Both the position numbers and the translations under genes were made by a program. Positions 1-64,000 of a DNA stretch of 64,000 nucleotides are shown here, piece after piece. The stretch spans positions 12,572,360 to 12,636,359 of the forward strand of contig NC_133232.1 of NCBI RefSeq assembly GCF_040436345.1, read 5' to 3'. This DNA is from Pagrus major (taxonomy: Eukaryota; Chordata; Actinopteri; Spariformes; Sparidae). Below the pieces are notes generated by a model that was not told the origin of the DNA, did no database searches, and saw nothing but the letters and a program-made list of their open reading frames with translations. Numbering within the stretch: position 1 is the first letter of the stretch; each line of letters begins with the position of its first letter.

Positions 1-640
1 TTTATGACACATTCGGATGCATGCTTCGCTCGTAATTTAATTGAAAATAAAGTACTGATTTCAAACACATTATTCAATTATTAAAGAGAACTGAGAGTTA
101 TGTCACCTCCGTCAGCACAGATGTCAACTCCATAAGATGCAATATCTGACGGAGTTGACGTCTTACGGTGTTGACGAAATGTCACTTTTTTTCACTTCAC
201 AGCATAGTTGTAGTGAGTAGCCATTTTATTTTTGAAAGATGCTAAGAGTTCTCTTAATGCTAATCAAAATACACCTTTTTAAACCACAATTCATATTCTG
301 TTTTGATTTAGAAGGGCAACTGAGTTGACCTGTTATGGTTGAGACACACCTGATAGCAATATTATTTCATGAATTTATCAGAAAATAGTGCCTAAACAGC
401 ATTCCCGCCTTTTTTTGAAACCAGGAAGTGAAACAGGGGTCCTTAGGATATAGCTGACCGTTTTTATGCCTGATTAAATTATGCTTTTGTAGAAATCTGG
501 AGTTGACAAAGATCTGAGACACAACTTTAAAGGGCCAACATTTTTTAACAAAAAGTATATTTTTAAACAAAGATGATTATAATAGTACATTTGACATCTA
601 TGTTATCAGTAGGTGCTGTTATTTTTAGATTTTGAAGACT
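1..640. other. AT-rich intergenic DNA, no gene seen
   Basis: I see no exon, RNA gene or recognisable repeat family here. The only open frames are short and lack splice context or protein-like composition. Confidence 0.5.
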
Positions 641-863
641 TTTATGATTAATATTTTATTGGGATTTTTGAATATCACACATTACAAGTACACATGTGGA
701 AAATGTTGGTTACGAAACAATGTTGAGACTTGTATACAGCAAGTAAACAAATAACTATGTTATACAATGCTTGCACTCCAGGAAAAGGAGAAAAACAACC
801 AAAAAAAGCGAGACGAGCAATCTAACAAAGGATAAAACAGGACAGCACAACAGCAATACAATA

Positions 864-911
864 AAATTAATTAATTAATTAATTTTTTTTTAAAAAGGGG
901 GGGGGGGGGGA
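864..911. repeat. TTAA-rich simple repeat and 15-base G run
   Basis: A short run of alternating AATT units is followed by T8, A5 and about 15 consecutive G. It lies in the 3' region of the LINE and may be a degraded A-rich tail. Confidence 0.7.
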
Positions 912-942
912 CTAAGAATAATAACAGATCATAACGTGTAAC

Positions 943-3900
943 ATGCTCAGCGATGCTAGGTGTCATGTTCAGATTGGCTACCATATCTCCTACACAGGTT
1001 CTTTCATATTGGACAAGTATCATTCCCATTTCAAATTGAAGCCTTCCACTCTGTTTATTAGCCTGTATGATAGGCCCTCCAGTGCAGCCAGTCTGGCTAA
1101 GTGCAGCATTTCAGCATTTCAAAACCATTAAGTAATACACTGAAGCTTCATGACCTCTACCAAAAATTTTCATTATTTGTGTGAGGAAGCTTACAGTGGG
1201 GGGAGGTGTTGAAAGAGACCCGAATGTGTGCAACAGCAGGTGTCTGAGTTGTAAGTACTCGAAAACTGATTCTGGGGTAGGTGGAGTTGTGTCTTGATAT
1301 CAGAATAGGACTTGAGTTGACCCCAGTATATAGGTCTCCAAGGGCCAGGATTCCCCTGTCGACCCATGACTTCCAGAGAAAAGGTGATTTCCCTATGCAG
1401 AGTTTAGGGTTGGTCCACATGGAGGCTGCAGTGTGGAGGTTTGCATCAAAATCGAATATGAACGCCATTCTTTTCCATACCCACTGTAAGTGTGAAATAA
1501 TAGGATGACTCTGTGCCTCTAATGAAAGCTTAGTGGTGATATAATGCATAGGAGGGAGTGGATTACACAAAGGGCTTTCTAGACCAAACCACGGGGGTGC
1601 TCTCTCAGGAGGTAGCGCCAAGTGCGCCAAGTGTCTCAGGCTGAATGCATAATGATAGAAAAGCAAATTCGGGACCCCCAGTCCACCTTGATCCACTGGC
1701 CTCGGTAATTTTTTCAAGCTTAATCTGGGTCGCTTATTGTTCCATAGGAATGTGTTGCACAGCCTATTAAACTACTTAAAATATTTTGGGGGATCTTCAT
1801 TGGTAGTGCCTGTAATAGGTAATTAAATTTGTAGGTGCAGTTCATTTTTATCACATTGACCTTGCCCCAGAGGTAAAAGTAATAGTCGAGACCACTGTTC
1901 TATATCAATCTTAAATTTGTTCAGAAGGGGCTCAAAATTAACCTGGACCAAATCATTCAACGACGGGGGGAAAAGGATGCCTAAATATTCAATACCTGAT
2001 TGGGGCTAAGTGAAATCACCAGGTTGGAATAAGGTCTTGGGGCAGTAGGGAGTCAGAGGAAGAGCCTCTGATTTGGCCCAGTTCACTTTATATCCAGATA
2101 ATTTAGAAAACAATTTAATGGTTTTGAACAGAGCAGGGAGAGAGCGTTCTGGCTCTGTTATCAGGACCAAGGCATCATCCGCGTAAAGCATCAGTTTATG
2201 ACTACTACTGCCTACTTGGATACCTGGAAAGTCAGGGTCTTTACGAATAGCCGCTGCTAGAGGCTCCAACGCCAGTGCAAAAAGTAAAGTGCTCAAAGGG
2301 CAGCCCTGCCTAGGGCCTCTATGGAGCTCAAAGGACTGTGAGATTATGCTATTCGTTGTCACTGAGGCCTTAGGCTTGGTGTATAGAAGATTTGACCCAG
2401 CTAATAAATATCCTGCCAAAACCAAAAGCTTCCAGGGTGGAGAACAAATATTGCCACTCCACCCTGTCAAATGCCTTTTCAGCATCCAAAGAGAGGGCAG
2501 CAGCAGGGGAGGCGCATTTTGAGAGGTCCACATGATGTCAATCAAACGTCTAATATTATCAGCTGAGCTCCGAGTGCGAAAAAAGCCTGGTCGGGGTGAA
2601 TCAGGTTGGTTATCACCTTATCTAACCTTACAGCTAGAATCTTAGCAAGAATTTTACTGTCACAGCCAATCAAACTGATTGGTCTATAGCTTCTACAGTC
2701 TAGCGGATCCTTATCCTTCTTTAAAATGAGAGAAATTAGTGCCCTTATCCAGTGCCTCACTATACATTTGCAGAAGTAGAGGGGAGAGTTCCTCAGCATA
2801 CACCTTAAAAAATTCTGCTGTGAAGCCATCCGGGTCTGGCGCCTTGCTAGATGGAAGGCCTCTAATAACATCCACAATCTCCTCCCTAGTGATTGGCGCG
2901 TCAAGCAAATCTACCTGGTCCACTGATAAGGTGGGGAGAGTGAGGGAGGTCAGAAATGCATGCATCTCTTGCTGGTCAACTTGCGTTTCTGACGAGTAAA
3001 GCGTTGCATAAAACTCTCTGAATATCTTATTTATCTCTTTGGGATCCCGCGTAACAGCACCACCTTCTGTCCTAATTGCTGCTATTGTGCTCTGAGCCTC
3101 TCTCTGTTTAATGTATCTAGCCAGCAATCTTCCTGCTTTGTCGCCCTCTTCTAAGTATTCTTGCCTAGCTCTGAAAAGAGAGAACTCTGCCTTCTGAGTC
3201 AGAATGGAGTTAAGTTCATATTTTAGTCTGGTCAGATTAGTGAGATTTGAGGGGGTCATATTTTGCTTAAATACAGCTTCAGCGGCATAAAACTTCTTCT
3301 CCAAATTGTTTTATTATGTTAGATTTCTTTTTGAAAGAAGCATGTTGTGTTATATGACCTCTAATAAAGGCCTTGAACGCTTCCCATTCCACACCAGCAG
3401 ATGGTGCTGACGCCAAATTAGTTTCTATAAAAAGATTAATTTGAGTCCTTAAAGATTCTTTGAAACTTAGGTCAAGCAAAAGGCTGGAATTGAGCCTCCA
3501 CCTGGGGGATTTAGGGGTATTGCAAAAAGGGGTTACACAAAGAAACACAGGAGCATGATCTGAGAGAAGAATGCTACCGATAGAGCTAGATACTATGGAG
3601 GAGATACCAAATCCAGAAACAAAAAAATAATCGGTCCTAGAAAATGTATTGTGACGCGGGGAATAGAAAGTATAATCTCTTGTGGTTAATAACCGCCAGA
3701 CATCAACTAGACCAGAAGCTTTGTCCATTTTGTGCATAATGGAGGCTGATTTGCATTGACGCTGTGATGGGGTGCTACGATCCAATATGTTATCCATAAC
3801 CTGATTAAAGTCACCCCCCATCAAAATCGGGTAGTCTCCCATATCGTTGAGTTTACACTTTAGTTGCCCAAAGAATGTGAGATCATCAATATTAGGGGCG

Positions 3901-4250
3901 TAAACATTAGCTAATATTACTTTATGGCCCTGAATCTCAGCGAGAAGTAACAAAACCCGTCCAGCATCATCAATACTTTCCCTAATACATTTGAATTGCA
4001 TTTGTTTGTGGACTAGAATTGCTACCCCCCTGCTATGACCATTCCAGCATGAGGCGGAGACATGACCAACCCAATCTCTGCAAAGCTTTCTAGATTCCTG
4101 AGTTAATAAGTGAGTCTCCTGCAGAAATGCTATATCACATCTTTTCGACTTAATAAATGTTATGACTTTTTTCCTTTTGATAGGGTGGTTAAGACCTTGC
4201 ACGTTCCATGTCATTAGTTTCAAGGTCCTTCCTTTATCAGCCAGCATCAT
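943..4250 (-). pseudogene. LINE ORF2: AP endonuclease, reverse transcriptase, C-terminal region; frameshifted
   Basis: ORF2 proteins of L1 elements nick target DNA and copy the element RNA into it. The N-terminal part (4250-3279) is an endonuclease/exonuclease/phosphatase domain with its motifs in order: TWNVQGL near residue 14, LQETHL, NVYAPN, GGDFNQV, RTDYFF (usually R-I-D-Y-F) and SDHAPV. The reverse transcriptase follows in other frames, with SYRPISLI near 2660, QGCPLS near 2300 and the catalytic YADD near 2180. The C-terminal portion (1717-1157 and on to about 950) has the GGLGVP motif usual after the RT domain. Frame changes between 3304/3279, 2904/2711 and 2545/2542 show at least three indels. 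A complete fish L1 ORF2 is about 1,200 residues, and the remnants here add up to nearly that. Confidence 0.85.
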
Positions 4251-5109
4251 TATATTGGAGTAGGTCTAGTAACCGATGCATGTAGGGGATGTAACCTATC
4301 ATTAGGAACCACCTTCGCTGAGCAACAAGCATCATGTACATGGGCAGGAAAAGAATTGGGGAAAAAGAAAAAAGAAAACAATATGACAGGAAAAAAAGAT
4401 GTGTATACATATTGATACATGGTGCCCGTGAACTGCCGTCACCTGCAGGTGCTCAAAAAGCACCAAACCGAACACACAAAAAACTTGGTCCGTGACTTTG
4501 AACAGTCTAACAGCTCGCGAAGAGGGCAGTCATGCAGCTATAATTATGTAGCTAAAAATTAGTAAGGGCTACATCAGTACAAGAGCTGTGTAAGGGTCAT
4601 AAGCAATAAACAGTCAAATATAACCAAAATACTTGAACAAGTTAGTTTTAAGTATCTCTCCACTCATCTAGTAATGTCTATCTGAGGCATATGTCTCCCC
4701 ATTAAGCCCTTATCAGCTCTGGGTTGGTCTATAGTGCTAATGGAAATGGTGGGAAGGAACGGAAGAAGACAAAACAAAACAAATGTATTTCTCCACCCCA
4801 AAAACAGGTGAAATAATAAGTGGGTGAGTAATAAAATAAAGGTACACCAGTAAGTTCAGGGAGTGACATACATTACAGATATGCTCCCCCTACTATAGCA
4901 ACTCTAATGCCAACAGTATAGACAAATAACAATCTGAATCAGAGCACAACCAAAAATGATAGGTATAATAAAAGCCATAATGCCTCCATCCAAAATAGTA
5001 AATGAAATATCTCTTTCATATTCAGATGTGTTTAACAGTGTAAATGAGAGACGTGTACAGTTCAACTGGATGGTTCTAGGTAACTTAAGGGCAGAATATG
5101 AATATGCTT

Positions 5110-5452
5110 TCACGGGAGCAGAGAGCGAATGAATTCCAGTGCTTTTTTGGGGTCTGTGAACTCACGTCTACCGTCCACCGTCCTCGGGGAGAGCACAGCT
5201 GGATACATCACGGAGAACTTGATCCGACGCTCGTGAAGCAGGCATTTGCATTGATTAAAAGCAGCCTGTTTCTCGGTGACAAGTTTGGAGTAGTCAGGAA
5301 AGACCATGATGTGATGCTTGTCCCAGTGCACCTTTCCCATCTTCCGCGCAGCTTCAGCGATCCGTTCCCTGTCCTGGAATCTCAGGAAACGAGCAAGGAT
5401 CGGTCTAGGGGGCTGGCCGTCAGGTCTGCATCTGGCAAGGGCGACGTTTCAA
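5110..5452 (-). pseudogene. LINE ORF1 C-terminal fragment (RNA-binding protein)
   Basis: The minus-strand frame reads an RRM-like segment (PRPILARFLRFQDRERI, about 5415-5365). It is followed by KMGKVHW and a C-terminal domain with the pattern FPDYSKLV..KQAAFN..K..L..R.IKF...YPA. This is the standard tail of the fish L1 ORF1 nucleic-acid chaperone. The coiled-coil N-terminal half is missing because the element is truncated at about 5452. It lies upstream of ORF2, the normal order in L1. The spacer from 4250 to 5110 carries no other coding sequence that I can recognise. Confidence 0.75.
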
Positions 5453-5455
5453 TCA

Positions 5456-6556
5456 CATTTACGTGTCAGGATCTGGTTATTATAGACAAAGATTCAATAT
5501 TTAACCGTCATGTATCATCACAGTAGCAGCGTTACATACGTTGGCAGCTGTAAACACTAATAAAAACATTATAAAAGTACATCCGGTGGTTTGGTGCCTA
5601 CCTGTATACTGAACATGTAAGGAGTAGTTAACGTTTATAATCATCAGAGAACGTTACAGATGTTGTTTTTGGTTCCTATCTGTTTCCTGAATATATTCGT
5701 ACGTGTGTGAATGTGTAAATGAGAGACATTAACTTATAGCACATTGTGGAAGGAGCTTTCTAAAGTTCACTCCATTCACTTGTATTAGTTCACGGGGCAG
5801 ATCTGCCTCCTCCAATATGGCGGCGACGTCGACGTACGGTCCAGCGCTCAATGAGGCGTCTATGTATATATGTCTATGGCTCTGCTGCTCAGCTCTGCCA
5901 GGAGCATGCGTAAACACAGGGCAACGAGTGCCTTAAAGGGGAAGCATCATCACATTTCTTAAAGGCATTTTTTAAATCATTTCCATTAAATTATTGCCAA
6001 ATCTGTGTTAAGTGGCTCTTAATGAAATGTATGCATTTTAATCCAAAAACACATTTATGCTTCTTAACAAAATAACCATATTTATGCTCTTAAAATAAAT
6101 ATTTATGTTGTATCTATTTTCCTTCTCTGGGCTGTGGACCATCTTGGATTACACTACTGTGGCGGTAAGTGAAGACCAGTTGTGTTCTACAAAGTGTTTT
6201 ACCAAAAGAGTGTGTGCGTTTTTCTTTTTAGAAATATTATATCTGTGTTGGATGAACCTGGTAAGCATTGTATTACCTGTTTCACCAACATATTGCATTC
6301 CGCACTGTTTATGTAACCAATAAGTGGATTTACCAGGGTTATGGTAGCAGTATACTACCTATCCAGTTTATTCACAACTATTAATTTCTGGACTGAAATG
6401 CATCAACTTCATCTTCACAACACTTCATCAACACACAACCACAACTGCATGACCTTAACTCTTTATCACTAGATTGAAATAAAAATAAAAACACAAAATA
6501 TAGTTCCCTCTTTCTTTCTTTGTGGAAACAAATGATTGTTTACATTTCTGAACAAT
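5456..6556. other. Non-coding stretch with a short fish repeat fragment
   Basis: Mostly AT-rich sequence without exons. At 5729-5917 the minus strand has an open stretch ending in the sequence around ATGGCGGCGACGTCGACG and a TATGTATATATGTCTATGG end. I recall similar stretches recurring in teleost genomes as a short non-autonomous repeat, but the family is not identified. Confidence 0.4.
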
Positions 6557-7888
6557 TCAACACCGGACGGTCTTCAACTCAAAATGAAAGGAATCATCAG
6601 TATTTTCACGATCCGCTTCCAAGATTGTAGGTAAGAACCCACAGGGAAGGAGCATGTCACGATGCAGGACCCGTTCTCTGCCCTCTCCATCCTCAGGCTT
6701 GACCACATAGACAGGGATACTCTCATCTGGCTGTTTGACAACAACATGAACAGTGGACTCCCACTTGTCTGAGATTTTGTGCTTCTTTCTGAGACTCAGG
6801 GTCCTTACAAGGACCCTGTCCCCCACTTCCAAAGGCAGAGCGGTCACTTTAGCATCCCAGTGCCATTTGTTCAACAGCTGCCTTTTCTCAGCATTTCTTG
6901 AAGCTAGCTCATATGCATGTCTCAGTCTTTTCTTCAGGTCACGCACATATTGTGAGTGCGTTTTGGGGTTGTGGCCTTGAGGGCTGATGCCCAAACATAG
7001 GTCAATGGGAAGACGCGGCTCTCTGCCGAACATGAGAAGAAAAGGAGCTTCCCCAGTCACATCATTTCTTGTACAATTATACGCGTGTACTAGGGGCCTA
7101 ACATATTTCCTCCATTCCCCCTTCTTTTTCCCATCCAGAGTTCCAAAGAGATCAATCGTTCTGTTGAATCGTTCTACCGGATTCCCTCTTGGGTGGTAGG
7201 GTGTTGTGCGAGACTTGGAGATTCCAGCATGCCTACAAAGTTTTGCTACAACTTCTGACTCAAAACAGGCTCCTTGATCACTATGTAGTCTGCAGGGAAA
7301 ACCATAGTGACTGATGAAGTTCTCCCATAACACTGTGGCAACAGTTTTGGATGTCTGGTCTCTTGTTGGATATGCCTGTGCATATTTTGTATAGTGATCA
7401 GTTATGACCAGTACATTTCTAGTGTCTCTTGAGTCAGGTTCTATTGACAGAAAATCTATACAAATCAACTCGAGGGGACCACTGACTTTGATGTTAACCA
7501 GTTTTGATGCCTTTTGCACTAGCTTTCCGTCTAACACATCTTTCACAGCTTTTACATTTTGTCTCAATGTACCTAGCCATTATCGGCCAATAGAATCTAG
7601 CTCTGGCTAGTTCCAAAGTTCTTTCAATGCCCATATGCCCCACTTCATCATGAACACCTTGTGACTGCTAGGTATGACAAGTTGATGAAAAGCTTCACCT
7701 CTTTGGTTGAGAACCCTGCGGCACAACACGCCATCCATCAAGGGTAGTTTTGATCGCTCTCGTAAGAGTAGGGCTACCTCCGGCCTCTCAGTTCTCATAT
7801 CCATTGTCTCAGTGTCGATCCCACTTTCAAACATGTGAATAATTTGTGCTAAGGCAGCATCCTCTCTGCAAACAATGAGTGAGTGCAA
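6557..7888 (-). pseudogene. Ty3/gypsy-type integrase fragment
   Basis: Integrases of LTR retrotransposons insert the element cDNA into chromosomes. The main frame (7567-6557, 336 residues) contains a complete rve core: first Asp in LICIDFL, second Asp in HSDQGACF, and Glu in NPVERFNR with the expected short second spacing. Behind the core it has a C-terminal segment with GDRVLVR, as in gypsy integrases. Upstream (7888-7607) is the region before the HHCC zinc-binding domain. The zinc-finger segment itself (HDEVGH, then CKSCERC, about 7650-7530) is in a different frame, so there are two compensating frameshifts. No LTR, reverse transcriptase or gag was found next to it. I infer an isolated, truncated pol fragment. 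Confidence 0.8.
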
Positions 7889-7984
7889 TCAAAGTAAGAC
7901 ACTAAGCATTTTTTACAGACAGCATACAGTACCTGTACCAAAGACAATGCCGGTGCCTACCTGAGACATGTAGCACACGCTGTT

Positions 7985-8097
7985 CAAGTTGCATACACCT
8001 CCACTTGAAATAAAATGGGGAGGGCTCCGGTTGTTAAGGGGAAGTATTTGATGAAAGCTTCCCATTGGTCCTTAGGTGGGACTTTCACAGATGGAGA
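7985..8097 (-). CDS. Possible terminal exon of an unidentified spliced gene
   Basis: The minus strand has a strong acceptor (pyrimidine-rich, ending TTTTCTTGCAG near 8098). It is followed by an open frame that begins SPSVKVPPKDQWEAFIK and ends at a stop after 38 codons. The composition is protein-like and resembles a PP..W..F...FP pattern that I associate with teleost genes derived from Crypton tyrosine recombinases, but that link is only a recollection. It may belong with the exon-like blocks at 8275-8819, about 9122-9200 and 10372-10573. There is no independent proof that it is expressed. Confidence 0.3.
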
Positions 8098-8274
8098 ACT
8101 GCAAGAAAAGAAAAGCACGTGTCGCCATCAGGTAGTTGTGATGTCGGACTGGCACCAATGAATGTCTTTAATATGGAACCATCCAAAGGATATGTGTCGA
8201 ATCACAAACATGGCATTTTGGCTGAAGAGCTGCCTGATGTTGCATGCAAGGCCACTATTACTATTCCAGCTGAT

Positions 8275-8819
8275 TTATATAACCCTACTGCAGCAGTCTT
8301 CATCCATCACAATATTTAAACATTCCACCAAAGAATCACGTATATAAATTCTTGATAGGAATGGCAGTGTTAGCTCTCTGAACAAGTTGGAAACTCTGTT
8401 GAAGGTGCCCAGCATAGTCATATCCATCAACGGGCAATACTGGATAATGGGTGACAGGACGCGCAAAGGCAAATTAGGGCTAGCAATGAAGGGAGTGTCA
8501 GGGTCAGCATGAAAGATATGTTTTGGCACTGTAGGACATGCAGAAGGAACAATATCAGGGTCAGTGTGACGGACGGTGTTGGGGTCACCATGTGGGACAT
8601 CACTGGGGTCACCATAAGGGACATCACATGAGTCACCATGAAAGACATCACTGGAATCACCATGAGGGTCATTGTTGGGGTCAGAGTGATGGTCAGAGTC
8701 AGGGTTTGAATGGTGGTCAGAGTCAGGGATAGCATCAGAGCCAGTATTATAAAGAAGCACCCTCTGCTTCAAAGGTCCTTGATGTACCTCTAAGTGTTGC
8801 TGGTTGATGGCAGATGGCA
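8275..8819 (-). CDS. Possible exon with Asp/His/Pro-rich repeats, following a Cys2His2-like finger
   Basis: A minus-strand acceptor (CCTTTTCAG, ending at 8820) opens a frame of about 181 codons. The preceding exon-like block (about 9200-9122, donor GCAG|GTAAGC) reads HFYCDYC and joins in frame to SLPSAINQQHLEVH. Together they form a C-x2-C-x9-H-x3-H zinc-finger-like pattern split over the splice site. The middle of the exon (about 8735-8545) is a degenerate repeat of roughly 27-30 bp encoding units such as SDHHSDP and DVPHGDP. The exon has a stop at 8275 and no clear donor. The function is unknown. Confidence 0.3.
8545..8735. repeat. Degenerate short tandem repeat inside an exon-like block
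   Basis: Imperfect units with the core GGGGTCAC/GGGACATCAC or GTGATGGTCAGAGTCAGGG are arranged head to tail. In the long minus-strand frame they encode D/H/P/S-rich units. Confidence 0.6.
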
Positions 8820-9334
8820 AACTGAAAAGGTAGAGCAGAGAAAACTTGCTTCATGATAAGGTGTATGCCCACCATTGGCCCCGACCAATCCGCCTATCCC
8901 AGACTTTTGGCTCTTTATACTACAAAAATGGCTGAAAACATTTTGTGTTGACACACGAAAAATATAAATAATATAGGTGATGGAGCTTAGCCGCTAGCTA
9001 AAACATACAACATTATCCCAACAAACATCTTAATACACAGAATATTTAAACAGATAAGGTGGATGGCTTGGTTTAACAAAGATATTAATTGAACTTTAAA
9101 GGTCACAAATAGTGCTGCTTACCTGCAATAGTCACAGTAGAAGTGAGCACGGCATTCTCAAAGGCCCAAAATAACTCTCATGGGTGCCACCTAGTGGCTC
9201 AACTTTATACATCAATAAAATGTCAGAATGCAATTACTATTAAATACTTGGTTTCACTAATTTAGTTTACTAATGCACTGAAGCCCATGCCTTTTGCTTT
9301 ACTTGCAGCTTTATTTGAGAGGTAAAATGATGAT

Positions 9335-9595
9335 AATGCAACACTTTTCTCACTATATGAGCTATTATTACAGTATGAGCTGTTATTACATTATGAGCGG
9401 TATCAATAAGGCTCTTAATGTAATAAGTTATTACATTATTACATTATGCGCAAAGCCCTTATTACGTTATACGGGTTAGGGTTAGGGTTTCATTACATTA
9501 TGAGCCGATTATTACATTATGAACTTTTATTACATTTAAATTATTACATTATGAGCCGTTATTACATTATGAGTTGCTACAGCACCGAAACTGGC
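9335..9595 (+). repeat. TTATTACATTATGAGC tandem repeat with telomere-like tract
   Basis: About ten imperfect copies of a 16-18 bp unit (TTATTACATTATGAGC) lie head to tail. At 9473-9490 the array contains GGGTTAGGGTTAGGGTTT, a short interstitial copy of the vertebrate telomere repeat. No coding potential is inferred from the open frames crossing it. Confidence 0.75.
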
Positions 9596-9599
9596 AATG

Positions 9600-10370
9600 T
9601 TTACCTTTGGTCTCTGGAGGACGTCCCCGCGGCCTGGCATGTACCAGACGGCAGATTTCGGCCCGCTTACTCCCTGATTTTCTTACAGCTGTGTCGTAGA
9701 AGAGAGGGGGAAAAGGAAAACAGAGAGAGAGGGAGAGAAAAGGAAGTTTTAAGTCAGAGTTGTTCATGTTCAATGGTTGCAATATGCCTTGTCTGACGTG
9801 TAAGAACAAGTTAACTAACAATACTAGGACTAATAATTACCAGTTACAGGTTACATAAGCAACCTGCTAGTTCCGGTCACTTAATGAGTGAAATTGCCTC
9901 AACCCGGTTTAAGAAATGTACACTCACTGATTCCAGAGGTGGTCCAAGTTGGACCTGGCATTGGCCACGGGACCTCCCTTCTTACCAATGAAAAAGCAGC
10001 CCTTGTCACCCTGCGCTTGAGCTTGCCTCTTCAGGCAGAGTGGCCTGATGCCCGTGAAGTAGGCATCAAACCACTGTTGGTGGGAAAGGAAATGCCAAGC
10101 TGGTTTTTCAAGTCTGCCATCTTGTGGAAATGTTTTTTTGACTCTAATGTTAAAATAAAAACGCTCAACTCACCCTATCCTCTTCTGCACTGATTACCAC
10201 TGTGTCTTTCCTTGAACTGGAGCAACACCCCGGCACCGACGCTCACCTGCCTGTCGTTCCAGTCAGTCACCTGTGATGGGGGATTATTTTTGTAGGCACA
10301 CAAACAACTTTCAATGTACGGGAGTCAAAGGTGCAGGGAAACTGAGCCAACATTAGAATAAGCGCACGCT
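9600..10370. other. No gene recognised
   Basis: The stretch contains a purine-rich run (about 9705-9745) and several open frames without splice context. Nothing could be assigned. Confidence 0.4.
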
Positions 10371-10371
10371 T

Positions 10372-10573
10372 ACCTTGAAATCCACAACTGTGTGTTCCGA
10401 TTTCCGGTGCGTAATCATCAGGGTCGCCATGCAAAAGTACCGGTAAATCGTCATGCGCTTCTCCGATAACTGCTCGCTACTTTGCAGCTTACGGCAAGCT
10501 TCCTCGATCCATTCTTTGGCCTCCTCCAGCAGACCCTGGTGCTCAGACCAGGACTCCTCCTTCCTCTGAGAGC
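10372..10573 (-). CDS. Probable internal exon of an unidentified (possibly Crypton-derived) gene
   Basis: The minus strand has an acceptor near 10574 (CATGTCAG) and a good donor at the other end (CAAG|GTAAGC near 10372). They enclose an open frame with helix-rich composition: EESWSEHQGLLEEAKEW, then EKRMTIYRYFCMATLM, then ITHRKSEHTVVDFK. The ..YR.Y..ATL...HR....VV.. pattern resembles the core-binding region seen in teleost genes that descend from Crypton tyrosine recombinases, judged from memory only. No catalytic recombinase motif is visible nearby. It could belong to the same transcript as the exons at 8.0-9.2 kb. Confidence 0.4.
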
Positions 10574-10882
10574 TGACATGCATCACAGGTTCATATAGGA
10601 AATGTAGATTTAACACATCAAAAAAGAGTCAGCTTAAATGTCAAATAAATCATAAGCATAACCACCTCCCCTCTGCACCCTGCGGTGTCTCCTCTTCTTC
10701 ACTGAGCACAAAGAGTCCTTTGCTCCTCATTCATTGCAATCAAGCCTATTCAACACACCTGACTTGGCAGAAACTCACTTGATAGCTACTTCACTTCAAT
10801 GGTCTCACAACAACTAACACAAAAAGTATCTAGACAAGATTAAATATTTCAACTAACTTTCTTCACAGAATGCCTAAACACC

Positions 10883-11407
10883 AAGGCTGTGTCCAAATTC
10901 AGGGGCTGCATCCTTCAAGGACGCAGCCTTTGCGGCCCACGAAGGCCGGGTCCTTCGGAGAGACCTTGAAGGCCGCGTCCACCATTGTTAAATGGGACGG
11001 TCTAGCCTTCGGAGTATTTCCTGGTTGCATCACCAGGTGTTCATGCATTAAAGTCTGTTTTGGTTCAAATCTATCAAACGTGTACATTTATTTGTGTATT
11101 TTAACTGAAAGTTGAAATTTGGAGGTTTTATAGTCCCTTGAAGTTTAACATATCTGGCGTTGGATGTTCAAATGACTAAAAGCCGAGTATAAACCCATTA
11201 CTTAAATTTGAATGTCATGTCTGCGCCACTTGATGTCGCCATTTTCTCTTGCTTCCTCTTCTGTTTCGGGACTGAGCAGCGGTGCACAAAGGATCTTGGG
11301 ATATAGCAGGCCGCGAAGGATAGTAGCGGTGCGTCCTCCAAAAAGAGGGAAGGGCAGGCTGCATTTGTGGGCCGCATTTGAAGGAGCCTTCGAATTTGGA
11401 CAGCCTT
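10883..11407. mobile_element. Non-autonomous DNA transposon (MITE), about 525 bp
   Basis: The left end reads AAGGCTGTGTCCAAATTC and the right end is its inverted match (GAATTTGGACAGCCTT). More distant inverted matches (GGACGCAGCC, GCGGCCCAC) lie further in. There is no transposase frame. No exact target duplication was found, so the superfamily (hAT is plausible) is not settled. Confidence 0.7.
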
Positions 11408-11849
11408 CACGCAGCGTTGTGACGTAATTGGCCTTCAAACAGGGCCGCCCCTGGCCAAATTGGGGCCCTAAGCAGAATTTTATTTTGAGCCCCCCCCCCC
11501 CCCCATTACAAAATGACTGTATCATGAAAGGCCATTTAGGTTTACAACCTTTATTAGTAGGAACAAATCAAATGAACAGCCTCTTTCAACAATGGAACAA
11601 GCCTTTTACAGATGCAGGCTGCTTCAGTAGACATGGTGCTTGATGGCCCTTGTGACGTACTGGGCGCTGGCTCCGTGTCACCCTTAGTAACAAACTTAAG
11701 CATTGACCCTGTTATGACAAGAAATCCATCATACAAGCAGATTATTAAGATTTGTTTTGGTCTTAATGGTAAATTACACAATGAAATTAATGTAAACACT
11801 AGCCTCACAAAGATTAAAATTAATGCAAATAATAATTATATTCAATATG

Positions 11850-12077
11850 ATTTTATTTTATTATACTATTTTAATCCCACAAGGCGGCGCCCAATGAGCA
11901 TTGTTAGGGGTCGGTGCCTTGCTCAAGGGTACCTCGGCAATGCCCAGGATGTGAACTAGTATTCTCCATTACTAGTTCACATCATACTTTTTTTTTTTTT
12001 TGTCTGAGCGGGACTTGAACCGGCCACATCTGAGCCCCCAAGCCAAGTCCCTACGGACTGAGCTATTGCCGCTATTT
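11850..12077 (-). mobile_element. tRNA-derived SINE
   Basis: On the minus strand the head has a tRNA-like promoter: an A box around TAGCTCAGTCCGTAGG (about 12068) and a B box GGTTCAAGTCCCGC (about 12015). A poly-A run and the central block CACATCCTGGGCATTGCC, then CCTTGAGCAAGGCACC, follow. I recall this central block as frequent in teleost tRNA-SINEs. The 3' end runs into an AT-rich tail. It is a SINE, not a functional tRNA gene. Confidence 0.8.
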
Positions 12078-12129
12078 GATACCTCTATATTTAAATATTT
12101 TTATATACTTATTTTTACATTTTGTACTT

Positions 12130-12215
12130 AGGTTCTATATTCCTATACTGCTGTTTGCTGCTGCAACGCTTTAAATTTCTCCATTGTGGGTCAAATAAAG
12201 GATTATCTTAAATTC
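12130..12215 (+). repeat. LINE/SINE 3' tail remnant
   Basis: The sequence TTTCTCCATTGTGGGTCAAATAAAGGATTATCTTA matches, with a few changes, the common fish L2-type 3' end that usually precedes a TTATC microsatellite. It is described here from memory of the family. Confidence 0.55.
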
Positions 12216-13419
12216 ACCAAGAGATGGCGACATTTTACCTCCATAAAAATAGCCCAAAACTTCTATTGATAGCATAGATTGATAGGCTATAAACCTGAGC
12301 CAACATACGACCACCAACTGGTCAATTAACCACTCCTTTTTCAACAGAGGTGAATGTATATGCAGTTAACAAGACATTCAATAAATGATAATCAGGGCCG
12401 CTGGAAAATTTAATCTCCAGTCCAGAATTATCCTCTCTTCTGTCTCATGATTAGCAGGCTAGCAGCTGGGGTGTTCCTCCTCTTGTTTTGACTTTGTCTT
12501 TCTTTTGCTTTCTCCCGATTCATATTGCCGTTTGGAGGCCATCTCTCCACCTGCATCCAACTGCCTGTCGGCGCATCTGACCGCTGATTGGTCAGATGCT
12601 GCGTGCTGTCAATCATTGCGCCAACGTGTGCGGTGTCAGATTACTCGTTTTTTTTTTTTCTCTCCTGCCTCGGGCTGACTTGGTGCTCTACGCGCGCCTC
12701 ACGGCAGCGATGCGCATCCTTTGCGCATTTGCAGAGAATGTGTCCCCTTGCGCAAAATGGGGCCCCCCATGGATCGTGGGGCCCTACGCACAGCGCGTGT
12801 TCTGCGTGTAGGGAGGGGCGGCGCTGCACAAATAAATATTAAAACCAACATTTTTGGAAAATGAACTCATACATACCACTCCGCAAAGCTACGGTGAAGG
12901 CCAAGAGAGGCGGCGGAACAACGGCCTGCGCCGCGATTTAATCACCCAGCTACATCAGACACACAAAGAAATAATCAGCTGGGAACTGAGTGACAGAGCC
13001 GCGGGACGGCAGACAATTGTGGACTTACTGAAAGGGACAGGCAAGCGCATCCAGGAAGGGCTTCTGGCGGAGCGATGCGTCCCCCCACAGCCGATTGCGC
13101 TACAAATAGCGGAGATCGCGTCACCAAAGTGCCCGTGTTACGCACACATGAACAATGGAAGACTAGCAGAGAGCATTACCTGAATGAAGAGGATTGTACA
13201 CCCGCAACGGCCACGCCGAACCACCGCGATAGACAAGCCACAGCCACCAGAGAGAAGCGGAGGAAAAGGATGAGACAGGTGTGTCTGCACCTCTATATGT
13301 AAGGGCGCATTGTGCCGCCCCTCGATCAGGATGCCCAATAAGTTGGCACAGTGCCATATAGTGGCAGGGAGGGAGACGACCTGTCACACGTCTCAGTTAT
13401 AAAGACATATGCTTTTTTA

Positions 13420-13705
13420 TATACATATATTTTTGTGTGTAAAGTGTATTTAATTTAAAGGGAAACTATAATTTCTTCATGTTTTTTATAAGACTGTTAT
13501 ATGTCAGCCAATTAAAATGACCATATCAGTATAAAAAGCATATACTTTTTATATATGAATATATACAATTATATATAGCTTTTTGTATGTTAATGTTATG
13601 TAAACTATGCTTTTTTTGTTTTTTTTAAATAAGATTCTTATATGTCAGCCAATGCAAATTACCATTACAGTTTAAAAAATATATGCTTTTTATGTATTAA
13701 TTTAT
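13420..13705 (+). repeat. Two-copy imperfect AT-rich tandem repeat
   Basis: A unit of about 150 bp containing TTATATGTCAGCCAAT, then ACCATA, then AAGCATATACTTTTTATAT occurs twice (near 13495 and 13635) with many substitutions. Confidence 0.65.
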
Positions 13706-13709
13706 AACG

Positions 13710-14260
13710 TTTAACACAAGTTTCTATAGTCAAAAACATATGAATCACATATTAAAATGACATGACTTCATTTGTTCCTATACTGATACTGTCTTGGATC
13801 AAACAAGTTTAAAACTGTCAAGACATGGTTTGCCTGGTCATCGCCCAGAACAACTAATTTCACCATACAGTGATATAAATGCAGTCTGTATAGATCTGTT
13901 ATGTTGAAAACATGGCTGCAAACTTTCAAGTCAGTAGTCTTTATTAACAGTGGAACATTGCTGGGATTACAGTGCCGACAGCAGTAAACAAACAGCAGTA
14001 AACTCTAATCTTAGAGAAGATCGTGTTTTCAAAGATATCCTTTGAATGAACTAGTGGCAAGATAGGAATATGTTTCACAATTTCTTTTGATATTTTCACA
14101 CACGTGTCATGCCTGGATATAGACATGAAGAGCACATGCTTATTCTACTCCTTCTCTAATATGGGAACGGCGTCACCATCAACTAATTGTTGTCATTACA
14201 AACTGGTGTACACACCTAACTGATTTGCCTCTTCACATCTAAAGAAAGGAAATTAAAGGC
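13710..14260. other. No gene recognised
   Basis: Ordinary AT-rich sequence. No exon with convincing splice sites or protein similarity was seen. Confidence 0.4.
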
Positions 14261-14264
14261 TTAA

Positions 14265-14525
14265 AGGGAAATTTTGTTGATTTTCAAACTTTCCCTCTAT
14301 CTATCCGAGTTAGGGATATAATGTGAAAAACATCTGCAGTTGTTGACGATGTTCTCCGTGTCTCTGGTGCGCAGCTGCAAAATCTGTTGTTCTTCCGCCT
14401 CCAGTGACGTCAAATGACGGCGCTGGCCCCAGAGACAGAGAACATTTGCAACAACTGCAGGCATTTTTCACACTATACCCCTAACTCAGATAGATAGAGG
14501 TAAGGTTGAAAATCGGCAAAGATCT
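14265..14525. mobile_element. Palindromic MITE, about 260 bp
   Basis: Two long inverted arms meet near 14395. The left arm has CTCTATCTATCCGAGTTAGG and CTGCAGTTGTTG. The right arm has CAACAACTGCAGG and CCTAACTCAGATAGATAGAGG. No coding sequence is present. Confidence 0.75.
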
Positions 14526-14785
14526 CTGAGCAAATGCTAGTACTGCCTACTGTGTAGCATGCTTCACTGATGTAATCTACCAGCACATCTACAGTACGCA
14601 TTACGAGTATGGTGATTTTTTTTTTCCTGCACACTGCATATCTCACAATAAACAGGCACTAAGCAGTGCATAGTATGGTTAAAATGCTGTACATACTTCC
14701 AGCAGACAGTAGTCAGTACAAGTATTTGCTCAGGGCCAAGGACTGTGTGATACACTTGTGTAAAACTTAGAGCAAACAAAACAGT

Positions 14786-14907
14786 TTAATGGAGGGCTGT
14801 GGACACAGTAACGTTTTTACTTTTTGACCAGAGCTCAGTAATCTTGGCGTTGATCGTGCTTCCAATGCTGGAGAGCTGGGTCCCTGGCCACCTCTCAAGA
14901 GTTGCAC
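14786..14907 (-). CDS. BEN-domain protein, last exon (C-terminal part of BEN domain)
   Basis: After an acceptor (CATATGTAG at 14908) the minus strand reads ATLERWPGTQLSSIGSTI, then NAKITELWSK, and ends at TAA. The PGT..SSIG..INAK pattern is the C-terminal helix region of a BEN domain, a DNA- and protein-binding fold of chromatin regulators. It continues the exon at 15224-15364, whose last residues (LDKNKLDAIYS) are the standard preceding segment. Because that exon has a frame disturbance, the gene may be a pseudogene. Confidence in the BEN assignment is moderate and rests on motif recall. Confidence 0.55.
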
Positions 14908-15223
14908 CTACATATGAACAAAAATAAACAAAAAACAAAACAGAAAAACAAAAAACAAGAATGCAAAACCTTAGTACAGTAGGCTGAAATCAGGAAATAC
15001 ACAAAAGCGGAGACTATTGAGGAAACACCTATTGAATCCGAGGTGTATACGTGTATATGTAGATATAGGCTATATAATTAACTGTATATATTGTTTTAAT
15101 TTATTTTCATTCCAAATTCAATTATCTGTATATTTGTACTATGTATGAAGGGGCTACAACTCATTTTGTTTTGCAACCCTGTGTTGTAAAATGACAAATA
15201 AATGACCTTGAAAAGCTGAAAAC

Positions 15224-15364
15224 GTACTGTAAATGGCATCCAATTTATTTTTGTCCAGTGGTAGACGAGCATCTGTCTTACAAATACTGTGGCCAAATTT
15301 GCATTGAGGGCATAGGCCCATGCAGTTTCTCAACCATGACTCCAGTCCCAGGATGGATCTCAAC
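15224..15364 (-). pseudogene. BEN-domain protein, middle exon with frame disturbance
   Basis: The minus-strand acceptor GTCTAAACAG (ending 15365) opens in one frame with EIHPGTGVMVEKL, which is typical of the start of fish BEN domains. The end of the exon fits the domain only in another frame (KTDARLPLDKNKLDAIYS). I infer one frameshift inside the exon or the loss of an intervening piece, since the usual middle part of the domain (about 25 residues) is short. It is followed by the exon at 14786-14907. Confidence 0.5.
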
Positions 15365-15528
15365 CTGTTTAGACAAGGACTCAAGGTGAACATTTAAAGT
15401 TAGAATATATATGATTTGTTCAGACCAACAGATTTTAGACATTAAAGCACATTAGATCTGCCATACTCATTAAAAGGTCTATTTTATGTGCTGTATTTAT
15501 TTATTCTTTACAAAAACATTACTTTAGA

Positions 15529-15755
15529 AGACTGGGAGACAGTCAGTGATGGAGTGACAGATGCAGACGTGGAACTGGTCAGCGTAGATCTTGGCATGGA
15601 CAGCAGTGAAGCGGCAGATGGAGAACTGGACCTGGACTGCGGACAACCTGGGAGGGCCAGCGGTGGTGTGGTACGCTCCAACCTGGATCTCTTAGGAGAT
15701 GCAGCCGAATCAATTAAATTCCTCATGCTCTGTAGGAGTCCTGGCACATCTAGAC
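15529..15755 (-). CDS. BEN-domain protein, Ser/Pro-rich linker exon
   Basis: The exon lies between an acceptor (ATGTCTAG at about 15756) and a donor (TCTAAA|GTAATG at about 15528). It reads a Ser/Thr/Pro-rich segment (LQSMRNLIDSAASPKRSR, then many S, T and P). Low-complexity linkers of this kind precede the BEN domain in related fish proteins. It carries no catalytic motif. Its neighbour downstream on the same strand is the exon at 15224-15364. Upstream lies an LTR-like insertion and then the exon at 19590-19761. Confidence 0.45.
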
Positions 15756-15794
15756 ATAGTATATCAAAAACAAACAATTAGTTATCATCACTCT

Positions 15795-18516
15795 TGTTAC
15801 GCCCCAGTCTAGGGGTGCCTAGAGCGCAATATGAAAACGGGTCCCCAATCTTCCCCGAGTCCCAAACAGCCACTCACAAGTTTTTATATACAACAGAATA
15901 GTTTATTTACAATAACTTAATGGATCAACAACTATAAATATAACTAAGGAAGCAACTTCGGGGTGGACCAAGGCCAAAACAATAACCAAAACACCTCTAT
16001 CTGGGAAAATAAATCTCTTAGCTCAAAAACCAAAATCACAATAAACTTACCTCCCTCACTAACGAAAAAACAGGAGAAAACACGTTCAAATGAAAGGGCA
16101 GTCCACCCTTATGTAGGAACATATCTGTCCATCGCCTCTGCATTACATTGAGGCCCTGTTGTTCTTGTTAACCCTTTTCATCTGGATGAAGATTATTTAC
16201 ATGAAGGAGGCACCTTTCAGGCTGACATCTTATCTCCTGGCAGAGAGGATAGTGTTCTCCTGGACCATAAAGACTTCAAATGAGGACAGTTTTAATTAAT
16301 TTACAACCCAAAGCCTTTGGATGAACTTTCTCTCCCATTTCTGAACTCTCTTTCCCCTCAAAACAGATAAATCCTGCCCTCACAGGTCAGTCTGAGGAAA
16401 CATGAAGTTACCTACTCTCTCCACATCAGGAGGGACCGAAGCCATCTGGTTATCAGAGACTGTGTTAATACAATGTCTTTACATTTGCAGATTAAGTAAC
16501 ACGCCTGATCTCTTTCTACCTATTTCTCTCCCTGTCTCTATGACTTCTGATCCACAAACACTCTCCAGAGTGGACACCAGACACCTTCTGCTGAGTTGTT
16601 CTATGCTGTTACTCTGTCTTCTGTTATTTACGACCCTTATCTGTGGTCGCATTCCAACCAAATGGTCTCTGTGTTCCTCCAGATTTCAGACCATTTCTAA
16701 TTAACCATTAAGTTAGGATCTCATTCTCTTAATTCCAACAGATTAAGGATCAGTAAGAGAAGCTCATAAAACTGATCTTTCTCCCGTTTCTCTGTGATGA
16801 AATTTGACTGAAATCAAATTTAATGTTTAAATGTGTCTTGTGTTTGGTGGAACCACAGTGCCCTCCAGTGGTGAGTCCTGGTACAGTTGGACGAGAAATA
16901 TTCTGTTTAATATGTTCATGGTTATAACCAGTAAATGACTCTGATATGTCTTTGTTTTAACAAGTATTAAGCTGAATATGTATAATTAATGTTTAATCAC
17001 GTCATAATCCTTTTCATGATAGACAAAGTACATCTATTGAGCCATGGTGAGAAACTGTGAAAGGTGAAGCACGGTTTTGAAACGTTTAAAACTATAAGTT
17101 TAGTTTAGTGAGTTTCTGTGAATCTTCACACCTCCACTAAATCTTGGAGACAAAGCCGGTAAGCCCCGCCTAGACACGCCTCGATTTGCAAATAATAAAA
17201 CGGAGAGATCACGTCTCTCGAGTTCAGTTTTTCAGTTTTTAAGGTTCAGTTTTTAGTTTGAATTTTTGTTTTAGTTTAAGTTTTGTTTTAAAGTTTCTTT
17301 TGTAACTTATTTTGAAGCTCTTTACTTTACTTTGAAACACGCTCCAAGACAGCGATCTCAACAGAAGTGCTCACACGTTGATTTTTCTCACTTTATATTT
17401 TTCGCAGTATTGATTAGCTTCTTTTATTAAGTTTGTACCAGAACGAAGTTCTGTTTTAATTTGTTTTATACAGTTAAGTATCGTAACCTGCTTTTGAAGA
17501 AGTGAACTTAATTTAGATTATCTTGCATTAACTAACAACGGAAGATCCGCCTGATCAACGTATCATCCTCAGTTATTTTATTCAAGAAGTTAAATTTAGT
17601 TTACAAAGTCAGAGCCTGAAAACCACTCGAAGAAACGAAGAAGAACATCTTTATCACAATCATCATCACGACACTACAGCAACTTGCTGTGTCCGAGACC
17701 GTGCAAGCGGTTTCCAACGAAAGACTCTGACAAGCCCCCAGCGCTCGCTAGCGGTACCATCCCGCTGGGCATTGAGCCAAGATCTGCACCGGATCGGTAC
17801 GGGACCAGCTGCCCTCTTCCTAAGACAAAGGACCGAGGTGCCCAACCGACTGATACCGGACGAGCTGACCCTCGGCCATTGGACCGGGACTGCCAGCTAG
17901 AGCCGCAAATCACCCGAGGGAATCCGCTGCCGCGGACTCCGCAGCTCTGCTGAGAAAGTAGGCTCTCCATCACTCACAACAGCTGGATTCACACATGATA
18001 CATGAGATGGTGTATATGGCTCTGATTAATATCTTTTAGCTTAAGAGAAATTCGTTTAGGGTCTCGTTAGTATTAAAATTACTCACGTAATCTTTAAATG
18101 CTTCAACCTAAATCGTAATCTCACCATCAGCCCATATTCCACTAATAACCCATTACTTAGTTATTTCACTTTTCCTGTTACCTGTTGTTATTCATTTAAA
18201 TTGCCATTTCATTTATTTAACCTGAATTATTTAGTCAATAAACATATTTAACCGTATGTCGTTGTCTGTGCAGGTTTGTTTTTAATGTGGAGAACCGATG
18301 GATATGTGTAGAATTCACTACTTCATTTATGAGATTGAATAAATTGATCTGAAATTGATTAAAATTGATACAAGTTAAACTTGTCCAGTCGAATTTGATT
18401 AATTACCTCCGGTTTATTCAAATGGACAAAATAACGGAGGTGGTGCCCCATTAACGAGTGTTTTATTAATCGCCAGTGATTAATAAATTACATTTATTAT
18501 TAGTGTATCTCCTACA
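15795..18516 (+). mobile_element. Probable long LTR or LTR-derived insertion in an intron
   Basis: The block begins TGTTACGCCCCAG and can be read to end CTCCTACA. An AT-rich promoter-like motif (AATAATAAAACGG, about 17190) is followed about 1 kb later by AATAAA (18238) and a GT-rich stretch, the arrangement of an LTR with U3, R and U5. A GC-rich tract at 17684-17953 is open on both strands but has no recognisable protein. No matching second LTR and no clear target duplication were found, so this is a tentative call. Confidence 0.35.
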
Positions 18517-19589
18517 CTTACTATTTAAACAAACAAAAGAAAAGCTTGTTGATCTCCACCCAAGGCTTTTCCAAACGGACATGTGGTTGGTTAGAAGAGG
18601 AGGAGGATGAGGAAGTGCTGTCTCTTCTTGACAGCCGCCATCTTGGCTCCTTATATATTGGGTGTCATCAGCTGCAGCCAATCACAGGTTAGGATCGGAT
18701 CTCTCTACACCAATCACCTCTTGGGGATGGCACACTCCTATTTGCATATAAAATCAAAACACACACACACAGCAAAACACACAGCAAACGACACAAACTA
18801 TGACCACAGTCATAACACTCTTCTTTAGGCCAAAGTAGCGTACAACACAGTCAATTCAGCCTACAGTCATTTAGACAAAAAAGTGTAATAGTTGTCTAAT
18901 GGTTCAATGATTGATATAATGATACCTTGAAGAACCATCTCCTTCAATATAGCATTCTCTGCTTACGTAACCATTCAAAAAGGTTTGTTCCACCTGGTGT
19001 CAACTGTCAAAGTGTTATTATGTCACTTTCAATGTCAAATTGACAGAGGCTATGTCAAGTGACATGGTTGTCAGTTGATATACTGATATGTTAGGACACT
19101 TTCAGCAGTACACTGGTTGTAACTAAGGGATTAAGCATGTATAAGTTGTGCTTATGCATTAACTTTTAGTCAAGTTAACTTGTGTAGATGGGTGCATGTT
19201 TCTGAAACAAGGTTTCACTGCCAACTAACAACTTTCTAGCATTTGTAGTGCGGTATACATGATGAAATGGTGACAAAACTGTTAAAACAAAAGTATGAGC
19301 TCTGTTTAAACAAGTTACACTTTAAAACTAGAGTTGACTTGTTTAAATGTTTAAAGTTTCTACTTTAACAGTTTTATTGCTGTGAACACATTCCACCAAG
19401 AACATTCCAAACTATTTTATCATTTATACAACACAACAAATGCGAGAAAGTCTTTTGTCAGTTGGCAATGAAAGTTAACACATAAGCTAAAACAGGCTGA
19501 ATCTCACCCTATTCATAGTTGAACAACTAACAAATTATTTTGAAATGCTGTAAATTAAAGAGGACAATCTGCAATTAAAGCCATAGTAA
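18517..19589. other. Non-coding stretch, small (CA)n tract
   Basis: A short (AC)n run lies at about 18760-18772. No exon or repeat family was recognised in the rest. Confidence 0.4.
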
Positions 19590-19761
19590 CTCTATCTTAC
19601 TACTAACAAAGATGACAGTGCCTCTGTAGTGAGGCCACCCTCCTCGTTGTTTCTTCCCATGGCGCCATTCAATAACAGCTGAGTAGTTTTTATCTTGCTG
19701 AGCTTCCCAAAATCCTCCCCTTCACTCCACTGCACCACGGCAAACTTCCTCTTCATGTGTC
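19590..19761 (-). pseudogene. Exon of the THAP/BEN-type gene (N-terminal conserved region)
   Basis: After an acceptor (TTGATCTCTTCAG, ending 19762) the minus strand reads MKRKFAVVQWSEGE in one frame. The protein-like continuation KNYSAVIEWRHGKKQ, then WPHYRGTVIFVSSK, is in a different frame. Both halves resemble the short conserved domain placed before the Ser-rich linker in teleost BEN proteins (KFA.V.W, then VEWR.GK). One frameshift near 19690 therefore splits the exon. The site is on the same strand as the exons at 14.8-15.8 kb and the THAP exon at 21.7 kb, so I infer one gene. Confidence 0.45.
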
Positions 19762-19769
19762 CTGAAGAG

Positions 19770-21720
19770 ATCAAATAAATCAAATCTTTGCTAAGCTTAG
19801 CAATCAATAAATAGAGTAGACAGAAAATATGACTAAGCTAAACATCCTTTTTTGGACAAAAACCACTTCAGGTATCTGCAGGTTTAGGCCAGTTAGATTT
19901 AGGATTTTTTTGATGCCGCTCAGAATGAAATTTAAGACAAATGTCACATATATCGTGATATACAATTCTGTTGTCTAAATTGATAACACCAAGCACATAT
20001 TAACCCAAATTTCTTCCTAAATTTGATCCGAAATATTTGAAGGAATATAATTGAAAATTGCATTTTTGGTTTTATATCACACTTTACATTACCACGCAAG
20101 TCTTGATTACAAATAGATGAGCACATATTGTGATGTACAGTATATCGCTATTGAGAAAAAGTCCTGATGATTATTGTGATTTTTACTTACAACCAACCAG
20201 AGAGGGTCAGGTGGGTCTGGTGTTTGCTATAAACAGACAGTAGAGAGATGCAGGAAGCACATCACTGGCTACAAGATGTTTTTGATCATGGTTATTTTGG
20301 CCAAAGGCTGTGCAACCAAATATAGTACATATATAATATAAATAATTATTCTATTTACTGATTTAAAGGGATACATTTAAAGTTTAGAATCAAAAACAAA
20401 TATTCTGTAATATTGCAGCAAATAGAATAATATTATGTATTATATGCTCAAAACGTTAAGCCTACCCATTGTAATCTATTCATTCCCCATGTTTCTGTCT
20501 TGTAAATTGATAATTCCATGGGAAAAATGGATCTAGTTAACAGCTGTGCAGTCCTGATCACCTGCTACCTTACCCATGTTTATAAACAAACACATGTGGC
20601 TATGCTTTATACATCTCACAATGCTCTAGTGACAAAACTTAACTTGCATGCAGGCTATATGACTCACCTGTAGCTAGACGAGAGACCCCCTACCAGCCGC
20701 TCTATTTTGTTTCTCATCAGATCTGCATTGATCTAAGAAATTATCATTTTCGCTCTTCAATGACGGAATTCTTTAATCCCTGTAGTCTAACGTTAATTAC
20801 TAGGCTACATGAGTTAACGTATCTGTCCCTGCAAACATAATATGAGGGTTGCGGGTTCCACTTGTGTTATTGGCCTATCATAGAAATCGTATTAAAGCTA
20901 ATTTATGTTAATGTTACGTTACCTTCTAAAAATGCGCCACTTTGGGTAACGTTAGCTAAAAATGACTGTTAAGCTAGCTAGCTAAGTGAACGCTGAAAAT
21001 GAATTAACTTTAGCCAGACAGAAAATCAATTGTTACATGAATAAATGTATGTCAAATTTAAGCTAAAACATTGAAATACATATGTTAATTCACTTACCTC
21101 TAAATTCACCCAACTGTATGATAGCAAAATCTGGTGGCCGCCATTCGTCTTCATTGAAATTCATTCATTGATTCACGTTAGATAGCGTTGCTTCCCCAGT
21201 CGAGTTGACTTACATTAGCTACCCTACAAGACAGTAACGGTAATAGCTATGTCGAAAAGAAAACACAACGTTACTCCCAACACGAAAGAAAAAGATTGGT
21301 TGAGAGAAAATGTTCCTAGATGTACTTTGACAAGATGGAAAAAAAGGTTTGTGCTACATCTGTTTCTTAATGCAGGTTATAATTACAGTGATTCTTTCCT
21401 AGTTACTTTCGACTGTTTCCTTAGGAAAATCAACAGAACTTTGACTGACACTGAAAAACACACTGACAGCTAGCGAAAGCTGTGTTTGTCTCCAACACAG
21501 TCTCCAAACTCTTGGACACTGTTCGCATAGTCTGTCTCCAGTCTGCACGTTTCCAGACTTTTCACTGTGACAACCAAGCTCCTTCGTAATATTATTAACA
21601 TTAAACTCGCTCCAAACGCTGTTGCATAGCGGACCGAAGCGGAGCTAACTAGTTAGCCAATTTCAAACTGACTTCACATTACTCTTAAGCAACTGTAAAT
21701 ACTATCAAAACGTGGCGACA
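19770..21720. other. Intron-like or intergenic stretch
   Basis: AT-rich DNA without recognisable exons or repeat families. It would be an intron if the THAP exon and the exon at 19.6 kb belong to one gene. Confidence 0.4.
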
Positions 21721-21932
21721 CTTACCTGTGGCTCAGGTGCAGTTGCTGGGTCCCGTATGGTTGGGACTGATACTTTTACCAGGGTCAGTGTCGAGGCAAA
21801 GCCAGCTTTGTACTGACCCTCGTTACTGAAGCAGTCCGATGTGAAGTGGTTAGCACACACAGACAAACTTACAGGAACCGTAGCTGGCACGTTGTCTTTA
21901 AAAATGAAACGCAACCACTGTCTCTTCTGTTC

Positions 21933-22082
21933 TGTAACATATTGTGTTCGTAAGCACCAGTGATGATAACTGCGCCTGCAGTAGCTGTGTGACGTCATGA
22001 CTCATGTATGCTCGCAGCACAGAAGTAAAACAACACAGTTCAGCTCTATGTTCGTGTGCGGTTCTTTCAGCAATACATTACA
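21933..22082 (+). repeat. 5' LTR of the gypsy element
   Basis: A 150-bp repeat beginning TGTAACATATTGTG and ending CAATACATTACA. It matches the copy at 26516-26662 with nine substitutions and one 3-bp indel that I could count. A primer-binding-site-like TGGTGTCAGAAGT follows at 22084. Confidence 0.9.
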
Positions 22083-22122
22083 TGGTGTCAGAAGTCTGAA
22101 GTGCAGAAAATAAACATTTGTG

Positions 22123-22500
22123 ATGGCGTCCTCACAGTTTGAGCACCCGAGGATCGACTGGGATGCTGCCGACTTATACCAAGTTTACCGAGTTTGAAAG
22201 ATTCCGAAGTCATGTCACGTTCGTCTTTGATGGTCCGCTCTCGGAGCTAGCAGCTAAACAACAAGCCGGCTGGCTAGGTACGTGGCTTGGGGAGCAGGGC
22301 AGGGAAGTGTACAAGACATTCACCTGGGCTGTGGGTGAAAAAGAGGATCCCTCTAAAGTGCTGGATAAGTTTGCAAGCTACATCAGACCAAGAAAGAATA
22401 AAAGGATTGCAAGACATCACTTCAAGCAGAGGAAAAAAGGTCAGACTGAAAGTTTTGACAACTTTTTGAAGGATTTGAGACTCATCAGAATCAGAATCAG
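22123..22500 (+). pseudogene. Gypsy gag, N-terminal part
   Basis: Gag forms the particle that packages element RNA. Translation can start at 22123 (MASSQFEHPRIDWDAADLY). A one-base loss near 22180 then changes the frame, and the rest reads on as KFTEFERFRSHVTFVFDG, then HHFKQRKKGQTESFDNFL. The frame is interrupted at about 22483 by a nested repeat. The capsid-like part continues after it, in the region downstream of 22890. Confidence 0.75.
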
Positions 22501-22880
22501 AAATCAGAATCAGAAACAGATTTATTGCCAAGAAGAATTTTACACCAACAAGGAATTTGTCTAGGTGAATAAGGTGCATACATTGAAGACAATAAACAAT
22601 AAACAAACAGTGACTATAATAAATATAAAAAAGAAAAAATATTTTTAAAAAATTATGAAAAATAAAAGATGTACAAATTCTGCATTAATGTAATGCAAAG
22701 ATTTCAAGGGCGGTGATGGGTTTGAGTGCCAGAGTGCAAGAGTCAGTGTCAGTGTCAGTGGGGGTGGGGGTCCCGGGACTTGTTGAGGATCCCAACTGCA
22801 AAGGGGAAGAAACTGTTCATATGGCGGGAGGTTTTGGTCCTGATGGACCGCAGCCTCCTGCCAGAGGGGAGGGTGTCAAA
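22484..22880 (-). mobile_element. Nested LINE/SINE 3' end inserted in gypsy gag
   Basis: The plus strand starts with ATCAGAATCAGAATCAGA, then GATTTATTGCCAAG and ACAAGGAATTTG. It ends with a conserved block (GAAACTGTTC, then GGGAGGTTTTGGTCCTGATGGACCGCAGCCTCCTGCC, split here). Read on the minus strand this is a common fish retroposon 3' region ending in a TCTGAT microsatellite, of the RTE/Rex kind by recollection. It interrupts the gag frame. Confidence 0.7.
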
Positions 22881-22889
22881 AAGGAAAAA

Positions 22890-24292
22890 AAAATGGACTG
22901 TGAATATCCTGATCCGGATGATATATTAATTGATGCAATCATTGCAGGTGTGAGAGAAAAAAGAGTGCAAGAAAGGCTGCTGGATAGAGGTGAGGAGCTG
23001 ACACTGCCGAAAGCTATTGAAATTTCCCAGCAGTTTGAAATGTCACAAATGAAAATTTTCAAAGAAGCAAAGGTGTCTGTAGTGACTGTGAGACCCAAAC
23101 ATGCAACACCTAATAAGTATATGCACAAAGGACAGACAAAACCCACGCACCAGAAACAAACACCAGATAACAGGCAGAGGAGCTGCACAAGCTGTGGGAA
23201 AGATCCAGAGCATAAATGGAGCAAAGGAAAATGCCCAGCAAAGGGATCAGTGTGTTCATACTGCCACAAACCAAATCACTGGGTAGCTGTATGTCGCAAG
23301 CGTGCTGTCAGCACAGTGAATATTGAACCAGACCAGGATTCTTCAGAGGAGCAGATACTGAACATCAACCTTACACAAGATGAGAGATCTGGGGATGATA
23401 AATGGACAGTAAACTTGGATATCCTGTCACAGGAAGTATTGTTTAGGATTGACACGGGCGCCAAGTGCAACACCCTAACTCTGGACAGGTACCAGTTGCT
23501 CATGCATGAAGGTGAGCTGAAACATTCCAATACTGTCCTACGCTCATACTCAAATCACAAGCTAAAGCCTGTTGCTGCAGTTGATCTTCTGCTAAAGTAC
23601 AAAAAGTGTGAAGTGAGTGCAGAGTTTGAAATCATGGACATTGCTCAGGACAATGTGCTCAGTTGTGCTACAGTGGAGGCTCTGGGCCTGATTGCTCGTC
23701 TTCATTCAGTGCAAAAGACTGTTGAAAGAGACAAAATGTACAGCGTTAATGCCTTTACTCCAACACAGAGTGTATCTACAGGTCTGAATGAGTTTCCAGA
23801 GCTGACACGCACCACCGGAACCTTGCCAGGTACATACGCCATCAAGATCGATCTGGACGCCAGGGGTGTGGTCCATCCTGTCCGCCGCCAACCCGCCGCA
23901 CTTAAAGCAAAGATTATAGAGAGGCTGCGTGAGATGGTGGAAGACGGCTACATTACAAAAGTTGGTCAACCTACTGAGTGGGTGAGTTCAATGGTAGCTG
24001 TAGTACGTAATGGCAAGATAAGAATCTGCATTGATCCAAGTGACTTAAAAAAGGTCATAAAGAGAGAGCACCACCCGATGCGCACCATAGAAGAGGTTGT
24101 GTCAACAATGCCTGGTGCTAAAGTGTTTTCAGTTCTGGATGCCAAATCAGGATTTCTCCAGATAAAACTGGATGAGGCTTCATCCCACCTCATGACCTTC
24201 AACACACCAATCGGGAGGTACCGATGGCTGAGGCTCCCATTTGGACTTAAATGCGCCCCTGAAATCTTTCAACGCATCATAGATGAGTCATA
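22890..24292 (+). pseudogene. Gypsy gag-pol: zinc knuckles, protease and N-terminal reverse transcriptase
   Basis: After the nested repeat the frame continues gag (EYPDPDDILIDAIIAGVR). It then has two cysteine-rich knuckles, CTSCGKDPEHKW..C and CSYCHKPNHWVAVC (CCHC form). The aspartic protease has FRIDTGAKCNTL near 23450. The reverse transcriptase follows: LREMVEDGYITKV, then RICIDPSDLKK, then VFSVLDAKSGFLQI with the first catalytic Asp, then LPFGLKCAPEIFQR. The frame stops right after IIDES at 24292. There the few residues before the polymerase MDD motif are missing, which is a small deletion with a stop codon. The first fifty or so residues of the longest open frame come from the nested repeat, not from gag. 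Confidence 0.85.
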
Positions 24293-24297
24293 AGTGT

Positions 24298-25142
24298 CAT
24301 GGATGACATCCTAGTGGCAGCCCCCTCAGTGGAGGAGCATGACACAATATTGCGCAAAGTAGTTGAGAGCCAACCAACGGTGCCATATGTGGGTCATCTG
24401 ATAACTGCTGATGGGCTCAAGCCAGACCCAGCTAAAATTAAAGCAGTGCAGCACATGTCGCAACCAACTGACAAACAAGGTGCTCGCCGTTTTCTGGGCT
24501 TCGTCACCTACCTCTCAAAGTTCATACCGAACCTCAGTGAAGTGGACGCTCCACTACGTCAACTTCTAAAGAGTGATGTGGAGTTCGCGTGGCAACCACC
24601 GCAGCAGAAAGCCTTCGCCAGACTCAAGGAGTTGTGCATGGATCCACCAGTGCTACAGTTTTTCGACCCCGCAAAACCCATGGAAATATTCTGTGATGCC
24701 AGCAGTAATGGATTAGGAGCTGTTCTCCTGCAGAATGGGCAGCCCATAGCCTTCTCGTCCAGGTCACTGACTGATGCAGAAACGCGCTATGCGCAAATTG
24801 AAAAAGAGATGCTCTCTATTGTCCATGCCTGTGCAAAGTTTCACAACTACATATTCAGCACGCATATCACAGTTTTCAACGACCACAAACCTCTCGAAGA
24901 CATCTACAAAAAAATCACTTCTGTCCACTCCAATGCGCATCCAGAGGATGCGTCTTCGTCTGCAGTGGTACGACCTGACAGTTAAGTACAGGAGAGGAAA
25001 AGACATGGAGTTGCCCGACATGCTGTCCAGAGCACAGCTTTCAGAGTGCACGCCAGAGATCGATGGAGTAGAATGTGTCTCCATGCTCAGCTTTGTCTCA
25101 GTCAGCGACCAAAAATACACAGAACTGAAGGAGTGCACATAA
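24298..25142 (+). pseudogene. Gypsy pol: C-terminal reverse transcriptase and RNase H
   Basis: The frame resumes at the catalytic motif (VMDDILVAAP, normally Y-x-DD) and has the RT thumb motif TDKQGARRFLGFVTYLSKFIP. RNase H follows with FCDASSNGLGAVL (Asp), QIEKEMLSIVHA (Glu) and FNDHKPL (Asp). A frameshift near 24930-24980 moves the reading frame to one ending at 25142, where LRLQWYDLTVKYRRGKDMELPDMLSR is recognisable (cited here in pieces: LQWYDLTVKYRRGK, then LPDMLSRA). Gypsy elements normally keep this connection domain before integrase. Confidence 0.85.
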
Positions 25143-25375
25143 GAGGAGCTAAGCCTTCTCCTACAGACAATTCAAAGTGGCTGGCCTGAATGCAGATGAG
25201 ATGCACCCGTGCCTGTACAGCCGTACTGGGACTCAAGAAGTCAACTGGCTTCGTCTGATGGACTCATTTACAAAGGATTACGCATTGTGGTTCCCCCCAC
25301 CATGCGGGAGCGTATGCTGAAACTCATTCACCAGTCTCATCTGGGATGGTGAAAAGCAAACAGTGAGCACGTGAA

Positions 25376-26222
25376 GTGCTTTACTGGCCAGGCATGAGTG
25401 CAGAAATTAAGGAGGCGGTCAGAAATTGCAGCAAGTGTGCTGACTTTCAAAACAAACTGCCCAGACATCCCCTGAAACCGACAGAGCTGCCATTTGAAGA
25501 GGTGGCATCAGATCTGTTTGAGTTTGATGGAAAACAGTACATTCTGCTTTTGGATTACTACTCAAAGTTCATTGAAGTGGATGAGCTAAAGGACATGAGA
25601 AGCCACACCGTCATAGAGACTCTTAAAGCTCAGTTTTCTAGACATGGTATCCCATCCTTGCTCCGGTCAGATAATGGCCGTCAGTACTCCTTAGAGGAGC
25701 TCAAAGACTTCTGTGAAAGCTATGGAATAGCACACAAAACATCTTCACCACACACGCCGCACTCAGATGGTGAAGCAGAGCGCGCAGTGCAAACAGTGAA
25801 GAAACTTTGGAGTAAAGCAACAGACAAACACCTTGCACTGATGGACTACAGAACTACTCCACATGAGTCAGTAGGTCTGTCACCTGCACAGCTGTTAATG
25901 GGCAAGAGACCTCACAATAAGCTACCAGCTGCCATACAGTGCTCCTCAGTCCTACGTGGTGGAGTGTGGAGGCAAGCAGTACTGCCACAACAGCCAACAT
26001 CTGCACAGAAGCACAGCGGCAGCTAACAGTTCCCACCACTACGTGTGCGATGAACAATGGACTGAACCCCCAAGTCTGCCTGAGAAGGAGACACATCCTT
26101 CCTGCCCCCCTGAACTGCCCCACTCACCCCCCAAAGTGCCTGTGGGCCCCACTCAAGCTCAGCCACAGCGCACCACTAGGCTGGGTAGAGTTGTGAAGCC
26201 CCTGGATAGACTGACCCTGTAG
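25376..26222 (+). pseudogene. Gypsy integrase
   Basis: The integrase core has NCSKCADFQ (the end of the zinc-binding domain, whose His part is broken upstream near 25330). The triad follows: Asp in EEVASDLFEF, Asp in LLRSDNGRQYS, and Glu in HSDGEAERAVQTVK. The GLSPAQLLMGKRP motif follows the core. Frame changes occur near 26000, and the C-terminal tail (GRVVKPLDRLTL, ending 26222) is in another frame. It lies directly before the polypurine tract and the 3' LTR. Confidence 0.85.
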
Positions 26223-26515
26223 CTGACTAAAGCTTGACAAGTTATGTTCATACTGAGAAAGTAAGAGCAAGTGAACTTTCCTCCTGGTTATGTGAAAAAA
26301 AAAAAGATACAAGAAGTAATTGTATTTCAGTTCTGTTTATTTCTTCCTTGTTATTTTTCTTAAAAGCTGATATTACTGCATATACTGAACAATGCATGTT
26401 TAATGTCCGAGTTACAGAATTTCAGGTAACAAATGAGCAGTACTGAGTTGGTTTGAAGTTGAGTGAAATGCAGTAAAGTTTGTTTAATGTGTCTATTTTT
26501 TCTAAGGAGGGGAGA

Positions 26516-26662
26516 TGTAACATATTGTGTTCATAAGCACCAGTGTTGATAACTGTGCCTGCAGTAGCCGTGTGACGTCATGACTTATGTATGCTCGCAG
26601 CACGGAAGTACAACACAGTTCAGCTCTATGCTCCTGTGTGGTTCTTTCAGCAATACATTACA
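26516..26662 (+). repeat. 3' LTR of the gypsy element
   Basis: A 147-bp copy of the LTR at 21933-22082. It is preceded by a purine-rich tract and followed by TGTTA, the second copy of the target duplication. Confidence 0.9.
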
Positions 26663-27019
26663 TGTTATTTTGTAGCTGGGACAGAATATAAGCACTTATG
26701 TTGATTTTCACAACCAACAACAGAACACTTCTCGTTGCGCTTCGATATGGTGCTTTCGATAGCGTAATGGCAGATCTCCGAGACGGTAATGCTGTACCTG
26801 GTGGGTGGACACTGTGGGTGGGAATATTCAAATGATCAGTCAATGACGTCGGTGACCGATGCCGAATTTGACTCGGTCATCTGGAAACTGCAGGCAAGAC
26901 ACCGTCAGAAAATCTGTATCTCACTCAAAAAAGCACAGATGTTTTTTTTCAAAGTTTTTATGCATGTGGCAGCACCATAGACCCAAAATAACACCCCAAA
27001 TCCCAGAAAAAGTGAGTTT

Positions 27020-27440
27020 TTCATAATATGGGACAGATGGATTTTTACACATTAAGTTGTATGAAATGCATGCCAGTAGTATAGTGGATGCAAAGGTGTT
27101 ACGTGTTCACGTTTTCTTACCAAAAAAATAGTACAGGAGATATGAGGGGGTCACAAAACCAACAATTTCATGCTCCCCTCATGATGGGGTCACCATACCA
27201 ACAAGTTTTGCTCTACAAAGTAACATGCGTGTGTTATGTTACACTATTTTATCAACAAACATCATCGCATATGTCAGACCCTTGGTTTCATGTCCCCCTC
27301 ATGTCTCCTGTGCTATTTTTCTGGTAAGAAACGGGCGATAACTCGGAGCAGGAGATTAGTTAAACAATGTGACACCTTTGCATCCACTGTCTGTATTTCA
27401 TACAACTTACTGTCCAAAAATCCAAACTATCCCTTTAACA
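27020..27440. mobile_element. Palindromic MITE, about 420 bp
   Basis: The left arm contains AAGTTGTATGAAAT, GTGGATGCAAAGGTGT and TCTTACCAAAAAAATAGTAC. The right arm contains GTGCTATTTTTCTGGTAAGA, ACACCTTTGCATCCAC and ATTTCATACAACTT as inverted counterparts. The right end has CTATCCCTTTAA, usual at the ends of many fish MITEs. No coding sequence is present. Confidence 0.75.
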
Positions 27441-27670
27441 TTGTGCCCATTTCACATCTTTTACTTCCACCTTCCATTGGTGTTAAAAGAACAACACGGG
27501 CAGCAACATACAATGAATTAGAGCATGACACTCGATTCTGATTGTTCAATACACATACATGTTCAAACATGTGATCTACAAACCTTACTGCACTTGTGAG
27601 TGGAGCATGTGTGATTCTTATCTTTTCGGATTTATCACGTTTCTGTATTTAATCTGTTTCCTTAATTTAG

Positions 27671-28399
27671 GTGAATTCAGACTTCATCATGAATGCTATG
27701 TCTCCCTCATTCAGTGAGGAAGGCACGACAAGAAGGCATCGGGAGATGAAAATAATAAACTTCCTGCAGGATTTCTTTCAAAAGCTGGAAGACAGAGGTA
27801 ACAAGCTGGATAGAAACATTTTCTTTGATGATATTTGTCTGTCAATAAGTATTTTTATTGTTTTCCCACTAGTTCTAGGATTATACACTTAATAATAATA
27901 GTATAATTCAGTCAGACTTCTTAAGCAGTTTGCATACTTGAGAATTTCTCAGTTTGGTAAACCTTCCTTCTTTATGATGAAGGGCACTGTGCCAATGGCA
28001 ATGTTTTAATTTATATCTTTGTATTTATATATATGAGAAGAGGAGGAGAGCAAAGAAAACGATGAAGAAGAGGGGATCTCCTGCCAGGAAAGCCACCTGT
28101 CAGCTGTGCCTGGAACAACAGGCAGGGGGGAGCTTTTAACTGTGAGGAGTTTCTTACAGTGGGTGACGGGACAAGAACATCTGCCACTGATAGAAACCAA
28201 AAGTGAGACGTTCAAAATTTCAATCAGCTTTACCCATGACTGTCAAACCCACTACGGGGAACACAGCCTTTGCTTCACCACAGAAAACGTTTGTGCAACA
28301 GGGCTTACATTTCCCACACAGCACATTGAAACCTTTGAGGATTTTGAGAAAAACCTCACAACAGCCATCCATTTTGGATTTGACTTCAGTAGGCACTAA
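27671..28399 (+). pseudogene. HECT-type E3 ubiquitin ligase-like gene, C-terminal exons
   Basis: HECT ligases take ubiquitin onto a C-lobe cysteine and pass it to substrates. A first exon-like block (27671-27797, acceptor TTAATTTAG, donor GACAGAG|GTAAC) reads MNAMSPSFSEEGTTRRHRE. The second (about 28036-28399) reads VRSFLQWVTGQEHLPLI, then ISFTHDCQTHYGEHSLCF, then CATGLTFPTQHIETFEDF, and ends GFDFSRH-stop. The LPLI ... FP..H..Y..F..NL..A...GF pattern is the C-lobe of the G2E3-like HECT proteins that are numerous in teleosts, with the Cys of VCATGL at the catalytic position. The N-lobe was not found upstream, so only the 3' end survives here. The gene faces the integrase-core gene that ends at 28806. 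Confidence 0.65.
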
Positions 28400-28805
28400 A
28401 ATAGCCTATCAGCCTCTTTTACTTGAGGTGTGTTTTACCTCAGAGGAGGACACGAGTTCTCACGAGTTTTCCATCATGGCTCATTTTTTGGATTTCTTCT
28501 TCATTGAATTTTTAATCCAGATCTGCTTTCAATGTTTCACAACTGTTTTTACTAAAACCCCAAAATTTGCTAATGTTTGGTTTGTTGGCTGCAACAGCGC
28601 TGAGGACAGGAGACGGCACTTGACAGTTAAACACTCAAAACATTCTGATTAAGACCAAAAAGGCATTTAATTCAGTTTCATTGTATCTCATTAATATCCA
28701 AATGACAAACATTTTCAACAGATTTCCAAGGTGGAGGGGGTATGGAAAACACTGCTACAGCAGTAAGGGAGCAGCATCGTAACGTTAAGCTATGGCAGTC
28801 AGCGG

Positions 28806-31800
28806 TCAGTTTGCAGACAAAGCAGCAACCACATACTCTCGACACAGGCGGTAAAGATTTCGGCTGTCAGTGTCTCCATTTTCATGGAGCAGCATCTGCA
28901 TCTCCTCTAGCTGCCGATCATTCAGTGGACAGTCAATTTCAGGGACCACTACCGCACCATCTACATCCTCTCCGAAGTCTGTGGCTACATCCCAGTCAAT
29001 GGTCTGTCGTCCGTAGTCTGGTTCCTGAATATCCTGGAAATTGTAGAAGACAGAGTAACACACCATGTCTCATTCCATATCTACAGCAACACATGCAATG
29101 AGTTATCCTAAATGTTTTGGCTTTAGTGGCAGTTTTGTATAAAGTAACAAAAAAGCATACTTGAACAAATTGAGATATCAAGTTTCTGACAGTCACATAA
29201 GCAAAAATTACTTGAGTAAAAGTTTTGTAATGTTGGCTATTAAAAGTACCTAGTGCAAAACTAATTTTCTGGGAATAAACGTTATAGTTTAAGGTAAAGT
29301 TAAATGATACAAAACACTTTTGTTACTAATCTGATGGCTGATGAATGAAATTATTTTAAAGATGTGCTAGGCTGGCTAATTGATATAGAAGGTTGATGAG
29401 ACTTAAAATTATGAGAATTAATAGAAAAACATAGATTCACAATCATTATTATGATTTAAATGTAAAAAAAAATAGGTCAAAGTCATACTTATAAGATAAT
29501 TAAGTCCATGTTATAACTTTATTTGAACATGTACAGTAACCCCAAATTATGAGAAAAGGTTACAAATTGGAAGCAAAAACTACATATACGTATCTCACAC
29601 TTTTGTCTTTTTATCTTATAACTCAATACTCATTACTTTAACTCTCAGAAATGGGCTTTAATAGATACAGCTTGTAATATGCAAACAATTTTTTTTAAAT
29701 GAAACTGCATATTTTATCCCCAAAGTTGTAGTGGACTTGAAGTCATGAGGCAGAAAATTGAAATACTCCATTATAACGATGAAAAGTGCCTTGAGATGAT
29801 ATATGTTGTGATTTGGTGCCATATAAATAAAGCAAATGAAAATGCTGTACCCAAGTGAAGTACTTAAAGCAAATTTCTGTAACTTTTCACCTGAAAATAA
29901 CGGTTAAGTAATTTAAAATAATTTGAATGGTACACTGGAGAATTGCAGTCATTTAAAAAGGAAAAGGTAACCTCAGGATTCTCCGGCTGGTCAACTGGTC
30001 TGAGCATCCTTCCTGCATGCCAGAGCTGTTCAGGAGTTTTGTTCCCTTCACTTCTGAGAGGGTGGTTGTTCCAGGCCTCGACAAAAGCCTCCAGGTCTGC
30101 CTTCAGTTTTGGAAAGAAGGTCATGTGCACAGCAAGAAGATCTTCTGTTGAGGACAGGGTAGTAGTAAATCACTACGTTTATAGGTGCACATCAAACACA
30201 GCCTATACAATTTAACATTAAGTACAGGGTTGCCTTTTGAAATTATTAATTAATCCATGATGGTTTTTCTAGTGTTTTTGTAACATTTTGATAATTCAAA
30301 AGTTAGAGATCTGCAATGAACCGTGATTCCATTAATGTTCATTACAGTAGCCCTGACATTTGTCAACCAATCTAATCCTGTTGAAACTTACCAATTTTAC
30401 AAGGACTAGCATCATCTGTTTTTTACTCCAAATGACCCTTACCTTTGGAGGACACATTAAGAAGATGATCAGTTTCAAGGTTATGGAGATCACGGTAATA
30501 TTTTGATGTGACACATCACGGCACAAGCGTTCAATCCTTCAAAGACAGAAATTAACATTATTTCAACCTCTTAATTGAAGCTTAAATATTACAGTGATGG
30601 GTGCGCTGTTCAGATTTAGCAGTGTGTTTTTGTTTTTTCACACCTTTTATTTACTCAGAGCTGGGATTTCCATTTTTATTGGTGCCATGTGTAATAAATT
30701 ATGGCATATTTCATGTCAGAAACGACTTGTTTTTGGCTTTAGTGCAAGCATGGCATTATCATCTTATTTTGCTGTATCTTGCACTTCTGCTTATACCGGG
30801 GCTCAGTCAGGTCAGATGAGTGTTGATCATCAGGTCAATTCGGTCAGCACCAACTCGAGTTTGGACAGGTAACAGCCTGAGAATCTCAGACCAATCCCAA
30901 CACCAGGACAGGCGTGCAGAATTTGAAAATACCTTTCATTGTGGACACTTTTTCCAGACAGGAAACTTCTTCGGCCAGTTCCACGGATGGTGAACATGTG
31001 TCGTGCAATTTCCACATTCTCCACGCCTTGATCACTTCTTAACCTGAGGTGCAAGCACAAAGATGATTAAAATGTGTAGCAATCTGTCAGTAAGGAATAA
31101 TGCACAGAACTCTAGCGCACAAAACTTGCAAAGTGCGCCTGGATAAGCTTGCACCTGGTCTACAAAATTACAGCCCAAGAAGTGACAGAGTATAAGAAAT
31201 TACATTACTAAACCTTTAACACTACAATCCCAGATTCCATGTTGAAATTCTGTCTAGTAATAGCCCACAACAAACATCCTGGTTTATCTGGAAACAGGAA
31301 TCAAAGGCAGTGTGGACTGGGGCAACAAAATGAATGAAATCATGTTGACTCATCTGATATCTCCCCTCATTCACTCTCTACTTTGCTATCATCGTATGTG
31401 AACATGTTCTTCATGTCTTCAGTATGAGCAACATGGAAAACACCCTTGCATTTGATTGAAATTAATTTAATTTTAATTATTCATGCTTGGTACCAGTATT
31501 TAATGCTGAAGTTGTATTACAAACTGACTTATTTTAAATAGTCAAATATTAATATGGGGAAGCAAGCATTTTCTGACATGAGCAACAATGTGTTGCAGAT
31601 ATTATAGGAACTGGAAAGAATCCCAAGTGAGTCTCCTCGGTGCATTGATGCAGCAACTCTCCTCCACTGCACATGTATTCCAAGTGACTTCAGCCTCCCT
31701 TTCACTATGTGGTAGCCTGCTGCTGGCATTTCAGCTTTTATTTGTTGGACTGTCTCATCCAGCTCCTGGTCTGTAAAGTCTTGACCATACTGGCTGAAAC

Positions 31801-31831
31801 ACCCAGTAATTCTGCAATGCCTGAGCAATTC
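28806..31831 (-). pseudogene. Integrase-core-domain gene, copy A
   Basis: This is a member of a multi-copy teleost family with a retroviral-type integrase fold. Exons on the minus strand: 31831-about 31600 (FTDQELDETVQQI, helix-turn-helix remnant IAELLGVSAS in another frame, then VAASMHRGDSLG); 31043-30933 (LRSDQGVENVEIARHM, the second catalytic Asp, then SGKSVHNER); 30536-30443 (IERLCRDV with the catalytic Glu, then after a frameshift YYRDLHNLETDHLLN); 30144-29972 (DLLAVHMTFFPKL, then WNNHPLRSEGNKTPEQLW); and 29033-28806 (DWDVATDFGEDVDG, then VVVPEIDCPL, stop). The exon with the first Asp (normally WHIDGNHKL) was not seen. Splice sites are good, but frame breaks make this a likely pseudogene. 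Confidence 0.75.
29034..29971. other. Intron of integrase copy A with a retroposon tail
   Basis: AT-rich intron-like DNA. At about 29785-29840 it carries the motif CCTTGAGATGATATATG, then TGTGATTTGGTGCCATATAAATAAA, a common fish LINE/SINE 3' end by recollection. Confidence 0.5.
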
Positions 31832-32395
31832 CTGTAAGGGCAGTACAAGTTCTGGGGAGATATTTACATGCCTTGACAGTGCTTCAAATAGATAGAGCTA
31901 TTGTCGACATGTGAACAGCAGGAAGTCCAAGTCAAGAGGTGCTCTTGAGAGAGCTGACTCTAACTTTTTTTTGAGCCTCGAAATCATCTCATGTCTTAGG
32001 ATGCCCTGTTGACATGGAAAGCAGAACTTTAAAGATCGCATTAAAAATTATGATCCTTATTCACATAAAACATTTCATACATATAAAAAAGACAGAAGTT
32101 CATATCAGACAACACATGCCCTGTAAACACACATATGTAATGGGGTTTCAGGGAGTTGTTTTTCGGCCAATTCACTATATATTATCTCGCTTAGAACATG
32201 GCTTACTAGTAAATAACAATAAATAATATTAGTATTTCCGACCGCTATGTTGGTTTTATTTAATGTTACATCATTAATTGTGATGGTTAGTTACCGTATT
32301 TCCTCAATAAATGACGGAAATGAAGACGACCACCATCCTCTGCTTCAGAGAGACAGACTGCACCACCGGACTGCAGGTCTCTGCTCCGTGTCGCG

Positions 32396-33018
32396 GCAAA
32401 CCCATGGATCTAACGCTGACTTTTAACTACTGTATGATCATTTGTATGATGTTCATTGTAAAAGACATATAAAACAGTGCATGTTTTTATTTACAATTAA
32501 TTATATATTCTAATCCATATTATTATTATTAGTAGTAGTAGTAGTAGTATCATTATTCTATTTTGTTGTTTCGAATCTTTATCATATAACTTTGTTGTCA
32601 TAACTACAGATATAATGGGAGAAAGTTAACTGTCATAGAGAGTACACGAAAAGGAAGCAAGGAGTGTGCTTTGCTACATATATTTCAATATCTTGTGAGC
32701 TCCCCGCCAAAATGGCAACAAGGTATCGTTTGTTGTGTCTTCTGATGTTTTAGTGATAGTGACTGTAAAGTTATTGTATTGTTATTGTTATTGTATTGTT
32801 ATGAATTTGTATATAGCTACATTTATTGATTTGTATATATTTTGTGTTCACGTAACAGCTCTTACGGTGTTGATGTTGGCAAGGACGATGGAACGATATA
32901 TTAAAAGAGCTGAAAACTAACGGCGCCTCATCAATACTTGTAAAGCAAAAAAACATGAATTGACTGGGGATTGATACATAGTTAAAAGCCAGCGTTAGAT
33001 CCATGGGTTTGCCACCAC
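32396..33018. repeat. Inverted repeat pair, about 35-40 bp arms, 0.55 kb apart
   Basis: The left arm (about 32395-32430) reads CAAACCCATGGATCTAACG and continues with CTGACTTTTAACTA. The right arm (about 32978-33018) is its inverted copy with one mismatch. The interior has a TAG/TTA microsatellite (32520-32555) and no recognised gene. Confidence 0.75.
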
Positions 33019-33024
33019 TATGAC

Positions 33025-33175
33025 AGCTACTGAAACCATCGAAACGTAAACATACAGTTCCACCTGATGATAAAAAACGGCTTCCATTGTGTGAAGTTGG
33101 GAGAAAGGTGGATAGAGAAATACCAAGAGAGAACGAATGGAACCCTTCTGACTCAACATCACTAATAAGCAAGGT
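33025..33175 (+). CDS. Possible exon, basic protein segment, unidentified
   Basis: The plus strand reads a protein-like open segment (SKRKHTVPPDDKKRLPLCEV, then REIPRENEWNP, then SLISK), followed by a weak GT donor. About 1.1 kb downstream (34321-34383) another short exon-like block reads NEDASQREEQRAEPFTLPQ before CACAG|GTTAGAC. Both have biased, protein-like composition, but no family could be named and no start codon was found. Confidence 0.3.
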
Positions 33176-33215
33176 TGTTACTTACCGGTAAATCTTCAGG
33201 TGTCGCCATTACTGC

Positions 33216-33258
33216 TCTTCTTCTTCTTCTTCTTCTTCTTCTCCTTCTTCTTCTTCCA
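33216..33258 (+). repeat. (TTC)n microsatellite
   Basis: About fourteen TTC units with one CTC interruption. Confidence 0.95.
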
Positions 33259-33984
33259 ATTTGCCTCTGCTACCACTGAGCTTCCTGTCTGTGACGGAAG
33301 CTGTCATCAGCAGAAAACTGAAAAGGCACCCACGTGGGGGGCTGGAAAATGACCAATTATAAGAGGGCCGGGGTCAGCCTTGGTCTCAACCCCCAAAGTG
33401 TCAAAAGTCCTTGCTTCCAGTGAGCAGAGCTCCACAGCAGAGCACAGGGGAGAGAGAGAGCGAGCCAGCGCACGCAAAGCAGCTGCACAGTGTTGTTGTG
33501 CATGTCGCTGTCATTTTTTACTCGCTCGCACCTGCCTCTGCTTCACTCTGTTGCTGAATATGCGCGCAAAGATCAAACAAGTGCGCGTGGCAGTTGAAAT
33601 CTGCGCGTGTGCAGATGTGTTATCGCTCGCGCGACTTTTGACTCAAATATAACGCCATAAGCCCGGTTCTTGTCCTCTGTCTTACGAGCTTAAGGTATAC
33701 TGTTTAACAGTTATGTATAAGATACTATATTACTTATAGACTGCCATACCCAATATCATTCAAGTCCTGACATTTGTGGACATACTGCAACAGTTATGAA
33801 TCTGAAAGGATAGCTTCACCAAAATGTGCACAGCTGGCACGGGTGTTTTTCGTGTTGTTTATTCATAACGTACCTGGTGTTTAAAGACCTTAAGGCTGAT
33901 GTAACATCATGTTGAAACGATCGGTAACATTACAGCATTTACAGCAACTACTGTTAATTAGCTAACTATTCACCTTGTGAAGTG

Positions 33985-34135
33985 AATTCAGTTCAATTCA
34001 AAAGGCTTTACTGGCATGAACGTTTCAACAACAATGTTGCCAAAGCATCAAAATACAAGTTGTCCAAATATTTGGACAGTACACAATAACAGTAATATGA
34101 ACATTAATACAACATTAAGATTGATATGTATTGTA
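33985..34135 (-). repeat. Fish retroposon 3' end remnant
   Basis: The motif TTCAATTCAAAAGGCTTTACTGGCATGAACG followed by CAATGTTGCCAAAGCAT is a frequent teleost LINE/SINE 3' end in inverse orientation, recognised from memory. Confidence 0.55.
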
Positions 34136-34429
34136 TACAGTATCCTATGCATGTATGTATATTTCAGTTGAACTTGTTAAGCTAAATGTTCTCTCCCTTT
34201 CTCTCACTAACTTTACAATATTATTGTAACAACTACTATCTCTCTGTCTCTGTCCCTACCCCATCTCTCCCCCTCTTTATCTTATGTTTTTGATGAATAA
34301 TGGACTTGTGTTATTCTCAAGAAAGTAATGAAGATGCCAGCCAAAGAGAAGAGCAGAGAGCAGAACCTTTCACCTTGCCACAGGTTAGACAAAACTACAG
34401 TATACACATTTATGAAGTTAATTACATAA

Positions 34430-35150
34430 TTTGGTACACAGTAAAATTGGTTGAGTAAATTTTACTCAAATTGAATAAAATTTTACTCTAAAAAAGACAA
34501 CATTTGGTCCCAGTCTGAATGGAGTAAAATTTACTCTCATGGCAGAGTTAAACTTTCAGAGTTAAATTTACTCTATTTAGTGCAAATACTTTACATAATA
34601 ATTCACTCCATTTAGTATAAAATAAAAACTCCTCTACCCTAGTATAGAACTGAATTTTACTCTTTACAGAAGTGAATTTTACTCAAAATAGAATTAAATT
34701 TTATTATAAATAGAACTGAATTTTAATCAAAATAGAATTAAATTTCTCCCACTGGTGGGTCAGGAAATTTTTATTTTTTATTTTTTCTTGCTTACTTTAT
34801 CTTTGTAGGTCGACTTATCTCCTGTCCCTTACTTCCCCTCTTTCTGTTTACTTATGTGTACAATATATATGTATATATTTTTTTTCTTTTTCTTTTCCTT
34901 TAAAGAATCTTTAATGACAGGGCGATGGCACTATGTTTGTAATATAATGTTCAAAAAAAAGTTTGTCACAAAAAAAATAGAATTAAATTTTATCATAAAT
35001 AGAATTGAATTTTATTCAAAATAGAGTTAAATTTTACTATAAATAGAACTGAATTTTACTCCAAATAAAATTTATGATGAATTGAATTTGACTCTAAATA
35101 GAATTTAACTTTATTATATATATAACTGAATTTCACTCACTATATAACTT
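34430..35150. repeat. Degenerate AGAGTAAAATTTACTC-type repeat field
   Basis: Many imperfect copies of TAGAATTGAATTTTACTC / GAGTAAAATTTACTCT alternate, including short palindromes. They are split near 34745-34980 by a T-rich insertion ending in an A-rich run. No coding sequence is present. Confidence 0.7.
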
Positions 35151-37731
35151 CTTACACTCAGTCATTATACACTGCAAGGTTTTTAAAGGTAAAATAAATA
35201 GATCAGAAACCAGAGCAAAGACCGTGGATCACTTTCAAGTGCTTTGTCAGGGAATTAGCATTTGCCTGAGAGCTCTTACAAATAAAACAGAACATTTCAG
35301 ATCACCTTAATTCTGTAGTGAAGCCCTCACAGAAAAAAAAGACAATCTACTCAACGCAGCATCCGAGCCCTCAACTCTGCAACTCTAGGATTCACCTTGG
35401 TTGTATCAATATCGATTTCATAAATGGTTGTCTGCAGGAAGTTGTACACATTGACCAGATCGTGGTTGTATGAAGTACCAAAGACAAAGTGAGCTTTGAA
35501 AAGCTCATCAAAACAGGCAAGAGAGCCGGATGATTTACAAGGTATTGCATGTTTGTCAATGACAATAAAGTACTTGTGAATCACACTCCTCTGAGTTCCC
35601 ACTGCAAGCAGGTATGGTTGAAGGCTTTCTGTGATGCCATCGAGATGCCCCTGGATGCTGGTCCCCGTCTGTGACACAAAGAGTTTCATTAGTCTGCTGT
35701 TAAAATGAACCATCTGAAAATAGTTGGAAAAAACATCTAAAAAAAAAAAAAACATACAGATAACATGACATGATTAGATTTGTTAGGATTAGGGACAAAA
35801 CTACTAGCTAGTTGCATTTCTAGTTGCAATAAAATGAACGTTTGGAATGACTTTTGTATCTTTTATTCACTATAATAGTTCATGATTCACAATTCATATG
35901 GAAGTGTTTAAAAATAAAGTTAATGTATTACACAAGTTTTCATTTGTAATGTTGCACATTCAGACCACAAGGTGGCATTAGTGTTGTGTCAACTTAAGTG
36001 AGAAAAGGTCAAAGTTTAGAACTGAAGAAAAAATAAGTGTTGGCTATAGGAAGAGAGAGAAATGTTGATATATGCAAATTATGATTGTTCATCCAGTAAA
36101 AAACTACAAAAATACAACATGTAGCGTGATATAGCTAGTGATGTTTCCTGTATTGCAGCCTTACCTTGATGAACTTCACAAGATTCTCACATGCTTGTCT
36201 GGCGGAGAGCTTTCCTGGTCTCTTGCGGCCATGAGGTGACGGTGGCAGCAGGTGTACAAGGATCAGGTCCCATCCTGAAAGAACAAGTAATAAAGAAAAA
36301 AACAAAAAAACACTTCCATAATAAAGTTTAATACAAAAAACAAATCACTACTTGCTGTACCGAAAATGGTAAGCAGGTGGCAGTGTTGCACTTCTTATGC
36401 TCCCATTTATACAAAATACAATGAAATTAACTACATCAAGTGCTCTTTCCTAAAACATTAAATCTTATCACAACCAAACCAGAACAACAACAATATAATG
36501 CATTTATTTTTGCCTCACCACTTTCCACTTCTGCTGTGGATTCCGCATTCTGAATGAGGTACTGAAGGTCATCTGACTGTGTGAGACCACAGCTTTGCTC
36601 GAGGACTTTTTTCTTGTATGTAGTGGGCCACTTCTCCAGGAACTTTGCAGAGATGGCATCATCAAACAGCAAAGTAAAATCTTGCTCAATCTGTAGAATA
36701 GATGAGGTCAAGTTGTTAAATCTCCTTAACTCATACAATTTTAATAGTCACTTTTTTCCAACATGCAAGTCAATTTTTACAAGTTACAATGAAGGTAGTT
36801 TAAGATCAACGTACTAATACTTCTATGTCCAGGAATCTCGGGAAGGCCAGAAAGATGTCAGAGGACTTCACTGGATCATGAATGATATTTTGGCGATAGT
36901 TGAAGGTCTGCCTCATCTTAGTCATAACAATTCCTTCATCAGCTGTATGCTTCATCAGTGCAAAGGCCTCAGAGCACAAGATGTCTGTCATTAGGTGACT
37001 GTCCTCTCTCAAGTCTCGATCAGCTGTTGGGCACCCTGTAACAGTGGATATGGACATGACAGTGTCCTAGGATTTAATAAATAAGGCTTGGGAACTCTGC
37101 CAGGTTTTTCATGTGTACAGTTTGGTTCCAGGTAACAATAACACATACCTGTTTGTGTTTTTGACAGTCTCATGGCCTTCTTTTGTCCACCAGAAGCTTC
37201 CTTTTGGACAAACTTCAGTCTCCAAGCCAGATACTCCCATCTTCTGCATTGTAATAATGCTCCTAAAAGGTGTTATTCAAAATGAAATATTTTGAATATG
37301 TTTAAATCAGCAGGAGAAAATATCTTCACACTTTTAATCTTAAAACTTCAGCAGCTGAGCTGAACTTGCTCAGGACTGGAGTACTAAACTAAAAAAGGGT
37401 TTTAAACTCAAAGTCAGGAAAGGGTTTTAAAGTAAGAGTTAGGGAAAGATGGCAGAGATGGTGGACATGCATAAATGTTAGTATCTTTAGTTTTACTCAA
37501 ACCATAGCCAAGCAAAAAAATCTAGATATACATCATGCCTGAAAAATGTCTTGAGTTTAGAAGTGAAGAGTAAATGCTGAATTTATTGTTTTCTGTACTT
37601 ACATAACCCAACTTGCTCCTTGGATCAGCCAGGTATGGAAACAAGCTGATGATCCCCTTTGCGTAATCCTCTTTGACACGCCTTGAAGGACTTGTCCTAC
37701 ACAGATAGACACTATGAGCACCGTTGGAAGT

Positions 37732-37739
37732 ATTGGAGT
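37732..37739. repeat. 8-bp target-site duplication, left (ATTGGAGT)
   Basis: Identical to 40996-41003 on the other side of the hAT element. An 8-bp duplication is diagnostic of hAT insertion. Confidence 0.95.
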
Positions 37740-40700
37740 TAGGGCTGGGCGATAAAACGATAACGATAATTATCAATGAAAACTTTTCCTCGATAGAGAT
37801 ATGAAACATGGTCGATATAATTTTCGATAGATTACATTCGTCCATATTTTGACAGACAATACGAATAGCCAATGACAACGAGAGTTGCGCCGCACTGAAC
37901 CAATCACGTGGCTGGAATAGAGCCATGCCAGCAGCTAGTCGCGGCGTGTTTGTTTGTGCTGCTGCAGCAGTTTAAAAAAAAGAAAATGAGTGCTCCGACG
38001 AAGGAAATGACGGAAGCCCAAGACGTAAGGGATGACATCGTTGACAAGAAGGGCCCAAAAAGTTCGGTGGTGTGGAGGCATTTTGGTTTTTTAAAGTCCG
38101 ACACGAAACAGAGCAGTGTGCACTGCAAATTATGTCAAGCACATGTTCCGACAAAGACGGGGAATACCACTAATCTTTTCCATCACCTGAAGCAGCGCCA
38201 CCCGCTTGAGCACGGAGAACTTTTACAAACACAGCCCGGAACAAGTACTAGTCTTCCCCCCAAAACAACGCCTGTGCAGCAGCAACAGAAGACCATAGAG
38301 TCTCCTTTATCCAGTGTCATACTTTATGACAAAAAATCGAAGAGACACCGTGATATAACAAATGCAGTAGCTTATTGTATTGCAAAAGACATGCTACCAA
38401 TAAGCACAGTGGAAAATAAGGGGTTCAAGTGGATGCTAAAAGTTGTGGACCCTCGTTACAAACTACCTGGGCGTAAACATTTCTCCCACACCACACTCCC
38501 ACAGATGTATAATGAGTGTAGAGAGAGAGTCGAGAAAGAACTGCAAAATGTAGCACACTTTGCTACCACGTCAGATATGTGGTCCAGTCGCACATCTGAG
38601 CCATACATGAGCCTCACTGCCCACTTCATAGACAAAGACTGGAATCTGATAAGCAAATGCCTTCAAACGGTGTACTTTCCGGAAGACCATACAGGTGAAA
38701 TAATTGCTGCAGGACTGTCAGAAGCACTTGCATCCTGGGGCTTGAGTGAAGACAAACAAGTCTGCATCACAACAGACAGTGGGACGAATATAGTCAAGGC
38801 CACATCCCTCAACAACTGGACTCGGCTGCAATGCTTTGGGCATCGACTTCACTCAGCTGTTGGTAAGCCCCCCTCTGCTGTATATATCCCTGCCTCTGCT
38901 GAAATAATTTGTAATTTCATCAATATCATATATAAAAAATAAATGTATGTACAGTGTTGCAATATGCAAACAATAACAAAATCTGGACAGGGTGATTAAA
39001 TTCTGGCATGTTAACTTAGCATTTAACTTATTGTACTGTTGGATGTTTTCACATTACTGTAAGTAATCTTTTTTTTTTGATTAATTGAATATTTATGTAA
39101 ATTTCAATTCCTAAATTGTTTTATTTAAGTTCCTAATTACTTTAGAAACTAGGAACTGTTAAGGAAATGTTTAGAAATGTCCAGCTCAAATAAATAAGGA
39201 GGAATGAGCTTGAAATCCCACATTAGCATACAGCAACAAAGTGATAGCAAAAATAGAGAGAATAAGGAAATAACAAATAGTAAACAAGAAGTATAAAAAA
39301 ACAAGGATATGTAAAATATCAATTTAAACAAGAGACACAAAAACAGGAACAATATATACTGTAAAATAACAACAGTTTAATTTATGCTGTTTATCTTTTT
39401 TCCTCAGAGAGAGCAGGAAAAGACAAGAGGGTGGAGCGAGCTGTGGGTGTTTGTAAGAAAGTGGTGGCTTCCTTCTCTTTCTCGTGGAAGAAGAAGAGAG
39501 ACTTGGCTGCTGCTCAGGAAGAGTTTCACCTACCCCAACACAAGCTGGTGACAGAGTCACCCACCAGGTGGGGCTCACGTCAGAAAATGATTGAGAGGGT
39601 GTTGGAACAACAGAAAGCCATCTCTCAGGTACTGGGTGCAGATAAGAAGACCAGGCACTTGGTTCCCTCCTGGCAAGACCTAGAAGTGCTGGAGGCTATG
39701 CATGAGGCCCTGAATTCTCTACTGGAGTTCACTGATTCACTCTCTGGTGAATGTTATGTGAGTGTGTCATACCTGAAGCCAATGCTGCATCTCTTCAAAA
39801 CACAGATTCTGAAAACTTCTGACGATGAATCACAACTCACAAAGGACATGAAGATGACAGTCATGGCATACCTGGACGAAAAGTATGCTGACCAGAAAAC
39901 AGATGACCTGCTTGATGTTGCAACCTTGGTGGATCCACGTTTTAAGGTACAATACACCAAGCCAGAAAAGATTGATGCCATCAAAATGAGAGCAGTGTCT
40001 GAGATGTTGGAGGGAAACCAGGACCCGTCCACTTCAGCAAGAACAGAGGGACCAGGAGAAGAAGGGGCAGAAGCTGCTGCAGTGCTACCCACCCAGAAGA
40101 AACAGCGAAAATCATTGGGCAGTTTCTTTAAGAAATCATGTCCCACCACCAGCACAGGACTTACTGACAAAGAGACAGTGGAAAGTGAGCTTGACAAGTA
40201 CTTGCTGGCACCAGATGCGGACAGTGAAATGGACCCACTGCAGTGGTGGAAAATCCATGAAAAAAACTTCCCAAGAGTGAGCTGCCTGGCAAAGCGCTAC
40301 TTGTGCATCCCAGCGACCAGCACCCCCTCTGAGAGGGTATTTAGCACAGGGGGTAATATTGTGACCTGCAACAGGGCAGCTTTAAAACCGGAAGCAGTGG
40401 ATAGACTTGTCTTCCTCACCCGCAATCTAGTGTAGGCTTATGTCTGTCTGACCCAAAACATTGACAGCACTGAGAGACAGTACTGCACTCATTGGGATTT
40501 CTTGTGCCTTTTTTCTGAGCATCTGATAACAGTTGAGCCAATGTCTATTTTATTTATGTTGTCTTTGAAAGCTGCTTGAAATTGCACTGAGAGTATAAGA
40601 CATTTTTTTGGCTATTTATTGTTCTATTTTATTGTTTGTTCTTAAAAAAACAATATTTAAAACAATGTATTCAAAGGAGAGTTTCTGAAAATTTAATTAT

Positions 40701-40995
40701 ATTTTGATACTATTTTATTCATTTGACATTGACAAAATAATGTCTGTTTTGTTTATGTTCTCCTTTAAACTTGAAAGATTTAAGATGTGTGTTACATGTC
40801 ATGTTCACCTTTGACAGAAAATAAATATTTAATTAAAAATTAACCTTCTGATATCTTCATATCTCAATTAAGAGTAGCAGGGAACATTTAAAATTCACAA
40901 AATAGTGAATTGTTTTATATCGTGATATATATCGATATCGTCTGATATAAAAAAAAATATTGTGATATGACTTTTTCCCATATCGCCCAGCTCTA
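37740..40995 (+). mobile_element. Autonomous-looking hAT DNA transposon, 3,256 bp
   Basis: The ends are TAGGGCTGGGCGATA and its inverted match TATCGCCCAGCTCTA (one mismatch), flanked by a perfect ATTGGAGT duplication. Subterminal ATATCGAT-type repeats lie inside both ends. The interior encodes a two-exon BED-type hAT transposase with no stop or frameshift in the deduced reading frame. It is inserted in an intron of the SAMD3-like gene, in the opposite orientation to that gene. Confidence 0.95.
37986..40435 (+). CDS. hAT transposase (ZBED-like), two exons
   Basis: The protein would cut and rejoin hAT ends in the nucleus. Exon 1 is 37986-38862 (donor GTTG|GTAAGC). Exon 2 is 39408-40435 (acceptor TTTTTTCCTCAG). 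They join in phase as HSAVERAGKD for 634 residues, a normal hAT length. A BED zinc finger lies near residues 20-75 (VVWRHFGF, VHCKLC, then HHLKQRHP). A hermes-like DNA-binding segment follows. The RNase H-like core has TSDMWSSRT with the first Asp and CITTDSGTNIVKA with the second, then CFGHRLH. The insertion domain and the C-terminal dimerisation region follow, with WWKIHEKNFPRVSCLAKRYL and TSTPSERVFSTGGNI, which carries the last acidic residue. The start at 37986 is preferred because an upstream in-frame ATG adds only a non-conserved leader. Confidence 0.9.
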
Positions 40996-41003
40996 ATTGG
41001 AGT
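40996..41003. repeat. 8-bp target-site duplication, right (ATTGGAGT)
   Basis: Second copy of the duplication flanking the hAT element. Confidence 0.95.
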
Positions 41004-41748
41004 GTAAATGACACCTTCAGCAAACTAGGCGTGGATGGTGCATAAAAAAACATTTTAGTTGTGAATGAAATAAATATTTCAACATACCCATGTTCACTTG
41101 TCATATGTGCAACCAATATCTTGACCATGTCACGCCGTCTGCTATCTGTTAGGCTTTTTGTCCGAGCATACTCATTGATGATCCTCTCTCCTCCAGGTTT
41201 GTTCTTTAGAACATTTTCAATCATCTAAGTGACAGTAAAAAATACAATAATATAAAATCAATGTTAACACTTGTCTGCAAGCACACTACACTTGTATGTT
41301 GGAGATACTGTCAACAATATGCAGAGCTGTGTCTAAGGTAAGACAGCACAACCTTGTGCTTCAATGGATAATACATTAAAATTTGTGTAAATTTTCTGAA
41401 AGGATGTATAGCAATCAGCATAGCTTACTTGGGCAAGAGAGGTGTTGTCAGCTCTCCGTCTTGTGGCAGGACTGTGCTGCAATATTATTGTGTTATCAGA
41501 GTCCTCTGCAACCACAATCCCCACTGGAATGCTCCAGTGGGGATTGTGGGGAACATTTAGTTGGTGTGATTAACACTAACACCATACAATTACTATAATT
41601 GTATAGTATAGAGTATTATAGTAACTACCAAAAAATACCATACAAAAAGATTATTTGAAATATAGCAAACTAACAATTTAGCAGATTTATCTGCTTGTCT
41701 TACACAGAACATGTTAGGCTAGCCAAGACTCAAAGAATGAATGACACT

Positions 41749-41918
41749 GGGATGCTCAGTGGCTGAGTGGTTAAGCACCTGTCCCATGTTGGCAATGCCC
41801 AATGCAGTGATGGCCGGATCGATTCCTGACTGTGCTGATCTGTACAGTGTGTCATTCCCCCAGTCTCTCTCCCCTTTACTATCCACTCTACACTATCCTG
41901 TCAATAAAAGGCAAACCT
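41749..41918 (+). mobile_element. tRNA-derived SINE
   Basis: The A box is TGGCTGAGTGGTTAAGC (41760-41776) and the B box GGATCGATTCCTGACTG (about 41816-41832). The body ends in CAATAAAAGG. It abuts the coding exon of SAMD3-like copy 1: the exon sequence stops matching at the SINE tail, and an in-frame TAG appears there. Confidence 0.75.
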
Positions 41919-42649
41919 CCTACTCATCAACCTCAGTCTTTGAGTCGTCAAAGACTTTTAAGTCCAAAGTTGGGATGCTGAACTTCTTGGCAGCTGTGAA
42001 CACAATAAAATCGCACTATTTAAAATAAACACCAGAACAAGGGAAACAGTGAAATTTAATAAATTGAGATGTATAAACCTAAATGGTTAGTATAGCAGCT
42101 GGATAATAATTGGCCTCTTACAGGTATATCTCATCTTTAGTAATCATTTATTGATATCTGCACCATCCCCCAAAATTGACTATTTTCATATGTTTAATAG
42201 ATTGCATGAAACTCGTTAAGTTTTCCACTCACCACATTCCAAAAACGATGTGTAGGTCACTTGGCCCTCAAAACAGAGGTACTTCTGTCTTTCCCTGACT
42301 TTACACGCACAGCCTGCATCCTTCATGACACAAGAAGGTTATTTTTAATATCATTTCTACAATTATTCACAAAGCCTTAACATATAATCCATTGTCCACC
42401 TTGACTTATTCAATGTGTATTTTACAATCTCGTGATGTTGACTATGCTGCTCTGATTGTGTAAAGCCATATTAACAAAAATAATGGCAAACTCTACATAG
42501 CAGCAACAAATTAAGTACATGCCATATCCATAACGTTAGTGCAATGCAGAGCTTCTATAATGCCAATTTATCACACTGGGACTAGAACGACCGTCAGAGC
42601 CATGTACTTGCTAACCCAGCTGCAGATAAAAATAGTATACAAAGGACTC

Positions 42650-42895
42650 TAAAGTAAAACGCGTGTGCAATAGCATGGAAAATTAAAGTTTTCTGACTGA
42701 CTGAAGACGGTCAATGTACACGACTCAATTCAAAATAAAACATGCTTGCTAACCAAATAGCAGGTGAAACAAAACATGCATGCTTCTTAACCAAATAGCA
42801 GGTGAAACAAAACACGCATGCTTGCTAACCACGTGCTTGCTCACTGACAGCAGGAAAAAACCATCAATGTACACGACTCAATTCAGAGTAAAACA
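42650..42895 (+). repeat. Short tandem repeat block, left flank of the two-gene unit
   Basis: Three imperfect units contain CATGCTTGCTAACCAAATAGCAGG and two contain AATGTACACGACTCAATTC. The same pair of motifs in the same order and orientation occurs at 50946-51013. Confidence 0.85.
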
Positions 42896-43099
42896 CACGT
42901 GCACTGAAAAAAAGGCAAAATGGGGGTTGTGGAACTTGCATAAATTCAATGAATGTACATCACATGATTTATTCCTGTTTCCCTGTGAACATAAATAAAT
43001 CATGTGTACCCAAGTGATTCTTAGAGCATATCAAATTCATAAGTTTTTGTCATGTTGGGAGAGAAGAAAAAAGTTATGTTTTGTTTAGTCTGGTAGCTC

Positions 43100-43245
43100 C
43101 GCCCTGTGGATGTGCGCGAGAAGAGCAGATGTCAGAGCTGAGACAACGACAACGACGAAGGAACGTTATCCGCCATTTTCTCTCGTCTCTTTTCAAATGT
43201 GGTACTTCGGCGGTGTGATTTGAAGAGTTGTTCCTACAGTACAAG
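43100..43245 (+). promoter_or_regulatory. Probable 5' untranslated exon and promoter region of the DDE-like gene
   Basis: A locally GC-richer stretch contains CCGCCATTTTCTC (YY1-like, usual at vertebrate starts) and ends at the donor ACAAG|GTAAAA. It is 1 kb upstream of the first coding exon, whose acceptor (CTCTTTCTCACAG) lies three bases before the start codon. Confidence 0.5.
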
Positions 43246-44265
43246 GTAAAAGCACTTGATTCTTAATCTTGGATTCAGTTAAGTAAGGTTAGCTCACCGA
43301 CCAAGTCAATGTGTTCTTTGCAAGCAGATAACAGTTAGCGTTAACGTTAGCCTGCTAGTTACTTGCCCTATCTCAAGTAACATTATAGCTAACGTCACTT
43401 TTTCACATACTTTAGGATAATAGGATATAACATTGGAATTTAAGGGATAACTCTGCTCGGCGGTCGTTGTCGTGGTGTAACTGCCGACTGTGTGCATTTC
43501 GTGTGCATTTTATCATGTCGTGTGTTTTATGGCGAATGTATTTGTTTCTTGCGAAACAGTTAGGCTAATTTAAAACCTAGCAAGTGCAAACGTTGCTAAG
43601 CTAGCTAACCAGTTGATGAAGGCGCCAAGGCATGTCTACTGGCTACCAAGAGGGGAAAGTCCACATTGAAAACTCATTAAAATCTCTGAAATATGCTTTT
43701 ATTTTGTGAAATAAGTGAGTGTAAAAGTTTAACTTGCTCAGGTTTGTGCTCTGCACATTTCGGTTTTGTAAAAAAAAAATAGGTCAGTGTAAATTTTCTC
43801 CAGTGTGAACCAAACCTGCAGCTCTTGCTCTCAAGTGAACACGCGCAACAGCAGGCATGGAAAACAAGAACTCCGTTGGACAGCTTTGTCACATGGAAGC
43901 TGCGCTGAATACGTGTGCTATGTACATCATCTAATCTGTTACATTTGCATGCATTACTTGCATGTTAAACGAAAACTGACAAAAACTTTGCACCGCGAAT
44001 GCACAGATTGCTGTGAAAATGAGGCAGTTGTATTAAATTGACATTTTTAGCTCTTGTATCTTCAATAAACACTGGGTGAAAGTTATTTATTGCCTATCAG
44101 TAACTCAACAGTGCCTGCATTATTAGATGGAACAAGGCATAGTAAATTAATTGCTGATTGAGTTTATACATTTTTAAGTGTTTGTTATGTTACTAGTATT
44201 ATATTATGAGTGTGTCTGTGTTCATTTGTTGTAATACCCTTCTCTTTCTCTCTTTCTCACAGTAA

Positions 44266-46937
44266 ATGTGGGAGTGCAAGGCGTGTCCAGCAGCTGTTGA
44301 AAGCAGGTCTGACCTGCTTGCCCATTACAAACTCCATCATCCCCACTTTGGCCGTACCATTAACTACCCCTGCACATATTCAGATTGCCCGTGTACATTT
44401 AAAACATGGAATGCTTTGATTGTTCATCAAAGTAGATTGCATTCCACACAAGTTGGTCAGACTCTAGATGATTTGGCCACTTTCTCTTGTCACATATGTA
44501 ACTGTTGCAATTTGCCCAATGAAAGGGAGTACTTCATTCACATCAACACACATCTGAGGAAAAATGAGCTTGCATGTTCACTGACTGTAATTTTCAAGTG
44601 TTTATGGCACCTTTAAGTCTCACAAGAGTCGTCAACATAATCCACACACCTTAGCTGATTTTAGACCTGAAATTGTGAAGAATACTATTGTACCTTCACA
44701 TTCATCATCTGATTTGTTTGATTGTCAGGTGGAGGAGAGTGTGGAAGAGGGTCTTCCACCTGTAGATCACACTGTCACGCACAGTGAAGTGCCAAGTGCA
44801 ATTCAGAAGCAGCTTGCTGCAGCTTTATTGAAGTTGGAGCATTTGGTGCATGTACCAGGTACAGCTATTGATGATTTTTTACAGGAACTTCACTTCTTAC
44901 TAAACACTGCATCAGCCTCACTCTTTCGGGGATCGTTAAGCACAATCTTTGAATGTCACAACCTCCAGGTTGATGACTCAGTGATAACTGAAATAGTCAC
45001 AGCAGCGATATCTAACCCAGTTCATCAAGCAATTGAAAAGGGTGGCACACTCAGTACTACATACCAACGTAAAAAATACTATAAGGAAGAATTTGGCGTT
45101 GTTGAACCAGTTACCTACACACTAGATCACAAGAAAAAACACACTTTCCAGTATGTCCCACTTTTGAAGTCTTTGCAGAACACACTGAATTGCAGAGTCA
45201 TTCTTGATAAGGTCATTGACAACCATAGAGGACAGCAGGATACTGAGCTTGAGCCTTTCTTTGAGTTAAGGTCCCCTGAAGACGGTGTGTATTTTAAGAG
45301 TAATGCTTTTCTGAATTCTGATGAATTAAGATTATCACTGCGTCTTTATGTTGACGATTTTGAGACTTGCAATCCGTTGGGGACCTCTCGAAACAAACAT
45401 AAGCTTTGTGGTGTTTATTGGGTTCTAGGCAACCTACCACCTGGCTCCCACTCATCGTTGTCATCAATATTTCTGACGGTACTTTGCAAAAGTGTTGATG
45501 TAAAAACCTATGGTTTTGACAAAGTGTTGGAACCTCTCCTTCGAGATGTGAAAATACTAGAAGACTTTGGTGTGTATGTGCCTTTGTTAGGCAAGTGTCT
45601 TAAAGGCACAGTGCATTGTGTTGTGGCAGATAACTTGGGTGCACATAGTATTGCAGGCTTCATTGAGAGTTTTTCTGGCGAATACTTCTGTCGATTTTGC
45701 ACTGCAAAACGTTCTGAAACACAATCTGACTTTGTGGCATCTGGTGCTTTCAGCCTCAGATCGAAAGAGGGTTATGCGACTCATGTTACAGCTGCTCTTG
45801 AGGCTAATGTGCATTGCTGTGGAGTGAAAAGAGAGTGTGTTTTGACGAAAACCCTATCTCATTTTCATGTTGTGTCTGGATTTCCTCCAGATGTTGCACA
45901 TGATCTTCTTGAAGGGATCGTTCCAGTGGAGCTTGCATACTGCTTGAGGTCACTGATTTCAAAGAAGCTCTTTACACTGCATGATTTGAATAAAGCCATC
46001 TTGTCTTTCCCTTACAAGTGGTCAGATAAAACGAACAAACCCCATGTGCTGCCACAGAATACATGTAGTCGGACAAGTATAGGGGGAAATGCTCACGAGA
46101 ACTGGTGCCTCTTACGGCTCCTGCCATTTTTGATTGGCTCCATAGTTCCAGAAGATGAGCCAGCATGGCTTGTATTAATGGATTTAAAGGATATTGTTGA
46201 GCTTGTTGTTGGCCCAGTGCACACTGATGAATCAATTTCGTACCTTCGCAGCAAAATAGTTGAGCACAGGACCAGATACAAGGAATTGTTCCCTGATCTC
46301 CAACTCCTTCCAAAGCACCATTTAATTGAGCATTATCCCATCATGATGAGGAATTTCGGCCCTCTAGTCGCACTCTGGACGCTTCGATTTGAAGCGAAAC
46401 ATGGCTACTTTAAGCAGGCTGTAAAGCACACAAGTTGCTTTAAGAATGTACCACTGACTTTGGCTTCGAAACATCAGTTTATGCTTGCTTTTCACATGAA
46501 TTCACCTTCATATGGTAAATCTACCCTTGATGTATCCCATGTGTCCACTGTACCAGTTAATGTCCTGAAGGAGGAAGTGGTACAGGCTTTTAGGTCAAAA
46601 TTTCCCAGTACATCTGTGGTGCATCTTGCCAATAAGGCATCCAGTAGTGGCATACACTATAACAAAGGGATGATTGTAACTTATGGATCAGTCAGTGGAT
46701 TGACAGAGTTTGCTGAAATCACTCAGATGTGTGTTGAAAATGAAGAGCTGTTCCTCTTTCTGAAATTGCTTTGTGGGTGGTATAATGAGCACTACAGAGC
46801 TTTTGAACTGAGTGTGTCACCAGCTAGAGAATTAAAGCTTGTGGCCATCACTGAACTCTGTGACCCTTATCCATTGGCTGATTACTTAGTTGGATCGAGT
46901 CGCATGGTTACTTTAAAAAGGCATATCCACATTAAAG
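44266..46937 (+). pseudogene. C2H2 plus DDE-transposase-like protein, one frameshift
   Basis: The start codon at 44266 follows an acceptor by three bases. The first part has Cys2His2 fingers (CKACPAAVESRSDLLAHYKLH, cited as CKAC and HYKLHH; CTYSDCPCTFKTW with HQSRLH; CHICNCC with HINTH). A net frameshift between about 44575 and 44605 breaks the last finger. The fingers go on in the next frame at TFKSHKSRQHNPHTLADF. The long remainder (to 46937) is an RNase H-like transposase-related domain with plausible acidic residues in LYVDDFETCNP, VVADNLGAHSIAGF and LRFEAKHGYFKQ. It also has a zinc-binding CRFCTAKRSE and PPDVAHDLLEGIVPVEL. It resembles CACTA/EnSpm- or KDZ-like transposase cores in organisation. 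I cannot assign a superfamily firmly. Function in the host is unknown. Confidence 0.65.
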
Positions 46938-47145
46938 GTTAGTCAACTTTCTTAACAATCTGCTTGGTTATATAAATGTCTCTTTTTTTCTTTATCTTTT
47001 TATGTTGCAACTAAACTTCACATTCTAGTTGAATTTTTGTGCAATATGGATTGTGTTAACACTTACCTTATAAACAAGCATAATGTGTCTCTATTCAACT
47101 GTATTAATACTTTCTTCTTTATCCTCTTTATAGACTGATGTGATC

Positions 47146-50100
47146 ATGAGTTCCCCAGCCATACTGAAAATCGTCCTGACAGACAACACGTGTCAAAGAT
47201 TGACGTTCCCAAGAGGACTACCTACAGCCCTTGATGACCTGATTTGTGAAGTACAGAGACAGTGTGGCTTAATGTCAAATTTTAGACTGCAGTTCATGGA
47301 CTCGCTGTTTGGAAATGACTTTATGAACCTGACTTCCATGGACGAATTACAGGATAGAGGGACAATTAGGGTAATTCCAGATGCCTTAACTCCCATGAAT
47401 GCTAGTAGCCCCTCCATCTCAACTGCTGCTCCTTCCACCACTTCAAATTTTGAAGGACCTTCATCCCCATCTGTTAACAGTGTCGACACTGACATCATCT
47501 CTTCACCAGAGTCTGAGCCATCTGGGTCAAGGTCACTTTGGCCTCCCACCTTCCAATGCCCTATGTTTTCTTATGATGCAGAATTGAAACTTCAGAGGGC
47601 AAATGCAGCTTACAAGGAGAAAGGTACCTTGCTTTGTGCAGATGCAGACCCTAAACTGAAATCAGACATTCTCCATGGACTAACTCAAGAAATAGTCAAG
47701 TATGGTCTTTATGTCACTGACAAGCAGTTTAGCATGGTTGGGAAGGCCCTCATTTCCAGGCACCCTTGCCTAACTGAAGAAAGTTCTTTCACTGGATATG
47801 CTGGGTGGAAAAGTAGCTTGAAGAATAAACTGGCACTCTACTGTTCTCGCTTGAGGAAACTGGGGTGTCCTGAGGTGATGATCAACTCTGTTGAGCGGAC
47901 ACCTGGGATCAAAACAAGTCCTGCTCTTGGAATAAAAAAACCAAAGAGATCCGAGGTCAACTACTTCCCTGCTTATCCTACAGGGGAAAATGATGTGTCC
48001 CTTGAGAAGCTTAGAGCGGAACTTACTTCTGACGTTAAGAGGAGGAATAGCAGGGAGGTGATAAGAATGAAAATGGAGAAGACATTTGCTTACAGAAGAC
48101 AAGAAATTGTTCGTAACACACCCTTGATCCATGAGGTCCAGGAAAAATGGCCAGCCCTCTTCGAAGTACAAGAGGTGAGGCAATATGATAACTGTAAACT
48201 GACATGATTCTGAAGAGGATTGTGATTGGCGAATGCATGCAACATGTGGTTCATAGAGAGAGATTGTTTTTTTGTGTCTATTTTTGTGCTTTATGTTGCC
48301 ATGTTGATGGTTTATATTTCAGGTTTCTGTCCAAATCACTGAAAATTAAAGGTTAGGTGGGAGATCCTTGAAAATTCTTTTAGCAAGCTGAATATGAAAG
48401 TGCGTTTCTTTAGACATTCCCTGAAGGCCCACCTCCAGAGTACAGGACAAGCGTTGTCTATGACACAGAGAGTGGAGGAGAGGGACATCTGGCAGTTTAA
48501 GGAGGTTTGGTGTGAATTGAGCCGTAGCCCTATTCAAGGTCACTGAATGCTGTCTATGGACCATTTTAGGTTCTAGTTCCATTGCTGTTCCCACAGGACT
48601 TCCTGTTTAACATTCCATACGTTATCTTAATGTAGAGGAAGTTGTCTGGGAACAAAATAGAATGTTCAAGCATTGTATTTGTTTACATCACTGAACCCCT
48701 CCATAGGAAGAAGAACGAAGAAATTTGATACAACATAGGCCGAATAGTGAACTGGTCACTTACACTAAGTAAATGGGGCATAGTGACTCACTTTTAGTTT
48801 CATTTTGCTATGCCCCATTCACTTAATAGTAGTCATTGGTTCATTACTCGGTCTATGTTGCATCACATTTTCTGGTTCTTTTTCCTACAGACAGCACTTG
48901 GTGATCTCTAACAACAGGGGATGGATCAATTCACACTTAAGTTTGATAGACATGTCAGCATTGAATCGTTTCGAACGAGACACTCAAAACTATTGGATGT
49001 TTTCTGTCCTGTTCATTCCGCAAGGGGCCAACCTTTTTTATTTTTGTGTTGGAGCATTTAATTAATTAGTTGAAATCAGGGTGTGAAGGGGATTTTAAGC
49101 AATAATACCAGTATATCTCTTTATTTGTTGTCTTCCTCAGATCAATGCCGAATTCAAGCGGATCACAACCATCCCCCTCCAGTCCAGATTTCTTTCGCAG
49201 CTAGACATTCTCTCCGACAAGCTTGTGAAGCTTTTCAAAAACCGAGCTGGCCCGATTGGCACACATCTAAAGACCATTTTGTCACCCATTACTCAGGTAG
49301 GAATTGCCTCACTGCTGTGGGATGATGATTGATGTGTGTCGTAAAGTAAAATGTTTGTCTAATTAAATGTCACTTTTTCCTAATCCCTGTTGACCTAGGA
49401 TGGTGATGGTGATCGTGATAATGATGATGTTGATGTTGGGCGGGAGTGCCTTCTGAAAGGGTTGTGCATCTACCTCAATGAGGACCCGAGCAACCTTGTT
49501 CGAGAAATTGTGGTAAGTGTAAATTGTGGCCCATTTGGACACAAGAACTGCAGAACTACACAAAAGTTGGAATTTCACAAAATGCTGACAAATTTCCAAA
49601 CAGGTCATTATCACATGAAGTCAGAGTCAGGGAGGTAAAGTTGATCTAATGGGTCATAGAAACTGAAGGCTCTATGCAGATGTAGTGCAAAAATATATAC
49701 TGCAAGCAGACAGAGGCGATCTGTAGGCTGAAAACATGGCAGAGAACATTTATTGTAAAATGACAGTAAGTTAGAATCACGAGCCCGTATAAGCCCGGAG
49801 GGCAGCACAGCCTACCGCCAGGGCGGCTACACTGTACTGACCTCCTGAACCACATCTTTCTACAGTATTTAAAGTGTGTCTCCTCCTCTCCGAGGAAAAG
49901 CACGATCATCAAATGATTGTTAGCCAGCCTGTGGCCTAACAACAAAGGGATAAAGGTCATGAGCTTGATTGGCAAAGAGTGGGCTTGATCAAAAGATGAT
50001 GACTACAGCCCTGTGTCAAGACAACCCTTAGGAATACATCAGATATAGTTTCATGCTACATTCCATCATATAATTATTTATACTACACAGACTCAATGTA

Positions 50101-50470
50101 TGGATATGTTTTTAATGGATTTGTTTAACACATTCTCACTATATCGTTTTATCTTACTCTGCAGGAAGAAGATGACATCCACATTCAGAAGGCAGTGGAA
50201 GAAACAACAGTTGGCATTCTTGTTGTGAAGCGCCATATCGCAGACCATTCCGACATTGGGATCATTCTGGAGGGGCAGCAGGTATTGCAGGAAATAGACA
50301 ATGTGGCTTTAGCAGCAGCAATGCTGTTTGGGCTCATATATGCGCTCAACTTGGATTACCCTAAAGAACTCAAATACACTTTTGAGGTTCTCCAAAAGGT
50401 AGTCATGGAGCTGGAAGGTACCACCATGTCAAAAAAATGCCAGGTCCTGAAAAACAGACTCCGCGATTGA
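47146..50470 (+). CDS. SAMD3-like (PB1-type) protein, copy 2, intact
   Basis: Four exons read without any break: 47146-48174, 49141-49296, 49399-49512 and 50165-50470. All have GT..AG introns in phase 0 and together encode 534 residues. The N-terminus is PB1/ubiquitin-like (ILKIVLTDNTCQRLTFP, then QRQCGLMSNFRLQFMD, GTIRVI). A Ser/Pro linker follows, then a conserved middle (SYDAELKLQRANAAYKEK, YGLYVTDKQFSMVGKAL, HPCLTEESSFTGYAGWK, KKPKRSEVNYFPAYP). The C-terminal part has FKRITTIPLQSRFLSQLD, ECLLKGLCIYLNEDPSNLV, ETTVGILVV and FGLIYALNLDYPKELKYTF. It is a teleost multi-copy family; there is no enzyme motif, and PB1 domains usually mediate protein pairing. The acceptor before exon 1 (47133) is the natural partner of the donor at 46937 in the preceding gene. 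Confidence 0.8.
48704..48891. mobile_element. Hairpin-forming MITE in intron 1 of SAMD3-like copy 2
   Basis: Arms of about 80 bp are inverted copies: ACATAGGCCGAATAGTGAAC and GGGGCATAG on the left, CTATGCCCC and GTTCATTACTCGGTCTATGT on the right. The loop is about 25 bp. It has no coding sequence. Confidence 0.8.
49617..50070 (-). mobile_element. Probable solo LTR in intron 3 of SAMD3-like copy 2
   Basis: Read on the minus strand: a start like TGTAGCATGAAAC, a TATA-like TTTAAATACTG, a GC-rich R region, then AATAAATGTTCTCTGCC and a T-rich end. The arrangement is that of an LTR. No target duplication was found and no internal retroelement sequence is present. Confidence 0.55.
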
Positions 50471-50945
50471 GGTTTTTTTTCTTCAAATTGCTAAAACAGA
50501 TTTTTTTTTTTTTGCTATTGTGTGATCATTTCTGTTTTTCTGTGTTAGCAATCTGAAAGAAATACTATAGCTGCTTTTGAATGGCAAACCACTGAATAAT
50601 GGGGTTACTAATGTAGGACAGATGGTAGGACAAAAAGATAGCAGTCTAGCAGTGACATAATATTGACTGGTGTTACATGGTGTGATGGTTGTAGAGCAAT
50701 TGTAAATACCAATGACTGTATATGGTGTTGGTTCCTAGTTGAATTGGTGTAAGATGAAACCGGTGCTGTTAGGCTTTTTCTAAGCTGGTTACAGAGGTTG
50801 CTTAATTTGTTTTAGTGAACATGATTTTAATATGTGCAACCGATGTACAAGATTTTTTTATGTTAATTCAACAGCCCATTTTTTTCAGTGTGCTTGCACA
50901 CTGAACAGGAGAAAACAGACTGATCAAAAATAAATTTTTAAAAAA

Positions 50946-51081
50946 CAAAACACATGCTTGCTAACCAAAGAGCAGGGAAAACGGTGGTGTACATGACTCA
51001 ATTCGGAGTAAACCCTCTTTGATAAAATGGTCGGTACACAGGACTTAACGCAGTAAAAACACACTGTGCATGGTAAATTAA
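50946..51081 (+). repeat. Right-flank copy of the 42.7-kb repeat
   Basis: It contains ACACATGCTTGCTAACCAAA and GAGCAGG, then TACATGACTCAATTCGGAGT, and then AACACACTGTGCATGGTAAATT. These match motifs at 42654-42893 in the same orientation. Confidence 0.85.
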
Positions 51082-51339
51082 GCTACATACCAAGCAGCTA
51101 TTGAGTAATTTAGTTGTAAATTAAAAACAAAATAAAATACACATCAATGTAGTTTGTGCGTAGTGTAATGACTGACTACGTAGAAGCTTTAGCATCGACC
51201 ATGGCAATTATGCAGTAAGACCCACAAACTCGCCAGCAGCAATGTTAAGCACAGGCTTTACCTTTCAAGTAAGCCAACAAAAATTCTGCTGACATTTCAT
51301 TTTAAATAAAATCCATATTTAATACTTTGCAGACTTACC

Positions 51340-51420
51340 TGGCTCACCGCCGTCCACTGCTGCCACTCACCTCGACCTTCCACTGCGGGGTTAGAAAATG
51401 GCGGCTGAAACGAAACCTAA
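51340..51420 (-). promoter_or_regulatory. Possible minus-strand first exon/promoter
   Basis: On the minus strand GCCGCCATTTTC is followed by GGTCGAG|GTGAGTGG and, 30 bases on, GAGCCAG|GTAAGTC. These look like a 5' untranslated exon with alternative donors. No coding exon was found downstream of it on that strand. Confidence 0.35.
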
Positions 51421-51834
51421 GAAACATTAGTGGGCATGTTCTTGCTGTATTACTCCAATAGGATTTCCTGTTTTTTTGCTCCCATTCTAGCGGCCACTGG
51501 AAATAATTACAATCCAAAATTAATAAAAAATACTCTTTTAGAGGAAAATGATGTTAACTCTGAAAAAATTACTCTCTCGTTTTTCCTGTGTATGACATTA
51601 AATTGTCACAAGACAACCAATGCAATGACAACATTCACACATTAATTTCTGCAGTTCATGGAAGTGTACAGACACTTTCTGTCCTTCCTTTTTTGTTTCT
51701 GGTGTGTGTTGTGGCTTCCATTTAATTATTTGTGCTAAGTACTGTAGACCAAAACAAGGTTATGTAATGGAAAAATAAAAACAAACAGAACCTGATAAGT
51801 TTCAATACAATGCTTCTTTTTCTATAATTTTAGG

Positions 51835-52178
51835 ACAATGTACCTCAAGCAATAGATGATGTCCACTCCCATGGACTAACGGAAGGGCAAAGTTGCATCG
51901 CGATTCTCTCCTTTGCATTGAGACACAACACTACAGGTGTATTGATGGAAGACTTGCTGAATCTTCTAAAGTTACATTCTGCTGAGACAAGTATAGTTCC
52001 AGCAAGCAAGTCTTTTTGGAGAAACCATTAGCTGGTATTTGAACACCATCATTACTGCAGAGTATGTACTAAGTACCTTGGCACTTCACGGTCACAAGAA
52101 GAAACACTTACATGTGTGTCATGTTCCTCACCCATAACAGTAAAAGCCAGTTTACTGTGGAGGACTAAACATGACTTA
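51835..52178 (+). pseudogene. Fragment of a transposase-family N-terminal domain with zinc-ribbon-like cysteines
   Basis: After an acceptor (ATAATTTTAG, ending 51834) the frame reads LTEGQSCIAILSFALRHNTT, then GVLMEDLLNLLKLH, then SKSFWRNH, a TAG stop, and LVFEHHHYCRVCTKYLG with a second pair LTCVSC. The ...LALRH..TG..LEDLL.L...H pattern followed by two CxxC pairs is, as I recall it, a conserved start of a group of transposon-derived proteins in fish. The in-frame TAG and the lack of any downstream domain mark it as a remnant. It ends at an ATAA microsatellite. Confidence 0.45.
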
Positions 52179-52358
52179 AGTATAAATAAATAAATAAATA
52201 AATGCATAAATAAATGTATAAATAAATACAGGAATAAATAAATAAATGCATAAATAAATGTATAAATAAAATAATAAATACATGCATACATAAATGAATA
52301 ATTAAATAAATGTATAAACAAAAGAATACATAAATGCATAAATAAATAAATAAAAGAA

Positions 52359-52389
<31 letters not shown>

Positions 52390-52395
52390 ATGCTT
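52178..52395 (+). repeat. (AAATAAATGCAT)n / (AAAT)n microsatellite
   Basis: A long run of AAAT units with interspersed GCATA and GTATA variants. Open frames rich in Tyr, Ile and Phe on the minus strand arise from the repeat. Confidence 0.95.
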
Positions 52396-53508
52396 TACAT
52401 TTATTTCGACATTTCTGTTCACCTACATTTATTTATTTCTGTATTTCTGTGTCCATATGTTAATGAGGTAGGAGGTCCTAACCTCAGTCAACAGCATGAT
52501 TGGTTACAGGAGTGTGCTCGATTCGGGTCTACTACTTCTGCCTTACTAGCAGCGCTGATTCGTGTACAGGAATGTTGTTGGCTACCAGCCCGCCCGCTCA
52601 GCTAACCATTAGCTGCAGTTGTTGACATTTGTTATTTATGTAGCTCTGGTTTAGTAATGGCATTTTTTGTACGAGCGATTGTGAATGAATTACGATCATT
52701 AGCGAACGATTTAGAGAACCATGCAACCAACAACTATGTTCAGTTTCGTCTGGATAGATTGATGGATGACTTGGCTCAGCTCAACGCCAATATGGATGTG
52801 GAAATTGAGCCAGCAGTGTTAGACGGTCTTGAAGAAGTCACCCGCCAACTTTACATCCTGTCAGAGACAGAAGAAGGGACCCTTGGACATCCGTCGTACA
52901 ATATACCCCCCACTTTAATCGGAGTACCTACTCTGGGGGCACACTGCTGAGGAAATAGCACAGGTGTTGGGAGTGTGCGAGAGAACAATTCGTCGGAGGA
53001 TGGCACAGTACGGAATAAGGTAATTTTACTCCCCTAACGCTACATTGTCTGTTTGTCTGGTTTCCTCTTTATATTCTTTTAAAGGTGGCAATATATGTGT
53101 GCAAATTCACAGATATATTTAACTAGCTAGTGTTTATTGAAGGTAACGTTGCTCACCTTATCTCCAAATAACACTGGGAAATATACTGTGTTTCTTATAT
53201 AGTCTAATGTTAGGTGCACATTTGAGCATTAAATGTTTGTTAGTCTAAGCTTTTTGTATAAATTGTTCATGATATCATAGAACATTTATCCCTACAATAA
53301 TGTCTCCTTGCACTGCTCTGCAATCTGAGTTTAAGTTAACTAAAAATTAACTAACGTTACTGATATTAACTTACATTAATATGGACTGGGAATAGGTCTA
53401 ACAATACTTGATGATATAGGCCTATATGCTTTGGTTTTCAATGACAGATGGACTGGTGACTAACATGCTTATATTACTGACAAAGTAATGTAGGAGTGTA
53501 GTAATTAG

Positions 53509-53859
53509 TGTAGGAGCCAAAATTGGTTTGGCCTGTATTATTAATTGTTTATTCTGCACACGCTCTTTGGTTACTATCATTTCCGGCAATTAACACCTGG
53601 GTGTGGTTTCACGGTATTTTACCTGTTCAGTTGCACGGCGGTTCTGGTTAGACAAAGAGGGTGAGTGGGGTTGGATATTTTCTGTTGACCGTTTCAATTC
53701 ATTTCCATAACGTATCGTTTTGTTTCCATATACTTATATAATTTTTTGTTTCAATAAAAACGTTACTTTGAGTCAAGAATGGATTTATACGAGCGCATCG
53801 CAGACAAGACCCCACTGAGCCTCTTAGCAGCCTTTTAAATTGGACAATTAGTCGCTACA
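53509..53859 (+). mobile_element. Solo LTR in intron of integrase copy B
   Basis: A 351-bp block begins TGTAGGAGCC and ends GTCGCTACA, with AATAAA at 53753. The flanks ATTAG and CTTAG form a 5-bp duplication with one mismatch. Confidence 0.6.
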
Positions 53860-54834
53860 CTTAGTTTATCATATGTACTCCTTACAGGTAGTGGATTTGT
53901 GCTGCTGCATTTGTTGATACTGCACATGGGTGCCATTAATTAACATCTTCAGTTTGTCAGATAATCTGTAACCCTATTTCTGGAGTAAAAAGTGAACAGA
54001 GTAAGATGTGACATTTCAGCACAATTGCATTAGTTTGGCACATGATAGTCTTGCTTTGATAAACTCATACAATATGAACGATTTTAACTTAAATTATAAA
54101 TAAAATTCATAAACTGATAGGCATTTAGGTTATTTCTACAGGACACAGCAGCTGAGTTTAGACTAAACAGGAATGAGGTTTCTTTTAGGTGACACCGATT
54201 TAAAATAATCTAATCCTTACACTGCAGCTAACGACAGAGCAACAGACTCCTTGTGGTCAATGTGTTTTGTTTGTACTGTGAGATAGGTGACATTTCTTTG
54301 TTGCCTCTTGTGACTTTTTTCTTGTTATTTTTGATGATCAGAGTCCACAATCTATTAACTCAAATAGAGGACAACAATCTGGATGAAACTGTGACCCAAA
54401 TTCTGCAGCAGCATCCCATGACTGAATACAAAATGATGGTTGGGCACCTGAATGCACAAGGCATACACATACAAAGTAAAGAATTGTATTCATTACCCAT
54501 TCATCTGTTTAGGGGTTATTTTATGTTGGGATTTGGCCTACTTGCTGATTTACTCACAATGTGAGGAAGCTGCTTTATTTAGTGCTAGTCTGGATTTTAT
54601 CTGGATTTGTGAATTCACTGCCAGATTGGGGAATGCTTTACTTTTTTTCAGTACACCATATCTGTGCATTGTTTTGCCTATTATTGGACAGCGTGTCCAG
54701 GAATCCATGCGGCGAGTGGATCCTGGTGGAGTTTTGATGCGCACCCTTCAGCTGAGCCCAAGAAGGCGTAGGAAGTACTCTGTTAGAGCACCGAACAGTT
54801 TATGGCACATCGATGGAAATCACAAACTGATAAG

Positions 54835-55349
54835 GTATCGAAAAAACATTAACCATCTCAAGCACCCACTTCATTGTAGATTTTACTACTGTAAGATACT
54901 AACTACCCAGTTTAGTGTATATCCAGAGCAGTCACAAAAGCCCATCTACAATTTTAATTAACCTACCAGTGCACTGCAAGCCAAACTGGGATTTATCAAT
55001 GGTGGATGGATCAAATTATTTAATCCATCAACGTTCTTGTGCATGCAAATCAGTTTTACTGACTTCTACCAGCATCAAAATTAAGAGTAATGCTGGTTGG
55101 TTTTTTGAACTTTTAGGTGGGGTGGCTTTTTAAAGTGGTCCGAACGGGTCAGTTAGAAACTGTAATAAACCTTCTGTTTTTGGCACAGTACTCTATTGTA
55201 GATTGTACAATGTAGAAATTGTAATCTGTGTATATACAGTCTGACAGGGGCTAAAATGGCTACGGCTCCCACACTGTGCACCCAGTATTGATGTCAATAT
55301 TGGGTTAGGGGCTACCGAATTAAAGTTGCACTCAAAACTTTAACCTCAG
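54835..55349. other. Intron-like stretch where catalytic exons are expected
   Basis: No frame here reads the second Asp or Glu segment of the integrase core. I see no other gene or named repeat. Confidence 0.5.
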
Positions 55350-56974
55350 CCATTGTCTACAATGAAATGCATCTCTTTGCTCTGCACTGGTGCTTTGTGC
55401 CCGACATACAGAAGCACCTTCAGTTTTTCCAGCGTGGCTGGAACTGCCACAGACTACGCACTGAGGGCAACCAGTCACCGCTGCAACTGTGGACTCGCCA
55501 TGAGCATGAGGCGCAGCAGGGCCCCATACAGGTTTGAATTTATTCAGTAATTCTGTTTTACTTTAACTTTTAATTTCCTACATGGGATATTGTCAACATT
55601 ATCTCCACTTTATGTCCATTATAAAGTGCATGTATCAGTAGCAAAATGTAACTAATAGTGGCCTTTTGTTCAGGAACTAAATGTGATTTATACTGCCTAT
55701 CATTGGCACTTTCAACACAATAAGGTATTGCTACAATGTTGTGGTCAAACAAGGAGCAGTGATTTAGAGAGAAGATTATACATCTTAGCTCTCAAAATTA
55801 ATGTATTAGCTCTTGGAAATTGTAGTCAAGCTCTTTCTGATGCCATAACTGTTTTTGGGGCATATATTACAGAATCCCAGATGATAAACAAGTGATAGTT
55901 TTGTAAAATGAATGAATATGGCTTACAGTTCTGTAGACATATTTACCATAAAAATCTTTAAGACTTTGATTTTGATTGACCCTTTATCCTACCCTTTAAC
56001 CTCAGCTTTTGCAATTGCAGGTTGACATGTAGTTTGGAGTTGACTGGACTGGACCATGTGGTCACTGTCAGCCTGGTGTTGTGGTCCCTGAAGTTCAGCT
56101 GCAGCGCTCACTGACTGACCAGGAAGTTGAAAGTCTACCAGACCCTGATGGCCCTCTGTCCAATGTGTTAGATGTTTATGTACAAAGTGTGAGCTTATTA
56201 TCAGAAATGCTCCAGTAAATCCATATTGCTCAAGTTCTGAAAGAAGCCGGAATTATGGTTTAGCAGTTCTGATATCTGTGTTGAATCGCATTCTTATTTG
56301 CCAAACACATCTTTGTTTCAAGTGTCTAAAATGATTTTTTTTTTGAAGTAAAAAGAATGGTAATGACAGCATTTTTATTTTATACCAGATGTATAAAACT
56401 TGCTGCATTGTAAAATATGACTGCAAACAAACACTTTTTGCAATAAGCAATTTATGTCTATTACTATTAATGAACTTTTTTTTTAACCATTAAGTTTAAA
56501 CATTGAAAACCATTATGGTTATGTAACAGAGCCTTGTACGAGAAACTGTCCTGTAGTTACCAAGATAACTTGTTTTGAAGTATTCATTTCACATGTGATT
56601 GGAGACTTACAGTCTCTGAATCAGAAGGCTTGGGAAACTGCAACATGCATCCTGTTTCAGAACAATACTACAAATAAAGAACAGCAACAATTCAATTTGT
56701 CTCTGTAACAGTCTCCTGAGCTTTAAAGGAATTGTGAACAATGAGATTAAACCTAAAAGACAATTGTATAGACATGAAACAAATAACAACTTTGCTTCAC
56801 CACATCACAAGCATGCAGACCTTTTTACTGCACCAGTGTTACACACACTGGCAGAACTAGGCACTAGTTGATATCAATCTTTCAAATGCTTTTATGCTGC
56901 AATCCAAATTTTGTTGCAGGCCAAGCAAGACAACAAATGTACACTAAGGTGTACAGTGATATATTGATGTGTCC

Positions 56975-59900
56975 TTAGACCATTCCAAACCCAGTGTCAG
57001 TGCTACAAATAGCAGCAAGAATGTCTCTTTCAAAGTTAGAGTACTCTTTGTAATGTCCTATGAAGTTTAAGCAGGTGGAAGCAGGTGGAAGAACTGGGGA
57101 AGTTGCTCTCCACCACATTAACATCCAAGTGTCTGGGCAGCACATTCCACCCTATCCAGAACTGCAGGAGTTTCCCAAGGACGCTTGGAGATGCTACCAA
57201 AATAGAGAATAAAGTCAACATTTATTTTATTGCCTGAAATGATTTTGTATCATCAATAATAAATGAAGTTGAAAAAAGAACCTAATTTTACTTAATTTGT
57301 GCTTTGGGTTATTCATGTAGCTAATAATCCACAGGTAATAAAAAAGTAGAGGAAGCAAAGCCTTGTGTTTTTGACCAACATTCATTTATTTGCACCCAAT
57401 ACAGACTTTCAGTTAAATAACCTGAGGAACTGTTAAAAGTACATATTTACCGTTCTCAATAAATGTGCGAAGGAATCCTGTGATCCTACATGTATCCTCC
57501 AAAGAGACATCACTGTCTTCATCCTCATCCTGTGTTGGCCAGTTTATCTTTTCCAAGACCATCTGACAGATCATTTTTTCAAATCAGTTAACACTTGTTT
57601 TTCCCAACAGCCCAGAGAATATAAAGCACAATAAACCACAGAACAGAAAATATGAGTAATTGTCAATTCTAATAATCCAAATTGTAATTTGGTCAGGGCA
57701 TGGTTGTAGGCAGTTTTAAGAAGCATACTGGAGGTTTTGCATGGGTAAAGTTACAGCAAATGGCAAACTGAGCACTTCCAGTCCTGTTGAGCAATTTCTA
57801 AATCATCCATCAGTTTTTTGATTGGTTTCCTTCTTTTAAGGCAGCAATTAGTACCAGTTCATTTCATTTGAAAAACAACTTGCAAGGACTTAAGGACAAC
57901 CATGTTTTTGCAGTGCTACAGTGTTTTTGCAGTGTCACTCATGCAGTGATATAATGTAGGATTAACTTCAAAAAAGAAGAAAAAGTGATCAAATGCAGAC
58001 TGGTTATTTGCAAAAGGTTTCCATCTCTCCAGGTTAATGTTTGTTGTAATAAACTGAAACAAATTGCTGCCAGAGGGTAGAAAATAAATGTAATTTCTGG
58101 GAAAGTAATTCTTATGAGTTAGGAGGAGTGTTTTTTACTTAGCAGCATCAGTCACTTACCCTTGGTGGGCACTGTAAATCAGATGGTCTTGGAAAGAGAA
58201 GGGGAATTGTGTCTTTCCTCTCAGTTAGCAAAGGCCAGATCAGTGTCTCTTTTAAACCCCTTCGTAACGGTTTGACTTGTCTGGAGGTTCTTCCAAGTAC
58301 CTGCAAAATATTTGCATCAAAATAGAAAAGCCAAGCAGCATTACAAATCTTCTACAGATAGCCCTATTAGTATTAATAACCTCATCAACATCCATCTGTG
58401 TATCTCAGAAAAAAGTCAAAATGTAGTCCCACATCAAAACTTGTACTTTGATTAGTCAGTCTGATTATATGAGCTATTTAGTACAGAATAGGATAGGACA
58501 ACTTATTGATAATTAGCAATCATGCAGTTGACACCACCCACTGGTCTGAAACAGGGGTTTGCTGCATAGACTGTAAAAGTGAAGCCAAAACATTTCATTC
58601 ATAAGCCCCACCCCCTCCATGTTCATGTACATGTCAAAAAAATGTTTCCCAAAGATGGTTTCTGTCATTTTTAGGTATTTTCTATCACACTGATGTTTGT
58701 TCAAGTGTTCATTTTTCTGATAAGTTTGGTTTTTATTAGTTATTTTTTGCTGTAAAAACAGACTGAAATGTCATGATTAACAGCTGTGATTGACTCACTA
58801 CTACGCAGACTCTGGCTCCAAAGTGACAAGATGGCGGTGCTCATATCTGGAATATTTTGGCTTCACTTTTGTACAGTGAAAGAAAGTGGAGCCGCGTCGT
58901 CCATCTTTAGATACAGTCTATGGTCTCAAACCACATGCCAAATTATTTTCATTTCGCTTGTGATCAGCATGTTAGTAGTCAGTAACTGTAAAACAATGTT
59001 TGCTCCAAAAAACACATTTTACATGACATGGGTGTAGGGGGATTACGTTTTATCTACAGGGGAATTTAGGTCAGCAAAGAGACATAAAGTACCTGACACA
59101 TAAAACTGGGTTATAATTGTAATTACAATATTTTTCTGGAGGTTTAAATTGCTGGGGTCAAATTGACCCCAAGGATAAAGGATGTTAGTATATTTGAGGA
59201 TAACAGGAGGGTTAAAGAGATTCCTTGCACTCCCTGCTGGTGCAAATTGTAACTACATGATGTGATTGTGGAAGTATCTATAAAGTTGATCAAGTTGAAT
59301 TACCAATATTTAAATTGAATAAATTGATTATAAAAATATATTTATTTTTCCCCTGACATCAGATATTCTTTTTATCATCCTAGCCCCATTTTGTATCAAT
59401 AAAATCATACTTGAAAAAAATGGATCGTACCAACTTGATTTTCTCACGGATACCAAGGTCAGCACAGTCCTTAATATCGATTGTGGCTTCTTCTGGGGAT
59501 CCACCAAAGAGCACATGCAGGATAGCTGGGCTCAGTCCACCAAGGCATGGCCCATCATGTAGAAATGAATGACCGATCATTTGACCAGCAACAACAAAGA
59601 AGTCACTCTCCAAAAGGATATGGGAAGTGGAGGGAATCCGATGATCTTGTTCCCCGTCGCACTTGAATAAAAAGAGAAAAGTCAAAGCATATAGATAGTA
59701 ATGTAAAGGACATAGATATTTAACTGTCATACAGCATTAGTTAAGGAAATATCAATCAGCCACTGAATATTCTGGTTGATCCTGTAGAAACCTAAAGGTT
59801 CACAGCAGCTACATTCACAATTAGCGATAAGTTTAGTATTCTCTGGGTAAGCGTAAAGGTCTGGGAAAACAGATCTGTTTTCAGTCTGGAACTGGTACCA

Positions 59901-60016
59901 ACCAAACACCAAAGTGAATATTTACTTACCAAAATTGATCTCAAAACCATACTGAACTTTTGACATGATGGTTGCAAAGAAATGGCGAGTCACACCATCA
60001 CCAATTGCTGGATCTC
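56975..60016 (-). pseudogene. HECT-type E3 ubiquitin ligase gene (G2E3-like), copy 2
   Basis: Minus-strand exons with good splice sites: 60016-59930 (GDGVTRHFFATIMSKVQYGF); 59661-59431 (CDGEQDHRIPSTSHILLESD, VVAGQMIGHSFLHDGPCLGG, AILHVLFGGSP); 58300-58160 (VLGRTSRQVKPLRRGLKETL, PLLFPRP); 57562-57451 (MVLEKINWP, TCRITGFLRTFI); and 57193-56975 (LGKLLQFWIGWNVLP, FPSSSTCFHLLKLH, then after a one-base shift GHYKEYSNFERDIL, TGFGMV-stop). These follow the HECT N-lobe and C-lobe in order, and STCF holds the ubiquitin-accepting Cys. A frameshift right after the catalytic region and the absence of exons beyond 60016 (a gypsy LTR begins at 60328) suggest a decayed copy, or a gene whose 5' part lies outside the window. 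Confidence 0.8.
58565..58922. mobile_element. MITE with CATAGACTGTA termini
   Basis: The left end CATAGACTGTAAAAGTGAAGCC is matched inversely by GGCTTCACTTTTGTACAGTG and TACAGTCTATGG on the right. The interior includes ACAAGATGGCGGTGCTC, a segment that recurs in fish genomes. It lies between exons of the HECT gene. Confidence 0.65.
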
Positions 60017-60152
60017 CTGAAAAAGCAAAACACACGGTACAGACGTCAGTTAAATGAAAATTGTAAAAATATATATATTTTTTATCTTTAGTTTTGTATG
60101 TGTAAGCAATTTACCCTTAAGTGTGCATGTCAAGGGGCAAGCCCACTCAACA

Positions 60153-60179
60153 TTAGCCATCTTATAAAAAGATGGCTAA
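60153..60179. repeat. Short perfect hairpin
   Basis: TTAGCCATCTT, a 5-base loop, then AAGATGGCTAA. Confidence 0.9.
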
Positions 60180-60327
60180 CTGCCATCTGTCCACTGCACT
60201 TTCTCGAAGATCCATGGTAAGACTTAAAGATTTTCAAGTTGCATGCTGACTTAAAATGGCTTCTTTGAATCTCTTTGCTGCCTCTGTAGGATTTGGCGCA
60301 ATTTGCCAATCTAAAAGTAGTTGTTCA

Positions 60328-60805
60328 TGTAGGGCGGTTGCCTATTAACGTCAGTAGATGGCGCTACTGTATTGTTCTTTGCCCTCAGCGGTTTGGCGAA
60401 TATGGCCGTTTGTCCTAAAAAGGGCCACCGTATTTTCAGGTGTGTTACGCGCACAAGCGCCATTCTGGTCAAATGTTTATTTTCCTGTGATAAGGTAAGC
60501 TGCATAAACCGTGCTCTCCCGAAATGTGAATAATTATCCAAAAATATTAACTTTTGTTCATGTATCCTGTTTACTGTGTGTAAAAGATATGACGCAGGGT
60601 TAGGTAAAATGTTTAAAAAATGTTTATTTTCCTGTGATAAGGGCATAAGGAGTTGCCAGCCCCCGTGACTCGACACGTGTGATTGTGAGATAAACAACGG
60701 CGTGGTCCGAGCCGCAAATACAACAACCGTGTCCGACTCGTCCCTCCTCTACACCCCCCAAACACAACACAACGCAGAGTCCCTGGGTGGAGTGGTCGGG
60801 TTACA
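60328..60805 (+). repeat. 5' LTR of a second gypsy-type element
   Basis: The block begins TGTAGGGCGG and ends GGGTTACA. Five bases beyond the end is TGGTGCCATGACCCGGAT, which resembles a tRNA-His primer-binding site (TGGTGCCGTGACTCGGAT). The partner LTR is outside the window, so the left boundary is an estimate. Confidence 0.6.
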
Positions 60806-61380
60806 TCTTTGGTGCCATGACCCGGATTTGTGGCGCTTCGAGACTGAAGACGAAGCGAGGCTGGCCGCAGCCCCGCAACTACGCCGCCGTATTGAACTGT
60901 GTGTGTGACGAACTGAGTTATTCCGGTGAAAGATGCGCTGCAAGGATATTCATCCTATCCGGCATATCCTTTGAAAGTTGAAGTGCATCTTATTTCTGTT
61001 GTGTTTTTCATTAAAGATATCTCTGTGATATTCTAAAGAAAAGAAGACAAAAAAAAAAATCTTAAAGCTACTTGAATAGTAAATGAATATATTCTGTGTG
61101 AAACATTTCTATAAGGATAATTTGTGATTGATATCAACCAAGTGTTGCTTTTTTCTCATTCATATTCTCTGTGCAGAACATAGAGTAGTGTAATGACGTT
61201 TTGAGTTGAATTTAAATTTAAATTTAGTGTGAGTGTTTTTGGGTTATTAAGTGATAACTGTGCCACACATTTTGTTTTGTTACATTCAAACACAGCTACA
61301 CTCATACATAGTTAAACATAACAAGTAATTCACACACATACATTTTATTCTGCTGCTTAAATCTGAAATAGAGAACATTG

Positions 61381-63240
61381 AAGATGATGAGTGACTCTCC
61401 ACTGAAGCAGGGTCCCTCTGCAGCAACAGCAGGCCCCCCACCCACTCCTGTACCTGCAACAACCCGCAGCAATGACACCCCAAGGAGGACACATGCTCAC
61501 CTCTCTAGTGAAAGAGCTTCCACCAGTAACCAACAGCCATCTGTGAGGTCAAAGCTAACCATCCAGTTCCCAAGATCCCCTACTCAGCAGCTGCAGTTCC
61601 ACACTCCAGTCCGGCAGCCCACAGACCCTGGACCGGATGCACAGTTCACCCCAGCACCCCCAATGCTGTCACCCTACACTGATCCCCGTACAGCTCCAGC
61701 TCAAGTGTCCATATCCCCAGCCCCTGTAACCCCAAGTGCAACTCTCCCAATGTTCCAGCCCACCATGCAGACCACCATGGCCCCTGCCCTCCTGCCCCAG
61801 ACCAGCGTGCACAGACCCCCCACAGTCACCCTGCCACCTCAAAGTCTCCCATATCCCAACTTCCCAGAGACACAAGTCACACAGCATCCCACCATGAACC
61901 AGCCAGCTGTCTCCCCTTACCCAACGCAGGTTTATCAGCCAAGCCCCCAGGTCCCCACCATCAATACTGATTCCTTACCTGCACCCCAGGCCCCCATGTT
62001 GAGTTCCCCAGCACCATATATGATGAACACTATGAATAACCCCTCTACAACTGAGCAGACCCCCCAAGGCACAGACTATGGACAAATCCCCCAGTTGCAC
62101 ATGTCACAAGGAGCTGCACACTACTCTCAGATACCCCTGCACTCATCTGCCACCAGTGCATGGGGCCCTACTTCAGCTGCACCCACCTCACTGAATGTTG
62201 CCCATGCAGCTATCGACTACGCACCTTCTCCCCACACCCAAGCCCCAGCATACCTACAGCCCCCGACTTCAGTCCCTCAATTCAACATGTATCCAGATGC
62301 AAGTCCCCCAACACACCCTCCTGTCCCCATCCTCCGTCCAGCACATGCATGCACCACTGAAAGCCGCTGTCAGAGCCATAGCCACTCCAAGCCTGCCTCC
62401 AGCAGCCTATGGCGGTTTCCTGCAGACTCATCAGGTGAAGAATGTCCAAGTCTTCTCTGGTAATGCTGATAGCAAGATGCTCATAGAGGACTGGGTTCGC
62501 GACATGCAATATCTCCTGGAGGCAATAGAGCTCCCCCCCCCCACCTCTGCTTCTCCACTGTGGTACGTCACCTGAGTGGTGAGGCCAGAAAGCTAATCCT
62601 GAATCTACCCCCCCATGACCAAACCCCTGAGAAGGCATTTGAGAAACTGAGGGCAGAGTACGGTGACACACAGGGCTCCTTGGACCCACTAGCTGACTTC
62701 TATGAGCGTGGCCAGAGGTCAGGGGAGTCTGCCTGCTCTTATGCTATAGCACTGGAGGCAACATTGCGAGCTGTAGAAGATATCCAGAGAGGTGGCAAGC
62801 CTTTCCCTGACCATGACAGTAAAGTCACCCGGCAGTTCTTGCGAGGACTAAATGATGAGGAGGTGTACATGAGGATTGCTCCAATGAAACCTCGACTTCT
62901 GAGCTTCCGGGAGCTGCAAGATGAGCTCAGAAATCTGGCAAAAGAAACCAAAAAGTTCCAGTCATCAAACAAGTCAAAGAAAACCTATGCACAGGTCCAG
63001 GTTGCATCAGAGTGTACTTTGAATGTGAAAGCAGAGAAAGCTAAACATACATCAGAGTGGTCAGAGCTAACAGAGCTGGTCAAGAAATTAGCCCTTTGTC
63101 AAGAGGAGCAGATGGCTAAGCTGACTCACCTCGAATCAAGAATTGCTGCTCCCTTCTCTGCCCCTATCCCCGACCGCCCCCCGGACCCACAACCCAGACT
63201 TCAATTGTCACATGCTACCGGTGTGGGAAGCAAGGACATA
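61381..63240 (+). pseudogene. Gypsy gag polyprotein, frameshifted
   Basis: Translation can start at 61384-61390 (MMSDSPLKQGPSAATAG). About 340 residues of Pro/Gln/Thr-rich sequence follow, then the capsid region. A break near 62420-62560 changes the frame twice (FSGNADSKMLIEDWVRDM, then in the next frame VRHLSGEARKLILNLPPHD). The capsid continues to about 63000 (SLDPLADFYERGQRSGES, YAIALEATLRAVED, VTRQFLRGLNDEEV). A zinc knuckle CYRCGKQGHIARVC at 63217-63258 is in a third frame. The long Pro-rich N-terminal region is unusual for gag and may bind host factors. That last point is a guess from composition only. Confidence 0.8.
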
Positions 63241-63459
63241 TAGCCCGGGTTTGCAGAGCGGTGTTCCCAGATCCCAATCAGACATGGGCCCATCAACCTC
63301 AACCCATGACTCCTGCAGAAGGGACCACACCTCCCTCAGCTCGGCCTTTAAACGGCTAGAGCCCATGGTCACCGGGGCGACTATGGGCAAGCAGCAAGAC
63401 CCCCCACCGCAGGTGAACAAGACTGGTGATGGAGAAGAGAGCACCCCTTTAGTGGGACC

Positions 63460-64000
63460 CAGGAATGAGGGGGAGGTGGAAGTCAATGGAATGAAGTGCA
63501 GAGCGCTCATTGACTCTGGCTCTCAGATAACCAGTATTACACACAAATACTGGCGCAACCACCCCATCCTCCAGAAACAAGAGCTTCAGCCCTCTAAAAT
63601 TCCCATTCGAAGGTGCAGCTGGTCAGAGTGTAACTTACCATGGTGTCCTGCATATCAACTTGAATGTGTTGGGAAAAGAGTTCAAGAATGTGCCAGCTTT
63701 CGTTGTAACTGACTCAGAGTATCGCTCCTCTGTCCCCCTGCTTGTGGGAACTAAAGTCCTCCGTGCCTCCAGAATCCATCTCCAAGCAACTTATGGCCAG
63801 CAGTTTCTCCATCAGGTCAAGCAGAGCTATCCAGAGTGGTACACGTCTCTATTGGAGATTGGGAGCACAGAACAAAATGATGTGGATGGCATAGTGGACC
63901 CTGCTGTGTACACTGGCAGTAAAGTACACATTCCTGGAGGAAAGGAAATGGATTTAATGTGCAAGATAAAGGCTGGCCCACAAAGAAGGACTAGAAGGAC
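63460..64000 (+). pseudogene. Gypsy aspartic protease region, partial
   Basis: The frame reads GEVEVNGMKCRALIDSGSQI with the protease Asp in DSGS. After a frameshift near 63605 it continues YHGVLHINLNVLGKEF, then VPAFVVTDSEY, VPLLVGTKVL, the flap and C-terminal part of a retroelement protease. It runs open to the window end. Confidence 0.75.

What the first reader, a model, noticed from the sequence alone, without database searches (positions are those of the whole stretch)
27671..60016. An integrase-core gene and a HECT ubiquitin-ligase gene sit tail to tail, twice
At 27.7-31.8 kb a HECT-like gene (plus) ends 0.4 kb from the end of an integrase-core gene (minus). At 52.7-60.0 kb an integrase-core gene (plus) ends 0.75 kb from the end of a HECT gene (minus). 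The order and convergent orientation are the same, while the whole unit is flipped. Chance pairing of two multi-copy families is possible, but two mirror-image pairs in 33 kb suggest a two-gene mobile or duplicated unit in which a ubiquitin ligase travels with an integrase. I know both families as separate uncharacterised teleost proteins and do not know a description of the pair as one element.
Basis: partly seen in the sequence, partly recalled or inferred. Interest (0 to 1): 0.85.

Follow-up and report, generated by a model that had tools for sequence, protein, structure and literature searches.

The report
Fish transposon with a ubiquitin ligase
Two decayed stretches of fish DNA each pair a gene for a DNA-moving enzyme with a gene for a ubiquitin-tagging enzyme, tail to tail, which looks like an undescribed two-gene jumping element, although its ends have not been found.

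Summary
Searches found two loci of the PF24764 integrase-core family and two HECT loci in the window, and each integrase ends tail to tail with a HECT gene: gap about 0.41 kb at 27.7-32.0 kb and about 0.76 kb at 52.7-60.3 kb, the second pair in mirror orientation. The pairs are not a recent duplication: no DNA similarity, and the two integrases are 33% identical. The two HECT families share an N-terminal domain and zinc knuckle, so they most simply go back to one gene. Random placement of the four loci in the window gives two such pairs in about 1 of 10,000 trials (post hoc). Relatives of the integrase have a DDE triad and match IstA, Mu and retroviral integrases by fold; relatives of HECT B keep the catalytic cysteine. 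All four window genes are broken or incomplete. Best reading: two remnants of an old two-gene DNA transposon lineage that works like IS3EU, with a HECT ligase as accessory gene. No terminal repeats or target duplications were found and no further genomic copies were reached (the genome search did not complete), so movement as one unit is inferred. The paper searches made found no description of the pair.

The parts
27671..27796 (+). HECT A, exon before the C-lobe exon
   Evidence: 86% identical to residues 408-449 of P0166
28073..28399 (+). HECT A, last exon: C-lobe with a cysteine at the catalytic position, and stop; upstream exons not found
   Evidence: 77% identical to residues 451-541 of P0166, E 6e-46; Pfam HECT 15.7 bits, below cut-off
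28806..29042 (-). integrase A, last exon and stop
   Evidence: 62% identical to the C-terminus of P0001
29972..30145 (-). integrase A, exon after the catalytic Glu
   Evidence: 83% identical to P0001; PF24764 E 1.5e-12
30444..30515 (-). integrase A, short exon
   Evidence: 96% identical to P0050
30932..31045 (-). integrase A, exon with the second catalytic Asp
   Evidence: PF24764 E 1.2e-9; 77% identical to P0001
31613..32008 (-). integrase A, N-terminal part with one in-frame stop and part of the helix-turn-helix region missing; no match to the stretch with the first catalytic Asp was found
52657..53017 (+). integrase B, N-terminal exon with helix-turn-helix; the reading frame breaks near 52945
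   Evidence: tblastn to P0059 (28%) and P0097 (58%) in two frames
54358..54474 (+). integrase B, second HTH-like exon
   Evidence: 42% identical to P0066 over 54358-54492
54689..54838 (+). integrase B, exon with the first catalytic Asp
   Evidence: PF24764 E 2.5e-7; 57% identical to P0097
55355..55495 (+). integrase B, exon after the core; no match to the part with second Asp and Glu was found
   Evidence: 53% identical to P0091
56036..56218 (+). integrase B, C-terminal exon and stop
   Evidence: 39% identical to P0081, E 4.6e-4
56975..57197 (-). HECT B, last exon: C-lobe with catalytic cysteine; frame shift near 57070
   Evidence: 75-89% identical to P0122 in two frames
57440..57565 (-). HECT B, exon
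   Evidence: 79% identical to P0121
58157..58300 (-). HECT B, exon
   Evidence: 90% identical to P0122
59428..59658 (-). HECT B, N-lobe exon
   Evidence: 88% identical to P0122 over 59428-59682
59931..60023 (-). HECT B, exon
   Evidence: 87% identical to P0122
60198..60311 (-). HECT B, upstream exon with one in-frame stop
   Evidence: aligned with P0165

Best explanation
Each pair is the remains of one copy of a two-gene DNA transposon of teleosts. One gene, with several exons, codes for a DDE transposase of the PF24764 family (helix-turn-helix N-terminus, RNase-H-like core). The other, convergent with it and sharing the short space between the two 3' ends, codes for a HECT ubiquitin ligase with an N-terminal domain and a zinc knuckle that resembles ubiquitin-binding ones. 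Proposed working: the transposase binds the element's ends, cuts it out and inserts it elsewhere, as IS3EU elements and retroviral-type integrases do; the HECT protein is an accessory that ubiquitinates a host or element protein to favour transposition, most likely a silencing or restriction factor, less likely the transposase itself. Shown: convergent anatomy twice, family identity, catalytic residues in relatives, broken state of both copies, shared architecture of the two HECT families. Inferred: shared ends, joint mobility, the age of the partnership and the target of the ligase.
For: Two of two integrase loci and two of two HECT loci found in the window are convergent pairs with gaps of 0.41 and 0.76 kb; chance 231 of 2,262,386. 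Integrase relatives carry D-x56-D-x34-E: Asp in 37 of 37, Asp in 34 of 37 (3 gaps), Glu in 33 of 37 (3 gaps, 1 Ser) rows of alignment A3, a chosen set; the model of P0021 matches IstA, Mu, TnsB and retroviral integrases (79 matches with E up to 0.001, best 1.6e-6). HECT cysteine in 20 of 22 rows of A4 (2 gaps); the model of P0125 matches UBR5, Rsp5, Smurf and NEDD4-type HECT structures (92 matches with E up to 0.001, best 1.7e-10). HECT A and B families share N-terminal domain and zinc knuckle: P0166 with P0159 40%, E 2e-39; P0159 with P0162 35%, 5e-50; P0166 with P0162 30%, 7e-13. Precedent for a second gene opposite to an IS3EU transposase: fungal TET+ IS3EU families with an alpha-kinase gene (PMC12730594, passages).
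Against: Only two pairs seen, in one TE-dense window. No terminal inverted repeat better than shuffled sequence and no terminal repeat with a 6-bp duplication. No copy outside the window was reached. Decay is unequal inside each unit: B keeps most HECT exons but no match to the transposase core's second half; A keeps most of the transposase but only the last two HECT exons. Among the 10 species for which searches list both families with a contig length, the lengths agree in 2 (Triplophysa rosa, Brachyhypopomus gauderio; compared by eye), which at chromosome scale is no evidence of linkage. Model matches are to cores only (TM-score on the query 0.23-0.30 for the integrase and 0.27-0.40 for the HECT in the 50 rows shown each). 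No result bears on what the ligase modifies.
Confidence: 0.62

Rival explanations
1. Chance neighbours: two multi-copy families, each mobile or duplicated on its own, happen to lie tail to tail twice in a TE-rich region.
For: The window holds transposons of several kinds; no common ends were found; unequal decay of the partners.
Against: Two of two and two of two loci found are paired with the same orientation; 1.0e-4 by random placement at the window's own density.
Confidence: 0.22
2. Old host gene pair (an integrase-derived gene next to a HECT gene) that was duplicated with inversion, so that the HECT is no transposon gene.
For: Order and orientation are conserved while the unit is flipped; the genes have introns.
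Against: No DNA similarity between the units, integrases 33% identical, both units broken, and relatives lie on many contigs in many fishes. A host pair under selection would not be expected to be dead twice.
Confidence: 0.08
3. HECT genes of this class are cargo captured more than once by different PF24764 transposons, without a lasting partnership.
For: Fungal DNA transposons of different superfamilies have exchanged TET/JBP genes (PMC12730594, passages).
Against: Same position and convergent orientation beside two deeply diverged integrases, and shared HECT architecture, fit one old partnership better.
Confidence: 0.08

Closest known systems
IS3EU / GingerRoot DNA transposons (PMC10045372, passages seen)
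   Same: Eukaryotic DDE transposase of the IS3/IS481/retroviral-integrase group; IS3EU is counted in killifish genomes (PMC12763893, passages)
   Different: TA..TA ends and 6-bp target duplications not found here; the paper has no occurrence of HECT or ubiquitin; comparison with IS3EU sequences was not possible
Fungal TET+ IS3EU families with alpha-kinase and TET/JBP genes (PMC12730594, passages seen)
   Same: Transposase plus an accessory enzyme gene in opposite orientation
   Different: The opposite gene is a kinase, with a dioxygenase gene between, in fungi; here a HECT ubiquitin ligase in fish. HECT and ubiquitin do not occur in the paper
G2E3 (as in NCBI labels 'G2/M phase-specific E3 ubiquitin-protein ligase-like')
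   Same: HECT domain
   Different: No PHD or RING finger family matched in the relatives scanned; the label looks like a best-hit name
Burro giant LTR elements of planarians (PMC6431247, passages seen)
   Same: Transposable element with ubiquitination-related extra domains
   Different: LTR retrotransposon with RING-type and MATH_TRAF_C motifs; HECT does not occur in the paper

Membership tests
IS3EU superfamily | IS3/integrase-type DDE transposase core | tested here: met
   PF24764, triad D-x56-D-x34-E in relatives, fold match to IstA and retroviral integrases; the broken window copies do not show the whole triad
IS3EU superfamily | No HHCC zinc module before the core | tested here: inconclusive
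   Pfam gave helix-turn-helix matches below cut-off and no zinc-binding integrase domain in the four relatives scanned (P0001, P0021, P0091, P0097); the motif itself was not searched
IS3EU superfamily | TA..TA termini with inverted repeats | tested here: inconclusive
   No candidate pair of ends in either unit better than shuffles; the copies are decayed and their extent is unknown
IS3EU superfamily | 6-bp target site duplications | tested here: inconclusive
   None found together with a terminal repeat
IS3EU superfamily | Groups with IS3EU transposases in a tree | not testable with these tools
   No IS3EU reference sequences at hand; the link from PF24764 to IS3EU is an inference
HECT E3 ligase | N- and C-lobe HECT fold | tested here: met
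   PF00632 profile positions 24-305 of 306 in P0125 and P0136; fold match of P0125. For family A only the C-terminal part of the profile matched (P0166, 226-301)
HECT E3 ligase | Catalytic cysteine in the C-lobe | tested here: met
   20 of 22 family B relatives, 2 gaps; cysteine at that place in window copies A and B and in the 3 family A relatives
HECT E3 ligase | Ubiquitin ligase activity | not testable with these tools
   Needs an assay
G2E3 | PHD/RING-type fingers before the HECT domain (recalled) | tested here: not met
   No PHD or RING family matched in P0159, P0162 and P0166, the relatives with long N-termini, nor in P0122, P0125, P0136, P0138, P0145, P0149. P0159 has a match below cut-off to the RNF220 family (20.3 of 26 bits)

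The most novel reading that the evidence does not exclude
A whole lineage of teleost DNA transposons codes for its own HECT ubiquitin ligase, kept in a convergent pair with the transposase since before integrase families A and B split, and used against host silencing or to control transposition; many of the HECT genes annotated in fish as G2/M phase-specific E3 ligase-like would then be transposon genes.
Probability: 0.45. Interest if true: 0.8.

Novelty: new variant of a known kind. Interest (0 to 1): 0.6.

Why it matters
If true, it gives a transposon-borne ubiquitin ligase in vertebrates, could explain many fish HECT gene annotations, and offers a defined second protein to test for anti-silencing or transposition control, parallel to the TET dioxygenases and kinases of fungal IS3EU elements.

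Tried and rejected
Terminal repeats: a scan for TA..TA ends with 6-bp duplications (none for B; for A two weak pairs without both features) and gapped local alignment of flanks against mononucleotide shuffles (73, 117, 143 and 150 of 200 shuffles reach the observed score in the four zones) gave nothing. An ACCGTA motif that I saw right of both units does not stand out (2 matches to a pattern built on it, 1.92 expected; one of them lies at unit A, none at unit B).

Missing upstream HECT A exons were sought left of the LTR element by Pfam in three stop-masked frames (none) and by tblastn with three relatives over the whole window (none). The first test is weak: the same kind of scan over HECT A itself also found no HECT.

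Outside copies: the PF24764 alignment against viral contigs and genome contigs and the HECT alignment against viral contigs found no relative. The genome search did not complete; by its description it holds prokaryotes, so a fish assembly may not be there.

Papers: searches found no description of the pair or of HECT in such transposons. No paper held all terms, none reached the four of five terms asked for, and no paper held IS3EU, HECT and transposase together. Searches listed only 20-25 of 104-329 papers, so a paper beyond the lists may have been missed. The two papers with IS3EU and ubiquitin and the one listed high with HECT and transposase (PMC3946583) were checked by passages and are unrelated. 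Marin 2010 on animal HECTs has no word beginning with transpos; PMC12062965 and PMC6431247 have no HECT. The library holds open-licence papers only, and Repbase entries could not be read.

Recent segmental duplication rejected. Intron read-through proteins P0153 and P0164 show that intron sequence of HECT B occurs in other contigs, but these may be the same locus in other data sets, so they are not used as proof of mobility.
Full report
What is there. The window is eukaryotic and TE-dense. Unit A has HECT exons on the plus strand at 27671-27796 and 28073-28399 and integrase pieces on the minus strand between 32008 and 28806. Unit B has an integrase on plus from 52657 to 56218 and a HECT gene on minus from 60311 to 56975. 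tblastn over the whole window with 120 integrase and 45 HECT relatives finds no other locus of either family at E up to 0.001, nor do three HECT A relatives.

Identity of the integrase. It belongs to Pfam PF24764. The search found 153 relatives, 120 of them listed; the names that are given are of ray-finned fishes, and some rows have no name. Among the listed proteins integrase A scores best with P0001 of Pimephales promelas, integrase B with two unnamed proteins, P0091 and P0097. In the 37-row alignment A3, chosen from the list, the first Asp is in 37, the second in 34 with 3 gaps, the Glu in 33 with 3 gaps and one Ser, spaced D-x56-D-x34-E. Of the 120 listed proteins 50 matched all three motif patterns and 38 of those had exactly this spacing; I did not look into the other 70. 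Pfam adds helix-turn-helix matches, all below cut-off, in four relatives. The predicted structure of P0021 (mean pLDDT 74.7) matches IstA, Mu, TnsB and retroviral integrases; TM-scores on the query are 0.23-0.30 in the rows shown, so the match is to the core. By sequence no solved structure matched.

The HECT genes. HECT B has 45 relatives, the named ones all fish. P0125 and P0136 cover nearly the whole HECT profile; the family profile matches 3 distinct PDB sequences of HECT ligases weakly and the P0125 model matches many HECT structures (mean pLDDT 67.2, 136 of 446 residues below 50). The catalytic cysteine is in 20 of 22 rows, 2 gaps. HECT A has three relatives above threshold, best P0166 of Sparus aurata. 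Longer relatives of A (P0166) and of B (P0159, P0162) share an N-terminal domain followed by a C2HC knuckle. The knuckle region gives weak matches, all below cut-off, to several zinc fingers that bind ubiquitin or belong to ubiquitin ligases (RNF220, XAF1_C, Zn-C2H2_12, WRNIP1 in P0159; UBZ_FAAP20 in P0166); P0162 gave only a LYAR-type finger. I read the knuckle as ubiquitin-binding-like, an inference. The two HECTs are thus most simply divergent members of one gene lineage, though a shared domain alone could also come from shuffling. They are not G2E3 by the features tested: no PHD or RING family matched, in spite of the database label.

State of the copies. Both are dead or incomplete. Integrase A has an in-frame stop, and no match was found to the stretch with the first Asp; integrase B has a frame break, and no match was found to the part with the second Asp and the Glu; HECT B has a stop and a frame break; of HECT A only the last two exons were found. 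Left of HECT A lie a palindromic MITE-like stretch and an LTR retroelement, which may explain the loss.

Is the pairing more than chance? Random placement of the four loci in the window with random strands gave both convergent pairs within 760 bp in 231 of 2,262,386 accepted trials (4,000,000 drawn, overlapping ones dropped) and within 3 kb in 3,150. This uses the window's own density, so TE richness is partly allowed for, but the pattern was chosen after seeing it. The pairs share no DNA similarity beyond chance matches and the integrases are 33% identical over 169 aligned positions, so I count them as two separate observations and not one duplication.

What could not be shown. No terminal repeats or duplications were found. 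DNA copies elsewhere were not reached: three collection scans found none, and the genome search was busy in 15 of 15 tries. Contig lengths listed with the proteins agree for both families in 2 of 10 species with such data (by eye), which is little at chromosome scale; besides, one search used integrase A and HECT B as queries, so true partners need not be in the two lists.

How it most likely works. The DDE protein should cut and paste the element. The HECT protein would ubiquitinate a host silencing factor or, less likely, the transposase. Fungal TET+ IS3EU elements carry a kinase gene opposite to the transposase and a TET/JBP dioxygenase gene between them, and the dioxygenases are thought to help escape silencing (PMC12730594, passages). 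For the fish HECT this step is inference only.

Against what is known. IS3EU/GingerRoot is the nearest described superfamily (PMC10045372, passages); IS3EU is counted in killifish genomes (PMC12763893, passages). I do not file the units as IS3EU members: ends and duplications were looked for and not found in these decayed copies, and no reference sequences were at hand. They appear to work like one. The paper searches made (some with capped lists) found no description of the HECT-integrase pair.

It added that the Pfam frame scan is insensitive, that paper lists were capped, that the zinc-knuckle and structure matches are weak, and three papers checked by passages.

Noticed in passing
21933-26662: LTR retroelement with LTR stretches 93% alike over 100 nt, flanked by a short TGTT match (read), just left of unit A.
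   Followed up: partly
27038-27424: Palindromic MITE-like stretch (arms within 27038-27162 and 27282-27424, 75-88% complementary) between the LTR element and the HECT A exons.
   Followed up: no
32395-33013: Inverted repeat of 41 bp, 95% alike, enclosing about 0.6 kb right of integrase A; both arms translate to a similar short motif.
   Followed up: no
44675-48207: Two long open frames in a row (755 and 355 aa) without a Pfam match at E up to 0.01; may be another uncharacterised two-gene mobile unit.
   Followed up: partly
37908-40435: hAT-type transposase with BED finger and dimerisation region in two separate open frames.
   Followed up: partly
57851-58306 and 59303-59713: Intron sequence of HECT B recurs in read-through proteins from short unnamed contigs (P0164, P0153).
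   Followed up: partly
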